A DNA stretch of 64,000 bases from Xanthobacter dioxanivorans (GTDB lineage Bacteria; Pseudomonadota; Alphaproteobacteria; Rhizobiales; Xanthobacteraceae): contig NZ_CP063362.1 of the NCBI RefSeq assembly GCF_016807805.1, positions 4,258,501 through 4,322,500 on the forward strand, read 5' to 3'. Shown piece after piece: positions 1-64,000 of the stretch. The notes below the pieces were generated by a model. The model saw only the letters and a program-made list of their open reading frames with translations, searched no databases and was not told where the DNA came from. The position numbers and the translations under genes were made by a program. Position 1 is the first letter of the stretch. Each line of letters starts with the position of its first letter.

Positions 1-1
1 G

Positions 2-382
2 CTGGTGCTGTACGTGGCGGTCTACCAGGCCATGCTGCCGCAGATGCGCGCCCTGTGGATCTCCGAGCGCCTCGCCGCCGTGGTGCGGGAGCAGGGCTGC
101 CCGGCGGAGAACGTCGCCTCCTTCCCCTACCAGGAGCCGAGCCTCGTCTTCCTGGTGGGTACCAAGATCAATTACGGCCTGCCCAACGAGGCGGCGGCGC
201 TGCTGAAGAAGGGGGGCTGCGCGCTCGCCTTCATCGACGACCGCTTCACCCCGTCGTTCGAGAAGCACGCGGCGACCCTGGAGCTGAAGTACCACGCCGT
301 CGCCACCATTTCGGGCTTCGCCTATAACGGCGGGCGGCCGGTGGCGATCACCGTGTTCCGCTCCGACGAGGCGGCCCAGTGA
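2..382 (+). CDS. ArnT-like glycosyltransferase (GT39/GT83), C-terminal fragment
   Basis: The reading frame is open from the left window edge and ends in TGA at 380-382, so only the last ~126 residues are visible. They look like the soluble C-terminal part of ArnT-type membrane transferases, which move a sugar from a polyprenyl-phosphate donor onto lipid A in the periplasm. Visible segments are a helix with two Met, a YQEPSLVF strand and a predicted nucleotide-free alpha/beta ending. The catalytic membrane half lies outside the window. The next gene starts inside its stop codon, so the two are translationally coupled. The family call rests on the fragment plus the PAP2, GT2 and LAB_N neighbours, which commonly travel with this family. 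Confidence 0.6.
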   Translation: MVLYVAVYQAMLPQMRALWISERLAAVVREQGCPAENVASFPYQEPSLVFLVGTKINYGLPNEAAALLKKGGCALAFIDDRFTPSFEKHAATLELKYHAVATISGFAYNGGRPVAITVFRSDEAAQ

Positions 383-1353
383 GCGCGCCGGCGACCGGGG
401 ACGCGGGCACCGGGGAGGGACCGCGTCACCAGGGCATGAGACCCCGGGGGGAGACGCCGCCCCGGGACGACTGGCGGAAGATCGGCACGGCTTTCGCCGG
501 TATTCTCCCCGGCCTGTGGCAGGCGCTGGCCTATCTGTGGCGGCGGCCCCGGCGTGCGCCCGCGCCCCGCATCGGCCTCTCCGGCTCCATGGAAGGGCTG
601 GCGCTCGTGGCGCTGGTGGCGGGGCTGGTGGCCGCCTCCATGATTCTGCTCGATCCGCTGGTGACGGGCCTGCGACCGAAGCTGCCGGTCTGGCTGGTGA
701 TCCTGTCGGAGCGCCTCACCGACCTCGGCTTCAGCGGCACCGTGCTATGGCCGCTGGGCATCGCCATCGTCTATGTGCTGGCGCTCATGCCCGGCCTCGA
801 CGCCATGGGCCGGCGCGTGGCCGCGAGCGTGCTGGCGCGCCTCGGCTTCCTGTTTCTCGCCATCGCCCCCGTGGGCCTCGCGGTGGCGGTGGTGAAGCAC
901 CTGCTCGGCCGCGCGCGGCCGCACGCGGCATTCCACTTGCCGGGACCCAATCCCCAGCTCACCTTCGACTGGCTGGTGTGGAAGTCGAGCTTCGCCTCCT
1001 TCCCGTCGGGCCATTCCACCACCGCGCTGGCCGCCGCCGTCGCGTTCGCGGCGCTGTTTCCCCGGGCGCGCGGGGTGCTCCTGGCGCTGGCCGTGCCGGT
1101 GGTGGCGACGCGCATCGTGCTCGGCTCCCATTATCCGAGCGACGTGATCGCCGGTGCGGCCATCGGCAGTGCGTGCGCGCTGCTGGTGGTGAAGGCGTTC
1201 GCCGCGCGCCGCGTGGTGTTCACCGTCGACCCCGAGGGTCGTGTTGCGCCCATGGCCGGGCCTTCCGCCCGCAGGCTCGGCTGCCTCGTGCCCAACGGCG
1301 CAGCAAACGCCGCAACCCGCCCCGCCGTCCCTGTTGAAGAGGCGAGACCTTGA
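379..1353 (+). CDS. PAP2-family membrane phosphatase (LpxE-like candidate)
   Basis: Membrane-bound phosphatase of the type-2 phosphatidic acid phosphatase superfamily, which removes phosphate from lipid substrates at the outer face of the inner membrane. All three motifs are present: K173-x6-RP (KHLLGRARP), PSGH at 209-212, and R245-x5-H251-x3-D255 (RIVLGSHYPSD). Several hydrophobic helices surround them. The chosen GTG start overlaps the upstream stop; an ATG at 436 would remove 19 residues of charged, Gly/Pro-rich N-terminus and is possible. The gene lies between an ArnT-like transferase and a dolichol-phosphate-type glycosyltransferase, so lipid A (LpxE-like) or undecaprenyl-pyrophosphate dephosphorylation are the likely roles. 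Substrate is inferred from context only. Confidence 0.8.
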   Translation: MSAPATGDAGTGEGPRHQGMRPRGETPPRDDWRKIGTAFAGILPGLWQALAYLWRRPRRAPAPRIGLSGSMEGLALVALVAGLVAASMILLDPLVTGLRPKLPVWLVILSERLTDLGFSGTVLWPLGIAIVYVLALMPGLDAMGRRVAASVLARLGFLFLAIAPVGLAVAVVKHLLGRARPHAAFHLPGPNPQLTFDWLVWKSSFASFPSGHSTTALAAAVAFAALFPRARGVLLALAVPVVATRIVLGSHYPSDVIAGAAIGSACALLVVKAFAARRVVFTVDPEGRVAPMAGPSARRLGCLVPNGAANAATRPAVPVEEARP

Positions 1354-2096
1354 CCATTTCCGAAGTCCACGCGACCGCAGCCCCCCGGCTGTCGGTGGTG
1401 ATTGCCGTGAAAGACGAGGCGGAGAACGTCATCCCGCTCATCGCCGAGCTCGACGCGGCGCTCGCGTTCGAGCCGTTCGAGCTCATCTTCGTGGACGACG
1501 GCTCCACCGACGCCACCCTCGCCAACCTGCGCGAGGCAGGCCGCACGCGGCCCTATCTGCGCATCCTGGTGCACGAAAAGTCCTGCGGGAAGTCCGCCGG
1601 CGTCGACACCGGCGCGCGCGCGGCGCGGGGCGACCTGCTGCTGCTGCTCGATGGCGACGGCCAGAACAACCCCGCCTACCTGCCCGAGATGATCCGGGTG
1701 ATGGATGCGGGCGGTCCGGTCGTCGGCCTCGTCCAGGGCGAGCGGCAGGGCCGCAAGGACACGCGCTTCAAGCGCTTCCAGTCGCGCCTCGCCAACCGCG
1801 TCCGCGGCGGCCTGCTCAATGACGGCACCAGGGATACCGGCTGCGGCCTCAAGGTGGTGCGACGCGAGGTGCACTTGCGCCTGCCCATGTTCGATGGTCT
1901 GCACCGCTTCATGTCGGCGCTGGTGAAGCGCGAGGGCTACGAGATCCGCACCGTGCAGGTGGTGGACCGGGAGCGCTGGCACGGTGTCTCCAAATACGGC
2001 TTCTGGAACCGGCTGTGGGTCGGCATCGCCGATCTGTTCGGCGTGTGGTGGCTGATCCGGCGGCGGCGGGTGCCGAACGTGGTGGAGCGGAATTGA
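1350..2096 (+). CDS. Polyprenyl-phosphate glycosyltransferase, GT2 (DPM1/ArnC-like)
   Basis: Cytoplasmic GT-A fold transferase of family 2 that would load a sugar from a nucleotide donor onto a polyprenyl phosphate carrier, supplying the ArnT-like enzyme upstream. The N-terminal nucleotide-binding strand is SVVIAVKDEAEN, followed by DDGS at 49-52 and the metal-binding DGDG at 101-104. No long C-terminal membrane anchor is present, as in soluble DPM1-type enzymes. The TTG start at 1350 is preceded by a GAGGCGAG ribosome-binding site and overlaps the TGA of the phosphatase gene. The sugar cannot be told from sequence; aminoarabinose, galactosamine and galacturonate are all used by relatives. 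Confidence 0.8.
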   Translation: MTISEVHATAAPRLSVVIAVKDEAENVIPLIAELDAALAFEPFELIFVDDGSTDATLANLREAGRTRPYLRILVHEKSCGKSAGVDTGARAARGDLLLLLDGDGQNNPAYLPEMIRVMDAGGPVVGLVQGERQGRKDTRFKRFQSRLANRVRGGLLNDGTRDTGCGLKVVRREVHLRLPMFDGLHRFMSALVKREGYEIRTVQVVDRERWHGVSKYGFWNRLWVGIADLFGVWWLIRRRRVPNVVERN

Positions 2097-2097
2097 G

Positions 2098-2430
2098 ATG
2101 CTGGTCGAGCTTGTACATCAGGTCGGCGACTACCTGCACGACGTGTTCGTGGCGCAGCTCGATTGGTGGGTGGTTCTGGGCTTCGTGGCCCAGATCATGT
2201 TCACCATGCGCTTCGTGGTGCAGTGGATCGCCAGCGAGAAGGCGCAGCGCTCGGTGATTCCGTTCGCCTTCTGGACCTTCTCCCTGGGCGGCGGCACGTT
2301 GCTGCTGATCTACGCGCTCTATCGGCGCGACCCGGTCTTCATCGCCGGCCAGGCGCTGTCCACCTTCATCTACATCCGCAACCTGCAGTTCGCCCTGCGC
2401 GAGCGCCGGGCGAACCGTGCCGTGACCTGA
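2098..2430 (+). CDS. Small membrane protein with LAB_N (lipid A disaccharide synthase N-terminal-like) domain
   Basis: A 110-residue protein with about three hydrophobic helices and the motif FTMRFVVQWIASEKAQRSVI followed by P-x-FW, typical of the LAB_N domain. That domain is found as a small stand-alone protein beside polyprenyl-phosphate glycosyltransferases. Its biochemical function is not settled; a flippase-like or accessory role for the polyprenyl-linked sugar is often suggested. The ATG lies 2 nt after the GT2 stop, so it is the last gene of the four-gene lipid modification cluster. It converges on metC, whose stop lies 31 nt further on. Confidence 0.75.
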   Translation: MLVELVHQVGDYLHDVFVAQLDWWVVLGFVAQIMFTMRFVVQWIASEKAQRSVIPFAFWTFSLGGGTLLLIYALYRRDPVFIAGQALSTFIYIRNLQFALRERRANRAVT

Positions 2431-2461
2431 GGGAACGGCCTGCGGGGAGGGGGCGCCCCCC

Positions 2462-3658
2462 TCACTGCGCCGCGTGCATCCTGGCGAAGGCCTGGTCGAG
2501 GTCTGCCTTGAGGTCGGCGACGTCTTCGAGGCCGATGTGCAGGCGCACGGCCGGGCCTTCCACGTCCCACGGCGTCGCGGTGCGGTAGTCGGCGCAGTTG
2601 AAGGGAATGGCGAGGCTCTCGTAGCCGCCCCACGAATAGCCCATGCCGAACAGGGTGAGGGCATCGAAGAAGGCGGCCACGGCGCGGTCCGGCACATCCT
2701 TCAGGATGAAGCTGAACAGCCCGGTCGCGCCGGCGAAGTCGCGCTTCCAGATGGCATGGCCCGGATCGGTGGGGAGCGCCGGGTGCAGCACGCGGGAGAC
2801 CTCGGGCCGGGCGGCCAGCCATTCGGCCACTTCGAGGCCCGAGCGCCAGTGCCGATCGAGCCGCACCGCCAGCGTGCGCAGGCCGCGCGCCCCAAGGGCG
2901 GCATCGTCCGGGCTGATGGTGATGCCCATGGTGCCATGGGTGGCGCTCACCTTCTTCCAGGCCGCCCCGACCGCCGAGATGGTGCCGAGGTTCAGATCCG
3001 CGTGGCCGCCGATATATTTCGTGCCGGCCTGGATGGAGATGTCCACGCCCGCCGCATGCGGCTTGAAGTAGAGCGGCGTCGCCCAGGTGTTGTCGATGAG
3101 GGTGGTGATGCCGCGCGCCCGCGCCACCGCGGCGATGGCCGGCACATCCTGCATCTCGAAGCTCTGCGAGCCGGGCGATTCGAGGAAGATGGCGCGGGTG
3201 TTGCCGCGGATGAACGCCTCGATGTCGGCGCCGGCGAGGGGATCGTAATAGCTGGTCTCGATGCCGAGCCGCTTCAGCACCTGGTCGCAGAAGGTGCGGG
3301 TGGGGCGGTAGGCCGTGTCCACCATGAGCAGGTGGTCGCCGGCGTCGAGCACAGACAGCAGGGAGAGGGAAACGGCGGACAGCCCCGAAGGGGTGAGGGC
3401 GACGCCGTCGCCGCCCTCGAGGGCCTTCAGCGCCGCCTCGAAGCTTTCGGTGGTGGGATTGCCGCGCCGCCCGTAGCTGTAGCGGCCGCGATGGTGGACG
3501 AGGTCGTCATATGTCGCGGAAAGCACCGTGGAGCCGCGCACCACCGGGGTATTCACGAACCCGTCGAAGCGCTGCGGGTCGCGGCCGGCATGTACGACTT
3601 TAGTCGCAGTCTGAAGCTCCGCGTTCGCCCCAGCCTTCGTTTCGGAACCGCCAGCCAT
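2462..3658 (-). CDS. metC: Cystathionine beta-lyase (PLP-dependent trans-sulfuration enzyme)
   Basis: A 398-residue Cys/Met metabolism PLP enzyme that cleaves cystathionine to homocysteine, pyruvate and ammonia. The Schiff-base lysine is K214 in IQAGTKYIGGHAD. Other family landmarks are RYSYGRRGNPT near the N-terminus, the SGLSAV phosphate-binding turn and DNTWATP. The frame stays open far upstream because of high GC, but the ATG at 3658 has an AGGAG ribosome-binding site 8 nt before it and matches the expected length. Cystathionine gamma-synthase or gamma-lyase are close relatives; the R-x-GNPT and SWGG(YES) features fit beta-lyase best. The gene is divergent from aapJ. Confidence 0.85.
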   Translation of the reverse strand: MAGGSETKAGANAELQTATKVVHAGRDPQRFDGFVNTPVVRGSTVLSATYDDLVHHRGRYSYGRRGNPTTESFEAALKALEGGDGVALTPSGLSAVSLSLLSVLDAGDHLLMVDTAYRPTRTFCDQVLKRLGIETSYYDPLAGADIEAFIRGNTRAIFLESPGSQSFEMQDVPAIAAVARARGITTLIDNTWATPLYFKPHAAGVDISIQAGTKYIGGHADLNLGTISAVGAAWKKVSATHGTMGITISPDDAALGARGLRTLAVRLDRHWRSGLEVAEWLAARPEVSRVLHPALPTDPGHAIWKRDFAGATGLFSFILKDVPDRAVAAFFDALTLFGMGYSWGGYESLAIPFNCADYRTATPWDVEGPAVRLHIGLEDVADLKADLDQAFARMHAAQ

Positions 3659-3841
3659 CGCAGTCTCCTGTCCCAATGGTATCGCGCGGCCGTCCGGTAC
3701 TATTGACCGCTCCGCGCCGAGGGTTTGAGATGGGCGGGATAGACGTCTTGGACCCTCCCGTCGAGCCGTGACATGCTGCACAGCAGCGCGATCGGCGCGG
3801 GGCCGGTCCGCAGGGGCGTCATCCCAAAGAAGGAACCTTCC

Positions 3842-4852
3842 GTGAAACGCATCCTCTTCGCAGCAGCAGGGCTCCTGTCGCTGGCTGGCGCCGTCAATGC
3901 AGCGACCCTCGACGACGTGAAGGCGAGAGGCGCTCTGACTTGTGGCGTGACCCAGGGGCTCCCCGGATTCTCCAATCCGAACGACAAGAACGAATGGAGC
4001 GGCCTCGACGTGGACTTCTGCCGCGCCATCGCGGCAGCGATCTTCAACGATCCCACGAAAGTGAAGTTCACGCCCCTCTCGGCCAAGGACCGCTTCACGG
4101 CGCTCACTTCCGGCGCCATCGACGTGCTGTCGCGCAACACCACCTGGACCATGTCCCGCGACACCACCCTCGGCTTCAACTTCGCCGGCGTCATGTATTA
4201 TGACGGCCAGGGCTTCCTGATCCGCAAGACCGTGGGCCTGAAGTCGGCCAAGGAGCTGCAGGAGGCGTCCATCTGCGTGCAGCAGGGCACCTCCAACGAG
4301 CTGAATGTCGGCGACTATTTCCGCGCCAACAACATGAAATACCGCGAAGTGATCGCGTTCGCGACCATCGACGAGACGGTCAAGGCCTACGAATCCGGCC
4401 GCTGCGACGTGTTCACCTCCGACCGCTCGCAGCTCGCGTCGGTGCGCCTCAAGCTCACCAATCCGGCGGACCACGTGCTGTTGCCGGAGACCATCTCCAA
4501 GGAGCCCCTCGGCCCGCTGGTGCGCCACGGCGACGACCAGTGGTTCGATCTCGTGAAGTGGACCTATTTCGCCCTGCTGAACGCCGAGGAGCTCGGCATC
4601 ACGCAGAAGAACGTCGACGAGCAGGTCAACTCCCAGAACCCCGACATCAAGCGCCTGCTCGGCACCGACGGCAAGTATGGCGAGGGCATCGGCCTCACCC
4701 CCGACTGGGTGGTGCGCATCGTCAAGGCCACCGGCAATTACGGCGAGATCTATGACCGCAATGTCGGCCCGGCCACGCCGCTCGCCATCGAGCGCGGGCT
4801 GAACAACCTGTGGACCAAGGGCGGCATCCAGTACGCCCCCCCGGTCCGCTGA
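3842..4852 (+). CDS. aapJ: General L-amino acid ABC transporter, periplasmic binding protein
   Basis: A 336-residue solute-binding protein of the family-3 type (SBP_bac_3) for the broad-specificity L-amino acid importer of alphaproteobacteria. Residues 1-20 form a Sec signal peptide with a VNAA cleavage region. The mature part begins TLDDVKARGALTCGVTQGLPGFS, and contains the glutamate/aspartate-type recognition segment with WTMSRDTT. The GTG at 3842 follows an AGAAGGAA ribosome-binding site and puts the signal peptide at the N-terminus; an in-frame start at 3773 would bury it. First gene of aapJQMP. A TTGACC-N17-TGAGAT sequence at 3703-3731 is a weak promoter candidate. Confidence 0.92.
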   Translation: MKRILFAAAGLLSLAGAVNAATLDDVKARGALTCGVTQGLPGFSNPNDKNEWSGLDVDFCRAIAAAIFNDPTKVKFTPLSAKDRFTALTSGAIDVLSRNTTWTMSRDTTLGFNFAGVMYYDGQGFLIRKTVGLKSAKELQEASICVQQGTSNELNVGDYFRANNMKYREVIAFATIDETVKAYESGRCDVFTSDRSQLASVRLKLTNPADHVLLPETISKEPLGPLVRHGDDQWFDLVKWTYFALLNAEELGITQKNVDEQVNSQNPDIKRLLGTDGKYGEGIGLTPDWVVRIVKATGNYGEIYDRNVGPATPLAIERGLNNLWTKGGIQYAPPVR

Positions 4853-4975
4853 GGGCGCGACGCGCGCATCGTGAGCACCTGATTTCCTTATCGCATGCGA
4901 GGGACGGACGCCGACCGGCGCCCGTCCCGACAAAAACAGGGGCCAAAGGCTCCCCTTCCTTGCTTCGGGGGTACC

Positions 4976-6271
4976 ATGTCGGATGCTCGCCTTTCCGGAC
5001 CACCGCCGGCCCCCAGCCGGAGGTGGTCGTGGACGGATCCCAAGCTGCGTTCCTCGGTGATCCAGATCGTTCTGGCGCTCATCCTCATCTGGCTGGCCTG
5101 GGCCTTCTACGCCAATGCCCAGTCCAACCTCACCCGGCTCGGCATCGCCTCCGGCTTCGGCTTCCTCGACAACCGCGCCGGCTTCGCCATCAGCCAGACG
5201 CTGATTCCCTACAATGAGAACATGAGCTATGGCCGCGCCTTCATGGTGGGCCTGCTCAACACACTGCTGGTGGCCTTCCTCGGCATCGTGCTGGCCACCA
5301 TCATCGGCTTCCTCATGGGGGTGGCGCGCCTTTCCAAGAACGTGGTGATCAAGGCGCTGGCCTCCGCCTACGTGGAGATCACCCGCAACCTGCCGCCTTT
5401 GTTCCAGATCCTGTTCTGGTACCTGGCGGTGCTGTCGACCCTGCCGGGGCCGCGGCAGAGCTGGGGCTTCGGCATCCAGCCCGTGCTCGGCGCCATCGGC
5501 TCGGGCCTGTCCGGCATCGGGCTCGGCTTTCTCGGCGGTCCGCTCTCCGCCTTCGCCGCGAGCCTGGCGGCCCCCTCGGTGTTCGTGAACAATCGCGGCC
5601 TCGTCGTCCCCCGGCCCATCTTCGAGGACGGGTCGATGGCGATCCTCTACGCCCTGATCGTGGCGGTGGTGGCGAGCATCGCCATCGGCCTGTGGGCCAA
5701 GAAGCGGCGCGAGGCGACGGGAAAACCCTTCCCGGTGTTCTGGACCGGCCTGGCGCTGGTCATCCTGCTGCCGCTCGCCGCCTCGGCCGCCGCCGGCTTT
5801 CCGGTGACCGTCGAGAAGCCGGAGCTGCGCGGCTTCAACTTCGTGGGCGGGCTGCGCGTCATCCCCGAATTCGTGTCGCTGCTGCTGGCGCTCTCCATCT
5901 ATACCGGTGGCTTCATCGCCGAGATCGTGCGCTCCGGCATCATGGCGGTGTCCAAGGGACAGACCGAGGCGGCCCATTCCCTCGGCCTTCGCACCGGCCC
6001 GACGCTGCGCCTCGTCGTCATTCCGCAGGCCATGCGGGTGATCGTGCCGCCGCTCACCAGCCAATATCTGAACCTGACCAAGAACTCCTCGCTCGGGGTC
6101 GCGGTGGGCTATCCGGACCTGTTCGCGGTGTTCGCCGGCTCGACGCTGAACCAGACCGGACAGGCCATCGAGATCATCGCGGTCACCATGGCGGTCTATC
6201 TCACCATCTCGATCGTCACCTCGACCATCATGGGCTGGTATAACAAGCGCGTCGCGCTGGTGGAGCGGTGA
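4976..6271 (+). CDS. aapQ: General L-amino acid ABC transporter permease
   Basis: A 431-residue inner-membrane permease. The conserved cytoplasmic coupling loop of binding-protein-dependent permeases is in the C-terminal half (EAAHSLGLRTGPTLRLVVIP). The family's unusual length comes from an insert between the first helices, including FLDNRAGFAISQ, typical of AapQ/BztB rather than of ~230-residue amino acid permeases. The ATG at 4976 was preferred over an in-frame start at 4895 because the upstream residues are basic and non-conserved. The 123-nt gap after aapJ contains no recognisable terminator. The gene ends 1 nt before the aapM ATG. Confidence 0.92.
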   Translation: MSDARLSGPPPAPSRRWSWTDPKLRSSVIQIVLALILIWLAWAFYANAQSNLTRLGIASGFGFLDNRAGFAISQTLIPYNENMSYGRAFMVGLLNTLLVAFLGIVLATIIGFLMGVARLSKNVVIKALASAYVEITRNLPPLFQILFWYLAVLSTLPGPRQSWGFGIQPVLGAIGSGLSGIGLGFLGGPLSAFAASLAAPSVFVNNRGLVVPRPIFEDGSMAILYALIVAVVASIAIGLWAKKRREATGKPFPVFWTGLALVILLPLAASAAAGFPVTVEKPELRGFNFVGGLRVIPEFVSLLLALSIYTGGFIAEIVRSGIMAVSKGQTEAAHSLGLRTGPTLRLVVIPQAMRVIVPPLTSQYLNLTKNSSLGVAVGYPDLFAVFAGSTLNQTGQAIEIIAVTMAVYLTISIVTSTIMGWYNKRVALVER

Positions 6272-6272
6272 G

Positions 6273-7694
6273 ATGACGGATACGACCGCTTCGCTTCCCC
6301 CCGGCCGCTCGGCGCCCGTGAAGCCCTTTGTCTCCGCCAGCCTGCGGGAGCCGGAGCCGGCCCCCGTCTCCACCCGCGGGCCGGTGCGATGGGTGCGCGC
6401 GCACCTGGTCGGCTCGGTGCCGCAGGTGCTGCTCACCCTCTTCGGCATCTGGCTCGTCTATGCGACCGTGCCGCCGCTGATAAAGTTCTTCATCGTGGAC
6501 GCGGTGTGGACCGGCACCAGCCGCGACGCCTGCCTCGCCGAAAAGCTCGGCCGGCCGGTGGGGGCCTGCTGGCCCTTCGTCTGGGCCAAGCTGGACCAGC
6601 TCATCTACGGCTTCTATCCCGCCGCGGAGCGCTGGCGGGTGAACGTGGTCTACTGGCTCGGCGCCCTCCTGCTGCTGCCGCTGCTGATCCAGAAGCTGCC
6701 CTACAAGCGGCTCAACGCCATCGCCTTCTTCGGCGTGTTTCCGGTGGCGGCGTTCGTGCTGCTCACCGGCGGCGACCTCGATCTCCAGCGCTTCCTGCTC
6801 GGCAATCTCGGTTTCGGCGCCCTGTTTCCGGCGCCCGCCGCCAAGAGCGGCCTGAGCATCGCATTCTGGCTCGACTTCGTCGCCTCCACCGTGCTTGTCA
6901 CCGCCATCGCCTATGGCATCTCCCGCTTCCTCTCCGGGGCGGAAGGCGCGCGCTCGGCGGCGAAGACAACGCTCACGGTCTTCGCCGTGCTCGCCGTGGT
7001 GCTGTTCGTGGTGGACGTGCCCCTCGGCCTGCCGCAGGTGGAAACCCGCCTGTGGGGCGGGCTGCTCGTCACCCTGGTGATCGCGGTCACCGGCATCACC
7101 GTATCGCTGCCCTTCGGCATCCTGCTGGCGCTCGGGCGGCGCTCCAGCCTGCCGCTGGTGAAGGCCGCCTCGATCATCTTCATCGAGTTCTGGCGCGGCG
7201 TGCCGCTCATCACCGTGCTGTTCTTCGCCACCTACATGCTGCCCTTGTTCCTGCCCGGCCGCTTCACCATCGACGGGCTGCTGCGGGCGTTGGTGGGCGT
7301 CGCCCTGTTCGCCTCGGCCTACATGGCGGAGGTGGTGCGCGGCGGCCTCCAGGCCATCCCGAAGGGCCAGTACGAGGGCGCCATGGCGGTGGGCCTTCGG
7401 CCCTCCCTCATGATGCGGCTGGTGGTGCTGCCGCAGGCGCTGAAGCTGGTGATCCCCGGCATCGTCAACAACTTCATCGGCCTGTTCAAGGACACGACAC
7501 TGGTGCTGATCGTGTCGATCTTCGACCTTCTCGGCGCCATGCGCGCGGCCTTCACCGATCCCAACTGGGCCTCGCCAACCACCCTGTTCACCGGCTTCGG
7601 CTTCGCCGGCATCGTCTATTTCGTCTTCTGCTTCGGCATGTCCCGCTATTCCATGGCGTTGGAGAAGCGCCTCGACCGGGCACAGCGGCACTAG
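6273..7694 (+). CDS. aapM: General L-amino acid ABC transporter permease
   Basis: A 473-residue partner permease of AapQ. It carries a long N-terminal region with a first helix near residues 45-65 and a Trp/Arg-rich linker, then a C-terminal membrane domain with the coupling loop GAMAVGLRPSLMMRLVVLP. The two permeases form the heterodimeric channel through which amino acids pass when AapP hydrolyses ATP. The ATG follows the aapQ stop by 1 nt with GGAGCGG as the likely ribosome-binding site. Unlike in the usual contiguous arrangement, the next gene (aapP) is 237 nt away, across three hairpins. Confidence 0.92.
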   Translation: MTDTTASLPPGRSAPVKPFVSASLREPEPAPVSTRGPVRWVRAHLVGSVPQVLLTLFGIWLVYATVPPLIKFFIVDAVWTGTSRDACLAEKLGRPVGACWPFVWAKLDQLIYGFYPAAERWRVNVVYWLGALLLLPLLIQKLPYKRLNAIAFFGVFPVAAFVLLTGGDLDLQRFLLGNLGFGALFPAPAAKSGLSIAFWLDFVASTVLVTAIAYGISRFLSGAEGARSAAKTTLTVFAVLAVVLFVVDVPLGLPQVETRLWGGLLVTLVIAVTGITVSLPFGILLALGRRSSLPLVKAASIIFIEFWRGVPLITVLFFATYMLPLFLPGRFTIDGLLRALVGVALFASAYMAEVVRGGLQAIPKGQYEGAMAVGLRPSLMMRLVVLPQALKLVIPGIVNNFIGLFKDTTLVLIVSIFDLLGAMRAAFTDPNWASPTTLFTGFGFAGIVYFVFCFGMSRYSMALEKRLDRAQRH

Positions 7695-7702
7695 AGCGCG
7701 AT

Positions 7703-7817
7703 CCGGCCCGAGGGAAACGGGTTCTGTTTCCCTCGGGCCGGTGAATTGCCCTCTCGTTTTTTGAAAGAGGCGGATTCACCGATCGGATCCGGCTCTGACG
7801 CGTTTTCGCCGGATCCG
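7703..7817. repeat. Three consecutive hairpins between aapM and aapP
   Basis: Three inverted repeats follow one another directly. The first has a perfect 16-bp stem (CCGGCCCGAGGGAAAC, 7703-7718, paired with 7726-7741) and a 7-nt loop. The second pairs 7740-7754 with 7766-7780 at 12 of 15 positions around a T-rich loop. The third has a perfect 10-bp stem (CGGATCCGGC, 7784-7793 with 7808-7817). The block begins TAGAGCGCGATC, which resembles the start of dispersed palindromic elements in Hyphomicrobiales. None is followed by a clean T-run, so stabilisation or partial termination of the upstream mRNA is as likely as full termination. Confidence 0.75.
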
Positions 7818-7931
7818 GCGGGGTTGGCCAACCTCACCGGCAAATCCGTCTCTGAAACTCAAAGGCGGCGCCCGTTTTTCCCGTCCCATGGCGGCCATGG
7901 GACCGGATCGGGCTCCAGGAAGGGGCGCGAC

Positions 7932-8708
<777 letters not shown>

Positions 8709-8896
8709 GGCCCCGGCCGGGACTGGCGGCTCGGCCTGCCACGGCATCGGCCTGGTATCGCTTCGGCGTCACCTCTCACCCTCCGGCCGGATCGGAGGGG
8801 GCCGTGGGGGGCGGCGCCGAAAGGGTGGAGGAAACCCATCCGTCGTCAGCGGCGTTCCTATCGGTCAGCGCAAGCCCACCGGATAAGGAGATCGCC

Positions 8897-9091
8897 ATGC
8901 AGGATCCCAACGAGGCGCGCCAGGAGCGCGAGTTCCGCAGTCCCGACGGCCGGACCAGCCAGGGTGCGCCGGTAACGGCATCCTCCAAGGCGCGCCAGGG
9001 CGTCACCTCCGGCCGCGTGCTGGTCATCCTCGCCGTGGGTGTTCTGCTCGTCATCGTCGGATTTGCGGCGAGCTATGTGGGCGCGGTCTGA
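8897..9091 (+). CDS. Small single-pass membrane protein, unknown function
   Basis: A 64-residue protein preceded by a strong AAGGAG ribosome-binding site 6 nt before its ATG, which is the main reason to call it. The first 40 residues are hydrophilic (Arg, Glu, Gly, Ser); residues ~41-62 form one transmembrane helix (VLVILAVGVLLVIVGFAASY). No family was recognised. It sits 188 nt after aapP and ends 27 nt before the stop of panC, which is on the opposite strand. A tail-anchored topology with the N-terminus in the cytoplasm is the simplest reading. Confidence 0.65.
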   Translation: MQDPNEARQEREFRSPDGRTSQGAPVTASSKARQGVTSGRVLVILAVGVLLVIVGFAASYVGAV

Positions 9092-9118
9092 GCGAGGGCG
9101 CGCCGCCGCGCCGCAGGC

Positions 9119-9964
9119 TCACACGGGAATGTTGTCGATGAGACGGGTGTCGCCGAGCCAGGCGGCGGCGAGCAGGCGGACGGGCTCGCCGCGATCCTTC
9201 AGGGGTGCCAGCGTGTCGGCGTTGCGGGCGGCCACATAGTCCACCTTCAGGCCGAGCGCCTCGATCATTCCGCGCGCCGTGGCCACCGCCGCATCGGCCG
9301 GTGCGCCGGAACGGATCGCGTCGGCGGCGCGGGCGAGGGCGGTGTAGATGACCGGCGCGATCCGGCGCTGCTCCTCGTCGAGATAGGCGTTGCGCGACGA
9401 CAGGGCCAGCCCGTCCTCCTCGCGGATGGTGGGCAGGCCGACCACCTCCACCCCGAGGTCGAGATCGCGCGACAGGCGGGTCACCACCTTGAGCTGCTGG
9501 TAGTCCTTCTCGCCGAACACCGCGAAGTGCGGGGCGCACTGGATGAAGAGCTTGCCCACCACGGTGGCGACCCCGCCGAAGAAATGCGGCCGGAAATCGC
9601 TTTCGAGCCCCGCCGAGGGGCCACCCACCTCGATGCGCGCGGCGAAGCCTGCGGGATACATCTCGGTGGCCGTCGGGGCGTAGACCAGATCCACGCCCAC
9701 ATCTGCGAGCTTGAACAGGTCTTCCTCCAGCGTGCGGGGATAGCGTGAGAAATCCTCGTGCGGCGCGAACTGGGTGGGATTGACGAAGATGGAGACCACC
9801 GTGCGCTGGGCGATCTCCCGCGCCTTCTCCGCCAGCGCCACATGCCCGGCATGAAGGGCCCCCATGGTGGGAACGAGCGCGACCTGCGCCCCCTCCGCCT
9901 TGAAGCCGCCCACCGCCGCCCGCAGATCACGGATGCGGCCCACCACCTTCGGCAACGTCGCCAT
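9119..9964 (-). CDS. panC: Pantothenate synthetase
   Basis: A 281-residue enzyme that condenses pantoate with beta-alanine using ATP, the last step of vitamin B5 synthesis. The nucleotidyl-transfer HIGH-type motif is PTMGALHAGH at 32-41, followed by FVNPTQF, GEKDYQQL and LSSRN, all landmarks of PanC. The ATG at 9964 gives the family's usual length; the frame upstream is Arg-rich and not conserved. No panB or panD is adjacent, so the gene stands alone. The stop is 27 nt from that of the small membrane protein on the other strand. Confidence 0.95.
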   Translation of the reverse strand: MATLPKVVGRIRDLRAAVGGFKAEGAQVALVPTMGALHAGHVALAEKAREIAQRTVVSIFVNPTQFAPHEDFSRYPRTLEEDLFKLADVGVDLVYAPTATEMYPAGFAARIEVGGPSAGLESDFRPHFFGGVATVVGKLFIQCAPHFAVFGEKDYQQLKVVTRLSRDLDLGVEVVGLPTIREEDGLALSSRNAYLDEEQRRIAPVIYTALARAADAIRSGAPADAAVATARGMIEALGLKVDYVAARNADTLAPLKDRGEPVRLLAAAWLGDTRLIDNIPV

Positions 9965-10135
9965 CGTCCCAGCCCTCGCCGTGGCGGCCCGCGCTCGGTG
10001 CCGCCGCGGAGAGGAGATAGGGCGTCGTCCCGTCGTCATCAACCGTCTTCGCGCGCGCCGCATCGCAAGGCCCCGCCGTCGGCCGCCCCTTGGTTCCGCG
10101 TCGGCGTCGGCCTATGTGTGGAAAAAGAGGTCGAG

Positions 10136-10885
10136 ATGGGCAAGCGGGACGGGACATCCGGCACAGGCGTGCCGCTGAAGCAGGATCAGGGCGCGCAGGT
10201 GTCGCGCGCCGACGAGGTGGAGCGCTTCCTCGCCGCCGCCCGTGCCATGCCGCCGGCGCGACCGGCCGACGGGCGCGGGCGCCTCGCCTTCGCGCTGGAT
10301 GCCACCGGGTCGCGGCAGCCCACCTGGACGCTCGCCTGCGACATCCAGGCGGACATGTTCGCGGCCGCATCCGCCCATGGCGGGCTGGACATGCAGATCG
10401 TCTATTATCGCGGCGGCAGCGAATGCCGGGCCTCGCCCTTCGTGCGCGACGCTGCGACCCTCGGCGGCCTGATGCGCCGCATCTCCTGCCTGCCCGGCCT
10501 CACCCAGATCCACCGGGTGCTCGGCCATCTGGCGCGGGAGGCGGAGCGTTCGGGCCTCAAGGCGGCGGTGTTCGTCGGCGACGCGCTGGAGGAGGACGTG
10601 GCCACGCTCGATGCCGCGGCCGGCCAGCTGGCCCTGCGCGGCGTGCGCCTGTTCATGTTCCAGGAAGGCGATGACACCCGTGTCGAGGAGGTGTTCCGCC
10701 GGCTTGCGGCGGTCACCGGCGGCGCCTATTGCCACTTCGACGCCCGGGCGGCGGCGGAGCTGCGCCAGCTGCTCGCCGCCGTCGCCGCTTATGCGGCGGG
10801 CGGGCGTCCCGCCCTGTCCGCGCGCAATGATGCGGGCGCGCGGCATCTGCTTGCGGCATTGGGCACCGGTGGCGCCGGCCGCTGA
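10136..10885 (+). CDS. VWA-like domain protein, unknown function
   Basis: A 249-residue soluble protein whose core resembles a von Willebrand A fold. A degenerate metal-site motif D55-A-T57-G-S59 (FALDATGS) follows the first strand, then MQIVYYRGGSECR, AVFVGDALEE and LRGVRLFMFQEGDD as later strands. No signal peptide or membrane helix is present, so it should be cytoplasmic. Similar stand-alone VWA proteins occur next to J-domain membrane proteins in Hyphomicrobiales, and here the next gene is of that type; the link is contextual. The ATG has AAGAGG upstream. Partner and function unknown. Confidence 0.6.
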   Translation: MGKRDGTSGTGVPLKQDQGAQVSRADEVERFLAAARAMPPARPADGRGRLAFALDATGSRQPTWTLACDIQADMFAAASAHGGLDMQIVYYRGGSECRASPFVRDAATLGGLMRRISCLPGLTQIHRVLGHLAREAERSGLKAAVFVGDALEEDVATLDAAAGQLALRGVRLFMFQEGDDTRVEEVFRRLAAVTGGAYCHFDARAAAELRQLLAAVAAYAAGGRPALSARNDAGARHLLAALGTGGAGR

Positions 10886-10991
10886 GCCGGGCGCGGATCG
10901 GTGCCTGCCGTTGCCCGCCCGATCTCAAGGGCCGATAAGCTCGGCTCATTGGGTCCTGCCTGAGCCGCGCGGCGCCGGAGCAAAATCCACC

Positions 10992-11016
10992 CGGCGCCGG
11001 TCGAAGACCGGCGCCG
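10992..11016. other. Perfect hairpin upstream of the J-domain gene
   Basis: An 11-bp perfect inverted repeat (CGGCGCCGGTC, paired 11006-11016) with a GAA triloop sits 23 nt before the GTG start of the J-domain gene. It has no T-run after it. It could act as a weak terminator for the VWA-like gene or shape translation of the following mRNA. Confidence 0.55.
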
Positions 11017-11038
11017 ATGGCATGAGAAGGAGTTTTGC

Positions 11039-11758
11039 GTGATCAGCCTGATCGCCGGGGCGTTGTTGCTGGCCATCGGCCTCTACGGCCTGAAGGTATG
11101 GACCAAGAGCGATCCCAAGGTGCTCGCCGCCATCCTCATGCGCTCGCTGGCCTATGCCGCCATGCTGGGTGCGGTGGGCGCGCTGGCCATGGGCCGCTTC
11201 ACCGCGGCCGTGCCACTCGCGGTGGTGGGCATCGCCCTGCTCGGCCGGCTCGACCCGAACGGGGTGGGGGGCCTTCTCGGAAGCCTGTTCCGCAAGCGGC
11301 GGGCCGGCCGCACGTCGCGGGTGCGCACGGCGGTCCTGGAAATGCAGCTCGATCATGCCACGGGGGCGATGAGTGGCCAGATCGTGGCCGGGCCTTATGC
11401 GGGACGCGGGCTGGATACGGTGGATGTGCCGGAGCTGCTCGCCCTGCGCGCCATGTGCGACGCGCAGTCCCTTGCTTTACTCGAAGCTTATCTCGACCGC
11501 CGGGCGCCCGCCTGGCGTGAACACGCGCAGGGCGACGCGGGTGGCGGGAACATGGGCCGCGCGGCCGCGGACAGCGGCACGATGACCGAAGAGGAAGCCT
11601 ATCAGGTCCTTGGCCTTCAGCCGGGAGCGGACGCTGCCAGCGTCCGCGCGACTCACCGGGACCTGATGAAGAAGTTCCACCCCGATCATGGCGGATCCAG
11701 CTATCTGGCGGCGAAGATCAATCGAGCCAAGGACGTGATCTTGAGCAAACATGCCTGA
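11039..11758 (+). CDS. Membrane-anchored J-domain protein
   Basis: A 239-residue protein with one or two N-terminal hydrophobic segments (residues ~2-18 and ~33-65) and a C-terminal J domain of about 60 residues. The J domain has the diagnostic H214-P215-D216 (KKFHPDHGG), which stimulates the ATPase of DnaK-type chaperones. The arrangement is like TIM14/Pam18 and DjlC-type proteins, where a membrane anchor recruits Hsp70 locally. The middle region (residues ~95-165) matches nothing I recognise. The GTG start has AAGGAG 6 nt upstream. It converges on the carboxypeptidase gene, with 15 nt between the stops. Confidence 0.75.
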   Translation: MISLIAGALLLAIGLYGLKVWTKSDPKVLAAILMRSLAYAAMLGAVGALAMGRFTAAVPLAVVGIALLGRLDPNGVGGLLGSLFRKRRAGRTSRVRTAVLEMQLDHATGAMSGQIVAGPYAGRGLDTVDVPELLALRAMCDAQSLALLEAYLDRRAPAWREHAQGDAGGGNMGRAAADSGTMTEEEAYQVLGLQPGADAASVRATHRDLMKKFHPDHGGSSYLAAKINRAKDVILSKHA

Positions 11759-11773
11759 TTCTCGCGCGCGACT

Positions 11774-13705
11774 TCAATTCCTAATAGTCATGCAGTCGAA
11801 GTCGTTACGCTTGAGTAAACGGCAGGCCTCGCGGGCCGACTTCTCGCTGAGGCCGGCGAAGCGGGCGCGGTAGAGGTCGGAGCCGGACTTCGCCACCTTC
11901 TCCGTGAAGCCGTCGGCGCCGCCGAGGATGGACTTGGCCCGGGCCTTGGCGGCATCCAGCTTGGCCCGAGCCTCGCGCTCGCCGCCGAAGGCGCCGATCT
12001 GGATCTGCCAACCGGAATGCGTGACCGCGGCGGTCCGTGCCGGAGCCGGGGCGGCCGGGGCCGACGACACCGCCATCGGGGCGAGGGAGGCGGTGCGCAC
12101 GGGCTTTGCCGCCGCCGAGCTTCCGGACGTCGACTGTGCGGCGCGCAGGGTCCGGGCGTAGGGGTCGTCCGGCTCCATGGCGGCGATGCGCGCGGCGCGC
12201 AGCGCCTGTTCGGAGGCATCGGGCGCGGCGCGCGGCGCCGGCGGGGCATAGCGGGTCTGGTCCTTGGACGCGGGCGCGACGGCCGGTGCCGCATCCGCGG
12301 TCTTCGGATGGGTGTTGCGGGAGCGACCCTCGGCGGCCGCCTGCGCGGCGGCGGCGGCGGGCGAGAGCGCGGCACCCGACGGGCCGAGATAGCCGAGCAC
12401 GCCCTTCGGCGTTCCGGGGTTCGCGGGGGCCATGGCGACGGCCGGCGCGGGCGTGGGGGCAGGGGCAGGAGCAGGAGCCGCCGCGGCGGAGGCGGAGGCG
12501 GTCGTGCGGGAGATGGAGACGGTCTTCACCGTGACCGGGCGGATCGGCTCCGACGAGCCGGGCTGCACCTTGCCGCCGGCGCCGCCGAGCGAAGCAGTGG
12601 TCACCGGCTCCGGGGCGAGCTCCGCCACCTGCGGCTTGGGCAGGGGCGCCACGGCGTGTGGCATCTCCTCGGTGCGGGCGACGGCCACCGGCTTCGGCGC
12701 CGGGAAGATGGAGGCGGTGCTCACCGGGATCGCGGCCTCCGCCACCTCGGTGACTCTCGGCGCGGTGCGCATGCCGGCATAGGCGACGGACAGGTTCTGG
12801 CTGATCAGGCTGGTCATGCGTGCGTCACGCGAGCCGGCGCTGGACCCGCCCAGCACCACGCCCACAAGGAAGCGGCCGTCGCGCTTGACCGAGGTGACGA
12901 GGTTGAAGCCGGAGGCCTGGGTGTAGCCGGTCTTGATGCCGTCCACGCCCTCGATCCGCCCGAGCAGGCGGTTGTGATTGCCAATGGCCTGACCGCGGTA
13001 ATAAAAGGTGCGGGTCGAGAAGTACTTGTATTGCTTGGGGAAACGGTCCTGGATGGCGCGGCCGAGAATGGAGAGGTCGCGCGCCGTGGTCACCTGGTTC
13101 GGGTTCGGCAGGCCGGAGGCGTTGCGGAACACGGTGCGGCTCATGCCGAGGGCGCGGGCCTTGCGCGTCATCATGTCGGCGAAGTCGGATTCCGAACCGC
13201 CGAGATTCTCCGCGATGACCACCGCCACGTCATTGGCCGAGCGGGTGACCAGCGCCTTGATGGCGTCCTCCACCTCGATGGTGGACCCCGGCCGCACGCC
13301 GAGCTTGGATGGCTGCTGCGAGGCCGCCTTGGCCGAGACGTCGAGGGGGCTGTCGAGCTTGAGAGCGCCGGCCTCCAACTGCTCGAACAGCAGATAGAGG
13401 GTCATGATCTTGGTGACTGAGGCAGGATGTCGCAAGGCGTCCGCATTGTCCTCGTAGAGCACCTTGCCGGTATTCGCGTCCACGATGATGGCGGAAGAAC
13501 CGTAATGCCAGCGGCCGGCGTCCTCGCGGGCGGCCGCGGATGCGCTCGACGTGGGCTTCGCCTTCGAGCGGTCCCGGGAGCGCTCCACGTAGGTCTTCTT
13601 GCGCGGCTTCGCTTCGGCCAGGGTCGCGGTCAGGGAAAAGGCCGCGAGCACCGCGAAAGCAAGGGCTTTCGCAGCGAAAGGAAGGCCGGCGGACGATGTA
13701 CGCAT
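11774..13705 (-). CDS. D-alanyl-D-alanine carboxypeptidase (DacF/PBP5 type) with C-terminal SPOR domain
   Basis: A 643-residue exported peptidoglycan enzyme of the S11 family that removes the terminal D-Ala from stem peptides. A signal peptide (residues ~1-32, ending AEA) is followed by a basic stretch, then the catalytic domain with S96-V-T-K99, S156-A-N158 and K258-T-G260. Residues ~330-560 form a low-complexity Ala/Pro/Thr linker. The last ~80 residues, beginning GWQIQIGAFGG, form a SPOR domain, which binds denuded glycan at division sites. The family is usually ~400 residues, so linker and SPOR account for the excess. This domain order is frequent in Hyphomicrobiales. Division-site wall trimming is the likely role. 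Confidence 0.88.
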   Translation of the reverse strand: MRTSSAGLPFAAKALAFAVLAAFSLTATLAEAKPRKKTYVERSRDRSKAKPTSSASAAAREDAGRWHYGSSAIIVDANTGKVLYEDNADALRHPASVTKIMTLYLLFEQLEAGALKLDSPLDVSAKAASQQPSKLGVRPGSTIEVEDAIKALVTRSANDVAVVIAENLGGSESDFADMMTRKARALGMSRTVFRNASGLPNPNQVTTARDLSILGRAIQDRFPKQYKYFSTRTFYYRGQAIGNHNRLLGRIEGVDGIKTGYTQASGFNLVTSVKRDGRFLVGVVLGGSSAGSRDARMTSLISQNLSVAYAGMRTAPRVTEVAEAAIPVSTASIFPAPKPVAVARTEEMPHAVAPLPKPQVAELAPEPVTTASLGGAGGKVQPGSSEPIRPVTVKTVSISRTTASASAAAAPAPAPAPTPAPAVAMAPANPGTPKGVLGYLGPSGAALSPAAAAAQAAAEGRSRNTHPKTADAAPAVAPASKDQTRYAPPAPRAAPDASEQALRAARIAAMEPDDPYARTLRAAQSTSGSSAAAKPVRTASLAPMAVSSAPAAPAPARTAAVTHSGWQIQIGAFGGEREARAKLDAAKARAKSILGGADGFTEKVAKSGSDLYRARFAGLSEKSAREACRLLKRNDFDCMTIRN

Positions 13706-13876
13706 CTACGTGTGCCCCGTATCGTCGGTCGCAGAATTCGAACCATTTCCCGCGCCCGTTTGGTCGACGAGCCTTGACCGAGGCTTTTGCGTCGCACCGA
13801 GAGCTTGAGGAAGCGACCAGGCTCTGACCGTAGAAACGCGGAGTTACCAAGGCGTAAACCGGGCGTCACTGCCATA

Positions 13877-13891
13877 TTGTGCGGTGCACAA
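13877..13891. promoter_or_regulatory. Candidate PhaR-type operator upstream of the phasin gene
   Basis: A perfect dyad TTGTGC-GGT-GCACAA. Its TGC-N3-GCA core repeats 31 bp downstream inside the promoter. The PHA-granule regulator PhaR of alphaproteobacteria binds TGC/GCA dyads at phasin promoters, so this is the obvious candidate; the assignment to PhaR is by analogy. Confidence 0.6.
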
Positions 13892-13897
13892 AATCGC

Positions 13898-13925
13898 TTG
13901 ACTTCTATGGTGCAGTGCATAATAT
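13898..13925 (+). promoter_or_regulatory. Sigma-70-type promoter of the phasin gene
   Basis: TTGACT (13898-13903), a 16-bp spacer and TAATAT (13920-13925) make a near-consensus housekeeping promoter, unusually good for this GC-rich genome. The start codon lies about 68 nt beyond the predicted transcript start. Confidence 0.7.
13908..13922. promoter_or_regulatory. Second candidate PhaR-type operator, overlapping the -10 box
   Basis: TGGTGC-AGT-GCATAA repeats the TGC-N3-GCA core of the upstream dyad and covers the spacer and part of the -10 box. A protein bound here would exclude RNA polymerase, which fits repression of a phasin gene until granules titrate the repressor. Confidence 0.55.
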
Positions 13926-13998
13926 CCACAACTGAGCGGAGCGATAATCCGCTCGACGCGAGGCCGGAGCGTCAGGCCGGCAAGCAAAGGGGACACCC

Positions 13999-14358
13999 AT
14001 GGTTCAGAGCCCGGAAGAGCTGCAGAAGCTCAGCAAGGACAACATCGAAGCCGCTGTGAAGAGCTTCGGCACGCTCTCCAAGAGCGCCCAGGCGATCGCG
14101 GTTGAGATCGCGGATTACACCAAGACCTCCTTCGAGCAGGGCACCGCTGCCCTCGAGAAGCTGCTCGGCGCCAAGACCCTCGAGCAGGCCATCGAGATCC
14201 AGCAGACCTATCTGAAGTCGGCTTATGAGGGCGCCGTGGCCCAGGCCACCAAGATCGGCGAACTCTACACCGAGCTGGCGAAAGAGGCTTACAAGCCCTT
14301 CGAGAGCAGCTTCGGCGCGTACAAGCCCTTCGAGACGCCTTTCAAGGTCACTCAGTGA
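13999..14358 (+). CDS. Phasin family protein (PHA granule-associated)
   Basis: A 119-residue, all-helical protein of the Phasin_2 type that coats polyhydroxyalkanoate granules. The sequence has the typical run of amphipathic helices ([60 protein letters not shown]) and a C-terminal duplicated KPFE segment ([19 protein letters not shown]). The ATG has AAAGGGGAC as ribosome-binding site. It is monocistronic: a strong promoter with TGC-N3-GCA dyads lies upstream and an intrinsic terminator downstream. No PHA synthase gene is nearby. Confidence 0.9.
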
Positions 14359-14365
14359 CCCGGAA

Positions 14366-14402
14366 CGGTCGGGGCTGTCTTTCGTAGCGTCTCCCCCGAC
14401 CG
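14366..14402 (+). other. Hairpin in the phasin 3' region
   Basis: CGGTCGGGG (14366-14374) pairs perfectly with CCCCGACCG (14394-14402) around a 19-nt loop, starting 8 nt after the phasin stop. It has no T-run. A role in mRNA stability is plausible, since the clear terminator lies further on. Confidence 0.5.
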
Positions 14403-14451
14403 GTCACATTCGCAGAAGGCGCAGTCTCGCGTTACGCAGCGCCGGCGATCC

Positions 14452-14483
14452 AGGGTCCGATCCATTCGGGCCCTTTATTTTTT
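14452..14483 (+). terminator. Intrinsic terminator of the phasin transcript
   Basis: AGGGTCCG (14452-14459) pairs with CGGGCCCT (14467-14474) with one G-U pair and a 7-nt loop, followed by a T-rich tract with nine T in ten positions (TTTATTTTTT). It is the best terminator in the window. The rest of the 397-nt gap between the phasin and clpS genes (14359-14755) shows no supportable gene. Confidence 0.8.
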
Positions 14484-14755
14484 CGAGCTCCGCTTTTTTG
14501 CAGGCTCCGCATCCGTGCCGACGAGCATCGTCCCGACCGCACCCTGAAGCTTGCCTGCCATGGCGACGCCGCGCGAGGGCGCGTCTTCGGCGCGGGCCGG
14601 ATGGATGCGCGGGGAATGGACGCGCCCATGCGGAGCGGCTTTCGCGCCGGCCGGCACTGGCGCAAAAGCGTCACGTTTCCTATATTCCAGCCCATTGGAC
14701 CTGCGCCTCGCTCCAAGCGTCAGCTGGAGGCGCGGGACAGCGCGCGACGGACATC

Positions 14756-15136
14756 ATGCATACTTCCCTTTTGATTTCTTCGCGCCAGTCGATGCGCCCC
14801 GCCAAGATGGCCGGGCCGGACAAGCCAAGGCGCGGCGACGGCCCCGGCACCGCCGTCATCACCCGCACCAAGCCGCAGACCAAGCGGCCGAGCCTTTATC
14901 GCGTGCTGCTGCTGAACGACGACTACACGCCCATGGAATTCGTGGTGCATGTGCTGGAGCGGTTCTTCAACAAGAACCGCGAGGAGGCCAACCGCATCAT
15001 GCTCCATGTGCACCATCATGGCGTCGGCGAGTGCGGCGTCTTCACCTACGAGGTCGCGGAGACCAAGGTGACCCAGGTGATGGACTTCGCCCGCAAGCAT
15101 CAGCACCCCCTCCAGTGCGTGATGGAAAAAAAGTAG
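14756..15136 (+). CDS. clpS: ATP-dependent Clp protease adaptor ClpS
   Basis: Adaptor that delivers N-degron substrates to ClpA. The conserved core [23 protein letters not shown] contains the Asn-Asp pair that binds the substrate alpha-amino group, and the later HVHHHG supplies the third contact. The start is uncertain: ATG at 14756 gives 126 residues, while ATGs at 14792 and 14807 also lie in frame before the usual start of conservation ([13 protein letters not shown]), and none has a strong ribosome-binding site. The 14807 start gives the length most typical of the family. It precedes clpA by 217 nt, the standard arrangement. Confidence 0.92.
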
Positions 15137-15353
15137 TCGGCTCGAAGCGTGCCTGAACCCGGTGCAAGCCGAGGCTGGGCGCGGCGTAGCAGCAAGGCGG
15201 CAAGGGGCAGCGGGAAGGGGCGGGGAGGCGTTTCCGGCAAATGAGGGACTTGCGCACTGCGGCATCCGGTACGAAGTTTGTGTGAATGGTGCACACGCTC
15301 CTTAAAGCCGCGGGGGTCATCCAGGCCGGGAGCGATGCGCGAAAGAGGTGTCG

Positions 15354-17804
<2,451 letters not shown>

Positions 17805-17828
17805 CACCTTCGCCGTCCACAATCGGGC

Positions 17829-17858
17829 AAGAGGCGGCTTCGGCCGCCTCTTTTCGTT
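17829..17858 (+). terminator. Intrinsic terminator after clpA
   Basis: A perfect 10-bp stem (AAGAGGCGGC, 17829-17838, with 17843-17852) is capped by a TTCG tetraloop and runs into TTTTCGTTT. It begins 24 nt after the clpA stop. Confidence 0.85.
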
Positions 17859-18053
17859 TGCACCCGAGGGAGCGCGGGCAAGGTCGCTTCAGTCGTCGAC
17901 CGGCTCCGGCGCATTTTCAACAGGCGCGCGCCGGGCCGAGCGAAGGCGGGATGACGCCCCGCGGTCGAACCGTCAGCGTGCCGTGAACCTCACGGTGCGT
18001 GCCGCGAGCGTATCGTCATCGGCGGTCCGTCCCCGGCTCGGGCTCGTCCACGC

Positions 18054-18605
18054 TCATCCCTGCCCGCCCCGCAGCCGGTAGAGCACCTGCCGGCGCAGGG
18101 GGTGGCCCTCGGGGATGGAGGGCAGGTCGAAATCGCCACCGTCCACCTGCGTCATGCCGAGCCGCTCCATCACCGCCCGCGAGCGGCGGTTGGCGGGGAC
18201 GGTGATGGCGACGATTTCCTCCAGCCCCAGCGGCCCGAAGCCGTAGCCAAGGCAGGCGCGCGCCGCCTCGGTGGCATAGCCATGGCCCCAGAAGGCGGGG
18301 TCGAAGCGCCAGCCGATCTCCACGGCCGGCGTGAAGTGCTCCTCATAAGGCACGTGAACCAGCCCGGCATAGCCGGCGAAGTCGGTGACGCCCGGCACCT
18401 CCACGACCCACAGCCCGAAGCCGTTCCGGGTGAAATGCGCCTCTGCCCGGTCCGCCACCGCGTCGCTCGCGGCGCGGTCGGGCACTGGCATGAGGAATTC
18501 CATGGTGGCGGGGTTGGACTGCATGCGCCACAGCCAGTCACGGTCGGAGGAACGCCAGGGGCGCAGCCGCAGGCGTTGGGTGGCGAAGGCGGGCAGGGAC
18601 GCCAT
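18054..18605 (-). CDS. GNAT-family N-acetyltransferase (RimJ/RimL-like)
   Basis: A 183-residue acetyl-CoA-dependent acetyltransferase. It opens with TQRLRLRPWRSSDRD, the strand typical of the RimJ/RimL-like Acetyltransf_3 group, and contains the acetyl-CoA-binding region around FWGHGYATEAARACLGYGF. C-terminal N-R-RSRAVMERLGM is also standard for the group. Substrate unknown; relatives act on ribosomal protein termini or small molecules. Its ATG overlaps the TGA of pabC by one base, so it is the third gene of the pabB-pabC transcript, though no folate role is implied. Confidence 0.85.
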   Translation of the reverse strand: MASLPAFATQRLRLRPWRSSDRDWLWRMQSNPATMEFLMPVPDRAASDAVADRAEAHFTRNGFGLWVVEVPGVTDFAGYAGLVHVPYEEHFTPAVEIGWRFDPAFWGHGYATEAARACLGYGFGPLGLEEIVAITVPANRRSRAVMERLGMTQVDGGDFDLPSIPEGHPLRRQVLYRLRGGQG

Positions 18606-19396
18606 CACGCGCCGACGATGCGCCCGCGCAGGCGCTCCGCCACCCCAAAGCCCGGAAGATCCCGGCCCTTCAGCGCCCGGACGGAGCGGATGCCGAGGGC
18701 AGAGGTGAGGAAGATCTCGCTCGCCGTCACCAGCTCCGCGAGGGTGATCGGCCGCTCGATGGCGCCCTCGGCCAGCACTGCGGCCCGCATCACCCCCGGC
18801 AGCACGCCTTCCGACAAGGGCGGCGTCACCAGCTCCCCGCCGAGCACCGCGAACAGGTTGGCGATGGAGGTCTCGGCCACCCGGTCCCGCGTGTTGAGGA
18901 GAACCGCGTCGTCGGCGCCCCACCCGGCGGCCTCCTGCCGGGCGAGGATGTTGTCGAGATAGTTCAGGGATTTGACCCGCGACAGGGGCGAGCGCTCGTT
19001 GCGCCGCGTGCCCTCGGCGATCACGAGGCGCGCCGGTGGCGAAGGCGGCGGCAGGGGAGCGGCGGTGATGACGACGGTGGGCACCGGAGCCGCCGGGGGC
19101 AGCACCCCGCGTGGGCCCATGCCGCGCGTAATGGTGAGGCGCAGCACGCCATCGGAGAGGGCGTTCGCCTCCGCCGTGGCCGAGAGAGCCGCGCCGAGGC
19201 CGGCGGCGGGCAGGGCAAGGCCCAGCACCCGCGCGCCGGCGGCGAGGCGCGCGAGATGTGCCTCGCGTCGCAGGATCGCGCCGGCCTTCACCCGCAGGGT
19301 CTCGAACAGGCCGTCGCCCAGGGTGAAGCCGCGGTCGAGGGGCGAGACGCACGCCTGCGCCTCCTCCACCAGCGCGCCGGAGAGCCAGAGTTTCAT
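18605..19396 (-). CDS. pabC: Aminodeoxychorismate lyase (class IV aminotransferase)
   Basis: A 263-residue fold-type IV PLP enzyme. The PLP lysine is K142 in VKSLNYLDN; the N-terminal DRGFTLGDGLFETL and the later ETSIANLF match aminodeoxychorismate lyase, which splits 4-amino-4-deoxychorismate into p-aminobenzoate and pyruvate for folate synthesis. D-amino acid and branched-chain aminotransferases share the fold, but the 4-bp overlap with pabB argues for PabC. No pabA-like glutaminase gene is adjacent. Confidence 0.88.
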   Translation of the reverse strand: MKLWLSGALVEEAQACVSPLDRGFTLGDGLFETLRVKAGAILRREAHLARLAAGARVLGLALPAAGLGAALSATAEANALSDGVLRLTITRGMGPRGVLPPAAPVPTVVITAAPLPPPSPPARLVIAEGTRRNERSPLSRVKSLNYLDNILARQEAAGWGADDAVLLNTRDRVAETSIANLFAVLGGELVTPPLSEGVLPGVMRAAVLAEGAIERPITLAELVTASEIFLTSALGIRSVRALKGRDLPGFGVAERLRGRIVGA

Positions 19397-20784
19397 CGCA
19401 TGTCCCCGGACAGCGCGCGCAGCAAGGGCGAGAGCTTCACGAGGCTCTCCTCATATTCGGCGGCGGGATCGGAATCCGCGACGATGCCGCCCCCCGCCTG
19501 GGCGAGCAGGGTATCGCCCTTGCGGGTGATGGTGCGGATGACGATGGAGGAATCCATGGCGCCGTCAAAGCCGATCCAGGCCACCGAGCCGCAATAGACC
19601 CCGCGCGGCGTGGGTTCCAGCTCGTGGATGATCTCCATGGCGCGGATCTTCGGCGCGCCGGTGATGGAGCCGCCGGGAAAGCAGGCCTTCAGCAGGTCCA
19701 CCGGGCCGAGACCGGCCTTCAGCCGGCTCTCCACCACCGAGACGAGGTGATGAACGCTGGCGAAGGTCTCCAGGCCGCACAGCACCGGCACCTTCACGCT
19801 GCCCACCTGCGATACGCGGGAGAGGTCGTTGCGCAGCAGGTCCACGATCATCAGGTTCTCGGCCCGGTCCTTCGGCGAGGCCAGAAGCTCCGCCGCCAGG
19901 GCCGCATCCTCGGCCGGGTCCGCCCCGCGCGGGCGGGTGCCCTTGATGGGCCGCGTCTCCACCCGGCCGTCGGGCGCGAGCGAGAGGAAGCGCTCGGGCG
20001 AGGCGCTGAGCACGCTCATGTCGGCCCCGCAGCGCAGGAAGGCGGCGAAGGGCGACGGGCTCAGCGCGCGCAGGCGGGCGTAAAGGGCGAGGTCCGGCAG
20101 GCCGTCCGGCACCGGTGCCCGCATCTGCTGGGTGAGGTTGGCCTGGAAGATGTCGCCGGCGTGGATGTACTCGATCACCCGGGCGATGGAGGCCTCCACC
20201 TTTGCGCGCGGCTGATCGGGCTTGAAGTGGCCGCGCCGGGTGAAGTCGGCGGGCGGTGCCGCGGCCGGCGCGCCGGCGAGGCGCTCGATCATCTCGTCCG
20301 CTCGCCGCCGGGCGCGGGCCTCCCCGGCGCTGCCCGTCTTCGGCAGGCCGCTGGAGAGGAGATAGGCGCGCTGGGCCTGCCGGTCGAAGGCCAGGATCGT
20401 GTCATAGAGGCCGAGCACCATCTCCGGCAGGGCCGGTGACGCCGGGCGGGGCGGGGGCAACCGCTCCAGGTGCCGGCCGAGCTCGTAGCCGAGGAAGCCG
20501 ACGGCCCCGGTGCGGAACGGCACCGGGGAGGGCACCGGCGCGAGCGGGCAGGCGGCGAGCACCTGGGCGAGGACGTCGAACGGCGTTCCCGCGACCCGCG
20601 CGCCGTCCACCGTGACGCCGGCCGCATCCGAGGCGATCACCTGGAACGGGTCGGCCGCGATGTAGGACCAGCGCGCCCGCGGGTCGCCCGGGGCGGCGCT
20701 GTCGAGGAAGGCGCAATGGGGCGCACCGGCGAAGGCGTGGAAGGCGGCGAACGGGTCGCGGTACGGGATTTCAACGATGAGCAC
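19393..20784 (-). CDS. pabB: Aminodeoxychorismate synthase component I
   Basis: A 463-residue chorismate-binding enzyme that aminates chorismate to 4-amino-4-deoxychorismate. The C-terminal catalytic domain carries the landmarks RVIEYIHAGDIFQANLTQ, RPIKGTRPRG and GSITGAPKIRAMEIIHELE. The PIKGT signature is the one expected for PabB, with the catalytic lysine, rather than the PIAGT of anthranilate synthase. The start is a GTG at 20784; no in-frame ATG is close. It overlaps pabC by 4 nt (ATGA). The amidotransferase partner must be encoded elsewhere, possibly shared with anthranilate synthase. Confidence 0.9.
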   Translation of the reverse strand: MLIVEIPYRDPFAAFHAFAGAPHCAFLDSAAPGDPRARWSYIAADPFQVIASDAAGVTVDGARVAGTPFDVLAQVLAACPLAPVPSPVPFRTGAVGFLGYELGRHLERLPPPRPASPALPEMVLGLYDTILAFDRQAQRAYLLSSGLPKTGSAGEARARRRADEMIERLAGAPAAAPPADFTRRGHFKPDQPRAKVEASIARVIEYIHAGDIFQANLTQQMRAPVPDGLPDLALYARLRALSPSPFAAFLRCGADMSVLSASPERFLSLAPDGRVETRPIKGTRPRGADPAEDAALAAELLASPKDRAENLMIVDLLRNDLSRVSQVGSVKVPVLCGLETFASVHHLVSVVESRLKAGLGPVDLLKACFPGGSITGAPKIRAMEIIHELEPTPRGVYCGSVAWIGFDGAMDSSIVIRTITRKGDTLLAQAGGGIVADSDPAAEYEESLVKLSPLLRALSGDMR

Positions 20785-21032
20785 GGCAGGCGACCGATTC
20801 GAGACGCTGGGCCCAAGATGGCGTTCCGGGACGACGGGGGCAATCGGGGGGGCAATCGGGCGGGCGCGGATCTTCCATTGCCGCCGTGGGCGTCACGCGT
20901 GGGGCCGCGCATGCCCTTTTGCCGACCTCTGCGCTGAGCGCGGTTCCGTGGCCGGGCGGCTTGGTGCTATGGCAGGGACGGATCGCCGTCTGCGACCGCT
21001 CGCCACAGCCCCTCCCCAGCCACGAGTGCCGT

Positions 21033-21776
21033 GTGTCCAGCCCAGCTCACTCCTCTCCGCACCGGGAGCACCACGCGCCGGCCGCCTGGTTCCTGCGCGG
21101 CGCCGGGCACGCGCTCTCCGTGCCGGCCCTGGTTCTGTTCGCCAGCTATCTCGGCTTCGGCGCGGTGCTGCAGAGCGTCGGCTTTCCGCTGTTCGCCGGG
21201 CTCGCCTCCACCTTTCTCATATGGGCCCTGCCGGCGCAGCTCATCCTGATCGGCGGCCTGGTGTCCGGCACGGCGCTGCCGGCCCTCGCGCTCGCCGTGG
21301 CGCTGTCCTCCATGCGCCTCCTGCCCATGGTGGTGTCCATCGCGCCCCATATGCGCGGCACCCGCCGCAGCCTGCCGGCCGAGCTGATCTGTGCCCATTA
21401 TGTCGCCATGACGGTCTGGCTCGAAGGTCTTCGCCTGCTGCCCCGCCTGCCGGGCGAGGCGCGCGTTCCCTTCGTGCTGGGGCTGGGGAATGCGCTGATC
21501 GGTATCAGTCTCCTCGGCACGCTCACCGGCTACCATGTGGCCTCCGAGGTGCCGGTGCCGCTGGCCGCCGGGCTGCTGCTGCTCACGCCCCTGTCCTTTA
21601 CGGTGCTGATGGTGCGCAATGCGGCGACGCCCACCGACTGGCTCGCCCTCGCCGCCGGCCTCCTGATCATGCCGCTGACCCTCCACTTCGAGGGGGGCCT
21701 CGACCTGCTGATCGCCGGCATCGGCGGGGGCACGCTCGCCTATGGGCTGGGCCGGCTTTGGGAGCGGCGGCGATGA
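21033..21776 (+). CDS. azlC: AzlC-family branched-chain amino acid exporter, large subunit
   Basis: Membrane protein of about 247 residues with around seven hydrophobic helices, including VPALVLFASYLGFGAVLQSV and the Pro-containing segment LPAQLILIGGLV characteristic of AzlC. With AzlD it exports branched-chain amino acids or analogues such as azaleucine. The start is uncertain: GTG 21033 gives the family's usual length, while the open frame continues upstream to 20886 through a stretch that does not look membrane-like. It is coupled to azlD by an ATGA overlap and is divergent from pabB. Confidence 0.82.
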   Translation: MSSPAHSSPHREHHAPAAWFLRGAGHALSVPALVLFASYLGFGAVLQSVGFPLFAGLASTFLIWALPAQLILIGGLVSGTALPALALAVALSSMRLLPMVVSIAPHMRGTRRSLPAELICAHYVAMTVWLEGLRLLPRLPGEARVPFVLGLGNALIGISLLGTLTGYHVASEVPVPLAAGLLLLTPLSFTVLMVRNAATPTDWLALAAGLLIMPLTLHFEGGLDLLIAGIGGGTLAYGLGRLWERRR

Positions 21777-22120
21777 GCGGCGGCTGGACCGAAGGCTCGG
21801 CCCTGCTGGTGGTGATCCTCGTCGGCTTCCTGCCCACCGAGATCTGGCGCTCCCTCGCCATCCTGGCCGGGCGGCGGGTGGAGGAGGGCAGCGCGCTCCT
21901 CCACTGGGTGAAGGCGGTGGCCACCGCCTTGCTCGCGGCCGTGGTGGCTCGGCTCCTGTTCGCGCCCACCGGTGTGCTCGCCGACATGCCCCTCGCCTTG
22001 CGGATCGGCGCCGTGGTCGGCGGGGTCGCGGCGTTCATGCTGGTGCGGCGCTCCATCTTCGCCGGGGTGGTGGCGGGCGAGGCGATCCTGATCGCCGGCA
22101 GCCTCATGCTCGGCCATTGA
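21773..22120 (+). CDS. azlD: AzlD-family branched-chain amino acid exporter, small subunit
   Basis: A 115-residue membrane protein with about four helices and the motif FLPTEIWRSLAILAGRRV near residues 20-36, typical of AzlD. It works with the large AzlC subunit encoded directly upstream; the ATG shares the TGA of azlC. The stop is 121 nt from that of glnA on the other strand, and the glnA terminator lies in between. Confidence 0.85.
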   Translation: MSGGWTEGSALLVVILVGFLPTEIWRSLAILAGRRVEEGSALLHWVKAVATALLAAVVARLLFAPTGVLADMPLALRIGAVVGGVAAFMLVRRSIFAGVVAGEAILIAGSLMLGH

Positions 22121-22197
22121 GGGCGGGCACCCGGGCAAAAAGAAGGGGCACCGGTGAGGGCGCCCCAGCTGGAGAAGTTCACGAAGACGGGATGGTC

Positions 22198-22231
22198 CCG
22201 AAAAGGCAAGGTCCGGCGCAGACGCCGGACC
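22198..22231 (-). terminator. Intrinsic terminator of glnBA
   Basis: Read on the minus strand, GGTCCGGCG and CGCCGGACC form a perfect 9-bp stem with a 4-nt loop (22210-22231), followed by TTGCCTTTTC. It lies 11 nt beyond the glnA stop. Confidence 0.7.
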
Positions 22232-22241
22232 CGGCGGTCGA

Positions 22242-23657
22242 TCAGACCGAATAGTACATCTCGAATTCGACCGGGTGCGGCGTCATCTCGAAGCGCATCA
22301 CCTCGGTCATCTTCAGCTCGATGTAGGACTCGATGAAGTCCTTCTGGAACACGTCGCCCTTGAGCAGGTAGTCGTGGTCCGCCTCGAGGGAGGCGAGGGC
22401 CTCGCGCAGCGAGCCGCACACGGTGGGGATCTGCTTCAGCTCGGCCGGCGGCAGGTCGTACAGGTCCTTGTCCATGGCGGAGCCGGGGTCGATCCGGTTC
22501 AGGATGCCGTCCATGCCGGCCATGAACAGGGCCGCGAAGGCGAGGTAGGGGTTCGCGCCCGGATCGGGGAAGCGGACCTCGACGCGCTTGGCCTTCGGAT
22601 TGTTGGTGTACGGAATGCGGCAGGAGGCCGAGCGGTTGCGCGCCGAATAGGCGAGCAACACCGGGGCCTCATAGCCCGGGACCAGGCGCTTGTAGGAGTT
22701 GGTCAGCGGGTTGGTGAAGGCGTTCAGCGACTTGGCATGCTTGATGATGCCGCCGATGTACCACAGGCAGTATTCGCTGAGGTCCGCATACTTGTCACCG
22801 GCGAACAGGGGCTTGCCTTCCTTCCAGATGGACTGGTGGACATGCATGCCCGAGCCGTTGTCGCCGAACACCGGCTTCGGCATGAAGGTCGCCGTCTTGC
22901 CGTAGATGTTGGCCACCTGGTGGATGCAGTACTTGTAGACCTGAAGGTGGTCGGCCATGGTCACCAGCGGGCCGAACTTGAGGCCGAGCTCGTGCTGGGC
23001 GGAAGCCACCTCGTGGTGGTGCTTCTCGACCTTGGCGCCCATCTTCGCCATGGCGGCGAGCATCTCCGAGCGCATGTCCTGCGCCGAGTCGATGGGGGGC
23101 ACGGGGAAGTAGCCGCCCTTGGTCTTCACCCGGTGGCCGAGGTTGCCGCCCTCATACTCGGTGTCGCCATTGGTCGGCAGCTCGATGGAGTCGAGCTTGA
23201 AGCCGGTGTTGTACGGGTCCGCCTTGAAGCGGACGTCGTCGAAGATGAAGAACTCGGCCTCGGGACCGAAATACACGGCGTCGCCGATGCCGGTGGACTT
23301 GGCGTAGGCCTCGGCCTTCTTCGCGATGGAGCGCGGGTCGCGGCCGTAGGGCTGGCCGGTGGTCGGCTCCAGCACGTCGCAGACGATCGAGAGGGTGGTC
23401 TCGGAGAAGAAGGGATCGATGCAGGTCGTCGCCGGATCCGGCATCAGCAGCATGTCGGACTCGTTGATCGCCTTCCAGCCGGCGATGGACGACCCGTCGA
23501 AGGCGGTCCCCTCGGTCAGGAACTCGTCATCGACCATGCTGATGTCAAAGGTAACATGCTGCCACTTGCCGCGCGGATCGGTGAAGCGCAGATCGACGTA
23601 CTTCACGTCCTCGGCCTTGATGGTGTCGAGGACGTCCTTGGCCGTCTTGATTGTCAT
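22242..23657 (-). CDS. glnA: Glutamine synthetase, type I
   Basis: A 471-residue GSI that makes glutamine from glutamate, ammonia and ATP. Substrate-binding and metal motifs are FDGSSIAGW, the GPEAEFF strand, and the [13 protein letters not shown]-binding segment. The adenylylation site is Y400 in DKDLYDLPP, so activity should be controlled by GlnE in response to PII. Second gene of glnB-glnA, 43 nt after glnB, with a common sigma-54 promoter upstream. The length and the adenylylated tyrosine loop are standard for the proteobacterial enzyme. Confidence 0.97.
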
Positions 23658-23700
23658 GGGTTGTACCTTTCTGCTGGCCTGCAGGTTTTTATTGGACGCG

Positions 23701-24075
<375 letters not shown>

Positions 24076-24093
24076 TCAAGCCGGCACCATTAA

Positions 24094-24109
24094 AGCAGGA
24101 TATGTGCCA
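24094..24109 (-). promoter_or_regulatory. Sigma-54 promoter of glnBA
   Basis: On the minus strand TGGCACATATCCTGCT has GG at -24 (24108-24107), GC at -12 (24096-24095) and exactly ten bases between them, matching the TGGCAC-N5-TTGC consensus but for one base. It predicts a transcript start near 24083 and a ~44-nt leader. NtrC activation is expected from other alphaproteobacterial glnBA operons; I did not find a convincing NtrC dyad upstream. Confidence 0.75.
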
Positions 24110-24265
24110 TGAACCGGCCCATGTGCCCATGCCGGGCGCCGCCGAGGAGCAGCGCTGCTTATGATTATGAAATAGGCTGAGTGACAATATTTTAGGCGAG
24201 TGCGCACGGGGCGACGTGCACTTTGTGGGCATCAACTGAACATATTGGGGGCAGGGGGTCTGTTC

Positions 24266-25752
24266 GTGCACGCACTTCTCGATCCACAGGAAATGGCCCG
24301 GGCCGACCGCTACGCCGTCGAGATGGGCATTCCATCCTTTACGCTGATGGAGCGCGCCGGTACCGCCGTCGCCGATGCGGTGGCGCGCTTTCCACTCTCC
24401 ACGCGCGTGGTGGTGCTCTGCGGGCCGGGGAACAATGGCGGCGACGGCTTCGTCGCGGCGCGCGTGCTGACCCAGCGCGGCTTCAGGGTGCGCGTGGCGC
24501 TGCTGGGCACGGTGGCGCAGCTCGCCGGCGATGCCCGGCGCGCCGCGGAGCGCTGGCGCGGCCCGGTGGAGGAGCCGGCGGTCCTCGACCTCACCGATGC
24601 GGGCGTCATTGTGGATGCCCTCTACGGCGCCGGCCTGACGCGCGATCTCGACGGCGCGGCGAAGGCGCTGGTGCAGCGCATGGCGACCTCGGGGCGGCCG
24701 GTTGTCGCGGTGGACCTCCCGTCGGGGCTCGACGGGGCGACGGGCAAGGTGCGGGGAGCCGCGGCGCCGGCGAAGGAGACGGTCACCTTCTTCCGCCGCA
24801 AGCCCGGCCACCTGCTGGAACCCGGGCGCAGCCTGTGCGGCCGGGTGCGGGTCGCCGATATCGGCATTCCCGACGAGGCTCTGGCGGTCATCCGCCCGGC
24901 GACCTTCGTGAACATGCCGGATCTGTGGCGGGATGCCTTTCCGCTGCCGGCGGCCATGGGCCACAAATATGACCGTGGCCATGCGGTGGTGGTGAGCGGC
25001 GGCCCGTGGACCTGCGGCGCCGCCCGGCTCGCCGCCCGCGGGGCGCTGCGCGCCGGGGCGGGGCTGGTCACGGTCGCCTGCCCGCCCGATGCGCTGGCGC
25101 TGCATGCCGCCTCCTATGCGGCGCTGATGCCGCGCCCCGTCGAGGATGCGCCAGCCCTGGCCGGCCTTCTGTCCGATCGCAGGCTCGGCACGGTGGTGCT
25201 CGGCCCCGGCCTCGGCTCCGGCGCGGCGACGCGGGAGAAGATCGAGATCGCCGCCCCGGCCGCCGGCTGGTGCTCGATGCCGACGCCCTCACCAGCTATG
25301 CCGGCGTGCCCTGGGCGCTCGCCGCCATCGCCGCGCGCACCGACGGTTTGATCGTCACGCCCCATGAGGGCGAGTTCGCCCGCATGTTCCGTGGCGATCC
25401 GCAGGTGCTGGAAGCTCCGTCCAAGCTCGCGCGCACGCGCGCGGCCGCCGTCCGGCTCGGCGCGGTGGTGGTGCTCAAGGGGCCGGACACGGTGGTGGCC
25501 GCCCCAGACGGACGGGCCGCCATCGCCGAGAATGCGCCGGCCTGGCTCGCCACCGCCGGTGCCGGCGACGTGCTGGCGGGGATCGCCACCGGCCTGCTGG
25601 CGCAGGGCATGCCCACCTTCGACGCCGCCTGCGCGGCGGTGTGGTTGCACGGGCAGGCGGCGCGCAGCGCCGGGCCCGGCCTCGTGGCCGACGACCTGCC
25701 GGAGGCGCTGCGCGCGGTCTATGCCGAGCTGTACGATAGGCTCGGCGCCTGA
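24266..25752 (+). pseudogene. nnr: Bifunctional NAD(P)HX epimerase/dehydratase, interrupted by a -1 frameshift
   Basis: The protein repairs hydrated NADH/NADPH: an N-terminal YjeF_N epimerase domain (residues ~1-210, with CGPGNNGGDGFVAARVL) and a C-terminal ADP-dependent dehydratase domain ([11 protein letters not shown], then [12 protein letters not shown]). The first frame runs from GTG 24266 and loses homology after REKIEIAA at about 25250. The expected continuation [15 protein letters not shown] appears in the next frame back and runs to the TGA at 25750-25752. One missing base in the G/C tract at 25250-25270 explains it. It is either a real mutation splitting the two domains or a sequencing error. 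Without the shift the product would be ~495 residues, as usual. Confidence 0.85.
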
Positions 25753-25758
25753 TGTGGA

Positions 25759-26196
25759 TCAGCCCACCGCCACCAGCACCGCCCCGGCCGCGATGAGGGC
25801 AACGCCGAGCGCCGCCGCCGCCGACAGGCGCTCGCCCAGGAAGACGACGCCGAAAATCGCCACCAGCACCACGCTGAGCTTGTCCACCGGCGCCACGCGG
25901 GCGGCGTCGCCTGCCTTCAGGGCGCGGAAGTAGCACAGCCAGGAGGCTCCGGTGGCGAGGCCGGACAGCACCAGGAACAGCCAGGTCCGGCCAGGAATCT
26001 TCGCCGGTGGCTGCCAGGTGCCGCCGATCCACACCATGGTGGCGACGAGGGCGAGGATGACGAGGGTCCGCAGGAAGGTCGCCAGATCCGAATGGACGCC
26101 CGCGACCCCCACCTTGGCGAAGATGGCGGTCAGCGCGGCAAAGGCCGCCGACCCGAGCGCCCAGAACTGCCAGCTGCCGATGAAGGACCTGAACAT
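25759..26196 (-). CDS. EamA-domain membrane transporter (single-domain, DMT superfamily)
   Basis: A 145-residue protein with about five hydrophobic helices making a single EamA unit, half the length of the common ten-helix DMT transporters. The conserved end APVDKLSVVLVAIFGVVFLGERLS is typical of the ~140-residue EamA group, which probably works as a dimer. The ATG at 26196 starts at MFRSFIGSWQFWALGSA, which matches the family's N-terminus; the very long open frame upstream is a GC artefact over dnaE. Substrate unknown. Its stop lies 6 nt from that of the nnr gene, so the two converge. Confidence 0.82.
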   Translation of the reverse strand: MFRSFIGSWQFWALGSAAFAALTAIFAKVGVAGVHSDLATFLRTLVILALVATMVWIGGTWQPPAKIPGRTWLFLVLSGLATGASWLCYFRALKAGDAARVAPVDKLSVVLVAIFGVVFLGERLSAAAALGVALIAAGAVLVAVG

Positions 26197-26445
26197 GCCC
26201 GGCCTGCCTTTCCCGTGGGGGCGGTGTCGGAGATTTTCGCGCCGGTGGCAATGGGTGAGGGCGTCAGAAAGGCGCCGGGGACGATCCCGGCCATGACGGG
26301 CGGAAAGGCTTCCGGCCAAATTCCAAAGAGGCGCCGACGCCTGTAGATAGCGGGGGTGGCCGGCGCCCTCTCCACGGTGGCGGACCGCCTGCGCGGAAAT
26401 CGCGCTATCCTGCGGGGCGCCCGACTCGCCCCACACCGAGACCCC

Positions 26446-29400
26446 ATGTCCGATCCCGGCTTCATCCACCTGCACGTCCATTCCTCCTACTCGCTGCTGG
26501 AGGGGGCGCTTTCCATCGGCAAGCTGGCCGACCTGGTGAAGGCGGACGCGCAGCCGGCCATCGCCCTGACCGACACCGGCAACCTCTTCGGCGCCCTGGA
26601 ATTCTCCGAGAAGATGTCGGGCTCGGGCATCCAGCCCATCGCCGGCGTCTCCCTCGCGCTCGATCTGCCGGACCCGCCCGGGCCGCGCGGGGCGATCCGG
26701 CCGAAGCGGCCGCGCATCGTTCTGCTGGCCCAGTCGGAGCCGGGCTGGCGCAACCTGATGAAGCTGGTGTCCCGCGCTTTCCTGGAGACCGCCAGCGAGG
26801 ACGAGCCGCGCATCCTTGTCGACTGGCTCGCCGAGGCGAGCGACGGCCTCATCGCCCTGACCGGCGGCCCCGCCGGCCCCCTCGACAAGGCCCTCGTCAG
26901 CGGCCACCCGGAGCTGGCGGCGGAGCGGCTCGACCTGCTCGCCTCGCTCTTCCGCGACCGGCTCTACGTGGAGGTCCAGCGCCATGAGACCGACGCCGAG
27001 CGCCTCGCGGAAGCCGGCCTGCTCGAACTCGCCTATGCGAAGGGCGTCCCGCTGGTGGCCGCCAACGAGCCCTTCTTCGCCAGCCAGACCGACTATGAGG
27101 CCCACGACGCCCTCCTGTGCATCGCCGAAGGCCGCCTCGTGGCCGAGGGTGACCGGCGGCGGCTGACGGCCGAGCACCGCTTCAAGACCCGCAAGGAGAT
27201 GCTGGAGCTGTTCGCCGACCTGCCCGAGGCCACGGCCAACACGGTGGAGATCGCCCGGCGCTGCGCCTATCGGGTGCGGACGGTAAAGCCCATCCTGCCG
27301 CGCTTCACCTCCGGCGGCGGCCATGGGGACCCCCTGGCGGAGGAGGCGGCGGAGCTGGAGCGGCAGGCGCGGGAGGGTCTCGCCCAGCGCCTCGCCAAGC
27401 ACGGGCCCGCGCCGGGCCTCGACGTCAAGGTCTACGAGGAGCGGCTCGCCTACGAGCTCTCCGTGATCACCAAGATGAAGTTCCCCGGCTACTTCCTCAT
27501 CGTGTCGGACTTCATCAAGTGGGCCAAGGCCCATGACATTCCGGTGGGGCCGGGGCGCGGCTCCGGCGCCGGCTCGCTGGTCGCCTATTCGCTGCAGATC
27601 ACCGACCTTGACCCGCTGCGCTTCGGCCTGCTGTTCGAGCGCTTCCTGAATCCGGACCGCGTGTCCATGCCCGACTTCGACGTGGACTTCTGCCAGGAGC
27701 GCCGCGACGAGGTGATCCATTACGTACAGGAGCGCTACGGCCGGGCGCAGGTGGCGCAGATCATCACCTTCGGCACGCTCCAGGCGCGCGGCGTGCTGCG
27801 CGACGTGGGACGCGTGCTGGAAATGCCCTACGGGCAGGTGGACAAGCTCTGCAAGCTGGTGCCGCAGAACCCGGCCAATCCCGTCACCCTCAAGCAGGCC
27901 ATCGAGGATGAGCCGCGCCTCCAGGCGACCCGCGACCAGGAGGAGGTGGTCAAGCGCGCCTTCGACATCGCCGTGCGCCTCGAGGGCCTCAACCGCCACG
28001 CTTCCACCCATGCGGCGGGCATCGTGATCGGCGACCGCCAGCTCCACGAGCTGGTGCCGCTCTATCGCGATCCCAAGTCCGACATGCCGGTCACCCAGTA
28101 CAACATGAAGTGGGTGGAGCAGGCGGGGCTGGTGAAGTTCGACTTCCTCGGCCTGAAGACGCTGACCACCATCGACAAGGCGGTGAAGCTGGTCCACCAG
28201 CGCGGCATCGAGCTCGATATCTCCAAGATCCCCCTCGACGACCCCAAGACCTACGCCATGCTGGGCAAGGGCGAGACGGTGGGCGTGTTCCAGGTGGAAA
28301 GCGCGGGCATGCGCCGCGCCCTTGTGGACATGAAGGCCGACCGGGTCGAGGACCTCATCGCCCTCGTCGCCCTCTACCGGCCCGGCCCCATGGCCAACAT
28401 CCCGGTCTATTGCGACTGCAAGCACGGCCGCGCCCAGCCCGACTATCTCCATCCCATGCTGGAGCCGTACCTGAAGGAGACGTTCGGCGTCATCATCTAC
28501 CAAGAACAGGTGATGCAGATCGCCCAGGCTATGGCGGGCTACTCGCTGGGCGAAGCCGACCTTCTGCGCCGCGCCATGGGCAAGAAGATCCGCGCCGAGA
28601 TGGAGAAGCAGCGCGAGCGCTTCGTCTCCGGCGCCGCCGGGCGGGGCATCGAGAAGGCGCAGGCCGACACCATCTTCGACCTGCTGGCCAAGTTCGCCGA
28701 CTACGGCTTCAACAAGTCCCACGCCGCCGCCTATGCCCTCGTCGCCTACCAGACGGCGTGGCTGAAGGCGAATTATCCCACCGAGTTCCTCGCTGCTTCC
28801 ATGACCCTCGACATGGGCAACACGGACAAGCTCGCGGAATTCCGGCAGGAGGCGCAGCGGCTGGGCATCGAGGTGGTGCCGCCCAACATCAACCTGTCCG
28901 CCCGCGAGTTCGCGGTGAAGGACGGCAAGATCATCTACGCCATGGCCGCCATCAAGGGCGTGGGCGGCGCGGCGGTGGAGGCCCTGGTGGCGGCGCGTGG
29001 GGAGCGGGCGTTCCGCGACTTTTCCGATTTCGCCTGCCGCCTGCCGGTCAAGCTCGTCAACAAGCGCACGCTGGAGAGCCTGATGGCCGCCGGCTGCTTC
29101 GACGTCCTGGAGAAGAATCGCGCCCGCGCGTTCGCCGCCATCGATTCCATCGTGGCCGAGGCGCAGCGCGTGGAGGCCAATGCCCAATCCGGCCAGAACG
29201 ACATGTTCGGCTCGGGTCCCTCCGCCGCCGCCCTGCCCATTCCGGACGTGGCGCCCTGGCTGCCCTCCGAGCGCTTGCAGCGAGAATACGACACCATCGG
29301 CTTTTTCCTCACCGGCCATCCGCTGGACGATTATGCGGATGCGCTGAAGAAGATGCGGGTGCAGGCCTTCTCCGATTTCGCCCGGGCCGTGCGCTCCGGC

Positions 29401-29898
29401 GCGGCGGCGGGGCGCCTCGCGGCGACGGTGGTCTCGAAGCAGGAGCGGCGCACCAAGTCCGGCACGCGCATGGGCATCGTCGGCCTTTCCGACCCCTCCG
29501 GCCACTATGAGGCGGTGATCTTCTCCGAAGGCCTCGCGCACTTTCGCGATCTGCTGGAGCCCGGCACGCCGCTGCTCATGATGGTCGCCGCCGAGCTGAA
29601 CGGCGAGGATGTGCGCGTGCGCATCAATTCGTGCGAACGGCTGGACCCGGTCACCGCCCGCCACCAGAAGGGGCTGCGCATCTTCCTGCGCTCGCCCGAG
29701 CCCATCGAGGGCATCGCCCGCCGCCTCAGCGACGGCAAGGCGGGGGAGGCGGGCTCCGGCGACGTGAGCCTCATCCTGCTGATGGAGGACGCCAAGGCCG
29801 AGGTGGAGGTGAGCCTGCCCGGCAAATACCCCGTTTCGCCGCAGATCGCCGGTGCCATCAAGGCGATTCCCGGCGTCGTGGCGGTTGAAGCCGCGTGA
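26446..29898 (+). CDS. dnaE: DNA polymerase III alpha subunit
   Basis: An 1150-residue replicative polymerase. The PHP domain starts the protein (FIHLHVHSSYSLLEGALSI), the catalytic palm has the aspartates D410 and D412 (MPDFDVDFCQERRDEV), and the C-terminal half contains the helix-hairpin-helix and an OB fold (LAATVVSKQERRTKSGTRMG). Length and motif order are those of the proteobacterial DnaE1, not of the shorter error-prone DnaE2/ImuC, and there is no imuA/imuB next to it. The ATG at 26446 is placed where homology begins; 30 more codons are open upstream but look non-coding. Confidence 0.96.
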   Translation: MSDPGFIHLHVHSSYSLLEGALSIGKLADLVKADAQPAIALTDTGNLFGALEFSEKMSGSGIQPIAGVSLALDLPDPPGPRGAIRPKRPRIVLLAQSEPGWRNLMKLVSRAFLETASEDEPRILVDWLAEASDGLIALTGGPAGPLDKALVSGHPELAAERLDLLASLFRDRLYVEVQRHETDAERLAEAGLLELAYAKGVPLVAANEPFFASQTDYEAHDALLCIAEGRLVAEGDRRRLTAEHRFKTRKEMLELFADLPEATANTVEIARRCAYRVRTVKPILPRFTSGGGHGDPLAEEAAELERQAREGLAQRLAKHGPAPGLDVKVYEERLAYELSVITKMKFPGYFLIVSDFIKWAKAHDIPVGPGRGSGAGSLVAYSLQITDLDPLRFGLLFERFLNPDRVSMPDFDVDFCQERRDEVIHYVQERYGRAQVAQIITFGTLQARGVLRDVGRVLEMPYGQVDKLCKLVPQNPANPVTLKQAIEDEPRLQATRDQEEVVKRAFDIAVRLEGLNRHASTHAAGIVIGDRQLHELVPLYRDPKSDMPVTQYNMKWVEQAGLVKFDFLGLKTLTTIDKAVKLVHQRGIELDISKIPLDDPKTYAMLGKGETVGVFQVESAGMRRALVDMKADRVEDLIALVALYRPGPMANIPVYCDCKHGRAQPDYLHPMLEPYLKETFGVIIYQEQVMQIAQAMAGYSLGEADLLRRAMGKKIRAEMEKQRERFVSGAAGRGIEKAQADTIFDLLAKFADYGFNKSHAAAYALVAYQTAWLKANYPTEFLAASMTLDMGNTDKLAEFRQEAQRLGIEVVPPNINLSAREFAVKDGKIIYAMAAIKGVGGAAVEALVAARGERAFRDFSDFACRLPVKLVNKRTLESLMAAGCFDVLEKNRARAFAAIDSIVAEAQRVEANAQSGQNDMFGSGPSAAALPIPDVAPWLPSERLQREYDTIGFFLTGHPLDDYADALKKMRVQAFSDFARAVRSGAAAGRLAATVVSKQERRTKSGTRMGIVGLSDPSGHYEAVIFSEGLAHFRDLLEPGTPLLMMVAAELNGEDVRVRINSCERLDPVTARHQKGLRIFLRSPEPIEGIARRLSDGKAGEAGSGDVSLILLMEDAKAEVEVSLPGKYPVSPQIAGAIKAIPGVVAVEAA

Positions 29899-30018
29899 CA
29901 GTAAGTTTATGGCATCAGGCGAAATGAGAGCGACCCTCGGCCGCTCTCGCCGGATCTCCGACGGGATGGGCTGGAGGGCGGCCGGCCCGGCCGCGTCACG
30001 CCATTCGAGGAAGCACGT

Positions 30019-30843
30019 GTGACACTCGACAAGCGCGCCGTCCTGGTGCTCGGCATGCATCGCAGCGGGACATCGGCCCTGACCCGCATCATCAACCTCA
30101 TGGGCTTCTCCGCGCCCAAGACGCTGATGGCCGCCACCGAGGCCAACGAGGCCGGATTCTGGGAATCGGAGGTCTTCATGGACCTCGACGAGCGCATCCT
30201 GAAGGCCTGCGGCCACAAGTGGTCGTCGCGCAAGGCCATGGCCGCCGACCTGGTGGACGTGGCGCAACGGCGCGGCTTGACCGGCGAGGTGCGCCGCGCC
30301 ATCGCCGAGGAATATGGCGGCGCGCCCGCCATCGTCCTCAAGGACCCGCGCATCTCGCGCCTGATGGGCATCTACCGGCCGGTGCTGGAAGAGGCCGGCT
30401 ACCGCATCTCACCGGTGCTGGCGCTGCGCAACCCGGTGGAAGTGGCGGCCTCGGTCACCAAGCGCGATGGCTTCTCAGCCGCCAAGGGCCTCGGCATCTG
30501 GCTGCGCTACACCCTCGACGCCGAGCGGGCGACCCGCGGCCAGCCCCGCACGGTCATCGCCTTCGACGAGCTGATGGCCGACTGGAAGGGCACCATGGCC
30601 CGCGCCGAGGCCCAGCTCGGCGCGCCCTGGCCCACGCTCTCCGCCGAAGGCGTCGCGGAGATCGACGGCACGCTGAAGCCGACGCTGCGTCACCACGCGC
30701 TGGCGCCGCCGAAGAGCACCTCCTGGCGGGGCTTCCTCGCGGCGCGGACGCTGGATGCCATGACGCGCCTGATCGAGGATCCCCACGACAAGGCCGCCTG
30801 CCGGACCCTCGATTTCGTCTCGGCTGTCTTCCGCCCGTTCTGA
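30019..30843 (+). CDS. Sulfotransferase-family protein
   Basis: A 274-residue P-loop protein. The N-terminal GMHRSGTSAL (P-loop at residues ~12-19) binds the 5'-phosphosulfate of PAPS in sulfotransferases; a second conserved stretch, VLALRNPVEVAASVTKRDG, corresponds to the 3'-phosphate-binding RxPxxxxxS region. No signal peptide or membrane helix. Proteins of this type often modify surface glycans or lipids, but the acceptor is unknown here and no glycan cluster is adjacent. The GTG start has GAGGAAG upstream. It stands alone, 120 nt after dnaE. Confidence 0.75.
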   Translation: MTLDKRAVLVLGMHRSGTSALTRIINLMGFSAPKTLMAATEANEAGFWESEVFMDLDERILKACGHKWSSRKAMAADLVDVAQRRGLTGEVRRAIAEEYGGAPAIVLKDPRISRLMGIYRPVLEEAGYRISPVLALRNPVEVAASVTKRDGFSAAKGLGIWLRYTLDAERATRGQPRTVIAFDELMADWKGTMARAEAQLGAPWPTLSAEGVAEIDGTLKPTLRHHALAPPKSTSWRGFLAARTLDAMTRLIEDPHDKAACRTLDFVSAVFRPF

Positions 30844-30926
30844 GGCGGGCGTCAAACACTCCGGTGGCGGGCGGCGACCCGGGCCCTATACTGCCCGCGG
30901 GCGGCGACAGGAGCGCGAGGGGGATC

Positions 30927-31928
30927 ATGGCTTCCGACTGGCTGGTGGCACGGCGCGTCGCCGTGGCTTGCGTTGTGCTCGCCCTGGCCTATTTCTCCTT
31001 CAAGATCATCGACGTCATTCTGCAGGTGTTCGCCGCGATCCTGCTGTCGCTGGCCCTGCATGCGTTGGCCGAGCCGTTCGCGCGGCTGACCCGCTGTCCC
31101 GAGCGCTACGCCGTGTTTCCGGTGGCGTTGCTCGCGTTCGGCGGCACCGGGCTGGCGCTCTACCTGTTCGGCTCCACCATCCAGACGCAGGTCACCGAGC
31201 TGTTGAACGAGCTGCCGGCCGCCTGGGCCGCCTTCGAGCAGCGCTTCCATCTGGAAGGCCTCGGCAGCGACCTGATCAAGCGGGCGGAGGCGGCGGCGCC
31301 GAGCAGCGATACGCTGATCTCCGCGGTGCAGGGGGTGACCACCAACGTATTCCAGGTGCTGCTGGGCGTGTTCCTGGTGGTGGTGGGCGGCATCTATTTC
31401 GCCGCCTCGCCGGATCTCTACCGGCGCATGTTCCTGTCCTGCTGGTCGAAGGACGAGCGGCCGGCGGTCGAGCACAAGCTCGATGCCATTTCCCTCGATC
31501 TCAGGCACTTCCTGAAGGCCCAGCTCATCGCCATGGTGGTGGTGGGCCTGTTGACGTTCGCCGGCCTCAGCATCGTCGGCGTGCCCTCGTCGCTGGCGCT
31601 GGCCCTGTTCGCGGGGCTGGCGGAGTTCGTGCCCATGGTAGGGCCGGTGGTCTCGGCGGCGCCGGCGGTGCTCATCGCCCTGACGCTGGGGGTGGATACC
31701 GGCCTGTGGACGCTGCTGGTCTTCGTCATCGTGCAGCAGACGGAGAGCAACATCATCACCCCCCTGCTCCAGCAGCGCATGGTTTCCCTGCCGCCGGCGG
31801 TCACCTTGTTCGCGGTGGTCGCGTTCGGCAATTTCTTCGGCGTCATGGGCATCGTGCTGGCGACGCCGCTCACGGTGCTCGCCTTCGCCGCCTTCAAGAG
31901 CGGCCGGCCGCCGGCGGATGCGGCCTGA
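30927..31928 (+). CDS. AI-2E transporter family (PerM/YdiK-like) permease
   Basis: A 333-residue membrane protein with about eight helices. Diagnostic segments are the central VFLVVVGGIYFAASPDLYRR and the late GLAEFVPMVGPVVSAAPAVLIAL, then NIITPLLQQRMVSLPPAVTL, which define this family. Members range from TqsA (quorum signal export) to Na+/H+ antiporter-like proteins, so the substrate cannot be assigned. The ATG has GAGGGGG upstream. It is the last gene before the catabolic island: the following TetR gene converges on it, with 22 nt between the stops. Confidence 0.85.
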   Translation: MASDWLVARRVAVACVVLALAYFSFKIIDVILQVFAAILLSLALHALAEPFARLTRCPERYAVFPVALLAFGGTGLALYLFGSTIQTQVTELLNELPAAWAAFEQRFHLEGLGSDLIKRAEAAAPSSDTLISAVQGVTTNVFQVLLGVFLVVVGGIYFAASPDLYRRMFLSCWSKDERPAVEHKLDAISLDLRHFLKAQLIAMVVVGLLTFAGLSIVGVPSSLALALFAGLAEFVPMVGPVVSAAPAVLIALTLGVDTGLWTLLVFVIVQQTESNIITPLLQQRMVSLPPAVTLFAVVAFGNFFGVMGIVLATPLTVLAFAAFKSGRPPADAA

Positions 31929-31950
31929 GCGCTCCCGGGAGATCGTCCGC

Positions 31951-32697
31951 TCAGGGCTCGGGGGGCGCCTTGCGCGCGCGCGGCCGGGCCGGCTTCAGCG
32001 CCTTCACCGGGGCCGTTTCGAATTCGTGCAGGAAGGAGCGGATGATCCGCGCCACCATGACCGACTTGTCCTCCATGGCCGGAAGTCGGTGGATGTATTT
32101 GCGGATCAAGTAATAGATAAAGGTCGAGTGGAGGTGCCATGCGAGCTCGTATTCGAGGGGCTCGATGGCGCCTTCCACCACCAGTCCGCGATAGTCGCGC
32201 AGCTCGCGCAGGATGATTTCCAGCAGCCGGTTGACGTGGCTCTGCACGTAGCGATTGGTGATGTCGTGGCCGGCGAGGCTCGCATAGAGCGACACGCGGA
32301 TCCAGTGATACTCGTCCACGGCGTCGAAATAAGCGAGGTAGAAGCGCTCGAGGCGTTCGGGGAAGGGGACGGCGCGGTCCTTGAGATCCTGTTCCCACTG
32401 CGGTGACCAGCGTTGCAGGAACACGTTCTGGTACACCCGCTCCACAAGATTCTGCTTGGTGCCGAAATAGCGGAAGATGAGGCCCTGCGAGACGCCGATA
32501 CGCTCGGCGAGGTCCTTGGTCTGCGCCTCGAAGCCGTGCTCGGCGAAGAACTCCACCGCCGCGTCGAGGATCATGCGCTCCCGCACCGCGGGATCGAGCC
32601 GCGTGCGCGCGGCGGGGCGCTTGGCGCCGACCGTACGGGTCGCGGTGGAGCTGCGCCGCGGCTCGGGCTTCTCCTTGATGACAAGCGGCTTTTTCAC
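31951..32697 (-). CDS. TetR-family transcriptional regulator (left end of island)
   Basis: A ~248-residue repressor-type regulator. The N-terminal helix-turn-helix is in MILDAAVEFFAEHGFEAQTK followed by DLAERIGVSQGLIFRYFGTKQNL; the rest is the helical ligand domain. It is preceded by a basic ~45-residue extension. I place the start at GTG 32697 (GAGCGCAGG upstream); a TTG at 32793 with ACAGGAA is possible and would add 32 residues. It is divergent from the BKACE gene, with an AT-rich operator-like dyad between them. Its ligand domain is clearly similar to that of the second TetR at 63035-63805. Confidence 0.85.
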   Translation of the reverse strand: MKKPLVIKEKPEPRRSSTATRTVGAKRPAARTRLDPAVRERMILDAAVEFFAEHGFEAQTKDLAERIGVSQGLIFRYFGTKQNLVERVYQNVFLQRWSPQWEQDLKDRAVPFPERLERFYLAYFDAVDEYHWIRVSLYASLAGHDITNRYVQSHVNRLLEIILRELRDYRGLVVEGAIEPLEYELAWHLHSTFIYYLIRKYIHRLPAMEDKSVMVARIIRSFLHEFETAPVKALKPARPRARKAPPEP

Positions 32698-32837
32698 CCT
32701 GCGCTCCGATCGGCTGGAGGGCGATCCCCTCGGTGGCCCGCCCTCTCGCTCCAAGCTGGCCGGCACATGCTCCAAGCCAGGTCCTGTTGCCAATTCCTGT
32801 AGCTCTTCGGGAGCCTATTGACAATCGGCTCAATATG

Positions 32838-32858
32838 TAATGAGTCTTTAGTCAATAA
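32838..32858. promoter_or_regulatory. Operator-like dyad between TetR and BKACE genes
   Basis: TAATGA, eight bases, TCAATAA. The arms repeat exactly at 49294-49314 and the right arm at 40862-40868. A larger imperfect dyad, TATTGAC (32816-32822) with GTCAATA (32851-32857), encloses it. It ends 10 nt before the BKACE ATG, well placed for a TetR repressor controlling both divergent genes. Confidence 0.55.
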
Positions 32859-32867
32859 GGTGGCGCG

Positions 32868-33827
32868 ATGAGCCGCCAGTCGAGGGAGAGAACGTTGGCA
32901 AGATCCAAGAAAGTGATCATCACCTGCGCCGTGACGGGTGCCATCCACACGCCCACCATGTCGCCTTATCTGCCGATCACGCCGGACGAGATCGTCACCG
33001 ACGCGCTGGCGGCGGCGGAGGCGGGTGCGGCGATCCTGCACCTGCATGCGCGCAACCCGGAGACCGGCCAGCCGGACCAGCGTCCGGAGGCGTTCGCGCC
33101 GTTCCTGCCGCGGATCAAGCAGGCGACCAACGCGGTGATCAACATCACCTCGGGCGGCAGCCCGTACATGAAGGTGGAGGAGCGGGTTCTGCCGGCGGCC
33201 ACCTTCAAGCCGGAAGTGGCCTCGCTCAACATGGGCTCGATGAATTTCGGGCTGTACCACCTGCTCGACAAGTACAAGGAGTTCAAGTTCGACTGGGAGC
33301 GCACGCACCTGGAGAACACGCGCGACCTGGTGTTCCGCAATACGTTCAAGGATATCGAGTACATCCTGAACACCTGCTACGACAACGGCACGCGGTTCGA
33401 GTTCGAGTGCTACGACATTGGCCACCTCTACAACCTCGCCCACTTCCTCGATCGGGGGCTGGTGAAGGCGCCGTTGTTCGTGCAGTCGGTGTTCGGGCTC
33501 CTGGGGGGCATCGGGCCGCATCCGGAAGACGTGATGCACATGAAGCGGACCTGCGACCGGCTGTTCGGCGACCAGTATCGGTGGTCGGTGCTGGGGGCGG
33601 GGCGGAACCAGCTGCCGATCGCCGCCATGGCCGCGTCCATGGGCGGCAACATCCGGGTGGGGCTGGAGGATTCCCTGTGGGCCGGGCCGGGCAAGCTGGC
33701 CACCTCCAACGCCGACCAGGTGAAGCTGGCGCGCAAGATCATCGAGGGCCTGGGCCTCGACATCGCGACGCCGGACGAGGCGCGGGAGATCCTCGATCTC
33801 AAGGGCGCCGACAAGACCAATATCTGA
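32868..33827 (+). CDS. BKACE-family beta-keto acid cleavage enzyme (DUF849)
   Basis: A 319-residue TIM-barrel enzyme of the family that condenses a beta-keto acid with acetyl-CoA to give acetoacetate and a new CoA thioester. The zinc ligands H58 and H60 are in ILHLHARNPETGQ, and the conserved glycine-rich INITSGGSPY and the late GGNIRVGLEDSLW segments match the family. The founding member cleaves 3-keto-5-aminohexanoate in lysine fermentation, but the family has many substrates. The ATG at 32868 follows AAGGTGG. It is divergent from a TetR gene, the usual sign of ligand-induced catabolism. Confidence 0.88.
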   Translation: MSRQSRERTLARSKKVIITCAVTGAIHTPTMSPYLPITPDEIVTDALAAAEAGAAILHLHARNPETGQPDQRPEAFAPFLPRIKQATNAVINITSGGSPYMKVEERVLPAATFKPEVASLNMGSMNFGLYHLLDKYKEFKFDWERTHLENTRDLVFRNTFKDIEYILNTCYDNGTRFEFECYDIGHLYNLAHFLDRGLVKAPLFVQSVFGLLGGIGPHPEDVMHMKRTCDRLFGDQYRWSVLGAGRNQLPIAAMAASMGGNIRVGLEDSLWAGPGKLATSNADQVKLARKIIEGLGLDIATPDEAREILDLKGADKTNI

Positions 33828-33865
33828 GCGTGCGCGCGCCGACGCGCATGAGGGAATGAATAAAG

Positions 33866-33895
33866 CCACCAGGCCGGCGCCAAACTGCCTGGTGG
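33866..33895. other. Hairpin after the BKACE gene
   Basis: CCACCAGGC (33866-33874) pairs perfectly with GCCTGGTGG (33887-33895) around a 12-nt loop. There is no T-run on the plus strand, so it is a weak terminator at best. Nineteen bases later a TATAAT (33914-33919) could be the -10 box for the importer operon, but no matching -35 box is present. Confidence 0.5.
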
Positions 33896-34076
33896 TCAAA
33901 GAAAAATGACGGTTATAATATACCTCTACGCGGCCGGATGACAGGTCGTGAACCAATTACAAATACTGAGAGATGGATTTACCCGAAGGGTTGCTTCAAC
34001 CTGAGGGGATCCGGCGCTCTCGGAGGAAACAAAACCCGTAGAGCGGCCGGAAAAGGCCGCCTTCAAGGAGGACGCC

Positions 34077-35348
34077 ATGGATTCACAGCACGGAATTTCA
34101 CGCCGCACCGCCGTGGCGGGGCTCGCCGCGGGCCTCGCCGTCGCCAGCCTGCCGGCCATCGCCCAGACCGCCGGCCCGCCGATCCGCATCGGCATGGGCA
34201 TCGCCTTGTCAGGCGGCCTTGCCGCCTTCGGCAAGTCGGCGCTGCTCGCCATGCAGCTCTGGGCCGCCGACGTGAACGCCAAGGGCGGCCTGCTCGGCCG
34301 CAAGGTGGAGCTCGTCTTCTACGACGACCAGAGCAATCCCGCGACGGTGCCGGGCATCTATGCCAAGCTCATCGACGTGGACAAGGTCGATCTCGTGGTC
34401 TCCGGCTACGCCTCGAGCCAGATCGTGGCCGCCATGCCCACCGTGATGCAGAAGAAGAAGGTCTTCATGACCTTGTTCGGCCTCGCAGCGAACGACAAGT
34501 TCAACTACGACCGCTATTTCCAGATGCAGCCGAACGGGCCGGTGGCGCGCACCGAGTTCTCGAAGGGCTTCCTCAACGTCGCCATGTCGATGGATCCCAA
34601 GCCCACCACCATCGCGCTGGTGGGCGGCGACGCCGAATTTCCCTCGATCGCCCTCGACGGCGCGCGGGAGAATGTGAAGGCGCTCGGCCTCAAGGTCGTC
34701 TACGACCGCACCTACCCGCCGAACACCATCGAGTTCGCCTCGGTGGTGCGCGCGATCAAGTCCACCAATCCGGACCTGGTCTTCGTCGCCTCCTACCCGC
34801 CGGATTCCGCCGGCATGGTGCGGGCGGTGCGCGAGGTGGGGCTCGACGCGAAGATGTTCGGCGGTGGCATGATCGGCCTGCAGTCGGCGGCGCTGAAAAC
34901 CCAGCTCGGCCCCATGCTGAACGGCGTGGTCGCCTACGACCTCTACGCCCCCGAGCCGACCATGAAGTTCCAGGGCGTGGAGGACTTCCTCACACGCTAC
35001 CGGCAGGAAGCGGCGAAGCAGGGCGTGGACCCCCTCGGCTTCTATATTGCGCCGTTGGCCTATGCGGAACTGCAGATCCTCGGCCAGGCGGTGGAGGCGA
35101 CCAAGTCGCTCGACGACGCCAAGCTCGCCAAGTACATCCACGACACCACGTTCCAGACCATCGCCGGCGAGATCCGCTTCCAGGAGCGGGGCGAGTGGGC
35201 CGAGCCGCGCATCCTCCTCGTCCAGTTCCAGGGCATCGCGGGCAACGACGTCGCCCAGTTCATGGAAGCCGGCCGGCAGGTGATCGTTTATCCGCCCAAG
35301 TTCAAGTCCGGAACCTTCAAGTATCCCTTCAGCGCTGCTTCCAAGTAG
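34077..35348 (+). CDS. ABC transporter substrate-binding protein, branched-chain type (importer 1)
   Basis: A 423-residue periplasmic binding protein (Peripla_BP_6, LivJ/AmiC-like). The N-terminus has a Tat-like signal, SRRTAVAGLAAGLAVASLPA with an AIAQ cleavage region, so export may be by the Tat route. The mature domain opens IRIGMGIALSGGLAAFGKSA and contains the interdomain strand VDLVVSGYASS and TTIALVGGDAEF. Ligands of this family include amino acids, amides, urea and aromatic acids; with the catabolic genes around it, an aromatic or cyclic compound is likely. The ATG has AAGGAGGAC 6 nt upstream. First gene of a five-gene importer. Confidence 0.88.
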   Translation: MDSQHGISRRTAVAGLAAGLAVASLPAIAQTAGPPIRIGMGIALSGGLAAFGKSALLAMQLWAADVNAKGGLLGRKVELVFYDDQSNPATVPGIYAKLIDVDKVDLVVSGYASSQIVAAMPTVMQKKKVFMTLFGLAANDKFNYDRYFQMQPNGPVARTEFSKGFLNVAMSMDPKPTTIALVGGDAEFPSIALDGARENVKALGLKVVYDRTYPPNTIEFASVVRAIKSTNPDLVFVASYPPDSAGMVRAVREVGLDAKMFGGGMIGLQSAALKTQLGPMLNGVVAYDLYAPEPTMKFQGVEDFLTRYRQEAAKQGVDPLGFYIAPLAYAELQILGQAVEATKSLDDAKLAKYIHDTTFQTIAGEIRFQERGEWAEPRILLVQFQGIAGNDVAQFMEAGRQVIVYPPKFKSGTFKYPFSAASK

Positions 35349-35413
35349 GGGCGGCCCGAGCCGGCGGCGGGTCCCGTTCCCCGGGATCGTCGCGGCCGTC
35401 GCCCCGGAACCGG

Positions 35414-35437
35414 CCGGGCGGGCGTGAGCCCGCCCGG
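35414..35437 (+). other. Hairpin between binding-protein and permease genes (importer 1)
   Basis: A perfect 10-bp GC stem (CCGGGCGGGC with GCCCGCCCGG) capped by a GTGA tetraloop, 66 nt after the binding-protein stop. No T-run follows. Such structures often protect the upstream mRNA and lower expression of the permease genes. Confidence 0.65.
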
Positions 35438-35555
35438 GACGGCGGCCGCACGCGGCGCCGGAAGATCGCATCACGGCCGCGCCCCGCCGCCGTGCCACCG
35501 GCCACACGACGCCTGCCATCCACCCTCCGCAAGAGGAGATGGACTGGAGAAGGAC

Positions 35556-36431
35556 ATGGATTTCAGCTGGGACCTGCTGCTGAACGCGGTAGCCTCCGGG
35601 ATCATGCTCGGCGGCTTCTATGCCGCCGTGGCGATCGGAGTGACCATCGCCTTCGGCATGCTCGACATCGTGAACATCGCCCACCCGGCCTTCATCGTGC
35701 TGGGGTCGTTCCTCGCCTATCTCAGCATCAACGGGCTCGGAATCGATCCCTTCCTGTCGGCGGGTGTCTTCGCTGTGGCGGGCTTCCTGTTCGGGCGCGT
35801 TTTCTACCGAGCCTATTACTATTTCTTTGAAAGGCGCGGCGACGATTCCCTGCAAGGGCTCGCATTCTTCTTCGGCATCATGTTCATCGTCGAGATCAGC
35901 CTCGTGCTCGTCTTCGGCGTGGACTACCGCCTGATTGACCTGCCCTATCTCGCCAGGACCTACGAGATCGGCGTGGTGCAGATCCCGCTCCGCCTCGCCG
36001 CCCCCTGTGTCGCCGGCGTCGCCATGCTGGTGGCCATCCAGCTTTACATGTCCCGGACCTTCACCGGGCGCGCGATCCTCGCCGTCGCGCAGGACCTGGA
36101 GGCGGTGCGCTTCGTCGGCGCCGATCCGATCCGCGTCAAGGAAATCGCCTTCGGCATCGCGGTCGGCTCGGCCATCATCGCCGGCGTGCTGCTCATCGTG
36201 ATCCAGTCGGTGGAGCCGTCCATCGGCCGCGAGTTCATCGGCCGAGCCTTCGCCATCTGCGTCCTCGGCGGCATGACGAGCCTTCCGGGCACGCTCATCG
36301 CCGCCATGATCCTCGGCATCGCCGAGACAATGACCTCCACCTTCTTCGGGCCCTCCTGGTCGCCGGCGGTCGCCTTCGGGCTGCTGCTCGCCACTCTCGC
36401 CTTCCGTCCCGCGGGGATCCTCGGCCGATGA
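35556..36431 (+). CDS. Branched-chain-type ABC transporter permease, LivH-like (importer 1)
   Basis: A 291-residue inner-membrane permease with about eight helices. The N-terminal half shows the LivH hallmark GFYAAVAIGVTIAFGMLDIV followed by NIAHPAFIVLG, and the C-terminal half has the coupling region GRAFAICVLGGMTSLPGTLI. It pairs with the LivM-like protein to form the channel. ATG 35556 has GAGAAGG upstream; an in-frame start at 35424 would run through the hairpin region and is rejected. Coupled to the next gene by ATGA. Confidence 0.9.
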   Translation: MDFSWDLLLNAVASGIMLGGFYAAVAIGVTIAFGMLDIVNIAHPAFIVLGSFLAYLSINGLGIDPFLSAGVFAVAGFLFGRVFYRAYYYFFERRGDDSLQGLAFFFGIMFIVEISLVLVFGVDYRLIDLPYLARTYEIGVVQIPLRLAAPCVAGVAMLVAIQLYMSRTFTGRAILAVAQDLEAVRFVGADPIRVKEIAFGIAVGSAIIAGVLLIVIQSVEPSIGREFIGRAFAICVLGGMTSLPGTLIAAMILGIAETMTSTFFGPSWSPAVAFGLLLATLAFRPAGILGR

Positions 36432-37417
36432 CCGTCGCCTCCCACTTCTCCACCCCCTCCGCCCGGCGGACCCCGCGCGCCTTCAGCCTGCCCGTGCTCC
36501 TCGTGGGCGTGGCGCTCGTCGCCCTCGAACTGTTCGTCGGCGGCGGCGCCGGCGAATACTATCTGCTGCTCGCCTACGTGATCCTGCAGTATCTCGTCGT
36601 CGCCACCGGCTGGAACATCCTCGGCGGCTATGCCGGCTACGTGAACTTCGGCACCGCGGCGTTCTTCGCCGTGGGCTGCTACACCACGATCGCGCTGCAG
36701 AAGCTCGCCGACGTTCCTCTGCCGCTCTCCATCCTCGCCGCGGGCGTGGTGGCGGGGCTGCTCGGCCTCGGCACCGGCTATCTCACGCTGCGGCTGCGCG
36801 GGGTGTTCTTCTCCATCGCCACGCTGGCGATGGCCGTGGTGCTCCAGACGCTCATCATCAACTGGAGCTTCGTGGGCGGCGCGCGCGGCACCTATATCCT
36901 GCGGCCGGACCCGATCGCGCCGTTCACCACCTATGTGCAGTACCTGCTGGTGCTGATGACGGTGCTTGCCACCGCGTCCGTGCTCATCGCCATCGCGGTG
37001 GAGCGGTCCTGGATCGGCATGGGCCTCGCCGCCATCCGCGACGACGAGCTCGCCGCCGAGGCCAGCGGCGTGCCGGGGCTCCGGCTCAAGCTCATCGCCA
37101 CCACCCTGTGCGGTGCGCTGATGGGCATGGCGGGCGCCCCGTTCCCCTACTTCATCACCTATGTGGAGCCGGCCTCCGCCTTCAGCCTCGCCATCGCGGT
37201 GAACGCCATCGCCATGCCGCTGATCGGCGGGACGGCCACCTGGTGGGGGCCGGTGGTGGGCACGGTGCTGCTGGGCACCACCCAGCAGGTGCTCACCGTC
37301 ACCATCTCGTCGGCGGCGAACCTGCTCATCGTCGGCATCCTGCTGGTGGTGTTCGTCACCGCGGCGCCGACCGGTGTGGTCGGCCTGGTGCGCGGCATGC
37401 GGGGAGGGCGGAAATGA
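36428..37417 (+). CDS. Branched-chain-type ABC transporter permease, LivM-like (importer 1)
   Basis: A 329-residue permease. The family motif GWNILGGYAGYVNFGTAAFF lies near residue 60, and the coupling loop GLAAIRDDELAAEASGV near residue 200. It overlaps the LivH-like gene and the LivG-like gene by ATGA on both sides, so translation of the three is coupled. No ATPase domain is fused at the C-terminus, unlike in some LivM-LivG fusions. Confidence 0.9.
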   Translation: MTVASHFSTPSARRTPRAFSLPVLLVGVALVALELFVGGGAGEYYLLLAYVILQYLVVATGWNILGGYAGYVNFGTAAFFAVGCYTTIALQKLADVPLPLSILAAGVVAGLLGLGTGYLTLRLRGVFFSIATLAMAVVLQTLIINWSFVGGARGTYILRPDPIAPFTTYVQYLLVLMTVLATASVLIAIAVERSWIGMGLAAIRDDELAAEASGVPGLRLKLIATTLCGALMGMAGAPFPYFITYVEPASAFSLAIAVNAIAMPLIGGTATWWGPVVGTVLLGTTQQVLTVTISSAANLLIVGILLVVFVTAAPTGVVGLVRGMRGGRK

Positions 37418-38178
37418 TCATGCAGCGTCATGTCGCCTCCGGCCGCGCCCAGTCCGGCGACCCGCCGATCCTGGAGGCGAAGGGTGTCACCAAGCGGTTC
37501 GGCGGCTTTGTCGCCCTCGATGGGGTGGACTTCGCCATGGCGCCGGGCGAGCGCGTCGCGCTCATCGGTCCCAATGGCTCCGGCAAGAGCACGTTCGTGA
37601 ACTGCCTGAGCGGTGCGCTGACCCCGGAGGCGGGCAGCGTCCGTTTCGAGGGGCGGCTCGTCACCGGCATGCCGCCCTGGCAGCGGGCGCGGGCGGGGCT
37701 GGTGCGCAGCTTCCAGATCCCGCGCCCGTTCCGCCGTCTCTCGGTGATCGAGAACATCGAGGTTCCGCTCAACTTCGCGCTGGCCGAGCCGCCGCCCGGC
37801 GGCAAGGCGCAGCGGGCCCTGGAGATCCTCGAAAGCATCGGCCTCGGCGCCAAGGCCTACGGGAGCCCGAAGGACCTGAGCCAGGTCGAGCTGCGCAAGC
37901 TGGAACTCGGCCGGGCGCTGGCCGCCAATCCGCGCCTGCTCATCGCCGACGAGGCCATGGCGGGGCTATCCGACAGCGAGGTGGACGAGATCGTCGACCT
38001 GCTGGAGCGGCTCAACGCGCAGGGCATCGCCATCATCCTCATCGAGCACATCATGCGCGCGGTGATGCGGTTCTCGCAGCGGATCATCGTGCTGGTGGCC
38101 GGGCGCAAGATCGCCGATGGCCTACCCGGCGAGGTGATGCGCCAGGACGAGGTGGAAAGGGCATACCTTGGCCAATAG
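37414..38178 (+). CDS. Branched-chain-type ABC transporter ATP-binding protein, LivG-like (importer 1)
   Basis: A 254-residue ATPase. Walker A is GPNGSGKST, Walker B LLIADEAMAG, and the switch histidine is in IEHIMRAVM. The signature reads LSQVELRKLE, without the usual glycine pair, as in some LivG relatives; function is still expected. The aspartate of the usual DEP is followed by A, which is also common in this branch. ATG 37414 shares the LivM-like stop; a second ATG two codons on is possible. It overlaps the LivF-like gene by 11 nt. Confidence 0.9.
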   Translation: MIMQRHVASGRAQSGDPPILEAKGVTKRFGGFVALDGVDFAMAPGERVALIGPNGSGKSTFVNCLSGALTPEAGSVRFEGRLVTGMPPWQRARAGLVRSFQIPRPFRRLSVIENIEVPLNFALAEPPPGGKAQRALEILESIGLGAKAYGSPKDLSQVELRKLELGRALAANPRLLIADEAMAGLSDSEVDEIVDLLERLNAQGIAIILIEHIMRAVMRFSQRIIVLVAGRKIADGLPGEVMRQDEVERAYLGQ

Positions 38179-38902
38179 CATCAGCATCGAACGCCTCAGC
38201 GCCGGCTATGGCGCGGTGCGCGTCCTCACCGACATCGACATGCACGTGGCCTCCGGCGAGACGGTGGCGCTCCTCGGCACCAACGGCAACGGCAAGAGCA
38301 CGCTCATCAAGTGCATCACCGGCCAGGTCCAGCCCACGGCGGGCCGGGTCAGCGCCACCATCGACGGGGTTGAGCACAACCTCGCCGGCCGCTCCACCCA
38401 GGACATCATCAACCTCGGCATCGCCATCGTGCCGGAAGGCCGGCGGCTGTTCCCCAAGCTCACCGTGGAGGAGAACCTGCTGCTCGGGGCGTTCCGCGCC
38501 GCCGCGCGGCCGCGCCGAGAGGAGAGCCTCGCCTTCTGCTACGAGGCCTTCCCCCGCCTGAGGGAGCGGCGCACCCAGCTCGCCGGCTCCATGAGCGGCG
38601 GCGAGCAGCAGATGCTCGCCATCGCCCGGGCGCTGATGACGCTGCCGAAGATCCTGCTGGTGGACGAGCCATCGGTGGGCCTCGCGCCCATCCTCGTGGC
38701 GCGGACCATCGACACCATCGCCGACCTCAAGCAGCGCCTCGGCCTGACCGTGCTGATGGCGGAGCAGAACTTCCCGCAGGCGATCCGCATCGCCGATCGC
38801 GGCTACGTGCTCGTCCACGGGCGCATCGAGCTCACCGCGGACGACCCGCAGGCCCTGCGCGACAGCGACATCGTCCGCCAGCTCTATCTCGGCGGCGCCT
38901 GA
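38168..38902 (+). CDS. Branched-chain-type ABC transporter ATP-binding protein, LivF-like (importer 1)
   Basis: A 244-residue ATPase with Walker A GTNGNGKST, signature MSGGEQQMLAIARAL and Walker B ILLVDEPSVGLAP. The TTG start lies inside the end of the LivG-like gene with GGAAAGG upstream; the product begins MANSISIERLSAGYG. The paralogous gene of importer 2 also starts at TTG with MANEI and the same 11-nt overlap. The A-loop tyrosine and the Q-loop are intact. Confidence 0.9.
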   Translation: MANSISIERLSAGYGAVRVLTDIDMHVASGETVALLGTNGNGKSTLIKCITGQVQPTAGRVSATIDGVEHNLAGRSTQDIINLGIAIVPEGRRLFPKLTVEENLLLGAFRAAARPRREESLAFCYEAFPRLRERRTQLAGSMSGGEQQMLAIARALMTLPKILLVDEPSVGLAPILVARTIDTIADLKQRLGLTVLMAEQNFPQAIRIADRGYVLVHGRIELTADDPQALRDSDIVRQLYLGGA

Positions 38903-38963
38903 GGCCCTGCCTTTCACCACCCTCAAGGGGACAACCCCGAGGATCAACCCCAAGGACCAAGTC

Positions 38964-39920
38964 ATGGACATCAAAGTCGGAAAAGCCGCCATCCTGGAAG
39001 CCAGCAAGACGCTCTCCAACTGGGGACGCTGGGGCAAGGAAGACGAGATCGGTACCCTCAACCACGTCACCCCCGAGAATGTGGTGGAAGCGGCCAGCCT
39101 GGTGAAGAAGGGCAAGGCCTTCGCCCTGGGCATTCCCCTCGATCGCCGCGGCCCGCAGAACGGTCTGTTCGGCGGCCGGTGGAACCCGATCCACACCATG
39201 CTTGCCACTGGCACGGACTCCATCGCGGGCGTGTTCGATGAGATCCCGAACATTCGCTATGCCGACGACGCCCTCAACATGCCGGTGCAGGCGGCCACCC
39301 ACTGGGACTCGCTCGGCCACGTCTTCTACGAAGACAAGATGTACAACGGCTTCGACGCGAAGCTGGTGGACAGCGCCGGCGTGCACAAGAACGGCATCGA
39401 GCACACCCGCAACCGCATGATCGGCCGCGGGGTGCTGCTGGACGTGGCCCGCTTCAAGAAGGTCGATTACCTGGAGGACGGCTACGGCATCTCCAATGAC
39501 GAGCTGGACGCGGTGGCGAAGGCTGAGGGCGTGGAAATCCGCAAGGGCGACTTCGTCATCATCCGCACCGGCCAGATGGAGCAGCGGCTGAAGTCCGGCG
39601 ACTGGGGCGGCTATGCCGGCGGCGATGCGCCGGGCGTGAAGTTCGAGAACTGCTACTGGAGCCAGGAGAAGCAGATCGCCGCCATCTGCTCCGACACCTG
39701 GGGCGTGGAGGTTCGGCCGAACGAGACCACCGAGGCCAACCAGCCGTGGCACTGGGTCGTCATTCCCGCCATGGGCCTGACCATGGGCGAGATCTTCTAC
39801 CTGAAGGAGCTGGCCGAGGACTGCGCCGCCGACGGCGTCTACGAGTTCATGTTCGTGGCCCCGCCCCTGGTGATCACCGGCGGCACCGGCTCGCCCATCA
39901 ATCCGCAGGCGATCAAGTGA
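38964..39920 (+). CDS. Cyclase-family (PF04199) metal-dependent hydrolase
   Basis: A 318-residue protein of the cyclase/kynurenine-formamidase-like family. The metal-binding signature H-x-D-x3-H is present as H113-W-D115-S-L-G-H119 (QAATHWDSLGHVF), a long-form variant of the HxGTHxDxPxH motif in which G is replaced by A. Longer members (~300 residues) with a GRWGKEDEIGTLN N-terminus are usually found in catabolic operons and are poorly characterised; the related short enzymes hydrolyse amide or cyclic imide bonds. It follows the importer genes by 61 nt and is coupled to the SDR gene, so it probably acts on the imported compound or a product. Confidence 0.8.
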   Translation: MDIKVGKAAILEASKTLSNWGRWGKEDEIGTLNHVTPENVVEAASLVKKGKAFALGIPLDRRGPQNGLFGGRWNPIHTMLATGTDSIAGVFDEIPNIRYADDALNMPVQAATHWDSLGHVFYEDKMYNGFDAKLVDSAGVHKNGIEHTRNRMIGRGVLLDVARFKKVDYLEDGYGISNDELDAVAKAEGVEIRKGDFVIIRTGQMEQRLKSGDWGGYAGGDAPGVKFENCYWSQEKQIAAICSDTWGVEVRPNETTEANQPWHWVVIPAMGLTMGEIFYLKELAEDCAADGVYEFMFVAPPLVITGGTGSPINPQAIK

Positions 39921-40654
39921 GCGAGGGCGTGCTGGCGGGGCAGACCGCCCTCGTCACCGGCGCCGGCAAGGGCATCGGGCGCGCCTGCGCCCTCGCCCTT
40001 GCCGGGGCAGGCGCCCATGTGATCGCGGTAGCGCGCACCGCCGGCGACCTCGAAAGCCTCGCGCATGAGGCGCCGGGCCGCATCGAGGCGTGGATCGAGG
40101 ACGTGCGGGGGGATGGCCTCCCCGCGCGCATCCGCGGCCTGAAGCGGCTCGACGTGCTGGTGAACAATGCCGGCACCAACAAGCTTCAGCATGTGCTCGA
40201 CGTGGACGACGAGACCCTCGACATGCTCATCGCCCTCAACATCCGCGCCGCCTTCAAGGTGGCGCAGGCGGCGGCGGCGGTGATGGTGGCGCAGGGAGGA
40301 GGGGGCTCCATCGTCAACATCTCCTCCCAGGTCGGTCACGTGGGCGGGCCGCGGCGCACGGTCTATTCCATGACCAAGCACGCGGTGGAAGGCATGACCA
40401 AGTCCATGGCCATCGACCTCGCCCCGCACAAGATCCGCGTCAACGCGGTGGCGCCGACCGTGGTGGAGACGCCGATGACGGCGCCCTTCTTCGAGGACCC
40501 CGCCTATCGCGAGGCGGCCATGGCCTCCATTCCCCTGAAGGAGGTGCTCCAGCCCGAGGACGTGGCAGGAGCTGTGCTCTACCTCGCTTCCCCGTCGGCC
40601 CGCCTCGTCAGCGGCACGAGCCTTAGGGTAGACGGGGGAGCAACCGCCATCTGA
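39917..40654 (+). CDS. Short-chain dehydrogenase/reductase
   Basis: A 245-residue classical SDR that oxidises or reduces an alcohol/ketone with NAD(P). The cofactor motif is TGAGKGIGRA at residues ~14-23, NNAG follows the fourth strand, and the catalytic residues are a serine in NISSQ, Y150 and K154 (VYSMTKHAVEG). The C-terminal SGTSLRVDGGATAI is typical of 3-ketoacyl reductase-like SDRs. GTG 39917 overlaps the stop of the cyclase-family gene, implying linked function. Confidence 0.9.
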   Translation: MSEGVLAGQTALVTGAGKGIGRACALALAGAGAHVIAVARTAGDLESLAHEAPGRIEAWIEDVRGDGLPARIRGLKRLDVLVNNAGTNKLQHVLDVDDETLDMLIALNIRAAFKVAQAAAAVMVAQGGGGSIVNISSQVGHVGGPRRTVYSMTKHAVEGMTKSMAIDLAPHKIRVNAVAPTVVETPMTAPFFEDPAYREAAMASIPLKEVLQPEDVAGAVLYLASPSARLVSGTSLRVDGGATAI

Positions 40655-40821
40655 GCCCCGGCCCGCCCGGCTGCGCCATGCCATGGCGGAGCTTCGGGCG
40701 GATCGTCCCTTGAGAGCACGCGGCCGCCGGTTCCTTCCTTCCGGCCGGCGCGCGCTCTCTTTTTTCTGGCCGTCGCCTTCCCCCGACCGCCGGCGCAGGC
40801 CGTCGGCGGTCGCGGCATGCA

Positions 40822-40850
40822 TTGACGCGGTCGGCGAGGTGGGTCATAAT
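40822..40850 (+). promoter_or_regulatory. Sigma-70-type promoter of the FAD monooxygenase operon
   Basis: TTGACG (40822-40827), a 17-bp spacer and CATAAT (40845-40850). An operator-like sequence follows immediately, so this promoter is probably repressed. The predicted leader is about 70 nt. Confidence 0.7.
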
Positions 40851-40868
40851 TTATCGAATGATCAATAA
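40851..40868. promoter_or_regulatory. Operator-like dyad directly after the -10 box
   Basis: TTATCGAATGATCAATAA is an imperfect palindrome (12 of 18 positions symmetric). Its last 16 bases match 15 of 16 at 49299-49314, and it matches 15 of 18 with the minus strand at 61785-61802. A bound protein would block promoter clearance. Confidence 0.6.
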
Positions 40869-40926
40869 GACGACGCCGGCGAGCCACGTACAGGGACGAG
40901 GCGCGTGCGGCGCAAGGGAGGGTCGC

Positions 40927-42171
40927 ATGGCGAAAAATCCTGGGGCGGGACAGAAGCGGGCGCTTGTCATCGGCGGCTCCATGGCCGGCCTCTTCGCGGC
41001 GCTGCTGCTGCGCAAGGCCGGGTGGCAGGCGGAGATCTTCGAGCGGATCGGCTCGGAACTCGCGGGCCGCGGTGCGGGCATCGTTACCCACCAGGAATTG
41101 CTCGAGATCATGCAGAAATGCGGGGTCGACAGCGCCGCCGCCCGGGTCGGAGTTCCGGTCCATGGCCGCCGCGTCTTCTCCCGCGGCGGCGAGCTTGTCG
41201 CCGAGATGCCGCTGGAGCAGATCGTCACCTCGTGGGGACACCTGCACGGCCTGCTGCGCCGGGCGCTGCCGGACACCCATTTCCACCACGGCCGGGCCCT
41301 CGTGCGCGTCGAGGAGCGCGGCGAGCGGGTCGCCGCCCATTTCGCCGACGGCAGCGTGGAGGAGGGCGACCTCCTGGTGGGGGCGGACGGCATCTTCTCC
41401 ACCGTGCGCGCCCAGTTCGCGCCGCAGGTGACGCCCTCCTACGTGGGCTACATCGCCTGGCGCGGCCTCGTCGATGAAGCGGCGCTCTCCGACAAGACCC
41501 GCGCGGACCTGTGCGATCATTTCCCGTTCTCCCTGCCGCCGGGGGAGCAGATGCTGGGCTATCCGGTGGCGGGCCTCGGCGAGGTCATGGAGCGCGGCCG
41601 GCGCCGCTTCAACTTCGTCTGGTACCGGCCGGCGGCCGCCGCCGGGGTGCTTCAGGACCTGCTGACCGATCGCGACGGCGTGCAGCACAGCCTCTCCATC
41701 CCGCCGGACAGGATCCGGCCCGAGGTGGTGGCGCGGATGCGGGCGGATGCGGCGGCGACGCTGGCGCCCCAGTTCGCCGAGGTGGTGGAGCGCACGCCCC
41801 AGCCCTTCATCCAGGTGATCCAGGATCTGGCCTCGCCGCACATGGTGCTGGGGCGGCGCACGGTGATCCTCGGCGACGCCGCCTTCGTGGCGCGGCCCCA
41901 TGTGGGCATGGGCGTCACCAAGGCCGCCGGCGACGCCGAGATGCTGGTGGAGGCCCTTGGGCGCCACGGATCCGACATGGATGCCGCCCTGGCCGAGTTC
42001 GAGGCGGAACGGGTGGCATTCGGCGCCGCCGTGGTGCGCCGCGCGCAGCAGCTCGGCCTCTACATCGAGCCGCGCGAGCTCACCCAGGAAGAGCGCGCCC
42101 ACGCCGAGTATCATCGGCAGCCTTCGGCGATCATGGCCGAGACCGCCGTCGCCACCGGCATCGCCGCCTAG
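40927..42171 (+). CDS. FAD-dependent monooxygenase, 2,6-dihydroxypyridine hydroxylase-like
   Basis: A 414-residue group A flavin hydroxylase. The N-terminal Rossmann motif is LVIGGSMAGLFAALLLRKAG, with an acidic residue ending the second strand (EIFER); the second FAD motif is RTVILGDAAFVARPHVGMG. The residues RGAGIVTHQELLEIM, YIAWRG and RPHVGMGVTKAAGDAEML resemble the 2,6-dihydroxypyridine 3-hydroxylase branch more than the salicylate or p-hydroxybenzoate branches. ATG 40927 follows GGGAGGG; a longer frame opens at 40822 inside the promoter. This and the molybdenum hydroxylase are the main reasons to suspect an N-heteroaromatic substrate. Confidence 0.82.
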   Translation: MAKNPGAGQKRALVIGGSMAGLFAALLLRKAGWQAEIFERIGSELAGRGAGIVTHQELLEIMQKCGVDSAAARVGVPVHGRRVFSRGGELVAEMPLEQIVTSWGHLHGLLRRALPDTHFHHGRALVRVEERGERVAAHFADGSVEEGDLLVGADGIFSTVRAQFAPQVTPSYVGYIAWRGLVDEAALSDKTRADLCDHFPFSLPPGEQMLGYPVAGLGEVMERGRRRFNFVWYRPAAAAGVLQDLLTDRDGVQHSLSIPPDRIRPEVVARMRADAAATLAPQFAEVVERTPQPFIQVIQDLASPHMVLGRRTVILGDAAFVARPHVGMGVTKAAGDAEMLVEALGRHGSDMDAALAEFEAERVAFGAAVVRRAQQLGLYIEPRELTQEERAHAEYHRQPSAIMAETAVATGIAA

Positions 42172-42233
42172 CGCATTTTCGAGCAAGGCGGACGTCGGGG
42201 CGCATAAAGATGCGTTGAATCAATGCTCTAGCG
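42172..42233. repeat. Degenerate interspersed palindromic element
   Basis: Immediately after the stop codon come CGCATTTTCGAGCAAGGCGG, then GCGCATAAAGATGCG (a 5-bp hairpin) and GCTCTAG at the end. It resembles the dispersed palindromes common in Hyphomicrobiales, which read GAGCATTTTCGAGCGAAGTG and end in TAGAGC. It fills most of the gap before the cupin gene. Confidence 0.5.
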
Positions 42234-42267
42234 GAACGAGCCCGCGAACGTGAGGAGGAGCCGTCAG

Positions 42268-42711
42268 ATGGGCAAGCACATCATCACCAATTGGCCGGCC
42301 GCACCGGCCGCCTGGCCGGCGGCGCTGCAGGCGGAGCTCGTCGCGCGGAGCGGCGACGGGCGCGTGGGCAGCCGCCTGGTCTCGCAGACCGACCGCGTGC
42401 GGGTGTGGATGATCACCCTGGCGCCGGGCGAGCGGATCGCCTTCCACACCCACGTCCTCGACTATTTCTGGACCTGCACCACCGGCGGCGCCGCGCGCTC
42501 CCACTACAGCGATGGCCGCACGGTGGACGTGACCTACACGCCCGGCGAGACCCGGCACATGACCTTCGATGCCGGCGCGTTCATGATCCACGATCTGGAG
42601 AACACCGGTCCGGAGACGATTGTCTTCACCACCGTCGAATTCCTCGACAGCGCCAACGCCCCGCTGCCCCTGCCGGCGGACGTGCTGGAGGCGACGTCCG
42701 CGGCGGCGTGA
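42268..42711 (+). CDS. Cupin-fold protein, unknown function
   Basis: A 147-residue single-domain cupin. The first cupin motif is APGERIAFHTHVLDYFW, where two histidines can bind a metal; the second is the GAFMIHDLENTGPETIVF region, with a further histidine. The order G-x5-HxH is conserved but the acidic ligand is shifted. Cupins of this size include isomerases, small dioxygenases and binding proteins. It sits between the FAD monooxygenase and the enol-lactonase-like hydrolase, so it may process the hydroxylated ring, but no ring-cleavage family was recognised. Strong GAGGAGGAG ribosome-binding site. Confidence 0.75.
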   Translation: MGKHIITNWPAAPAAWPAALQAELVARSGDGRVGSRLVSQTDRVRVWMITLAPGERIAFHTHVLDYFWTCTTGGAARSHYSDGRTVDVTYTPGETRHMTFDAGAFMIHDLENTGPETIVFTTVEFLDSANAPLPLPADVLEATSAAA

Positions 42712-42773
42712 GGCGACCGGTCCGCCCGGCAGCGAGGGCCGGCACGGTCCGCCACTTTCAGCGAGGGAACCAC

Positions 42774-43604
42774 ATGGGCGACGTGAAGATGGTGTCGGTC
42801 AACGGCGCGCACCTGGCCGTCCGCATCGATGGCGATGCGGACAAGCCATGGATGGTGCTGTCCAATTCGCTGGCCTGCACGCTGGAAAGCTGGCGCTTCC
42901 AGATGCCGCTCCTGACCCGCACGCACCGGGTGCTGCGCTACGACACCCGCGCCCATGGCGCAAGCTCGGCCCCCGCCGGGCCCTACAGCATGGACACGTT
43001 CGTCGACGACATGGTCGGGCTCATGGACCATTTCGGCATCGGTCGCGCCGACCTCATCGGCCTGTCCCTCGGCGGCATGACCGCCATCGGCCTCGCCATC
43101 CGCGCTCCCGAGCGGGTGGCCCGGCTGATCAGCATCGCCGCGCGCACGGATACCAATCCGGCCTTCCTCGAGAACTGGGACGTGCGCTGCGCGGCGGTGC
43201 GGGCGGCGGGCGGCATGTCGGGGGTGGCGGACTTCACCCTCGCCCGCTGGTTCACGCCGGCGTTCCACGCTGCGCATCCGGAGGTGGTGCGGGAGGCGAA
43301 GGAGATGATCCTCGGCTGCGACATGGACGGCTACATCGCCTGCGCCGACGCCCTCAGGGGCCTCGACTACAAGCGCCATCTCGGCGCCATCCGGGCGCCG
43401 GCCCTGTTCATCGCCGGGCGGGAGGACGGCGGCGCGCCGCCGGCGGAGATCCAGTCCATGGCGGCGCTCACGCCGGGCGCCCGTTTCGCCGTCATCGAGG
43501 CGGCCCACATCGTCCCGATGGAGAACCCCGGTGCGTTCAACGCGCAGGTGGAGTCCTTCCTCGCCGAGACCCCCGTCCCGGCCGGGGACGTCGCCTCCGG
43601 CTAA
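42774..43604 (+). CDS. Alpha/beta hydrolase, 3-oxoadipate enol-lactonase-like
   Basis: A 276-residue hydrolase. The nucleophile is S98 in LIGLSLGGMTAIGLA; the acid and base lie in the APALFIAGREDGG and IEAAHIVPMENP segments. The N-terminal half LSNSLACTLESW and RVLRYDTRAHGAS is the PcaD signature. It could open a lactone or hydrolyse an amide or formyl group; NicD, the N-formylmaleamate deformylase of nicotinate degradation, is also from this fold. ATG 42774 has GCGAGGGAA upstream. Position after the FAD monooxygenase and cupin suggests a ring-opened intermediate as substrate. Confidence 0.85.
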   Translation: MGDVKMVSVNGAHLAVRIDGDADKPWMVLSNSLACTLESWRFQMPLLTRTHRVLRYDTRAHGASSAPAGPYSMDTFVDDMVGLMDHFGIGRADLIGLSLGGMTAIGLAIRAPERVARLISIAARTDTNPAFLENWDVRCAAVRAAGGMSGVADFTLARWFTPAFHAAHPEVVREAKEMILGCDMDGYIACADALRGLDYKRHLGAIRAPALFIAGREDGGAPPAEIQSMAALTPGARFAVIEAAHIVPMENPGAFNAQVESFLAETPVPAGDVASG

Positions 43605-43762
43605 GGGCGGTCAGGAGCCGTCATCTGCCCCGGGGTGCCCACTTTCCCCGCCCGTCATGACAGTCCAAGGCCATTAGCCAGGATAATGCCGAACATCAGA
43701 AACAATCATTTTTCATGAGGTCGCCCGCCGGTACTCTTCCTTCAGACACGCGGGAGCGAGGA

Positions 43763-44863
43763 ATGAAGCTCGGGTTCTTCACCATGCCGATCCATCCCCT
43801 CGACAAGGACTGGCGCCAGTCCCTCAAGGAGGATCGCGAAGCGTTCGTGCTGGCGGACGAGCTGGGCTTCACCGAGGGCTATTGCGGCGAGCACGCCACC
43901 GACCAGGCCGAGAACATCACCTCCTGCGCCATGTTCATGGCCTGGATCGCCTCGCACACGAAGAATATCCGCCTCGGCACCGGCACCATCAACATGCCCA
44001 ACAGCCACCCCGCGGCGGTGGCGGGGCAGATCGCCATGCTCGACCATATGCTGGACGGCCGCTTCAACTTCGGCATCAGTCCCGGCGGCCTGCTCTCCGA
44101 CGCGGAGGTGTTCGGCAATCTCGATGCCGACCGCAACGCCATGTTCGTGGAAGGCATCAACGCCGTGCTCGCCATCTGGGCGGGCGAGGTTCCCTACGAC
44201 ATCAAGGGCCGCTACTGGACCATCACCACCGAGCGCACGCAGATGCCGCAGATCGGCCAGGGCATCATGCCCCGCCCGCTGCAGCAGCCGCACCCGCCCA
44301 TCGTGGTGACGGTGGTCGCGCCCTATTCCAAGGGCGTGATCGAGGCGGCGGCGCGGGGCTGGCTGCCCATCTCGGCCAACTTCCTGCTGCCGAAATGGGT
44401 GGCGACCCACTGGCCGAAATATGTGGAAGGCTGCGCCCGCGCCGGCCGTGCCGCCGATCCCGCCGACTGGCGCGTGGCCAAGAGCGTGTTCGTCGCCGAC
44501 GATCTGGCCACCGCCCGCGCCTATGCCCTCGGCCCGCAGAGCCCGTACCGCTTCTATTACAGCCAGCTGCTCACCAAGATGAAGGCGAACAAGCGGGTCG
44601 AGCTGTTCAAGTCCGACCCGGCCATGTCCGATGACGACGTGACCCTCGACCGTGTGCTCGATGATCTGGTCATCTGGGGCACGCCGGACAAGGTGGCCGA
44701 GGATCTCCTCGCCTTCCAGGAGGTCACCGGGCCGTTCGGCACGCTGCTTTATGCCGGCAAGGACTGGGTGGACCGGGATCTCGCCCGTCGCTCCATGGTC
44801 CTGATCGCGGAGGAGGTGGTGCCGCGCATTGCCCGGGCCGGCGCCGCGCGCGCAGCGGAATAG
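43763..44863 (+). CDS. Luciferase-like (LLM) flavin-dependent monooxygenase
   Basis: A 366-residue TIM-barrel enzyme of the bacterial luciferase superfamily that uses reduced FMN from a separate reductase. Typical segments are KLGFFTMPIHP at the N-terminus, IRLGTGTINMPNSHPAAVAG, and LDGRFNFGISPGGLLSD. Members oxidise limonene, alkanes, pyrimidines or sulfonates; the substrate is not evident. No flavin reductase gene is adjacent. ATG 43763 with GCGAGGA upstream starts at the conserved N-terminus; an earlier start at 43715 is possible but adds non-conserved residues. A 158-nt AT-rich gap before it may contain its own promoter. Confidence 0.85.
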   Translation: MKLGFFTMPIHPLDKDWRQSLKEDREAFVLADELGFTEGYCGEHATDQAENITSCAMFMAWIASHTKNIRLGTGTINMPNSHPAAVAGQIAMLDHMLDGRFNFGISPGGLLSDAEVFGNLDADRNAMFVEGINAVLAIWAGEVPYDIKGRYWTITTERTQMPQIGQGIMPRPLQQPHPPIVVTVVAPYSKGVIEAAARGWLPISANFLLPKWVATHWPKYVEGCARAGRAADPADWRVAKSVFVADDLATARAYALGPQSPYRFYYSQLLTKMKANKRVELFKSDPAMSDDDVTLDRVLDDLVIWGTPDKVAEDLLAFQEVTGPFGTLLYAGKDWVDRDLARRSMVLIAEEVVPRIARAGAARAAE

Positions 44864-44952
44864 GCGCCTCCACGAAACAAGGCGCATCGGGACGCACTGC
44901 ATCGCCGTGCGCCGGTGCCGTGCGCGGACAACGGGCGGACGGGAGCCAAGGC

Positions 44953-45945
44953 ATGCTCGAGGTGGGACTGGCGGGACTTGGCTGGTGGGGCGGCATGATG
45001 CTGGCGGCGCTGGCCGACAGCCCGCACGTGCGCATCGTCGCGGCCACAGATTTGGATCCGGGGAAAGCGGCGGTTGCCGCGCGTCATGGCGTGCCTTTCG
45101 TCCCGACCTTCCAGTCGCTGCTCGCCACCCCGGCCCTGGGTGGGGTCATCCTGTGCACGCCGCAGGATTTCCATGCGCACCAGATCATCGCCGCAGCGGC
45201 CGCCGGCAAGCATGTGTTCTGCGAGAAGCCGCTGTGCCTGACGCGGGCCGACGCGGAGCGGGCGGTGGCCGCCTGCGCCGCCCACGGGCGGGTGCTGGGG
45301 GTGGGCCACGAGCGCCGTTTCGAGCCGCCGGTGGTGGAACTGGCCGCCCGGATCGCGCGCGGGGACCTGGGAACCGTCTTGCAGATGGAAGGCAATTTCA
45401 GCCAGGACAAGTTCCTCGCTTTGCCGCCGGGCAACTGGCGCACCAGCCGCGGCAACCCGGCGGGACCGGCCACCGCCACCGGCGTCCACCTCATCGATCT
45501 CGCCACCGCCATCCTCGGGCCGGCGGAGCGGGTGCTGGCCAATCTCGGTACCCTTGCCACCACCTTCGAAAACGGCGACACGCTGGCCATGAGCATCCGC
45601 TTTGCGAGCGGCGCCACCGCGTTGCTGTCCGCCATCCTGGCGACGCCCTTCGACGGGCGGATCGCCGTCTATGGCAGCGAGGGCTGGGCGGAGGTGCGCG
45701 ACAAGGCGCATCCGGAGCAATCGGAGGGCTGGACCGCCACCTACGTGCGGCGCGGCCGGCTGCGGGAGCAGATCGAATACCCTCCGGCCGTGGCGGTGCG
45801 GGCGAACGTGGAGGCCTTCGCCATTGCGGCGGCGGGCGGGGCGCCCTATCCGATCGCGACGGGACAGATGATCGAGACGGTGGCGGCGCTGGAAGCGGTG
45901 TTCGCCTCGGCGGCCACGGGCCAGCCGGCGCAGGTGCCGGGATAA
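44953..45945 (+). CDS. Gfo/Idh/MocA-family oxidoreductase
   Basis: A 330-residue NAD(P)-dependent oxidoreductase. The N-terminal Rossmann fold begins EVGLAGLGWWGGMMLAAL and the conserved EKP motif is in HVFCEKPLCL. The C-terminal domain is the usual substrate and dimer part with the conserved histidine in GVHLIDLATAIL. The family acts on sugars, inositols and, in some members, dihydrodiols or phthalate-type compounds. ATG 44953 follows GGAGCCAAGG. It is followed by a LysR gene on the same strand 37 nt later. Confidence 0.85.
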   Translation: MLEVGLAGLGWWGGMMLAALADSPHVRIVAATDLDPGKAAVAARHGVPFVPTFQSLLATPALGGVILCTPQDFHAHQIIAAAAAGKHVFCEKPLCLTRADAERAVAACAAHGRVLGVGHERRFEPPVVELAARIARGDLGTVLQMEGNFSQDKFLALPPGNWRTSRGNPAGPATATGVHLIDLATAILGPAERVLANLGTLATTFENGDTLAMSIRFASGATALLSAILATPFDGRIAVYGSEGWAEVRDKAHPEQSEGWTATYVRRGRLREQIEYPPAVAVRANVEAFAIAAAGGAPYPIATGQMIETVAALEAVFASAATGQPAQVPG

Positions 45946-45982
45946 GCCGCCGGCGGGCGCGGCTTAGCAGCAAGGAGCAGCG

Positions 45983-46936
45983 TTGTCCGAGACCTTGAGA
46001 GACATCCGCCTGTTCGTCGCGGCCTATGAGGAGCGCTCCTTCACCGCGGCGGCGATGCGCGAGCACGGCACCCAGTCGGGCGTCTCCCAGCATGTGCGCA
46101 AGCTGGAGGAGCGGTTCGGCGCGCGCCTGTTCTCCCGCGACAAGGGGCGCGTGACCCCGACGCCGGCGGGCGACGCCTATTACAGCCGCTGCGTGGAGAT
46201 GCTGCGCCTGCATGCGGCCACGAGCCAGTGCATGAGCCAGTTCGGCAAGGGCGGGTCCGGCGACGTTTCCGTCGGCCTCATGCCGACCATGACGCGGATC
46301 ATCCTCGCTCCCGCCATGCGCCGCTTCATCGAGGCCTTCCCGAACGTGTCGGTGCGGCTGGTGGAGGCGTTCAGCCCCACCCTCACCCAGAGCGTGCTCA
46401 GCGGCGAGCTGGACTTCGCCATCGTCCCCTCCATCCCCGGCCGGCCCGGGCTGAAGAGCTGGCCCTTCCTCACCACGCACGAGACACTGGTGAGCCGCTT
46501 CGCACCGGACCGGCACCTCAGGCCGGTGCGGATGGGCGCCCTCGGGCCGCTGAAACTGGTACTCCCGGGCATCGCCAATACGCGGCGGCGGCTCATCGAG
46601 ACCTATGTCGCCTCCAACGGCGTGGCGATCGAGCGCATGCTCGAAATGGATTCTATGATGGGCACCCTGGACTTTGTGCGCGGCTCCGACTGGTGCACCG
46701 TCCTGCCCGCTTTGATGCTGGACGATGCCGAGGTGCCCGCCGCCTTCAGCGTGCAGCCCATCGTCGATCCGGTGCAGCCGCTGGACCTCGTGGTGATCGA
46801 GCCGTCGCGCAACGTGATCTCGCGGGCGGGGCAGGCCTTCCTGGAGCACCTGCGGGTGGAGGCGGAGCAGGTCAACGGGCGATGGGCGATGCGCTTCGCC
46901 GTAGAGGATGCGGCGGCCCGCCCCGCGGCAGGCTAA
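45983..46936 (+). CDS. LysR-family transcriptional regulator
   Basis: A 317-residue regulator with an N-terminal winged helix (FVAAYEERSFTAAAMREHGT then SGVSQHVRKLEERFG, residues ~10-46) and a periplasmic-binding-protein-like effector domain. The start is TTG 45983 with AAGGAG 5 nt upstream. It is co-directional with the preceding oxidoreductase and convergent with the GST gene, so it is not in the classical divergent position and its target is not evident. It probably senses a pathway intermediate. Confidence 0.9.
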   Translation: MSETLRDIRLFVAAYEERSFTAAAMREHGTQSGVSQHVRKLEERFGARLFSRDKGRVTPTPAGDAYYSRCVEMLRLHAATSQCMSQFGKGGSGDVSVGLMPTMTRIILAPAMRRFIEAFPNVSVRLVEAFSPTLTQSVLSGELDFAIVPSIPGRPGLKSWPFLTTHETLVSRFAPDRHLRPVRMGALGPLKLVLPGIANTRRRLIETYVASNGVAIERMLEMDSMMGTLDFVRGSDWCTVLPALMLDDAEVPAAFSVQPIVDPVQPLDLVVIEPSRNVISRAGQAFLEHLRVEAEQVNGRWAMRFAVEDAAARPAAG

Positions 46937-46955
46937 GCGCGGGGGCCGGCGGCCC

Positions 46956-47657
46956 TCAGGCGGACGGCGCGTTGCGCGCGAAGCCGCCGAACGCGTCGAG
47001 CAGGCGATCGCGCCAGGCGAACACCGGATCGTCCGAGGCCAGCAGTTCCTTCGGGCTGACGCAGCGCGCCCACATGAACATGCCGAAGACGCAATAGTCC
47101 GCATAGGCCGGCGCATCGCCCGCGAGGAACGGCTGCTGCTGCAGCGTGAGGCGCAGCGGGGCGAGGAGCGCCCGGAACGCCGCGATCTTCTGCTCGGGAT
47201 CGACCGCGACCTCCTCAAGCGGCATGCCGAAGCGCTTTTCCCGCGAGGCGCGGAAGTAATCGCGATCCTTCTCGTGGAGGCGGTCGAAGATGTCGAGCAC
47301 GATGATCCGCGCGATGGGCCCCACCAGCGTCGCATCGGCGAAGGCGTTGCAGAAGCGGGTGAGGGCAAGCCCCGCCGCGCCGCCGAACAAGGAGGGGCGC
47401 TGCGGATAGCGCTCCTCCAGGAACAGGGCGATGCGCCAGGAATCGTGGAGGCATTCCGAGCCGTCGATGAGCACCGGAACCAGCCCCTGGCCGGTGAAGG
47501 CGATCACGTCCTTGTCGGTGAAGCGCCACGGCACGCCTTCCGCTTCCAGGCCCTTGTGGGCGAGGGCCATGCGCGTCTTCCAGCAATGCGGGCTGAAGCG
47601 CAGGTCCGGGTCGGCGCCGGCCAGTTCATAGATGCGCAGCGGGCTGGTCTCGTTCAC
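46956..47657 (-). CDS. Glutathione S-transferase family protein
   Basis: A 233-residue protein with the thioredoxin-like N-terminal domain (YELAGADPDLRFSPHCWKTR, then GLVPVLID and the E/D-S motif as HDSWRIALFLEERYP) and an all-helical C-terminal domain. The SPHCWKTRMAL active-site region suggests a Ser or Cys type enzyme, as in beta-etherase-like LigE/LigF relatives. GTG 47657 follows CGGAG. It lies in a minus-strand group with the HbpS-like and HIBADH-like genes, separated from them by 106 nt. Confidence 0.82.
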   Translation of the reverse strand: MNETSPLRIYELAGADPDLRFSPHCWKTRMALAHKGLEAEGVPWRFTDKDVIAFTGQGLVPVLIDGSECLHDSWRIALFLEERYPQRPSLFGGAAGLALTRFCNAFADATLVGPIARIIVLDIFDRLHEKDRDYFRASREKRFGMPLEEVAVDPEQKIAAFRALLAPLRLTLQQQPFLAGDAPAYADYCVFGMFMWARCVSPKELLASDDPVFAWRDRLLDAFGGFARNAPSA

Positions 47658-47763
47658 GGGGCAACTCCGGTCGGAAGAATCGGCGGGCGCCAGTATGGCC
47701 CGCCGGCGACTGCGGCGCATGGTGGGCGCGCGCCGCGGGAGCAAGGAAGGATTGCCGGCCGCC

Positions 47764-48207
47764 TCAGGCCTCGGCCGGCCGGGCGCCGGTCTGGCCAACG
47801 AGGCCCGCGGCGGCGATGCCGGCCAGCGCGCAGGCCTCGTCATTGTCCGACGTGTCGCCGGAAATACCGACCGCGCCGATGATGCCGGACGCATCGCGGA
47901 CGAGCACCCCGCCCGCCACCGGCACCAGGCGGCCCTGGCTCGCCGCCGCCAGGGCATTGAAGAAGTGCGGCACCTTCGTCGCGCGCTCGCCGAGCTCGCG
48001 CGAGCCAATGCCCATGCCCAGGGCGCCCCACGCCTTTCCCGACGCGATCTCCACCCGCAGGATGCCGGAATTGTCCTCGCGCTGGAGAGCGACGAGGTGG
48101 CCGCCGGCGTCGAGTACGGCGACGGTGAGCGGCGCCAGCCGCAGCTCGTGGCCCCTGGCCAGCGCCGCCTCGATGATCGCGACAGCTGTCTTGAGCGAAA
48201 GTCCCAT
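47764..48207 (-). CDS. GlcG/HbpS-like heme-degrading-type domain protein
   Basis: A 147-residue single-domain protein of the Haem_degrading (DUF336, GlcG/HbpS) family. Conserved features are LTVAVLDAGGHLVALQRED near residue 30, the central KAWGALGMGI, and the Gly-rich end GIIGAVGISGDTSDNDEACA. Some members bind heme or cobalamin; in catabolic operons the domain often accompanies oxidoreductases with unknown role. ATG 48207 is the only good start. A dispersed palindrome occupies its 5' region (48231-48331). Confidence 0.8.
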   Translation of the reverse strand: MGLSLKTAVAIIEAALARGHELRLAPLTVAVLDAGGHLVALQREDNSGILRVEIASGKAWGALGMGIGSRELGERATKVPHFFNALAAASQGRLVPVAGGVLVRDASGIIGAVGISGDTSDNDEACALAGIAAAGLVGQTGARPAEA

Positions 48208-48230
48208 GGTCGGCTTCCTGATCTCACGGA

Positions 48231-48331
48231 GCGCTTCCCAGCGAAGGGGATACCCGTTCGCGTGAAGAATGCGCGTGGAACCAATGACCCGGATCGCTGT
48301 CGCGATTGAGTGAAGCGCGAAGGCGATCCGG
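48231..48331. repeat. Interspersed palindromic element with second inverted repeat
   Basis: GCGCTTCCCAGCGAAGGGGA, TACCCGTTCGCGTGAAGAAT and GCGCG (48231-48275) closely resemble the widespread Hyphomicrobiales palindrome containing GAAGTGGATACCGGTTCGCG and TGAAGAAAATGCG. A second inverted repeat follows: CCGGATCGC (48289-48297) with GCGATCCGG (48323-48331). It separates the HbpS-like and HIBADH-like genes. Confidence 0.6.
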
Positions 48332-48352
48332 GACGGTGAAGGCGGATCGCTC

Positions 48353-49243
48353 TCAGGTGCGGGGCCGGAAGGCCCAGGCGGTGGTGAGGGTGGCGCCGTC
48401 GCTGTCGCCGAGGCCGTTGCGGCTCGCCTCGTCATAGATGGCGAGGGTGCGGGTCGCCACCGGCAGCTCGGTGCCGATGGCCTCCGCCGCGGCGATCATG
48501 GTGCGCAGGTCCTTGCGGATCCCATCCACGGAGAAGCCCGCGGGCCCCGGATCCTCGCCCGCCAGCGCCTTGGCGATGACGTCGCGGCGCACCTTCAGCA
48601 CGTTCATTCCGCCAGATGTCTCGGCGAAGAAGTCCACCGTCCATGCCGGATCGAGACCCAGGTGGCGGCACAGGGCATAGGCTTCGCCGAGGGTCTGGTA
48701 GTAGACGAGCAGCGGCAGGTTGATGGCGAGCTTGATGCTGGCGCCGGCCCCCACCGGTCCCACATGCTCCACCCGCCGGCACAGGTCGGCGAGAACGGGC
48801 CGCGCCCGCTCGAAATCGGCCTCCTCGCCGCCCGCCAGGCCGAGCAGATTGCCGGTGCGGGCGGGGCCCGTGGTACCGCCCACGGGGCATTCGATGAAGG
48901 CGCCGCCGGCGGCGCGAACCTGCTGCGCCAGGGCGATCGCCTCGTCCGGCAGCACGGTGCTCATCTCGATGAAGAGCGGCGCGTGCGGCAGGGGCGCGGA
49001 GATGAGGCCCTGCGGGCCGGTATAGACGTCTTTCAAGGCGGCGCCGTCGAGCAGGGAGGTGAGGATCACCTCGGCGTCGCGCGCGAGTTCCGCCGGGGAG
49101 GCCGCGACGGCCGCGCCCGCCTGCTGGAGCGGCCCGAGCTTATCGGGCGAGCGGTTCCAGACGGTGACCGAATGACCCTTCTCCAAGAGGCGCAGCGCCA
49201 TGGCGCTGCCCATGCGTCCCAGACCTGCGAACCCGATTTTCAT
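48353..49243 (-). CDS. NAD(P)-dependent beta-hydroxyacid dehydrogenase (3-hydroxyisobutyrate dehydrogenase family)
   Basis: A 296-residue enzyme that interconverts a beta-hydroxy acid and its semialdehyde or keto form. The cofactor motif is IGFAGLGRMGSAMALRLLEKG; the substrate-binding signature is FIECPVGGTTGPARTG, and the catalytic lysine is in GAGASIKLAINL. ATG 49243 follows GGGAGG. It is divergent from the CocE-type gene with an operator-like dyad between. A second member lies at 62057-62959 but the two are not close copies. Substrate likely a small hydroxyacid from the pathway. Confidence 0.88.
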   Translation of the reverse strand: MKIGFAGLGRMGSAMALRLLEKGHSVTVWNRSPDKLGPLQQAGAAVAASPAELARDAEVILTSLLDGAALKDVYTGPQGLISAPLPHAPLFIEMSTVLPDEAIALAQQVRAAGGAFIECPVGGTTGPARTGNLLGLAGGEEADFERARPVLADLCRRVEHVGPVGAGASIKLAINLPLLVYYQTLGEAYALCRHLGLDPAWTVDFFAETSGGMNVLKVRRDVIAKALAGEDPGPAGFSVDGIRKDLRTMIAAAEAIGTELPVATRTLAIYDEASRNGLGDSDGATLTTAWAFRPRT

Positions 49244-49293
49244 GAACGCCTCCCTGTGGGCCGATGTGAAACGACCCACATTTTTGCTCTTGC

Positions 49294-49314
49294 TAATGAT
49301 CGAACGATCAATAA
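49294..49314. promoter_or_regulatory. Operator-like palindrome between divergent HIBADH-like and CocE-type genes
   Basis: TAATGA, TCGAACGA, TCAATAA; the centre TGATCGAACGATCA is a perfect 6-bp dyad with a 2-bp spacer. Arms are identical to those at 32838-32858. On the plus strand it overlaps TTGCTA-N16-TAACAT, a possible promoter for the CocE-type gene. Confidence 0.6.
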
Positions 49315-49408
49315 CATGATCGTCGCATCCTGCAAGCTGTGCAGGCAGCAAAATAAGAAAGCCGGCAAGTAAAACGCCGGCACGACCAAGCGCCGAGGGA
49401 GGCACGCA

Positions 49409-51196
49409 ATGGGCTTTATCGCACCCCGTCCCCAGGACGGGGACGCTGCCGCGCGGGACCGTCGGTCCCACGTCGAATTCCGCTCCGGCATGCGCATTCT
49501 CTGGGATGTCCCCATCCCCATGGACGACGGCGCCGTGGTGCGCGCCGATGTGTTCCTGCCGCAGGCGGAGGGGCGCTACCCGGTCTTGTTGACCTACGGT
49601 CCCTACGCCAAGGGCCTCGCCTTCCAGGACGGTTATCCAAGCGCTTGGGAGCGGATGGCGCAGAAGCATCCGGATGTGGCCGCGGCCTCCAGCAACCTGT
49701 TCCAGGCGTGGGAGGTGGTGGACCCGGAGAAATGGGTTCCGGAAGGTTATGCCTGCGTGCGCGTGGACAGCCGCGGCTGCGGCACCTCGCCCGGCTATGT
49801 CGACCCCTTCGGCCCGCGGGAGCAGAAGGATTTCTACGACTGCATCGAATGGGCGGGCGTGCAGGAGTGGAGCAGCGGCAAGGTCGGGCTGAACGGCATT
49901 TCCTATTTCGGCAGCAACCAGTGGCACGTGGCCAAGCACAAGCCGCCGCATCTTGCGGCTATGTGCATCTGGGAGGGATCCGCCGACTGGTTTCGCGACA
50001 TGACGCACCACGGCGGCATCCTCTCCACCTTCTGGGCCAACTGGTACGACATGCAGGTGAAGACGGTGCAGTACGGCATCGGCGAGCGCGGACGCCGCAG
50101 CCGGGCCACCGGCCAGCTGGTGTGCGGCCCGGACCTGCTGAGCGAGGAGGACCTGGCGGCGAACCGGTGCGAGTTCGGCGCCGAGATCCGCAGCCACCCG
50201 CTCGACGACGACTACCACAAGGACCGCTCGCCGGTATGGGACGACATCGAGGTGCCGTTCCTCTCCGCCGCAAACTGGGGCGGGCAGGGGCTGCATCCGC
50301 GCGGCAACTTCGAGGGCTTCGTGCGTGCCGCCTCCAGGGACAAGTGGCTGGAAGTGCACGGCATCGAGCACTGGACGCATTTCTACACGGACTATGGCCG
50401 CAAGCTGCAGCTGCGCTTCTTCGACCACTTCCTCAAGGGCGAGGACAATGGCTGGGACCGCGAGCCGCGAGTGCTCCTCCAGGTGCGCCATCCCGGCGAG
50501 CGCTTCGTCGCGCGGGCGGAGAATGAATGGCCGCTCGCCCGAACCCAGTGGACCAGGCTCAACCTTCATCCGCGCACCGGCCGGCTCGCCCCCGAGCCCG
50601 TGGCCAATGTGACCGAGCTATCCTTCGACGCGATGGGGGAGGGCGTGACCTTCATCTCGCCGCCCATGGAAAAGGAGACGGAGATCACCGGACCCATGGC
50701 TGCCAGGATCGTCGTCTCGTCCTCGACGACCGATGCGGACCTGTTCCTGGTGTTCCGCGTGTTCTCCGCCGACCTGAAGGAGGTGGTGTTCCAGGGTGCC
50801 ATCGATCCGCACACGCCGGTGGCGCAGGGCTGGCTGAGGGCCTCGCACCGCAAGCTCGATCCTGCCTTGTCCCAGCCCTACCGTCCCTATCACACCCACG
50901 ACGAGCGCCAGCCGCTGACGCCCGGGGAGCCGGTGCAGCTGGACATCGAGATCTGGCCCACCTGCATCGTCGTGCCGAAGGGCTACCGCATCGCCCTCAC
51001 CGTGCGCGGCAAGGACTACGAATATCCCGGCGGCTCGGGCGGACGACTGTCGAACTTCAAGAACGAGATGACCGGCTGCGGGCCGTTCCTCCACGACGAT
51101 CCGATCGACCGGCCGATGGAGATCTACGGCGGTACGACGACGCTGCATTTCGCCCCCGACACGGACTCCTACCTGCTGCTGCCGATCATTCCGTAA
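49409..51196 (+). CDS. CocE/NonD-family (X-Pro dipeptidyl-peptidase-like) hydrolase
   Basis: A 595-residue serine hydrolase. The alpha/beta core carries the nucleophile S165 in VGLNGISYFGSNQW; upstream is the CVRVDSRGCGTSPGY segment typical of this family, with the catalytic acid and base expected around residues 280-320 (GQGLHPRGN, GIEHWTHFY). The C-terminal ~230 residues form the jelly-roll X-Pro dipeptidyl-peptidase C-terminal domain. Family members hydrolyse cocaine, glutaryl-7-ACA and other esters or amides. No signal peptide, so cytoplasmic. Start ATG 49409 with GAGGGAGG upstream. Confidence 0.87.
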   Translation: MGFIAPRPQDGDAAARDRRSHVEFRSGMRILWDVPIPMDDGAVVRADVFLPQAEGRYPVLLTYGPYAKGLAFQDGYPSAWERMAQKHPDVAAASSNLFQAWEVVDPEKWVPEGYACVRVDSRGCGTSPGYVDPFGPREQKDFYDCIEWAGVQEWSSGKVGLNGISYFGSNQWHVAKHKPPHLAAMCIWEGSADWFRDMTHHGGILSTFWANWYDMQVKTVQYGIGERGRRSRATGQLVCGPDLLSEEDLAANRCEFGAEIRSHPLDDDYHKDRSPVWDDIEVPFLSAANWGGQGLHPRGNFEGFVRAASRDKWLEVHGIEHWTHFYTDYGRKLQLRFFDHFLKGEDNGWDREPRVLLQVRHPGERFVARAENEWPLARTQWTRLNLHPRTGRLAPEPVANVTELSFDAMGEGVTFISPPMEKETEITGPMAARIVVSSSTTDADLFLVFRVFSADLKEVVFQGAIDPHTPVAQGWLRASHRKLDPALSQPYRPYHTHDERQPLTPGEPVQLDIEIWPTCIVVPKGYRIALTVRGKDYEYPGGSGGRLSNFKNEMTGCGPFLHDDPIDRPMEIYGGTTTLHFAPDTDSYLLLPIIP

Positions 51197-51374
51197 GGGC
51201 GGCGGCGGTCCCCTCCGAGGGGGGCCGCCAGGCGGTGGGTGGAGGCGCCCGGCCGGGGTACGCAACCATTTGAATTCAATGCGAAATCCGCCCGTCACCA
51301 AAGGTGCGGGCGGACCCCGGGGAGGTGCGTCCCCGGCGCCGTGGATGACTCGGCAAGGCGGGATCAATTGTGCC

Positions 51375-51403
51375 TTGACACCTGTCTTTTTCTCGCCTGT
51401 GAT
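51375..51403 (+). promoter_or_regulatory. Candidate promoter of the GntR gene
   Basis: A consensus TTGACA (51375-51380) is followed after 17 bp by TGTGAT (51398-51403), a poor -10 box. The start codon is 26 nt further on. Confidence 0.4.
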
Positions 51404-51428
51404 ATCTCACGAAGAGAGAAAAATAACG

Positions 51429-52067
51429 ATGCTGGCACGCCATACGATCTACGAAACCGTGCGCAACGACATCATGCGTTGTGTCATCATGCCGGGGGCG
51501 GAGATCCGTGAGGCCGACCTCGCACAACGGTTTGGGGTGAGCAAGTCGCCGGTGCGGGATGCCCTGCAGCGGCTCGAGAACGAGGGCTTGGTCGAGATCG
51601 AGGCCCGACGCGGCCACAAGGTCCGTGCCATATCAGTACGTGACGCCAATGACCTGCTGGAGCTTCGTCAGATTCTCGAAGAGGCATGCGTCAGGAAAGT
51701 GGCGCGGGTGGCGAGCGACGCGGACCTCGCGGGCCTCGACCGGTTTCGCGTCGTCGATACGACATCGGCAGAGGCCTTTGCGCACTACAATCACGCGTTT
51801 CACCATCATCTGGCCGTGCTTTCGCAAAACCAGAGGATCGCCGACGAAACCATGCGTGCCATGGATTTTTACGCGCGGCTTGTCCTCATAAGCTTGTCGG
51901 CCATCGCCGATCGTGGTTTCGACGAGCCGTTGAACGACCATGTCGAGGTGATCGAGGCGCTGCAGGCGCGCAACGGAAATGCAGCCGCGCGGGTGGTGCG
52001 CCGGCATGTCGGCAAGTCGCGCGCGCAGATCATGCGGGCGCTGGGGGCCCGTCCCATCGTCGGCTGA
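51429..52067 (+). CDS. GntR-family (FCD subfamily) transcriptional regulator
   Basis: A 212-residue regulator. The winged helix-turn-helix covers residues ~8-70 (IREADLAQRFGVSKSPVRDA, LQRLENEGLVEIEARRGHKV); the C-terminal helical FCD domain contains the metal-type histidines (HYNHAFHHHL and later DHVEVIEAL). FCD regulators usually sense carboxylic acids. The ATG at 51429 starts right at the conserved domain. It precedes importer 2 on the same strand by 121 nt and is a good candidate for its regulator. The gene is less GC-rich than its neighbours by eye. Confidence 0.9.
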   Translation: MLARHTIYETVRNDIMRCVIMPGAEIREADLAQRFGVSKSPVRDALQRLENEGLVEIEARRGHKVRAISVRDANDLLELRQILEEACVRKVARVASDADLAGLDRFRVVDTTSAEAFAHYNHAFHHHLAVLSQNQRIADETMRAMDFYARLVLISLSAIADRGFDEPLNDHVEVIEALQARNGNAAARVVRRHVGKSRAQIMRALGARPIVG

Positions 52068-52188
52068 CGCTGAACGTCAGAACAAATTCCGTAACAATGC
52101 CGCGGCAGGAGCATCCGGGCGAAATCGCATCAATAAATCGCTCCATACAAAAGAAAAACACAGTTCCAGGGAACGACAAGGAGACACC

Positions 52189-53439
52189 ATGTTGGTCGAT
52201 CGCAGAACCCTCATCAAAGGGGTGGGAGCGGGCGTCGGCGCAGCCGTGCTCGGAGCGCCGGCGGTCCGCGCGCAATCAAAGCCCCTCCGGATCGGATTCA
52301 TGACCGTGAAGACCGGCCCGCTGGCCTCGGGCGGCATCCAGATGGAGCAGGGGCTGGTCCTCTACCTGAAGGAGCACAATAACATGCTCGCCGGCGTGCC
52401 GGTGGAGCTGTTCACGGTGGACACCGGCGGCGCCCCGGCCGTGGCCCGCACCAAGCTCCAGGAGCTGGTGGAGCTCAACAAGATCGACTGCATGATCGGT
52501 CCGCTCTCCACCCAGGAGGCGCTGGCCATCGACGACACCATCCGCGAGACCAAGATCCCCACCGTCTTCGTCGCCGCGGCCGACGACCTCACCCAGCGGC
52601 GCGTCAATCCGTGGGTGATCCGCGTCACCTCCACCTCGTCGCAGTGCGCGCACGTGATGGGCGACTACGCGGCCAGGGACCTGAAGTACAAGCGCGCCGC
52701 CACCATCGCCGACGACATCGCCTATGGCCACGAGATGAATGCCGGCTTCCAGCGGGTGTTCGAGGAGGAAGGCGGCAAGGTGGTGCAGAAGCTGTGGCCG
52801 CCTTTGGCCGTGCCGGACTACGGCACCTACATCGCCCAGCTCAATCCCAAGCTCGACGGCCTGTTCTGCGGCTTTGCTGGGTCCAACGGCTTTCGCTTCT
52901 TCCGCCAGTTCTACGAATACGGGCTGAAGGACAAGCTACCGCTGCTCGGCGGCATGACCGCATTCGACGAATCCCTGCTGCCCCGCATGGGTGATGATGC
53001 GATCGGTCTGCTTTCGGTTTGCTGGTATTCGGCGACGATCGACAATCCGCAGAACAAGAAATTCGTGGCCGCCATGCAGCGGGACTATAAGGTGGACCCC
53101 GGCTTCTATGCCGCCGCCACCTACACGGCCGCCGCCGTGCTGGAAGCGAGCGTGAAGGCGCTCGGCGCGCGCGTCGGCGACAAGGAGGCCCTGCGCGATT
53201 CCCTGCACGCCATCAAGGTGGAGGACACCTGCCGAGGGCCGGTGAGCCTCGACAAGAATGGCAACGTGGTCGGCAATGTCTACGTACGCCGGGTGGAGAA
53301 GGAGAACGGGCGGTTCGTCAACAAGGTCATCAAGACCTACGAGAATATCGGCCAGTTCTGGACGTACGACCCCGATGCTTTCATCAAGAGTCCGGTCTAT
53401 TCTCGCGATTTTCCGGCCGCAAAGAACCTGGAGAACTAG
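52189..53439 (+). CDS. ABC transporter substrate-binding protein, branched-chain type (importer 2)
   Basis: A 416-residue periplasmic binding protein (Peripla_BP_6). Tat-like signal at the N-terminus: DRRTLIKGVGAGVGAAVLG then AVRAQ. Mature part opens LRIGFMTVKTGPLASGGIQM and contains IDCMIGPLSTQEALAI and RAATIADDIAYGHEM. It resembles binding proteins for aromatic acids and amides as much as amino acids and is not a close copy of the importer 1 protein. ATG 52189 has AAGGAGA 5 nt upstream. Three hairpins separate it from the permease genes. Confidence 0.88.
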   Translation: MLVDRRTLIKGVGAGVGAAVLGAPAVRAQSKPLRIGFMTVKTGPLASGGIQMEQGLVLYLKEHNNMLAGVPVELFTVDTGGAPAVARTKLQELVELNKIDCMIGPLSTQEALAIDDTIRETKIPTVFVAAADDLTQRRVNPWVIRVTSTSSQCAHVMGDYAARDLKYKRAATIADDIAYGHEMNAGFQRVFEEEGGKVVQKLWPPLAVPDYGTYIAQLNPKLDGLFCGFAGSNGFRFFRQFYEYGLKDKLPLLGGMTAFDESLLPRMGDDAIGLLSVCWYSATIDNPQNKKFVAAMQRDYKVDPGFYAAATYTAAAVLEASVKALGARVGDKEALRDSLHAIKVEDTCRGPVSLDKNGNVVGNVYVRRVEKENGRFVNKVIKTYENIGQFWTYDPDAFIKSPVYSRDFPAAKNLEN

Positions 53440-53446
53440 AGTGAGG

Positions 53447-53614
53447 CCCGATCAGTTTTCGGTGAAGGCTGATCGGGGCGTGATCTGGGGCCCCGTGGCG
53501 GGGCGTTCGCAGGGTCCTGCGTCGCTGGCGCTCCCTCATGGTCGGGCGCGCCCCTGAAGTCGACGGCTGGCGACTTCATTCCCTGAAACGGACCCCGCCA
53601 ACATGCGGGGTCCG
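53447..53614 (+). other. Three hairpins between binding-protein and permease genes (importer 2)
   Basis: Inverted repeats: CCCGATCAG (53447-53455) with 53469-53477, 9 bp; TGAAGTCG (53555-53562) with 53571-53578, 8 bp; CGGACCCCGC (53589-53598) with 53605-53614, 10 bp and a 6-nt loop. None has a T-run. The 328-nt gap (53440-53767) otherwise shows nothing supportable as a gene. Confidence 0.65.
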
Positions 53615-53767
53615 GCGGTCCGTGCGGGGGCCGCGAAGGGCTTTCGCGCGGTGTCGCCCGTCTCTGCTGCGCCGGGCGCCGCAGCGGCATGGGACGCATC
53701 TCGTCCCGCCGCGCCCGCATCGCGGATAGCGGCGGTCACGAATTCTTTGCCTCCAGAGGAAGACCGG

Positions 53768-54628
53768 ATGCAATTCTGGCTCATTCAAACCCTCAACAGT
53801 ATTGCCTTCGCCGGCCTGCTGTTCCTGCTGTCGGCCGGATTCTCGCTGATCTTCGGCCTGATGCGCATGCCAAACCTCGCGCACGGCGCCTTCTTCATGC
53901 TGGGGGCCTATTTCGGCGCCAGCTTCATGAGCTTCGGGATCAACTTCTGGGCCGCGGCGCTTCTGGCCGGCCTGGCGGTGGGCGTGCTCGGCGTGCTGCT
54001 GGAGCGCCTGCTGCTGCGGCGGCTCGCCGGCAACACCCAGGGCCAGGTGCTGGTGACGCTGGGCGTCTCGTTCATCATCGCCGATGTCTGCCTCGTGGTG
54101 TGGACCGGCGATCCAGTCCCGGTGCCGGCGCCGGCCTGGCTGCGGCCGCCGCTGCTGCTCATGGGCTTTGCCTTCCCCACCTACCGGCTGGTGGTGCTGG
54201 TGGTGGCCATCGTGGCGGCGGTGCTGCTCTATCTGCTGCTCGAGCGCACCCGCCTCGGCGCCATGATCCGCGCCGGCGTGGACGACATGGAGATGGCGCG
54301 CGGCGTCGGCATCCGCGTCTCGCTGCTGTTCATGCTGGTGTTCATGCTGGGCGCCGCGCTCGCCGGCCTCGGCGGCACCATCGGCGGGCCGATCATGCAG
54401 GCTTATCCGGGGCTCGATGCGGACATGCTGCCGCTGGCGCTGGTGGTGGTGATTCTCGGCGGCGTCGGCAGCCTGCCGGGCGCCTTCGTCGGCAGTCTGG
54501 TGGTGGGCTTCATCTACAATTTCGGCACGGCGCTGTTCCCGGATTTCGCCTACGTCATCCTCTTCCTCCCCATGGTGGCGGCGCTCGTGCTGATGCCCGA
54601 GGGTCTTTTCGCGGGAGCACGCCAATGA
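53768..54628 (+). CDS. Branched-chain-type ABC transporter permease, LivH-like (importer 2)
   Basis: A 286-residue membrane permease. LivH hallmarks are FAGLLFLLSAGFSLIFGLMR then MPNLAHGAFFMLGAY, and the C-terminal LALVVVILGGVGSLPGAFVG. ATG 53768 has AGAGGAAGA upstream; the frame open to 53603 crosses the last hairpin and is not used. It overlaps the LivM-like gene by ATGA. Confidence 0.9.
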   Translation: MQFWLIQTLNSIAFAGLLFLLSAGFSLIFGLMRMPNLAHGAFFMLGAYFGASFMSFGINFWAAALLAGLAVGVLGVLLERLLLRRLAGNTQGQVLVTLGVSFIIADVCLVVWTGDPVPVPAPAWLRPPLLLMGFAFPTYRLVVLVVAIVAAVLLYLLLERTRLGAMIRAGVDDMEMARGVGIRVSLLFMLVFMLGAALAGLGGTIGGPIMQAYPGLDADMLPLALVVVILGGVGSLPGAFVGSLVVGFIYNFGTALFPDFAYVILFLPMVAALVLMPEGLFAGARQ

Positions 54629-55623
54629 GCCGGACCGGTCTTGCCTTCCTGCTCGGCCTCGGCGCGGCGGCGCTGGTGCCGTTCGTGCTGAACGATTTCT
54701 TCACCAACCTTGCGAGCCAGATCATCTGCTATGCCCTGTTCGCGGTCAGCCTGAACCTCATCGTCGGCTTCGGCGGCATGACCTCGCTGGGCCACGCGGC
54801 CTATTTCGGCATCGCCGCCTACGCGGTGACCTGGTGCGTCACGGTGGCGGGCATGGGTCAGCTCTCCGCCGCCATCTGCGCGCTGGCGCTGGCCACGGCG
54901 ACGGCGGCGGTGTTCGGCGTTCTCGCGCTCAGGGCGAGCGGCCTGTCCTTCCTCATGATCACGCTGGCCCTTGGCCAGATCGTGTGGGGCGTTGCCTACC
55001 GGTGGGTCGGGCTGACCCAGGGCGAGACGGGCATGCGCTTTCCGGCGCGGCCGCAGCCCCTTGGCTTCAACATCGAGGGTGCGCGCGGCTTCTATTTCTT
55101 CTCGCTCATCATCTTCGCCGTGTCGCTCTACTTTGTCTGGCGGGTGGTGAATTCGCCCTTCGGCGCCGCCTTGCGGGGGTCGAAGGAGCAGCCCCGGCGC
55201 ATGCGGATGCTCGGCCACAATGTGTGGATGATCCGCTGGGTCGCCTTCATCATGTCCGGCTTCTGGGCGGCGGTGGCGGGGCTGCTGTTCGTCTATTTCC
55301 AGAAGTTCGTGAGCCCCTACGTGGTCTCGCTCCAGCAGTCGGCCGAGGTGCTGCTGATGTCCATCCTCGGCGGCGCCTCCACGCTGGCGGGGCCGGTGGT
55401 GGGCGCGGTGGTGGTGACGCTGGTCAAGAACGTGGCCTCCACCTACGTGGAGCGCTGGAACGCGCTCCTCGGCCTCATCTTCATCGTGGCGGTGGTGTTC
55501 ATGCCGAACGGGCTGGTGCCGGGCTTCCAGGCGCTCTGGAGCCGGATGCTGAGGCCGCGCGCGGCAAAATCCGCCGGAACGCCCGGCCAGGGCCAGACCC
55601 CCTCCGCGGAGCATGCGTCATGA
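54625..55623 (+). CDS. Branched-chain-type ABC transporter permease, LivM-like (importer 2)
   Basis: A 332-residue permease. The family segment SLNLIVGFGGMTSLGHAAYF is near residue 45, and the coupling loop LRGSKEQPRRMRMLGHNVWM near residue 190. A ~25-residue Ala/Gly/Pro-rich hydrophilic tail ends the protein. ATGA overlaps on both sides tie its translation to the LivH- and LivG-like genes. Confidence 0.9.
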   Translation: MSRTGLAFLLGLGAAALVPFVLNDFFTNLASQIICYALFAVSLNLIVGFGGMTSLGHAAYFGIAAYAVTWCVTVAGMGQLSAAICALALATATAAVFGVLALRASGLSFLMITLALGQIVWGVAYRWVGLTQGETGMRFPARPQPLGFNIEGARGFYFFSLIIFAVSLYFVWRVVNSPFGAALRGSKEQPRRMRMLGHNVWMIRWVAFIMSGFWAAVAGLLFVYFQKFVSPYVVSLQQSAEVLLMSILGGASTLAGPVVGAVVVTLVKNVASTYVERWNALLGLIFIVAVVFMPNGLVPGFQALWSRMLRPRAAKSAGTPGQGQTPSAEHAS

Positions 55624-56352
55624 ACGCCGCCGCCCTTGAAATCAGTGGCCTGACGAAGCGCTTCGGCGGCCTGGTGGTGACCCGCGACGTGTCCATGCGC
55701 ATCGCCCCCGGCGAGCGGCGGCTCATCATCGGGCCCAACGGGGCGGGCAAGACCACCCTGTTCAACCAGATCACCGGCGACCTGCAGCCCAATTCCGGCT
55801 GCATCCGCATGTTCGGTGAGGACATCACCAAGCTGAAGACCCGCCACCGGGTGGCGCGCGGCCTGGCGCGGACCTACCAGATCCTGACCCTGTTTCCGCA
55901 GGAGACGCTGCTGCACAACGTGGTGCTGTCGCTCCTCGGGCTAAGGCTGGAGCGCTGGGACCCGTGGCGGATCCTCGCCAACCGGTCGGACCTGTTCGAT
56001 CTCGCCCAGGACTCGCTGCAGCAGGTGGGGCTGGGCGCGTCCGGCCGGCGGCGGGTGGCGGAGACGTCCTACGGCGAGCGCCGGCGGCTGGAGCTGGCCA
56101 TGGCGCTGGCCCAGAAGCCGAAGGTGCTGCTTCTGGACGAGCCGCTCGCCGGCCTGTCGCCGGAAGAGCGCAACGGGGTGAGCGAGCTGTTCGCCGCCAT
56201 TCCGCGCGACGTCACCATCATCATGATCGAGCACGACATGGACGTCGCCCTTGCCTTCGCCGAGCAGATCACCGTGCTCCATTTCGGGCAGGTGATCGTC
56301 GAGGGGACAAGGTCCGAGGTGGTGTCCGATCCGCGCACGCGGGAGATCTATC

Positions 56353-56363
<11 letters not shown>
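55620..56363 (+). CDS. Branched-chain-type ABC transporter ATP-binding protein, LivG-like (importer 2)
   Basis: A 247-residue ATPase: Walker A GPNGAGKTT, signature TSYGERRRLELAMALA, Walker B VLLLDEPLAGLSP and switch histidine in MIEHDMDVA. All catalytic residues are intact, in contrast to the modified signature of importer 1. It overlaps the LivF-like gene by 11 nt. Confidence 0.9.
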
Positions 56364-57075
<712 letters not shown>

Positions 57076-57100
57076 GAGCCATAGTGCAGGACAAAGCAAG

Positions 57101-58165
57101 ATGAATGTTGTCTGGAACCGTTTCGGACCCACCGCCGCGCGCGTCCATGTCGAAGGCGAGCGCATCGCCCGACCGGCCACCGTGACCTTCGACATCCATT
57201 CCCACGTGGCGGTGCCGGAGGCGGCGAAGCTTGCCGGTCCGCACGTGGACCTCTCCACCATCCCGCTGGCGCATTTCGCCACCGAGGACACCAAAGCCCT
57301 GAACGTGCAGCAGGACCGCGACCGGACCTCGCGCATGACCGGCTACGACGACCGGCTCAAGGACCTCGACGAGGCCGGCATCGACATGCAGCTGGTGATG
57401 CCGCCGCCGCCGCAGTGCTACTACACCATCCCCGTCGACATCGCCGCCAAGGCCTCGCGCATGGTCAATGAGGGGCTCGCGGAATACGTGGCGCGCCGCC
57501 CCGACCGCTTCCGCGCATTCGGCACCGTGCCGCTGCAGGACGGCGAGGCGGCGGCGGACGAGCTGGAATACATGGTCAAGCAGCTCGGCTTCAAGGGCGT
57601 GCAGGTGCTCACCAATGTGGCCGGGCGGGAATTGTCCGATCCCGCGTTCGCGCCGTTCTGGGCCAGGGCGGAGGCGCTCGGGGCGGTGGTGGTGCTGCAC
57701 CCCAACGGCTTCACCCAGGCAGAGCGGCTGAAGCGCTTCTACTTCAACAACGTCATCGGCAATCCGCTGGAGACCACCATCGCCCTGCACTACCTCATCT
57801 TCGACGGGGTGATGGAACGCCATCCGAACCTGAAGATCCTTTCGGTCCACGGCGGCGGCTACGTGGCGGCCTATGCGGCGCGCATGGACCACGCGTGGGG
57901 CGCCCGCTCCGACGCGCGGGGCAAGCTGCTGCTGGCGCCCACCACCTATCTCAAGCGCATGTATTTCGACACGGTGGTGTTCTCCACCGGCCAGCTGGAG
58001 GCGCTGGTGAAGCTGGTGGGCGCCGACCATGTGCTGATGGGCACGGACTATCCCTACGACATGGCGGAGAGCGATCCCGTCGGCCACGTGATGGGCGCCG
58101 GTTTCGACGATGCCGCCAGGGCCGCCATCTGCGGCGGCAATGCCAAGGCGCTGCTGGGCCTGTGA
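57101..58165 (+). CDS. Amidohydrolase-family protein (ACMSD-like, Amidohydro_2)
   Basis: A 354-residue TIM-barrel metal-dependent hydrolase or decarboxylase. The first metal motif is H33-S-H35 (FDIHSHV), with later metal ligands in VLHPNGF, SVHGGGYV and the aspartate of LMGTDYPYDM. This is the layout of the ACMSD group, which includes decarboxylases of aromatic acids and 5-carboxyvanillate, and ring hydrolases. Non-oxidative decarboxylation or C-C/C-N hydrolysis of a pathway intermediate is likely. It begins 25 nt after the importer 2 genes and is followed by the zeta-type GST gene. Confidence 0.87.
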   Translation: MNVVWNRFGPTAARVHVEGERIARPATVTFDIHSHVAVPEAAKLAGPHVDLSTIPLAHFATEDTKALNVQQDRDRTSRMTGYDDRLKDLDEAGIDMQLVMPPPPQCYYTIPVDIAAKASRMVNEGLAEYVARRPDRFRAFGTVPLQDGEAAADELEYMVKQLGFKGVQVLTNVAGRELSDPAFAPFWARAEALGAVVVLHPNGFTQAERLKRFYFNNVIGNPLETTIALHYLIFDGVMERHPNLKILSVHGGGYVAAYAARMDHAWGARSDARGKLLLAPTTYLKRMYFDTVVFSTGQLEALVKLVGADHVLMGTDYPYDMAESDPVGHVMGAGFDDAARAAICGGNAKALLGL

Positions 58166-58199
58166 GAATGCTGCCCCGCACGCTGGGAGGACAAGGCCC

Positions 58200-58835
58200 A
58201 TGACGCTTCGCATGTACGGCTTCTGGCGCTCCATCGCCTCGTTCCGCCTGCGCGTGGCGCTGAACCTGAAGGGGCTCGCCTTTGAGGAGGAGAGCGTGGA
58301 CATCCTGCACGGCAGCCAGTTCACCGCTGCCTACGACAAGGTGAATCCGGCCCATTCGGTGCCTTCGCTGGTGGAGGAGGACGGGCACGTCCTCCTCCAG
58401 TCGCTCGCCATCCTCGAATATCTAGAGGAGACCCGCCCGCGGCCGCCGCTCCTGCCGGCCGCTCCGCGCGAGCGGGCCTATGCCCGGGCGCTGGCGCTCG
58501 CCACCGTGGCCGATACCCATCCGCTCATGGTGCCGCGTGTGCGCAGCCACCTCGCCGCCGCCTTCGGTGCCGACGAGGCGGCGGTCAATGCCTGGGTGCG
58601 GCACTGGGTGGGGGAGGGGATGGGCGCCTACGAGCGCCTTTTGTCCCGGCGCCCGCCCGCGCCCTTCGCCCTCGGCGCGGCGCCGGGCATCGCCGACATC
58701 TGCATCGCCGGCCACGCCATGAGCGCCCAGCTGTTCGCCATGGATCTGGAGCCCTATCCCGTCTTCAAGACACTGACCGAACGCTGCTTCGCGCTGCCCG
58801 CCTTCGCCTCGGCCCGCCCGCCGGGTGCGCGCTGA
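58200..58835 (+). CDS. Zeta-class GST-like isomerase (maleylacetoacetate/maleylpyruvate isomerase family)
   Basis: A 211-residue protein. The N-terminal active-site region MYGFWRSIASFRLRVALNLKG has the R-S-x-x-S-x-R-x-R pattern typical of zeta GSTs, followed by NPAHSVPSL and LQSLAILEYLEETRP. Enzymes of this class isomerise cis-trans double bonds of maleyl compounds with glutathione. This would fit a ring-cleavage product with a maleyl group, which is produced in gentisate, homogentisate and some pyridine pathways. ATG 58200 follows GGGAGGACAAGG. Last gene of the importer 2 cluster. Confidence 0.83.
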   Translation: MTLRMYGFWRSIASFRLRVALNLKGLAFEEESVDILHGSQFTAAYDKVNPAHSVPSLVEEDGHVLLQSLAILEYLEETRPRPPLLPAAPRERAYARALALATVADTHPLMVPRVRSHLAAAFGADEAAVNAWVRHWVGEGMGAYERLLSRRPPAPFALGAAPGIADICIAGHAMSAQLFAMDLEPYPVFKTLTERCFALPAFASARPPGAR

Positions 58836-58884
58836 TCCGGGGCGACCAGGGAAGGGGACGACCAGATGATCGTCCCCGGCCGCG

Positions 58885-61002
58885 TCATTCCTCCAGCAGA
58901 GCGGCCATGATGCGCGCGCGCGTCAGCGGCAGATGCCGCAGCCGCACGCCGAGGGCGCCGGCCACCGCATTGCCGATGGCGGCGATCACCGGCCCCTGGG
59001 ACACCTCGCCGATGCCGAGGGGCGGGTCCTCGGGCGTGCCGAGGATGCGGGTCTCGATCTCCGGAACCTCGGAAAAGCGCAGGATGGGATAGGTTTCCCA
59101 CTGGTCCGAGGCGACCCTGCCGTCGGCGAACCGCACCTGCTCCTTCAGCGCCCAGCTGGTGGCCTGGATGACGCCGCCCTCGATCTGGTTGCGCGCGCCG
59201 TCGGGATTGATGACGCGCCCGGCATCCACGGCGCACCACACGCGCGAGACGCGGACCTCCTCGTCCACCTTGAGTTCCACCACGGTGGCGAGGTAGGCGG
59301 CGAAGTTCTTGTAGCGGCTGAAGGCGAAGCCGCGGGCGGTGCCGTCCGGCATCACCGCCCCCCAGCCCGACATGTCCGCCGCCGCGGCGATGACCGCGCG
59401 CGCCCGCGGGTCGCTCATCAGCGACAGCCGATAGGCGACGGGGTCCATGCCGGCCGCCTCCGCCAGCTCATCCATGAAGCACTCGATGGCGAAGACGTTG
59501 GTGACCGCGCCGAGCCCGCGCATGGACGAGGTGCGCACTGCGTTTTCGGCGACGAAATGGTGCGCGATGGTCTGCGGAAAATCGTAGAGCGAGAAGCCGT
59601 TGCGCGTCGCGCCGCCGCCGGCCGCCTCGCTGAGGTCGACGGGCGGCGGGTCCTGCGGCGGGTCTTCCAGCGCCTGCGCGCCGAGCAGGTTGACCGCGCC
59701 GTTGATGCCCGGCCGGGCGGCATGGGTGGGGCTCCAGATCTCCTGCGTCCAGGCGAGGGGGCGGCCCTGGGCGTCGAGGTCGGTGGACACCTTCACCAGC
59801 ATCGCCGCGCCGAAGGGGGCGACGCCCAGCTCGTCCTCGCGGGTCCACAGCACCCGCACGGTCTGCCCCGGCCGGGCCATCGCCGCGAAGGCGGCGTCGA
59901 AGGCGGCGTCGTCGGCGCCGTTGTGGCCGTAGCAGCCCGCCCCCTGGTGGTGAATGACGTGGACGGAATCCGGCGCCAGCTTCAGGGCGCAGGCGATGGC
60001 GCCGCGCAGGAGAAAGACGCCCTGCGAATGGGTCCAGACGGTGAGCGTGCCATGCTCGAAGCGGGCGAGGCCGCAGGACGGAGCGATGGAGGCGTGGGCG
60101 ATATAGGGCTTGGAATAGGTGGCCTCCAGCCGGTGGCTCGCCGCCTCCCCGCCTGCCTCCCCTTGCCGGATGATCCGCACCGGAGCAAGCGGCCGCGCAA
60201 GCAGGCTCGATGCCTCCGAATCCGCCGCGTCCAGCGTCACGCCGCCCTCCCAGCGCGCCCGCTCGCGCAGGCGCTCGAAGGCGGCGGCCACCTGCCATTC
60301 GCGCTCCCCGATCACCGCGACGAGGTCGCCCGACCGCACCAGCGCGACCGCGTCGCCGCCAGCCCGGAGGGCGCCGGCCGCGTCGAGGGCGGCAAGCCGG
60401 GCGCCCACGCGCGGACGGTGCAGCACGCGGGCGTGCAGCAGGCCGGGAAAGTCGAGGTCCTGGATGAAGGGAGCGCCGCCGAGCTTCTCCGGCAGGTCGC
60501 GGCGCGGCACGTCCGTGCCGACGATGCGCAAGGCGGCGGCGGGCTTGGCTGGCGCGGTGCCGCTGGCCGGTCGCGCGAGGTCCACCGACCCGGCGAGCAT
60601 CCAGTAGTCGAGGCCGGTCGGCGCATCGTCGCGCAGGATCGTGCCGTCTGTGACGGACAAGGCGCGCACCGGGCAGCCGAGCCGCGCGGCCGCCGCCTCC
60701 AGCATCAGCGCCCGCACCTCGGCGCAGACGAGGCGGATGGCGCCGCCGGACAATTCCACCGAGCGGCTGCCGGCCGTATAGCCCTCGTTCGGCGCCGCGA
60801 CGGTGTCGCCGGACGTGAGCAGGATGCGCGCGATGGCCACGTCCAGCTCCTCGGCGGCGATCTGGACGAGGGCGGTGAGCAGGCCCTGTCCGAGTTCCAC
60901 CTTTCCGGTGCGCAGGGCCACCTGGCCGCCGGGCAGGATGCCGACCCACTGGTCGATACGCGGATTGTCGGCGAGGCTCTGGGGCAGCGTGTTGGGAATC
61001 AT
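58885..61002 (-). CDS. Molybdenum hydroxylase large subunit (xanthine oxidase family, isoquinoline/nicotinate type)
   Basis: A 705-residue molybdopterin cytosine-dinucleotide-type subunit with the aldehyde oxidase a/b hammerhead domain in the first half. The catalytic glutamate is E666 in LGIGEVSQGP. MoCo-binding segments include VELGQGLLTALVQIAAEEL at the N-terminus and SSMRGLGAVTNVFAIE in the middle. The single large subunit without an FAD subunit is the IorB/NicB-like layout. These enzymes hydroxylate a carbon next to ring nitrogen using water. No signal peptide was seen. It overlaps the small subunit gene by ATGA. No MoCo-insertion chaperone gene is nearby. Confidence 0.88.
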   Translation of the reverse strand: MIPNTLPQSLADNPRIDQWVGILPGGQVALRTGKVELGQGLLTALVQIAAEELDVAIARILLTSGDTVAAPNEGYTAGSRSVELSGGAIRLVCAEVRALMLEAAAARLGCPVRALSVTDGTILRDDAPTGLDYWMLAGSVDLARPASGTAPAKPAAALRIVGTDVPRRDLPEKLGGAPFIQDLDFPGLLHARVLHRPRVGARLAALDAAGALRAGGDAVALVRSGDLVAVIGEREWQVAAAFERLRERARWEGGVTLDAADSEASSLLARPLAPVRIIRQGEAGGEAASHRLEATYSKPYIAHASIAPSCGLARFEHGTLTVWTHSQGVFLLRGAIACALKLAPDSVHVIHHQGAGCYGHNGADDAAFDAAFAAMARPGQTVRVLWTREDELGVAPFGAAMLVKVSTDLDAQGRPLAWTQEIWSPTHAARPGINGAVNLLGAQALEDPPQDPPPVDLSEAAGGGATRNGFSLYDFPQTIAHHFVAENAVRTSSMRGLGAVTNVFAIECFMDELAEAAGMDPVAYRLSLMSDPRARAVIAAAADMSGWGAVMPDGTARGFAFSRYKNFAAYLATVVELKVDEEVRVSRVWCAVDAGRVINPDGARNQIEGGVIQATSWALKEQVRFADGRVASDQWETYPILRFSEVPEIETRILGTPEDPPLGIGEVSQGPVIAAIGNAVAGALGVRLRHLPLTRARIMAALLEE

Positions 61003-61475
61003 GCCGCCACCTCGTTCCGCAGGAGGCTGGCAGCGCGCTCCACCGCCCGCACCATGCGCCCCTGGGCGCCGCAGCGGCACAGATGCGGCTCCAGCGCGGC
61101 GATGATCTCGGCGCGCGAGGGCGCCGTGTTGTGGTCGAGCAGCGCCTTTGCCGACAACACGATGCCGGACAGGCAATAGCCGCATTGGCCGGCCTGCTCG
61201 TCGAGGAACGCCTGGCGGAGCGGATGCGCGCCGTCGGCGATGGCCTCCGCGGTCTCGATGCTGCGGCCAGCCGCGTCGCCCACCGGCAGCGTGCAGGAAT
61301 AGGCCGGCTTGCCGTCGACGAGCACCATGCATGCGCCGCACTGCTCCTCGCCGCAGCCGAAGCGGGTCGCCTTCAGGTCGAATTCGTTGCGCAGCACGTG
61401 GATCAGCGGAACGCTGTCGTCGATGGTGACGCGCCGCTCGATCCCGTTCACCCGAAACGCAAGTTCACTGGCCAT
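60999..61475 (-). CDS. Molybdenum hydroxylase [2Fe-2S] small subunit
   Basis: A 158-residue electron-transfer subunit. The N-terminal plant-type [2Fe-2S] cluster is bound by C41, C46, C49 and C61 (FGCGEEQCGACMV), and the C-terminal helical cluster by C98, C101, C133 and C135 (CGYC, CRCG). It carries electrons from the Mo site to an external acceptor, since no FAD subunit is present. ATG 61475 has GGAGGC 6 nt upstream; a longer in-frame start at 61598 crosses a tandem repeat and is unlikely. Confidence 0.92.
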   Translation of the reverse strand: MASELAFRVNGIERRVTIDDSVPLIHVLRNEFDLKATRFGCGEEQCGACMVLVDGKPAYSCTLPVGDAAGRSIETAEAIADGAHPLRQAFLDEQAGQCGYCLSGIVLSAKALLDHNTAPSRAEIIAALEPHLCRCGAQGRMVRAVERAASLLRNEVAA

Positions 61476-61533
61476 GACGCCTCCATGGAGCCGCAGGATA
61501 ATCCAACGCCGGACCGGCGCGGCGATGCGCCGG

Positions 61534-61571
61534 GGCAAGAACGCGCCAGGCAAGAACGCGCCGGGCAAGAG
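61534..61571. repeat. 15-bp tandem repeat, 2.5 copies
   Basis: GGCAAGAACGCGCCA repeats head to tail at 61534, 61549 and partly at 61564, with single-base changes. It lies in the 581-nt gap between the hydroxylase small subunit and the second reductase (61476-62056), within the predicted leader of the hydroxylase mRNA. No gene is supportable in that gap; the only other content seen is the promoter and operator described at 61787-61827. Confidence 0.6.
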
Positions 61572-61786
61572 CTCGCTGGATAAACGGGGATGGGCCACGC
61601 CATATCGTTGCCTCCGCCGATGATCTGCGCTGTCACGCCTGCATGCTCGACCGCGCCCTTGTGGACGAACCGCCTCGGCGAGGAAAGAAGGAACGTCGGC
61701 AAGCCGGTGAAACGATGGACAAGGGCGTCGGCCAATTCCGCGGACCCGCTTGCCGGGCGGGCGGGGCCCCAGGCATCGAAAGGGTT

Positions 61787-61802
61787 GTTTATCAGTCGAT
61801 AA
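61787..61802. promoter_or_regulatory. Operator-like sequence at the molybdenum hydroxylase promoter
   Basis: On the minus strand TTATCGACTGATAAAC, overlapping the -10 box. Together with the next two bases it matches 15 of 18 positions with 40851-40868, where the sequence also abuts a -10 box. The core TTATC-AGTC-GATAA is a perfect 5-bp dyad. Confidence 0.55.
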
Positions 61803-61827
61803 TCCTTGCTATTGAGCAGCTTGTCAA
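61799..61827 (-). promoter_or_regulatory. Sigma-70-type promoter of the molybdenum hydroxylase genes
   Basis: On the minus strand TTGACA (61827-61822), 17-bp spacer, GATTAT (61804-61799). The predicted transcript would have a long leader of ~315 nt before the small subunit, containing the tandem repeat; a second, closer promoter is possible. Confidence 0.55.
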
Positions 61828-62056
61828 TTATCCAATGACGGCAGGTTCCGCCGGACCTTGCCCTGCAGGCCGGCGCCGAACGGTCCCTCGCCTCAGGCGG
61901 GGGGAGCGATTGACCGGTGCGGCTGGTCCAAGCTCGCCGGACCCTGCTCGAGGGATACGGCCACGGCGTGTTCCGCGACCTGAAAAGCCATCAACATGCA
62001 CCGGCGGTTCCGGCCCGAAGCGGTTCGGCCGGCCCGGCCGGGTCGGAGGAAACAGC

Positions 62057-62959
62057 ATGAGCACACCTGAGCGCCCGCGCGTGGGCATCGTCGGCCTCGG
62101 CATCATGGGTTCCGCCTATGCGCGCAACCTGCGGGAGGGCGGCTTCGACGTCGTCGGCTTCGACGTGGCGCCGGCGGCGCAGGCGGCCCTGGCGGCGATG
62201 GGCGGCACGGTTGCCGCCTCGCCCGGGGACGTGGCGGCGCAGGCCGACGTGATCCTCATCGCCCTCGCCTCCGTGGACGCGCTGAAGGCCGTATGCGGCG
62301 GGCCGGAGGGCCTGGTGCACACCATCCGCCCCGGCGTTCCGGTGGTGGAGATGAGCACCTTCCCGCTCTATGCCAAGGACTATTGCCGGGACCTGTTCGA
62401 GGCGAAGGGCAATCCGGTGCTGGATTGCCCGGTGAGCGGCACCGGCGCGCAGGCGGCGGTGCGCGACCTCGTGCTCTACGCGTCCGGCGAGGAGGCGGTG
62501 GTCGAGCGGCTGCGTCCCATGTTCGACGGCTTCGCCCGCTCGACGCGCTATGTGGGGCCGTTCGGCTCCGGCACGAAGCTGAAGTTCGTCGCCAACCTCC
62601 TCGTGACCATCCACAACCTCTCCACCGCCGAGGCGGTGCTCATGGCGCATCGCTCGGGCCTCGACCTGAAGATGATGTTTGAGGCCATCCGCGACGGCGC
62701 CGGCAATTCCCGCATGTTCGAGGTGCGCGCGCCGATGATGTTCGAGGAATGCTACCAGCCGGCGGGCATGAAGTTCGAGGTCTACATGAAGGATCTCGAC
62801 CTCATCAGCGACTTCGCCCGCGACATGCGGGTGCCGACGCCGCTCCTGGCGGCGAGCATTCCCTTCTACGTGGCAGCGCTTGGCGCCGGGCGGCACGCCG
62901 ACGACACGGCGGGCCTCTATTCGGTGCTCAAGGAGATGAGCGCGCCGCGCGGCGAATAA
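62057..62959 (+). CDS. NAD(P)-dependent beta-hydroxyacid dehydrogenase, second paralogue
   Basis: A 300-residue member of the 3-hydroxyisobutyrate dehydrogenase family. Cofactor motif VGIVGLGIMGSAYARNLREGG, substrate signature VLDCPVSGTGAQAAVRD, and catalytic lysine in FGSGTKLKFVANLLV. The ATG follows GGAGGAAAC. It differs from the paralogue at 48353-49243 in the substrate loops, so a different hydroxyacid is likely. It is divergent from the molybdenum hydroxylase genes and convergent with the second TetR gene. Confidence 0.88.
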   Translation: MSTPERPRVGIVGLGIMGSAYARNLREGGFDVVGFDVAPAAQAALAAMGGTVAASPGDVAAQADVILIALASVDALKAVCGGPEGLVHTIRPGVPVVEMSTFPLYAKDYCRDLFEAKGNPVLDCPVSGTGAQAAVRDLVLYASGEEAVVERLRPMFDGFARSTRYVGPFGSGTKLKFVANLLVTIHNLSTAEAVLMAHRSGLDLKMMFEAIRDGAGNSRMFEVRAPMMFEECYQPAGMKFEVYMKDLDLISDFARDMRVPTPLLAASIPFYVAALGAGRHADDTAGLYSVLKEMSAPRGE

Positions 62960-63034
62960 ACGGCGGTCGGGTCCGCCTCGCCGGCGCGGTGCGGACCCCT
63001 CCGGCGCCGGCCTTCGTCGAGGGAGCAGGCGGGC

Positions 63035-63805
63035 TCAGGCGGGGCCCGTCTTGCGCGGGGAGCGCGTGCGCGGCTTCGCCGGCGGCGGGGCAACGGCCCG
63101 GGCCTCGCACCGCCGCTGGGCCAAGATCTCCGCATAGCCGCCAAAGAACAGGTCCAGCGCGCAGGAAATCATCTCGTTCTTCGGCAGGAACGTGCGGGCG
63201 TGATAGATGTACTTGCGCACGCCGTAATAGAAGATGCCGCTCTGCAGGTTCCAGGCGATTTCCAGATCGCGGTTGCCGATCGTCTCCGGCGGTTCCAGGC
63301 CCTGCTCCACGTGAAATTCGCGGATGATGCGCGACAGCAGTCGCTCCTCGACCAGCGTGATGTAGCGCTCGTTGATGTGTTCGCCCTTCAGGCCCGCGAA
63401 GAAATAGATCCGGATCCACAATGGGGTCAGGATGGTGTCGGTATAGGCCTCGTAGAAGTCCTGCAGGCGCGCGCGCAGGGGCCGGCTGCGGTCGGTGAGC
63501 AGCGCGTCCCAGCTCGGCTTCCACTGGTCGAGGAAGACGACCTTGTAGATCTCCTGGATCAGCGCGTCCTTGTTGGGAAAGTAGCGGTAGAGCAAAGGCT
63601 GGGTGGTGCCGAGATGGCGGGCGAGGTCACGCGTCCCGCCGCCGAACCCCACCTTGGAGAAGTATTCGATGGATTTCGTCAGGATCTCCTGCCGGCGGTC
63701 CTCCGCCGAAAGGCGGCGCTTCGGTGCCGGCGCGTCGCGCTCGCCCCGCGCTTCCTGGCCCCGCTGCTCCGGCTTCGCCTTGCGCCGCCCCGCTGCCCGC
63801 TCCAT
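63035..63805 (-). CDS. TetR-family transcriptional regulator (right end of visible island)
   Basis: A 256-residue regulator with a basic ~35-residue N-terminal extension, the helix-turn-helix in ILTKSIEYFSKVGFGGGTRD and LARHLGTTQPLLYRYFPNKD, and a long ligand domain. The ligand domain follows the same pattern as the TetR at 31951-32697 (IYKVVFLDQWKPSWDALLTD against VYQNVFLQRWSPQWEQDLKD). The ATG at 63805 begins MERAAGRRKAK. The last 195 bases of the window (63806-64000) show no gene I can support. The divergent partner, if any, is beyond the edge. Confidence 0.88.
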   Translation of the reverse strand: MERAAGRRKAKPEQRGQEARGERDAPAPKRRLSAEDRRQEILTKSIEYFSKVGFGGGTRDLARHLGTTQPLLYRYFPNKDALIQEIYKVVFLDQWKPSWDALLTDRSRPLRARLQDFYEAYTDTILTPLWIRIYFFAGLKGEHINERYITLVEERLLSRIIREFHVEQGLEPPETIGNRDLEIAWNLQSGIFYYGVRKYIYHARTFLPKNEMISCALDLFFGGYAEILAQRRCEARAVAPPPAKPRTRSPRKTGPA

Positions 63806-64000
63806 GTCGCATCACCTTCTGCCACCAGGCTCCGGAACGCAGCCCGCCCGGAGCGATCGACCCCCGTTTCGCACCAGGCGGTGAATCGCCGCCATCTTAC
63901 CGGACGAGAGCGGATTTACCCTTTCGACGGAAAGCCGCAGCCATTCCACGAAAAAGCGTCCCGCGCGTGCCCCGGCGGGTGGCGCTGGCGGAACGCCGCG

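Follow-up and report, generated by a model that had tools for sequence, protein, structure and literature searches.

The catabolic genes gathered in the right half of the 64,000-nucleotide stretch of Xanthobacter dioxanivorans DNA analysed here (the window) raise the question of whether they form one unit and, if so, which compound they consume. A sequence-only reading had placed an unassigned catabolic island at 31951..63805, and our data support that description. The island is a single insertion of about 42.7 kb, extending from window position 31,899 to about 74,650, or some 10.6 kb beyond the window end. Homology to congeners ends at 31,898 and restarts at 74,641-74,688 in a comparison with four empty congener sites, located via the AI-2E and enolase genes, and the genes flanking the insertion adjoin in 5/5 congeners at a spacing of 1.8-1.9 kb, as against 44.5 kb here. 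The block was acquired as one insertion; the right limit given in the earlier reading falls short, and the genes described there make up the left three quarters of the block. The part beyond the window carries a second cyclase, a histidinol-dehydrogenase (HisD)-like enzyme, a second SDR and a further importer, several genes in that part being named by similarity only. An integrase- or tRNA-borne element was considered and rejected: no tRNA was found at the insertion, direct repeats there comprise one 11-bp repeat only, and no integrase family was found among the island proteins scanned. An Rfam scan of the window returned 0 matches.

Gene calling, together with Pfam and NCBIfam scans of 30 window proteins (with up to 25 families displayed for each) and matches to PDB structures, located every gene class named in the earlier reading, as well as four that it had not listed (SDR, Gfo/Idh, beta-etherase-like GST and HbpS-like). 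The in-window features, which fall into three modules, are as follows.

31899..64000, no strand: in-window part of the insertion, continuing to about 74,650 (window numbering, L087)
31951..32697, minus: TetR-family regulator 1, module 1 (PF00440, E 1.5e-15)
32913..33827, plus: beta-keto acid cleavage enzyme (BKACE), module 1 (NF053538, 550.5 bits, cut-off 430; PF05853; BKACE15 8rio, E 2.2e-137)
34113-38902, plus: LIV-type ABC importer 1, whole (PF13458, PF02653, PF00005)
34113..35348, plus: importer 1 substrate-binding protein (PF13458)
35556..37417, plus: importer 1, two permeases (PF02653)
37414..38902, plus: importer 1, two ATPases (PF00005)
38964..39920, plus: cyclase 1, PF04199 hydrolase, candidate ring opener (PF04199, E 2e-19; 5ibz, E 8.1e-65)
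39917..40654, plus: SDR dehydrogenase 1 (PF13561)
about 40927..42171, plus: DHPH-like FAD monooxygenase, module 2 (NF005566, 474 bits, cut-off 333; 2vou, E 2.8e-46)
42268..42711, plus: cupin (no Pfam family; weak PDB cupin match 9u8n, E 2.9e-8; histidines conserved in 12 sequences)
42774..43604, plus: PcaD-like alpha/beta hydrolase (TIGR02427, 253 bits, just below the cut-off of 255.85)
43763..44863, plus: luciferase-like monooxygenase, LLM (PF00296; 3,6-diketocamphane monooxygenase 4uwm, E 6.2e-25)
44953..45945, plus: Gfo/Idh/MocA dehydrogenase (PF01408)
45983..46936, plus: LysR regulator (PF03466, PF00126)
46956..47657, minus: beta-etherase-like GST (NF042997 below cut-off; PF22041)
47764..48207, minus: HbpS-like protein, module 3 (PF03928)
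48353..49213, minus: HIBADH-type dehydrogenase 1 (PF03446, PF14833)
49490..51196, plus: CocE/NonD hydrolase (TIGR00976, 223 bits, cut-off 66)
51270..52067, plus: GntR regulator, start uncertain (PF00392, PF07729)
52300..57075, plus: LIV-type importer 2, with binding protein, two permeases and two ATPases (PF13458, PF02653, PF00005)
57101..58165, plus: ACMSD-like amidohydrolase (PF04909; ACMSD structures top match, E 5.8e-44)
58212..58835, plus: zeta GST, maleylacetoacetate-isomerase type (TIGR01262, 208 bits, cut-off 171)
58885-61451, minus: two-subunit Mo hydroxylase, whole (Pfam)
58885..61002, minus: Mo hydroxylase molybdopterin subunit (PF20256, PF02738)
60999..61451, minus: Mo hydroxylase [2Fe-2S] subunit (PF01799, PF00111)
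62081..62959, plus: HIBADH-type dehydrogenase 2 (PF03446, PF14833)
63035..63805, minus: TetR-like regulator 2, so named because of 36% identity to TetR 1 over 219 residues rather than from a library scan

Most of these gene types cluster anew in other Xanthobacteraceae. Sixteen of them lie within about 22 kb in G012, where the Gfo, HIBADH 2 and zeta GST proteins are only 39-49% identical and may not be orthologous, and nearly the same set is found in G056. An 11-kb region (approximately) of G003 holds BKACE, cyclase, HisD-like, SDR, CMD-like, HIBADH-type, ACMSD-like, FAD monooxygenase and cupin genes together with both Mo hydroxylase subunits, while both importers are present in the G010 cluster. 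Of the cyclase loci compared (the best 80 of 348 relatives, less L081, L083 and L085, in which the gene caller, trained on the window, made no calls), 36/77 contain a Mo large subunit of one or the other type. The refuting outcome named in the earlier reading, unrelated operons with zero co-occurrence, was looked for and not observed: many of the genes re-cluster elsewhere. The gene set is real, recurrent in related soil bacteria, and uncharacterised.

Whether the three modules serve one pathway is a separate matter, and pair statistics were compiled from 148 genomes, all from one family and with the genome under study excluded. Several marker pairs lie together much more often than expected by chance: cyclase and BKACE lie within 10 kb in 12/39 genomes holding both (0.25 expected), FAD monooxygenase and CocE within 10 kb in 11/27 (0.14 expected), cyclase and LLM within 30 kb in 23/37 (0.62 expected), and cyclase and Mo hydroxylase within 30 kb in 6/23 (0.38 expected), all expected values assuming 4-Mb genomes. 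Other pairs do not, the counts within 30 kb among genomes holding both being 0/17 for LLM and Mo hydroxylase, 1/20 for FAD monooxygenase and Mo hydroxylase, 1/17 for BKACE and Mo hydroxylase, 3/37 for BKACE and FAD monooxygenase, 3/34 for BKACE and LLM, and 2/19 for BKACE and CocE. A control gene was near the cyclase in 0/60 cases, the control set being the 61 of 144 control-gene genomes that also hold the cyclase. Identity limits were chosen after the lists had been seen (cyclase at least 68%, LLM at least 64%, FAD monooxygenase at least 45%, or about one match per genome, Mo large subunit at least 51%, CocE at least 71%, BKACE at least 69%); they leave out weaker rows (e.g. 53-61% cyclases, 47-54% LLM and 35-50% Mo subunits) and most partial matches, and for many genomes the counts cover only the best candidates (e.g. 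7 Mo-subunit and 12 FAD-enzyme candidates in each). The p-values are too small because the genomes are kin, and the observed counts are lowered because contigs are broken.

These uneven counts could mean that the insertion is a patchwork in which two or three separate pathways, each with its own importer and regulator, have been gathered side by side. Support for this idea, which we regard as somewhat unlikely, is provided by Aquabacter spiritensis, where the three modules occupy three separate loci, by the fact that a single island carries two or three importers, two TetR proteins and two cyclases that differ in motif, and by the finding of BKACE with other partners. The clusters in G012, G056, G003 and G010, however, merge genes from different modules in a changed order, and cyclase and Mo hydroxylase co-occur in 23/24 genomes.

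The earlier reading also proposed an N-heteroaromatic substrate. Such a pyridine- or quinoline-like carboxylate would be hydroxylated by the Mo and DHPH-like enzymes and decarboxylated by the ACMSD-like enzyme, with the cyclase opening a lactam. The structure nearest to the FAD monooxygenase is indeed that of 2,6-dihydroxypyridine hydroxylase (2vou, aligned residues 2-358), a family-level likeness of sequence, and G003 unites the Mo enzyme, FAD monooxygenase, cyclase and ACMSD-like gene. In addition, PF04199 members open isatin (4j0n) and, in the available text of one report, are proposed to act in indole breakdown (PMC9871250). No other genes of the 2,6-dihydroxypyridine route were recognised beside the FAD monooxygenase in the island, however, and this enzyme lies within 30 kb of a Mo hydroxylase in only 1/20 genomes. 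Nicotinate- and maleamate-route families (2,5-dihydroxypyridine dioxygenase, deformylase, maleamate amidase, maleate isomerase) are absent from those listed for the 30 window proteins. The ACMSD-like enzyme has ACMSD structures as its best matches and no NCBIfam match, and no kynurenine genes were recognised near it. Enzymes of the Ior type have Fe-S and Mo subunits, no FAD subunit, and MoCoBD_2 ahead of MoCoBD_1, and the island Mo hydroxylase fits this layout, its MoCoBD_2 sequence preceding MoCoBD_1. Deoxyribose is reported as the substrate of one Ior-like Mo enzyme, and vanillin is the proposed substrate of a close one (PMC6365646). BKACE15, a relative of the island BKACE, is reported to take uncharged C5-C6 keto acids as substrates (PMC11961710), so that a carbocycle fits better. 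An N-heteroaromatic substrate is possible but, in our estimate, unlikely.

Two further routes are suggested by single enzymes. If the LLM were a type II Baeyer-Villiger monooxygenase, with the PcaD-like and CocE hydrolases opening lactones or esters, the island might degrade an alicyclic or terpenoid compound. The LLM is closest to 3,6-diketocamphane 1,6-monooxygenase, and the PcaD-like hydrolase adjoins it here, in A. spiritensis and in G060; the likeness is at family level only, however, and such a route needs neither a Mo hydroxylase nor a DHPH-like enzyme. We consider it distinctly improbable. The HisD-like enzyme beyond the window, whose nearest structures are sulfopropanediol dehydrogenases, might together with a NitT/TauT-type importer handle an organosulfonate, given also that the related cluster c18 has an NMT1-type binding protein and A. 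spiritensis module 2 a TauE/SafE-family exporter. Identity with HpsN was rejected, since GKYPL replaces the GRY(A/S)H signature, no desulfonating enzyme was recognised, and the relevant genes lie outside the region first described or are missing from it. We consider this the least probable of the routes, and very unlikely.

The gene families suggest that the block is probably for uptake and breakdown of a ring-shaped compound. We infer a single pathway, and give about an even chance to the reading that the acquired island of about 42.7 kb serves to import a cyclic compound, probably an aromatic or something related, and to degrade it aerobically. The importers would take the compound into the cell, trimming may fall to the CocE-type and ACMSD-like enzymes, and oxidation would be carried out by the Mo hydroxylase together with the two flavin monooxygenases. 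The PF04199 cyclase-family hydrolase would then open the ring with water, so that a ring-cleaving dioxygenase would not be needed, after which the SDR and HIBADH-type enzymes would oxidise a hydroxy acid, and BKACE and acetyl-CoA would cut a beta-keto acid to acetoacetate and an acyl-CoA. Ring opening by a hydrolase, as previously suggested, is plausible, cyclase 1 being a candidate for the role; the cupin, the other suggestion, has 1161 relatives among 5.8 billion proteins, whose source names (e.g. BauB or quercetin-dioxygenase-like) are not informative on function. Against the single-pathway reading stand the three A. spiritensis loci, the marker pairs that rarely co-locate, and the metal motif of cyclase 1, which in a weak alignment to characterised relatives (stretch -1.9 bits; whole match E 0.026) has QAATHWDSLGH, and cyclase 2 QASTQWDALCH, where isatin hydrolase has HSGTHFDAPHH, the first His being missing in cyclase 1. 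Moreover, BKACE presence barely tracks that of the cyclase (odds ratio 2.2, p 0.015), BKACE has no annotated cyclase neighbour in three plasmid regions (3/163 BKACE-bearing and 3/21 cyclase-bearing plasmid records examined), and no catabolic neighbours are listed in the record of a Rhodococcus cyclase (48%). More tentatively, at somewhat below even chance, we propose that the island and its relatives specify an aerobic route, so far undescribed and widespread among Hyphomicrobiales: a ring prepared by a Mo hydroxylase and flavin monooxygenases would be opened with water by a PF04199 enzyme of altered metal site, and BKACE would complete the route. That the set re-forms across genera without a known substrate suggests an environmental nutrient so far unrecognised.

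No described pathway with this gene set was found in the open-licence PMC literature, in agreement with the earlier reading. One of the nearest known systems is the phloroglucinol pathway of Clostridium scatologenes, whose PGR is of the SDR class. Its available description places an SDR-type reductase, a cyclase-family C-C hydrolase that opens dihydrophloroglucinol, and a terminal BKACE in one cluster (PGR, DPGC, TfD, TAL; PMC10470551), and likens the DPGC metal site to isatin hydrolase. The island BKACE (PF05853 over its full length, residues 1-296, E 2.7e-109) likewise matches a model, NF053538, named for 3,5-dioxohexanoate, the TAL substrate, a name that rests on relatives' in vitro activity; the island differs in adding flavin monooxygenases and a Mo hydroxylase. 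Membership in this pathway was rejected: the cyclase metal motif departs as described, SDR 1 has ART and SDR 2 ARS where the PGR motif is TR(S/N) (a pattern search, no alignment to PGR), and the 30 window proteins scanned gave no TfD-type (3-hydroxyacyl-CoA-dehydrogenase-like) enzyme in their family listings. A second BKACE copy at 2.07 Mb is adjoined by a TfD-type gene. The Providencia rettgeri indole cluster also brings together a flavin monooxygenase, an SDR and a PF04199 protein, but its oxygenase is of the styrene-monooxygenase type, and BKACE and Mo hydroxylase are not among the genes described in the available text (PMC9871250).

Two comparisons bear on what the pathway, if real, would explain. 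BKACE15 of Paracoccus denitrificans (8rio, 8rip, 9hnf) aligns with the island BKACE over the whole protein (E 2.2e-137) and shares the stretch TCAVTGAIHTP.MSPYLP; its physiological role is stated as unknown in the accessible text (PMC11961710), and a Mo/flavin, PF04199 and BKACE pathway would supply it. The CoxMSL region of pRL8 in Rhizobium johnstonii 3841 is, in the available part of its description, pea-rhizosphere-induced, its coxG and coxM mutants are weaker competitors, and its Cox enzyme groups apart from known CO dehydrogenases (PMC3333776). That enzyme has three subunits, the large one sharing only 29% identity with the CoxL type of Hyphomicrobiales, and BKACE, LLM, CocE and ACMSD-like genes are not among the 29 features listed in an incomplete gene table. 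The region shares with the island a TetR, a Mo hydroxylase, an SDR (61% to SDR 2), a HisD-like enzyme (72%), a cyclase (82% to cyclase 2) and, at 46-60%, a LIV-type relative of importer 1, and the pathway would offer a lead to its substrate. The cellular role of BKACE15-type enzymes and what the pRL8 region consumes thereby become testable questions, both addressable in named strains, since each of the three modules has a relative in A. spiritensis DSM 9035, and the cyclase/SDR/HisD-like core of the third is present in R. johnstonii 3841.

Comparison with related genomes confirms that the island is an inserted catabolic block assembled from conserved modules. From the AI-2E-type transporter gene, which ends at window position 31,928, to the enolase gene, five congeners have 1.8-1.9 kb versus 44.5 kb here. 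Homology to four congener sites runs up to window position 31,898 and is found again from 74,641 to 74,688, so that about 42.7 kb has been inserted. The catabolic island left unassigned by the sequence-only reading is real, but its extent was set too small, as a single insertion reaches beyond the window. The cyclase gene (a PF04199 hydrolase) is absent from all six congeners at a limit of E 1e-60. GC content is unremarkable (68.3% in the island versus 68.8% and 70.3% in the flanks), no tRNA was found at the island, and just one repeat, of 11 bp, was seen there.

Gene calling on codon usage, with 30 proteins scanned against Pfam and NCBIfam, recovered every gene class listed in the earlier reading, together with an SDR, a Gfo/Idh-type dehydrogenase, a beta-etherase-like GST and an HbpS-like protein. 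The start of the FAD monooxygenase, near 40,927, is the site of its dinucleotide-binding motif, and the second TetR is tentatively so named from its 36% identity to the first. The part of the island beyond the window, covered by sequence stretch L087, adds further genes.

Island genes beyond the window
64,109-65,059 in window numbering (L087:2109-3059): cyclase 2, 68% identical to cyclase 1
L087:3071-4378: histidinol-dehydrogenase-like (HisD-like) enzyme of the HisD/HpsN family, motif GKYPL
L087: second SDR
L087: NitT/TauT-type importer, its type taken from the binding protein in a related cluster
L087: GntR-like regulator
L087:10318-11561 (about 72,318-73,561 in window numbering): LVIVD-repeat gene close to the island's right end, reading as frameshift-broken
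L087: CobW-type GTPase

The GKYPL motif matches neither signature in the passages of PMC11382572, and this enzyme perhaps represents a third HisD/HpsN subfamily.

Relatives of most island genes occur in a genome taken as Aquabacter spiritensis, where they are split over three loci; in the window the same three modules are arranged end to end.

Modules in A. spiritensis
Module 1: TetR, beta-keto acid cleavage enzyme (BKACE), TRAP importer (replacing LIV-type importer 1), cyclase, SDR
Module 2: TetR, FAD monooxygenase, cupin, TRAP importer, PcaD-like hydrolase, luciferase-like monooxygenase (LLM), TauE/SafE-family and MFS transporters, Gfo, LysR
Module 3: HbpS, HIBADH, CocE, LIV-type importer 2, ACMSD-like, zeta GST, Mo hydroxylase, CMD-like, HIBADH, TetR, cyclase 2, HisD-like, SDR, NitT/TauT importer

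The gene order of module 3 follows that of the window and its right flank with few exceptions; A. spiritensis has in addition the CMD-like gene and five genes ahead of the last importer, and the GntR gene lying between CocE and importer 2 in the window was not seen in its module 3. The TauE/SafE-family exporter and MFS transporter of module 2 (L090:15664-17623) lie downstream of the LLM gene and have no equivalent in the window, while locus L093 of genome G060 has two like-sized genes at the same place.

The genes also re-cluster elsewhere. Genome G012 (L112, L113) holds 16 island gene types within ~22 kb (cupin, FAD monooxygenase, ACMSD-like, importer 2, CocE, two HIBADH types, HbpS, CMD-like, zeta GST, Gfo, LLM, SDR, HisD-like, cyclase and BKACE), mostly at 50-89% identity to the island genes; the lower values for Gfo (39%), HIBADH 2 (43%) and zeta GST (49%) may mark other members of large families. 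G056 (L096, L097) has almost the same set without zeta GST, and G010 (L100, L101) has additionally both LIV importers, a three-subunit Mo hydroxylase and genes resembling homoprotocatechuate dioxygenase, CHMI and FAA hydrolase. In G003 (L103), ~11 kb contains BKACE, cyclase, HisD-like, SDR, CMD-like, HIBADH, ACMSD-like, FAD monooxygenase, cupin and a two-subunit Mo hydroxylase, and a Tardiphaga record (L017) unites BKACE, importer 1 and cyclase with CocE, importer 2, ACMSD-like, Gfo, HIBADH and Mo hydroxylase genes. Among the best 80 of 348 cyclase loci, many cut by contig ends, the 77 with gene calls include 36 with a Mo large subunit of either type, 41 with a HisD-like gene, 42 with an SDR, 21 with BKACE and 11 with the FAD monooxygenase.

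Six marker genes were mapped over 148 other genomes of the family, with genomes carrying both genes as denominators. Within 10 kb we found cyclase and BKACE in 12/39 genomes (0.25 expected), FAD monooxygenase and CocE in 11/27 (0.14) and LLM and FAD monooxygenase in 10/34 (0.17); within 30 kb, the cyclase lies near LLM in 23/37 (0.62), FAD monooxygenase in 25/47 (0.74), CocE in 12/29 (0.51) and Mo hydroxylase in 6/23 (0.38). A control gene (22242-23657), present in 144/149 genomes, is that close to the cyclase in 0/60. The cyclase is present in 23 of the 24 genomes bearing the window-type Mo hydroxylase. Other pairs speak against unity: within 30 kb, the Mo hydroxylase accompanies LLM in 0/17 genomes, FAD monooxygenase in 1/20 and BKACE in 1/17, and BKACE accompanies FAD monooxygenase in 3/37, LLM in 3/34 and CocE in 2/19. 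The presence of BKACE scarcely tracks that of the cyclase (odds ratio 2.2, p 0.015, a value that ignores kinship).

On three other replicons, BKACE is flanked by a 3-hydroxyacyl-CoA dehydrogenase and lactonases, by a 3-hydroxyacyl-CoA dehydrogenase and a LIV-type importer, or by neither, and no annotated cyclase lies beside it on these three; such varied surroundings imply that BKACE serves as tail enzyme in more than one pathway. The window strain has a second BKACE copy (L088:11815-12738; G000:C1, about 2.07 Mb), which sits after a 3-hydroxyacyl-CoA-dehydrogenase-like gene and is 99.7% identical over 924 bp to that at 32904-33827, 2.2 Mb apart. All six congeners have BKACE at 92-94%, which makes a recent copy, or gene conversion confined to the coding region, the likely origin of the pair.

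In the reading that fits best, Mo and flavin enzymes would oxidise the substrate, the ring would be opened hydrolytically and BKACE would follow; that this is a single pathway, its substrate and its step order are inferred. The closest matches are 3,6-diketocamphane monooxygenase for LLM, 2,6-dihydroxypyridine hydroxylase for the FAD monooxygenase and ACMSD for the amidohydrolase. An N-heteroaromatic substrate, suggested earlier from the Mo hydroxylase and FAD monooxygenase, is possible. According to passages of PMC6365646, deoxyribose is the substrate of an Ior-like Mo enzyme and vanillin the proposed substrate of a close one, so the Mo hydroxylase class does not name the substrate. BKACE is close to BKACE15 of P. 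denitrificans, for which passages of PMC11961710 give uncharged C5-C6 keto acids as substrates. Acids of this kind would suit a six-carbon ring. Known pyridine routes lead to C4-C5 dicarboxylates as end products.

The nearest solved relative of the cyclase, 5ibz, is uncharacterised, and the match to isatin hydrolase is weak (E 0.026; -1.9 bits over the motif stretch). On this weak alignment Gln replaces the first motif His in cyclase 1 and both in cyclase 2, the second His being conserved in 73/77 aligned sequences. The differing motifs of the two cyclases in one island (THWD versus TQWD, at 68% identity) may reflect two substrates or two steps.

Full-text searches limited to open-licence papers found no description of this gene set, in line with the earlier remark that no described pathway with it was known. 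There are two precedents for PF04199 members opening a ring, that of dihydrophloroglucinol (PMC10470551) and, as proposed, at the isatin step of an indole cluster (passages of PMC9871250). Among the neighbours listed for a Rhodococcus cyclase (48%), no gene is catabolic. HisD-like, TetR, cyclase, SDR, CoxMSL-type and CoxG genes occur together on Ancylobacter polymorphus plasmid pA (NZ_CP083240.1, L105), where acetone carboxylase and CoA-transferase genes lie close to the cyclase cluster. On plasmid pRL8 of Rhizobium johnstonii 3841 (NC_008383.1, L104), a cyclase 82% identical to cyclase 2 and a HisD-like gene (72%) are accompanied by an SDR, TetR, a LIV-type importer and CoxMSL. Passages of PMC3333776, in which this cyclase is unnamed, describe the CoxMSL and CoxG genes as specific to the pea rhizosphere, give mutant competition indices of 0.44 (coxG) and 0.73 (coxM), and group CoxMSL separately from known CO dehydrogenases. 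The large Mo subunit of pRL8 shares only 29% identity with CoxL of the Hyphomicrobiales type. The proximity of the cyclase, SDR and HisD-like genes suggests that this pea-rhizosphere region serves catabolism rather than CO oxidation.
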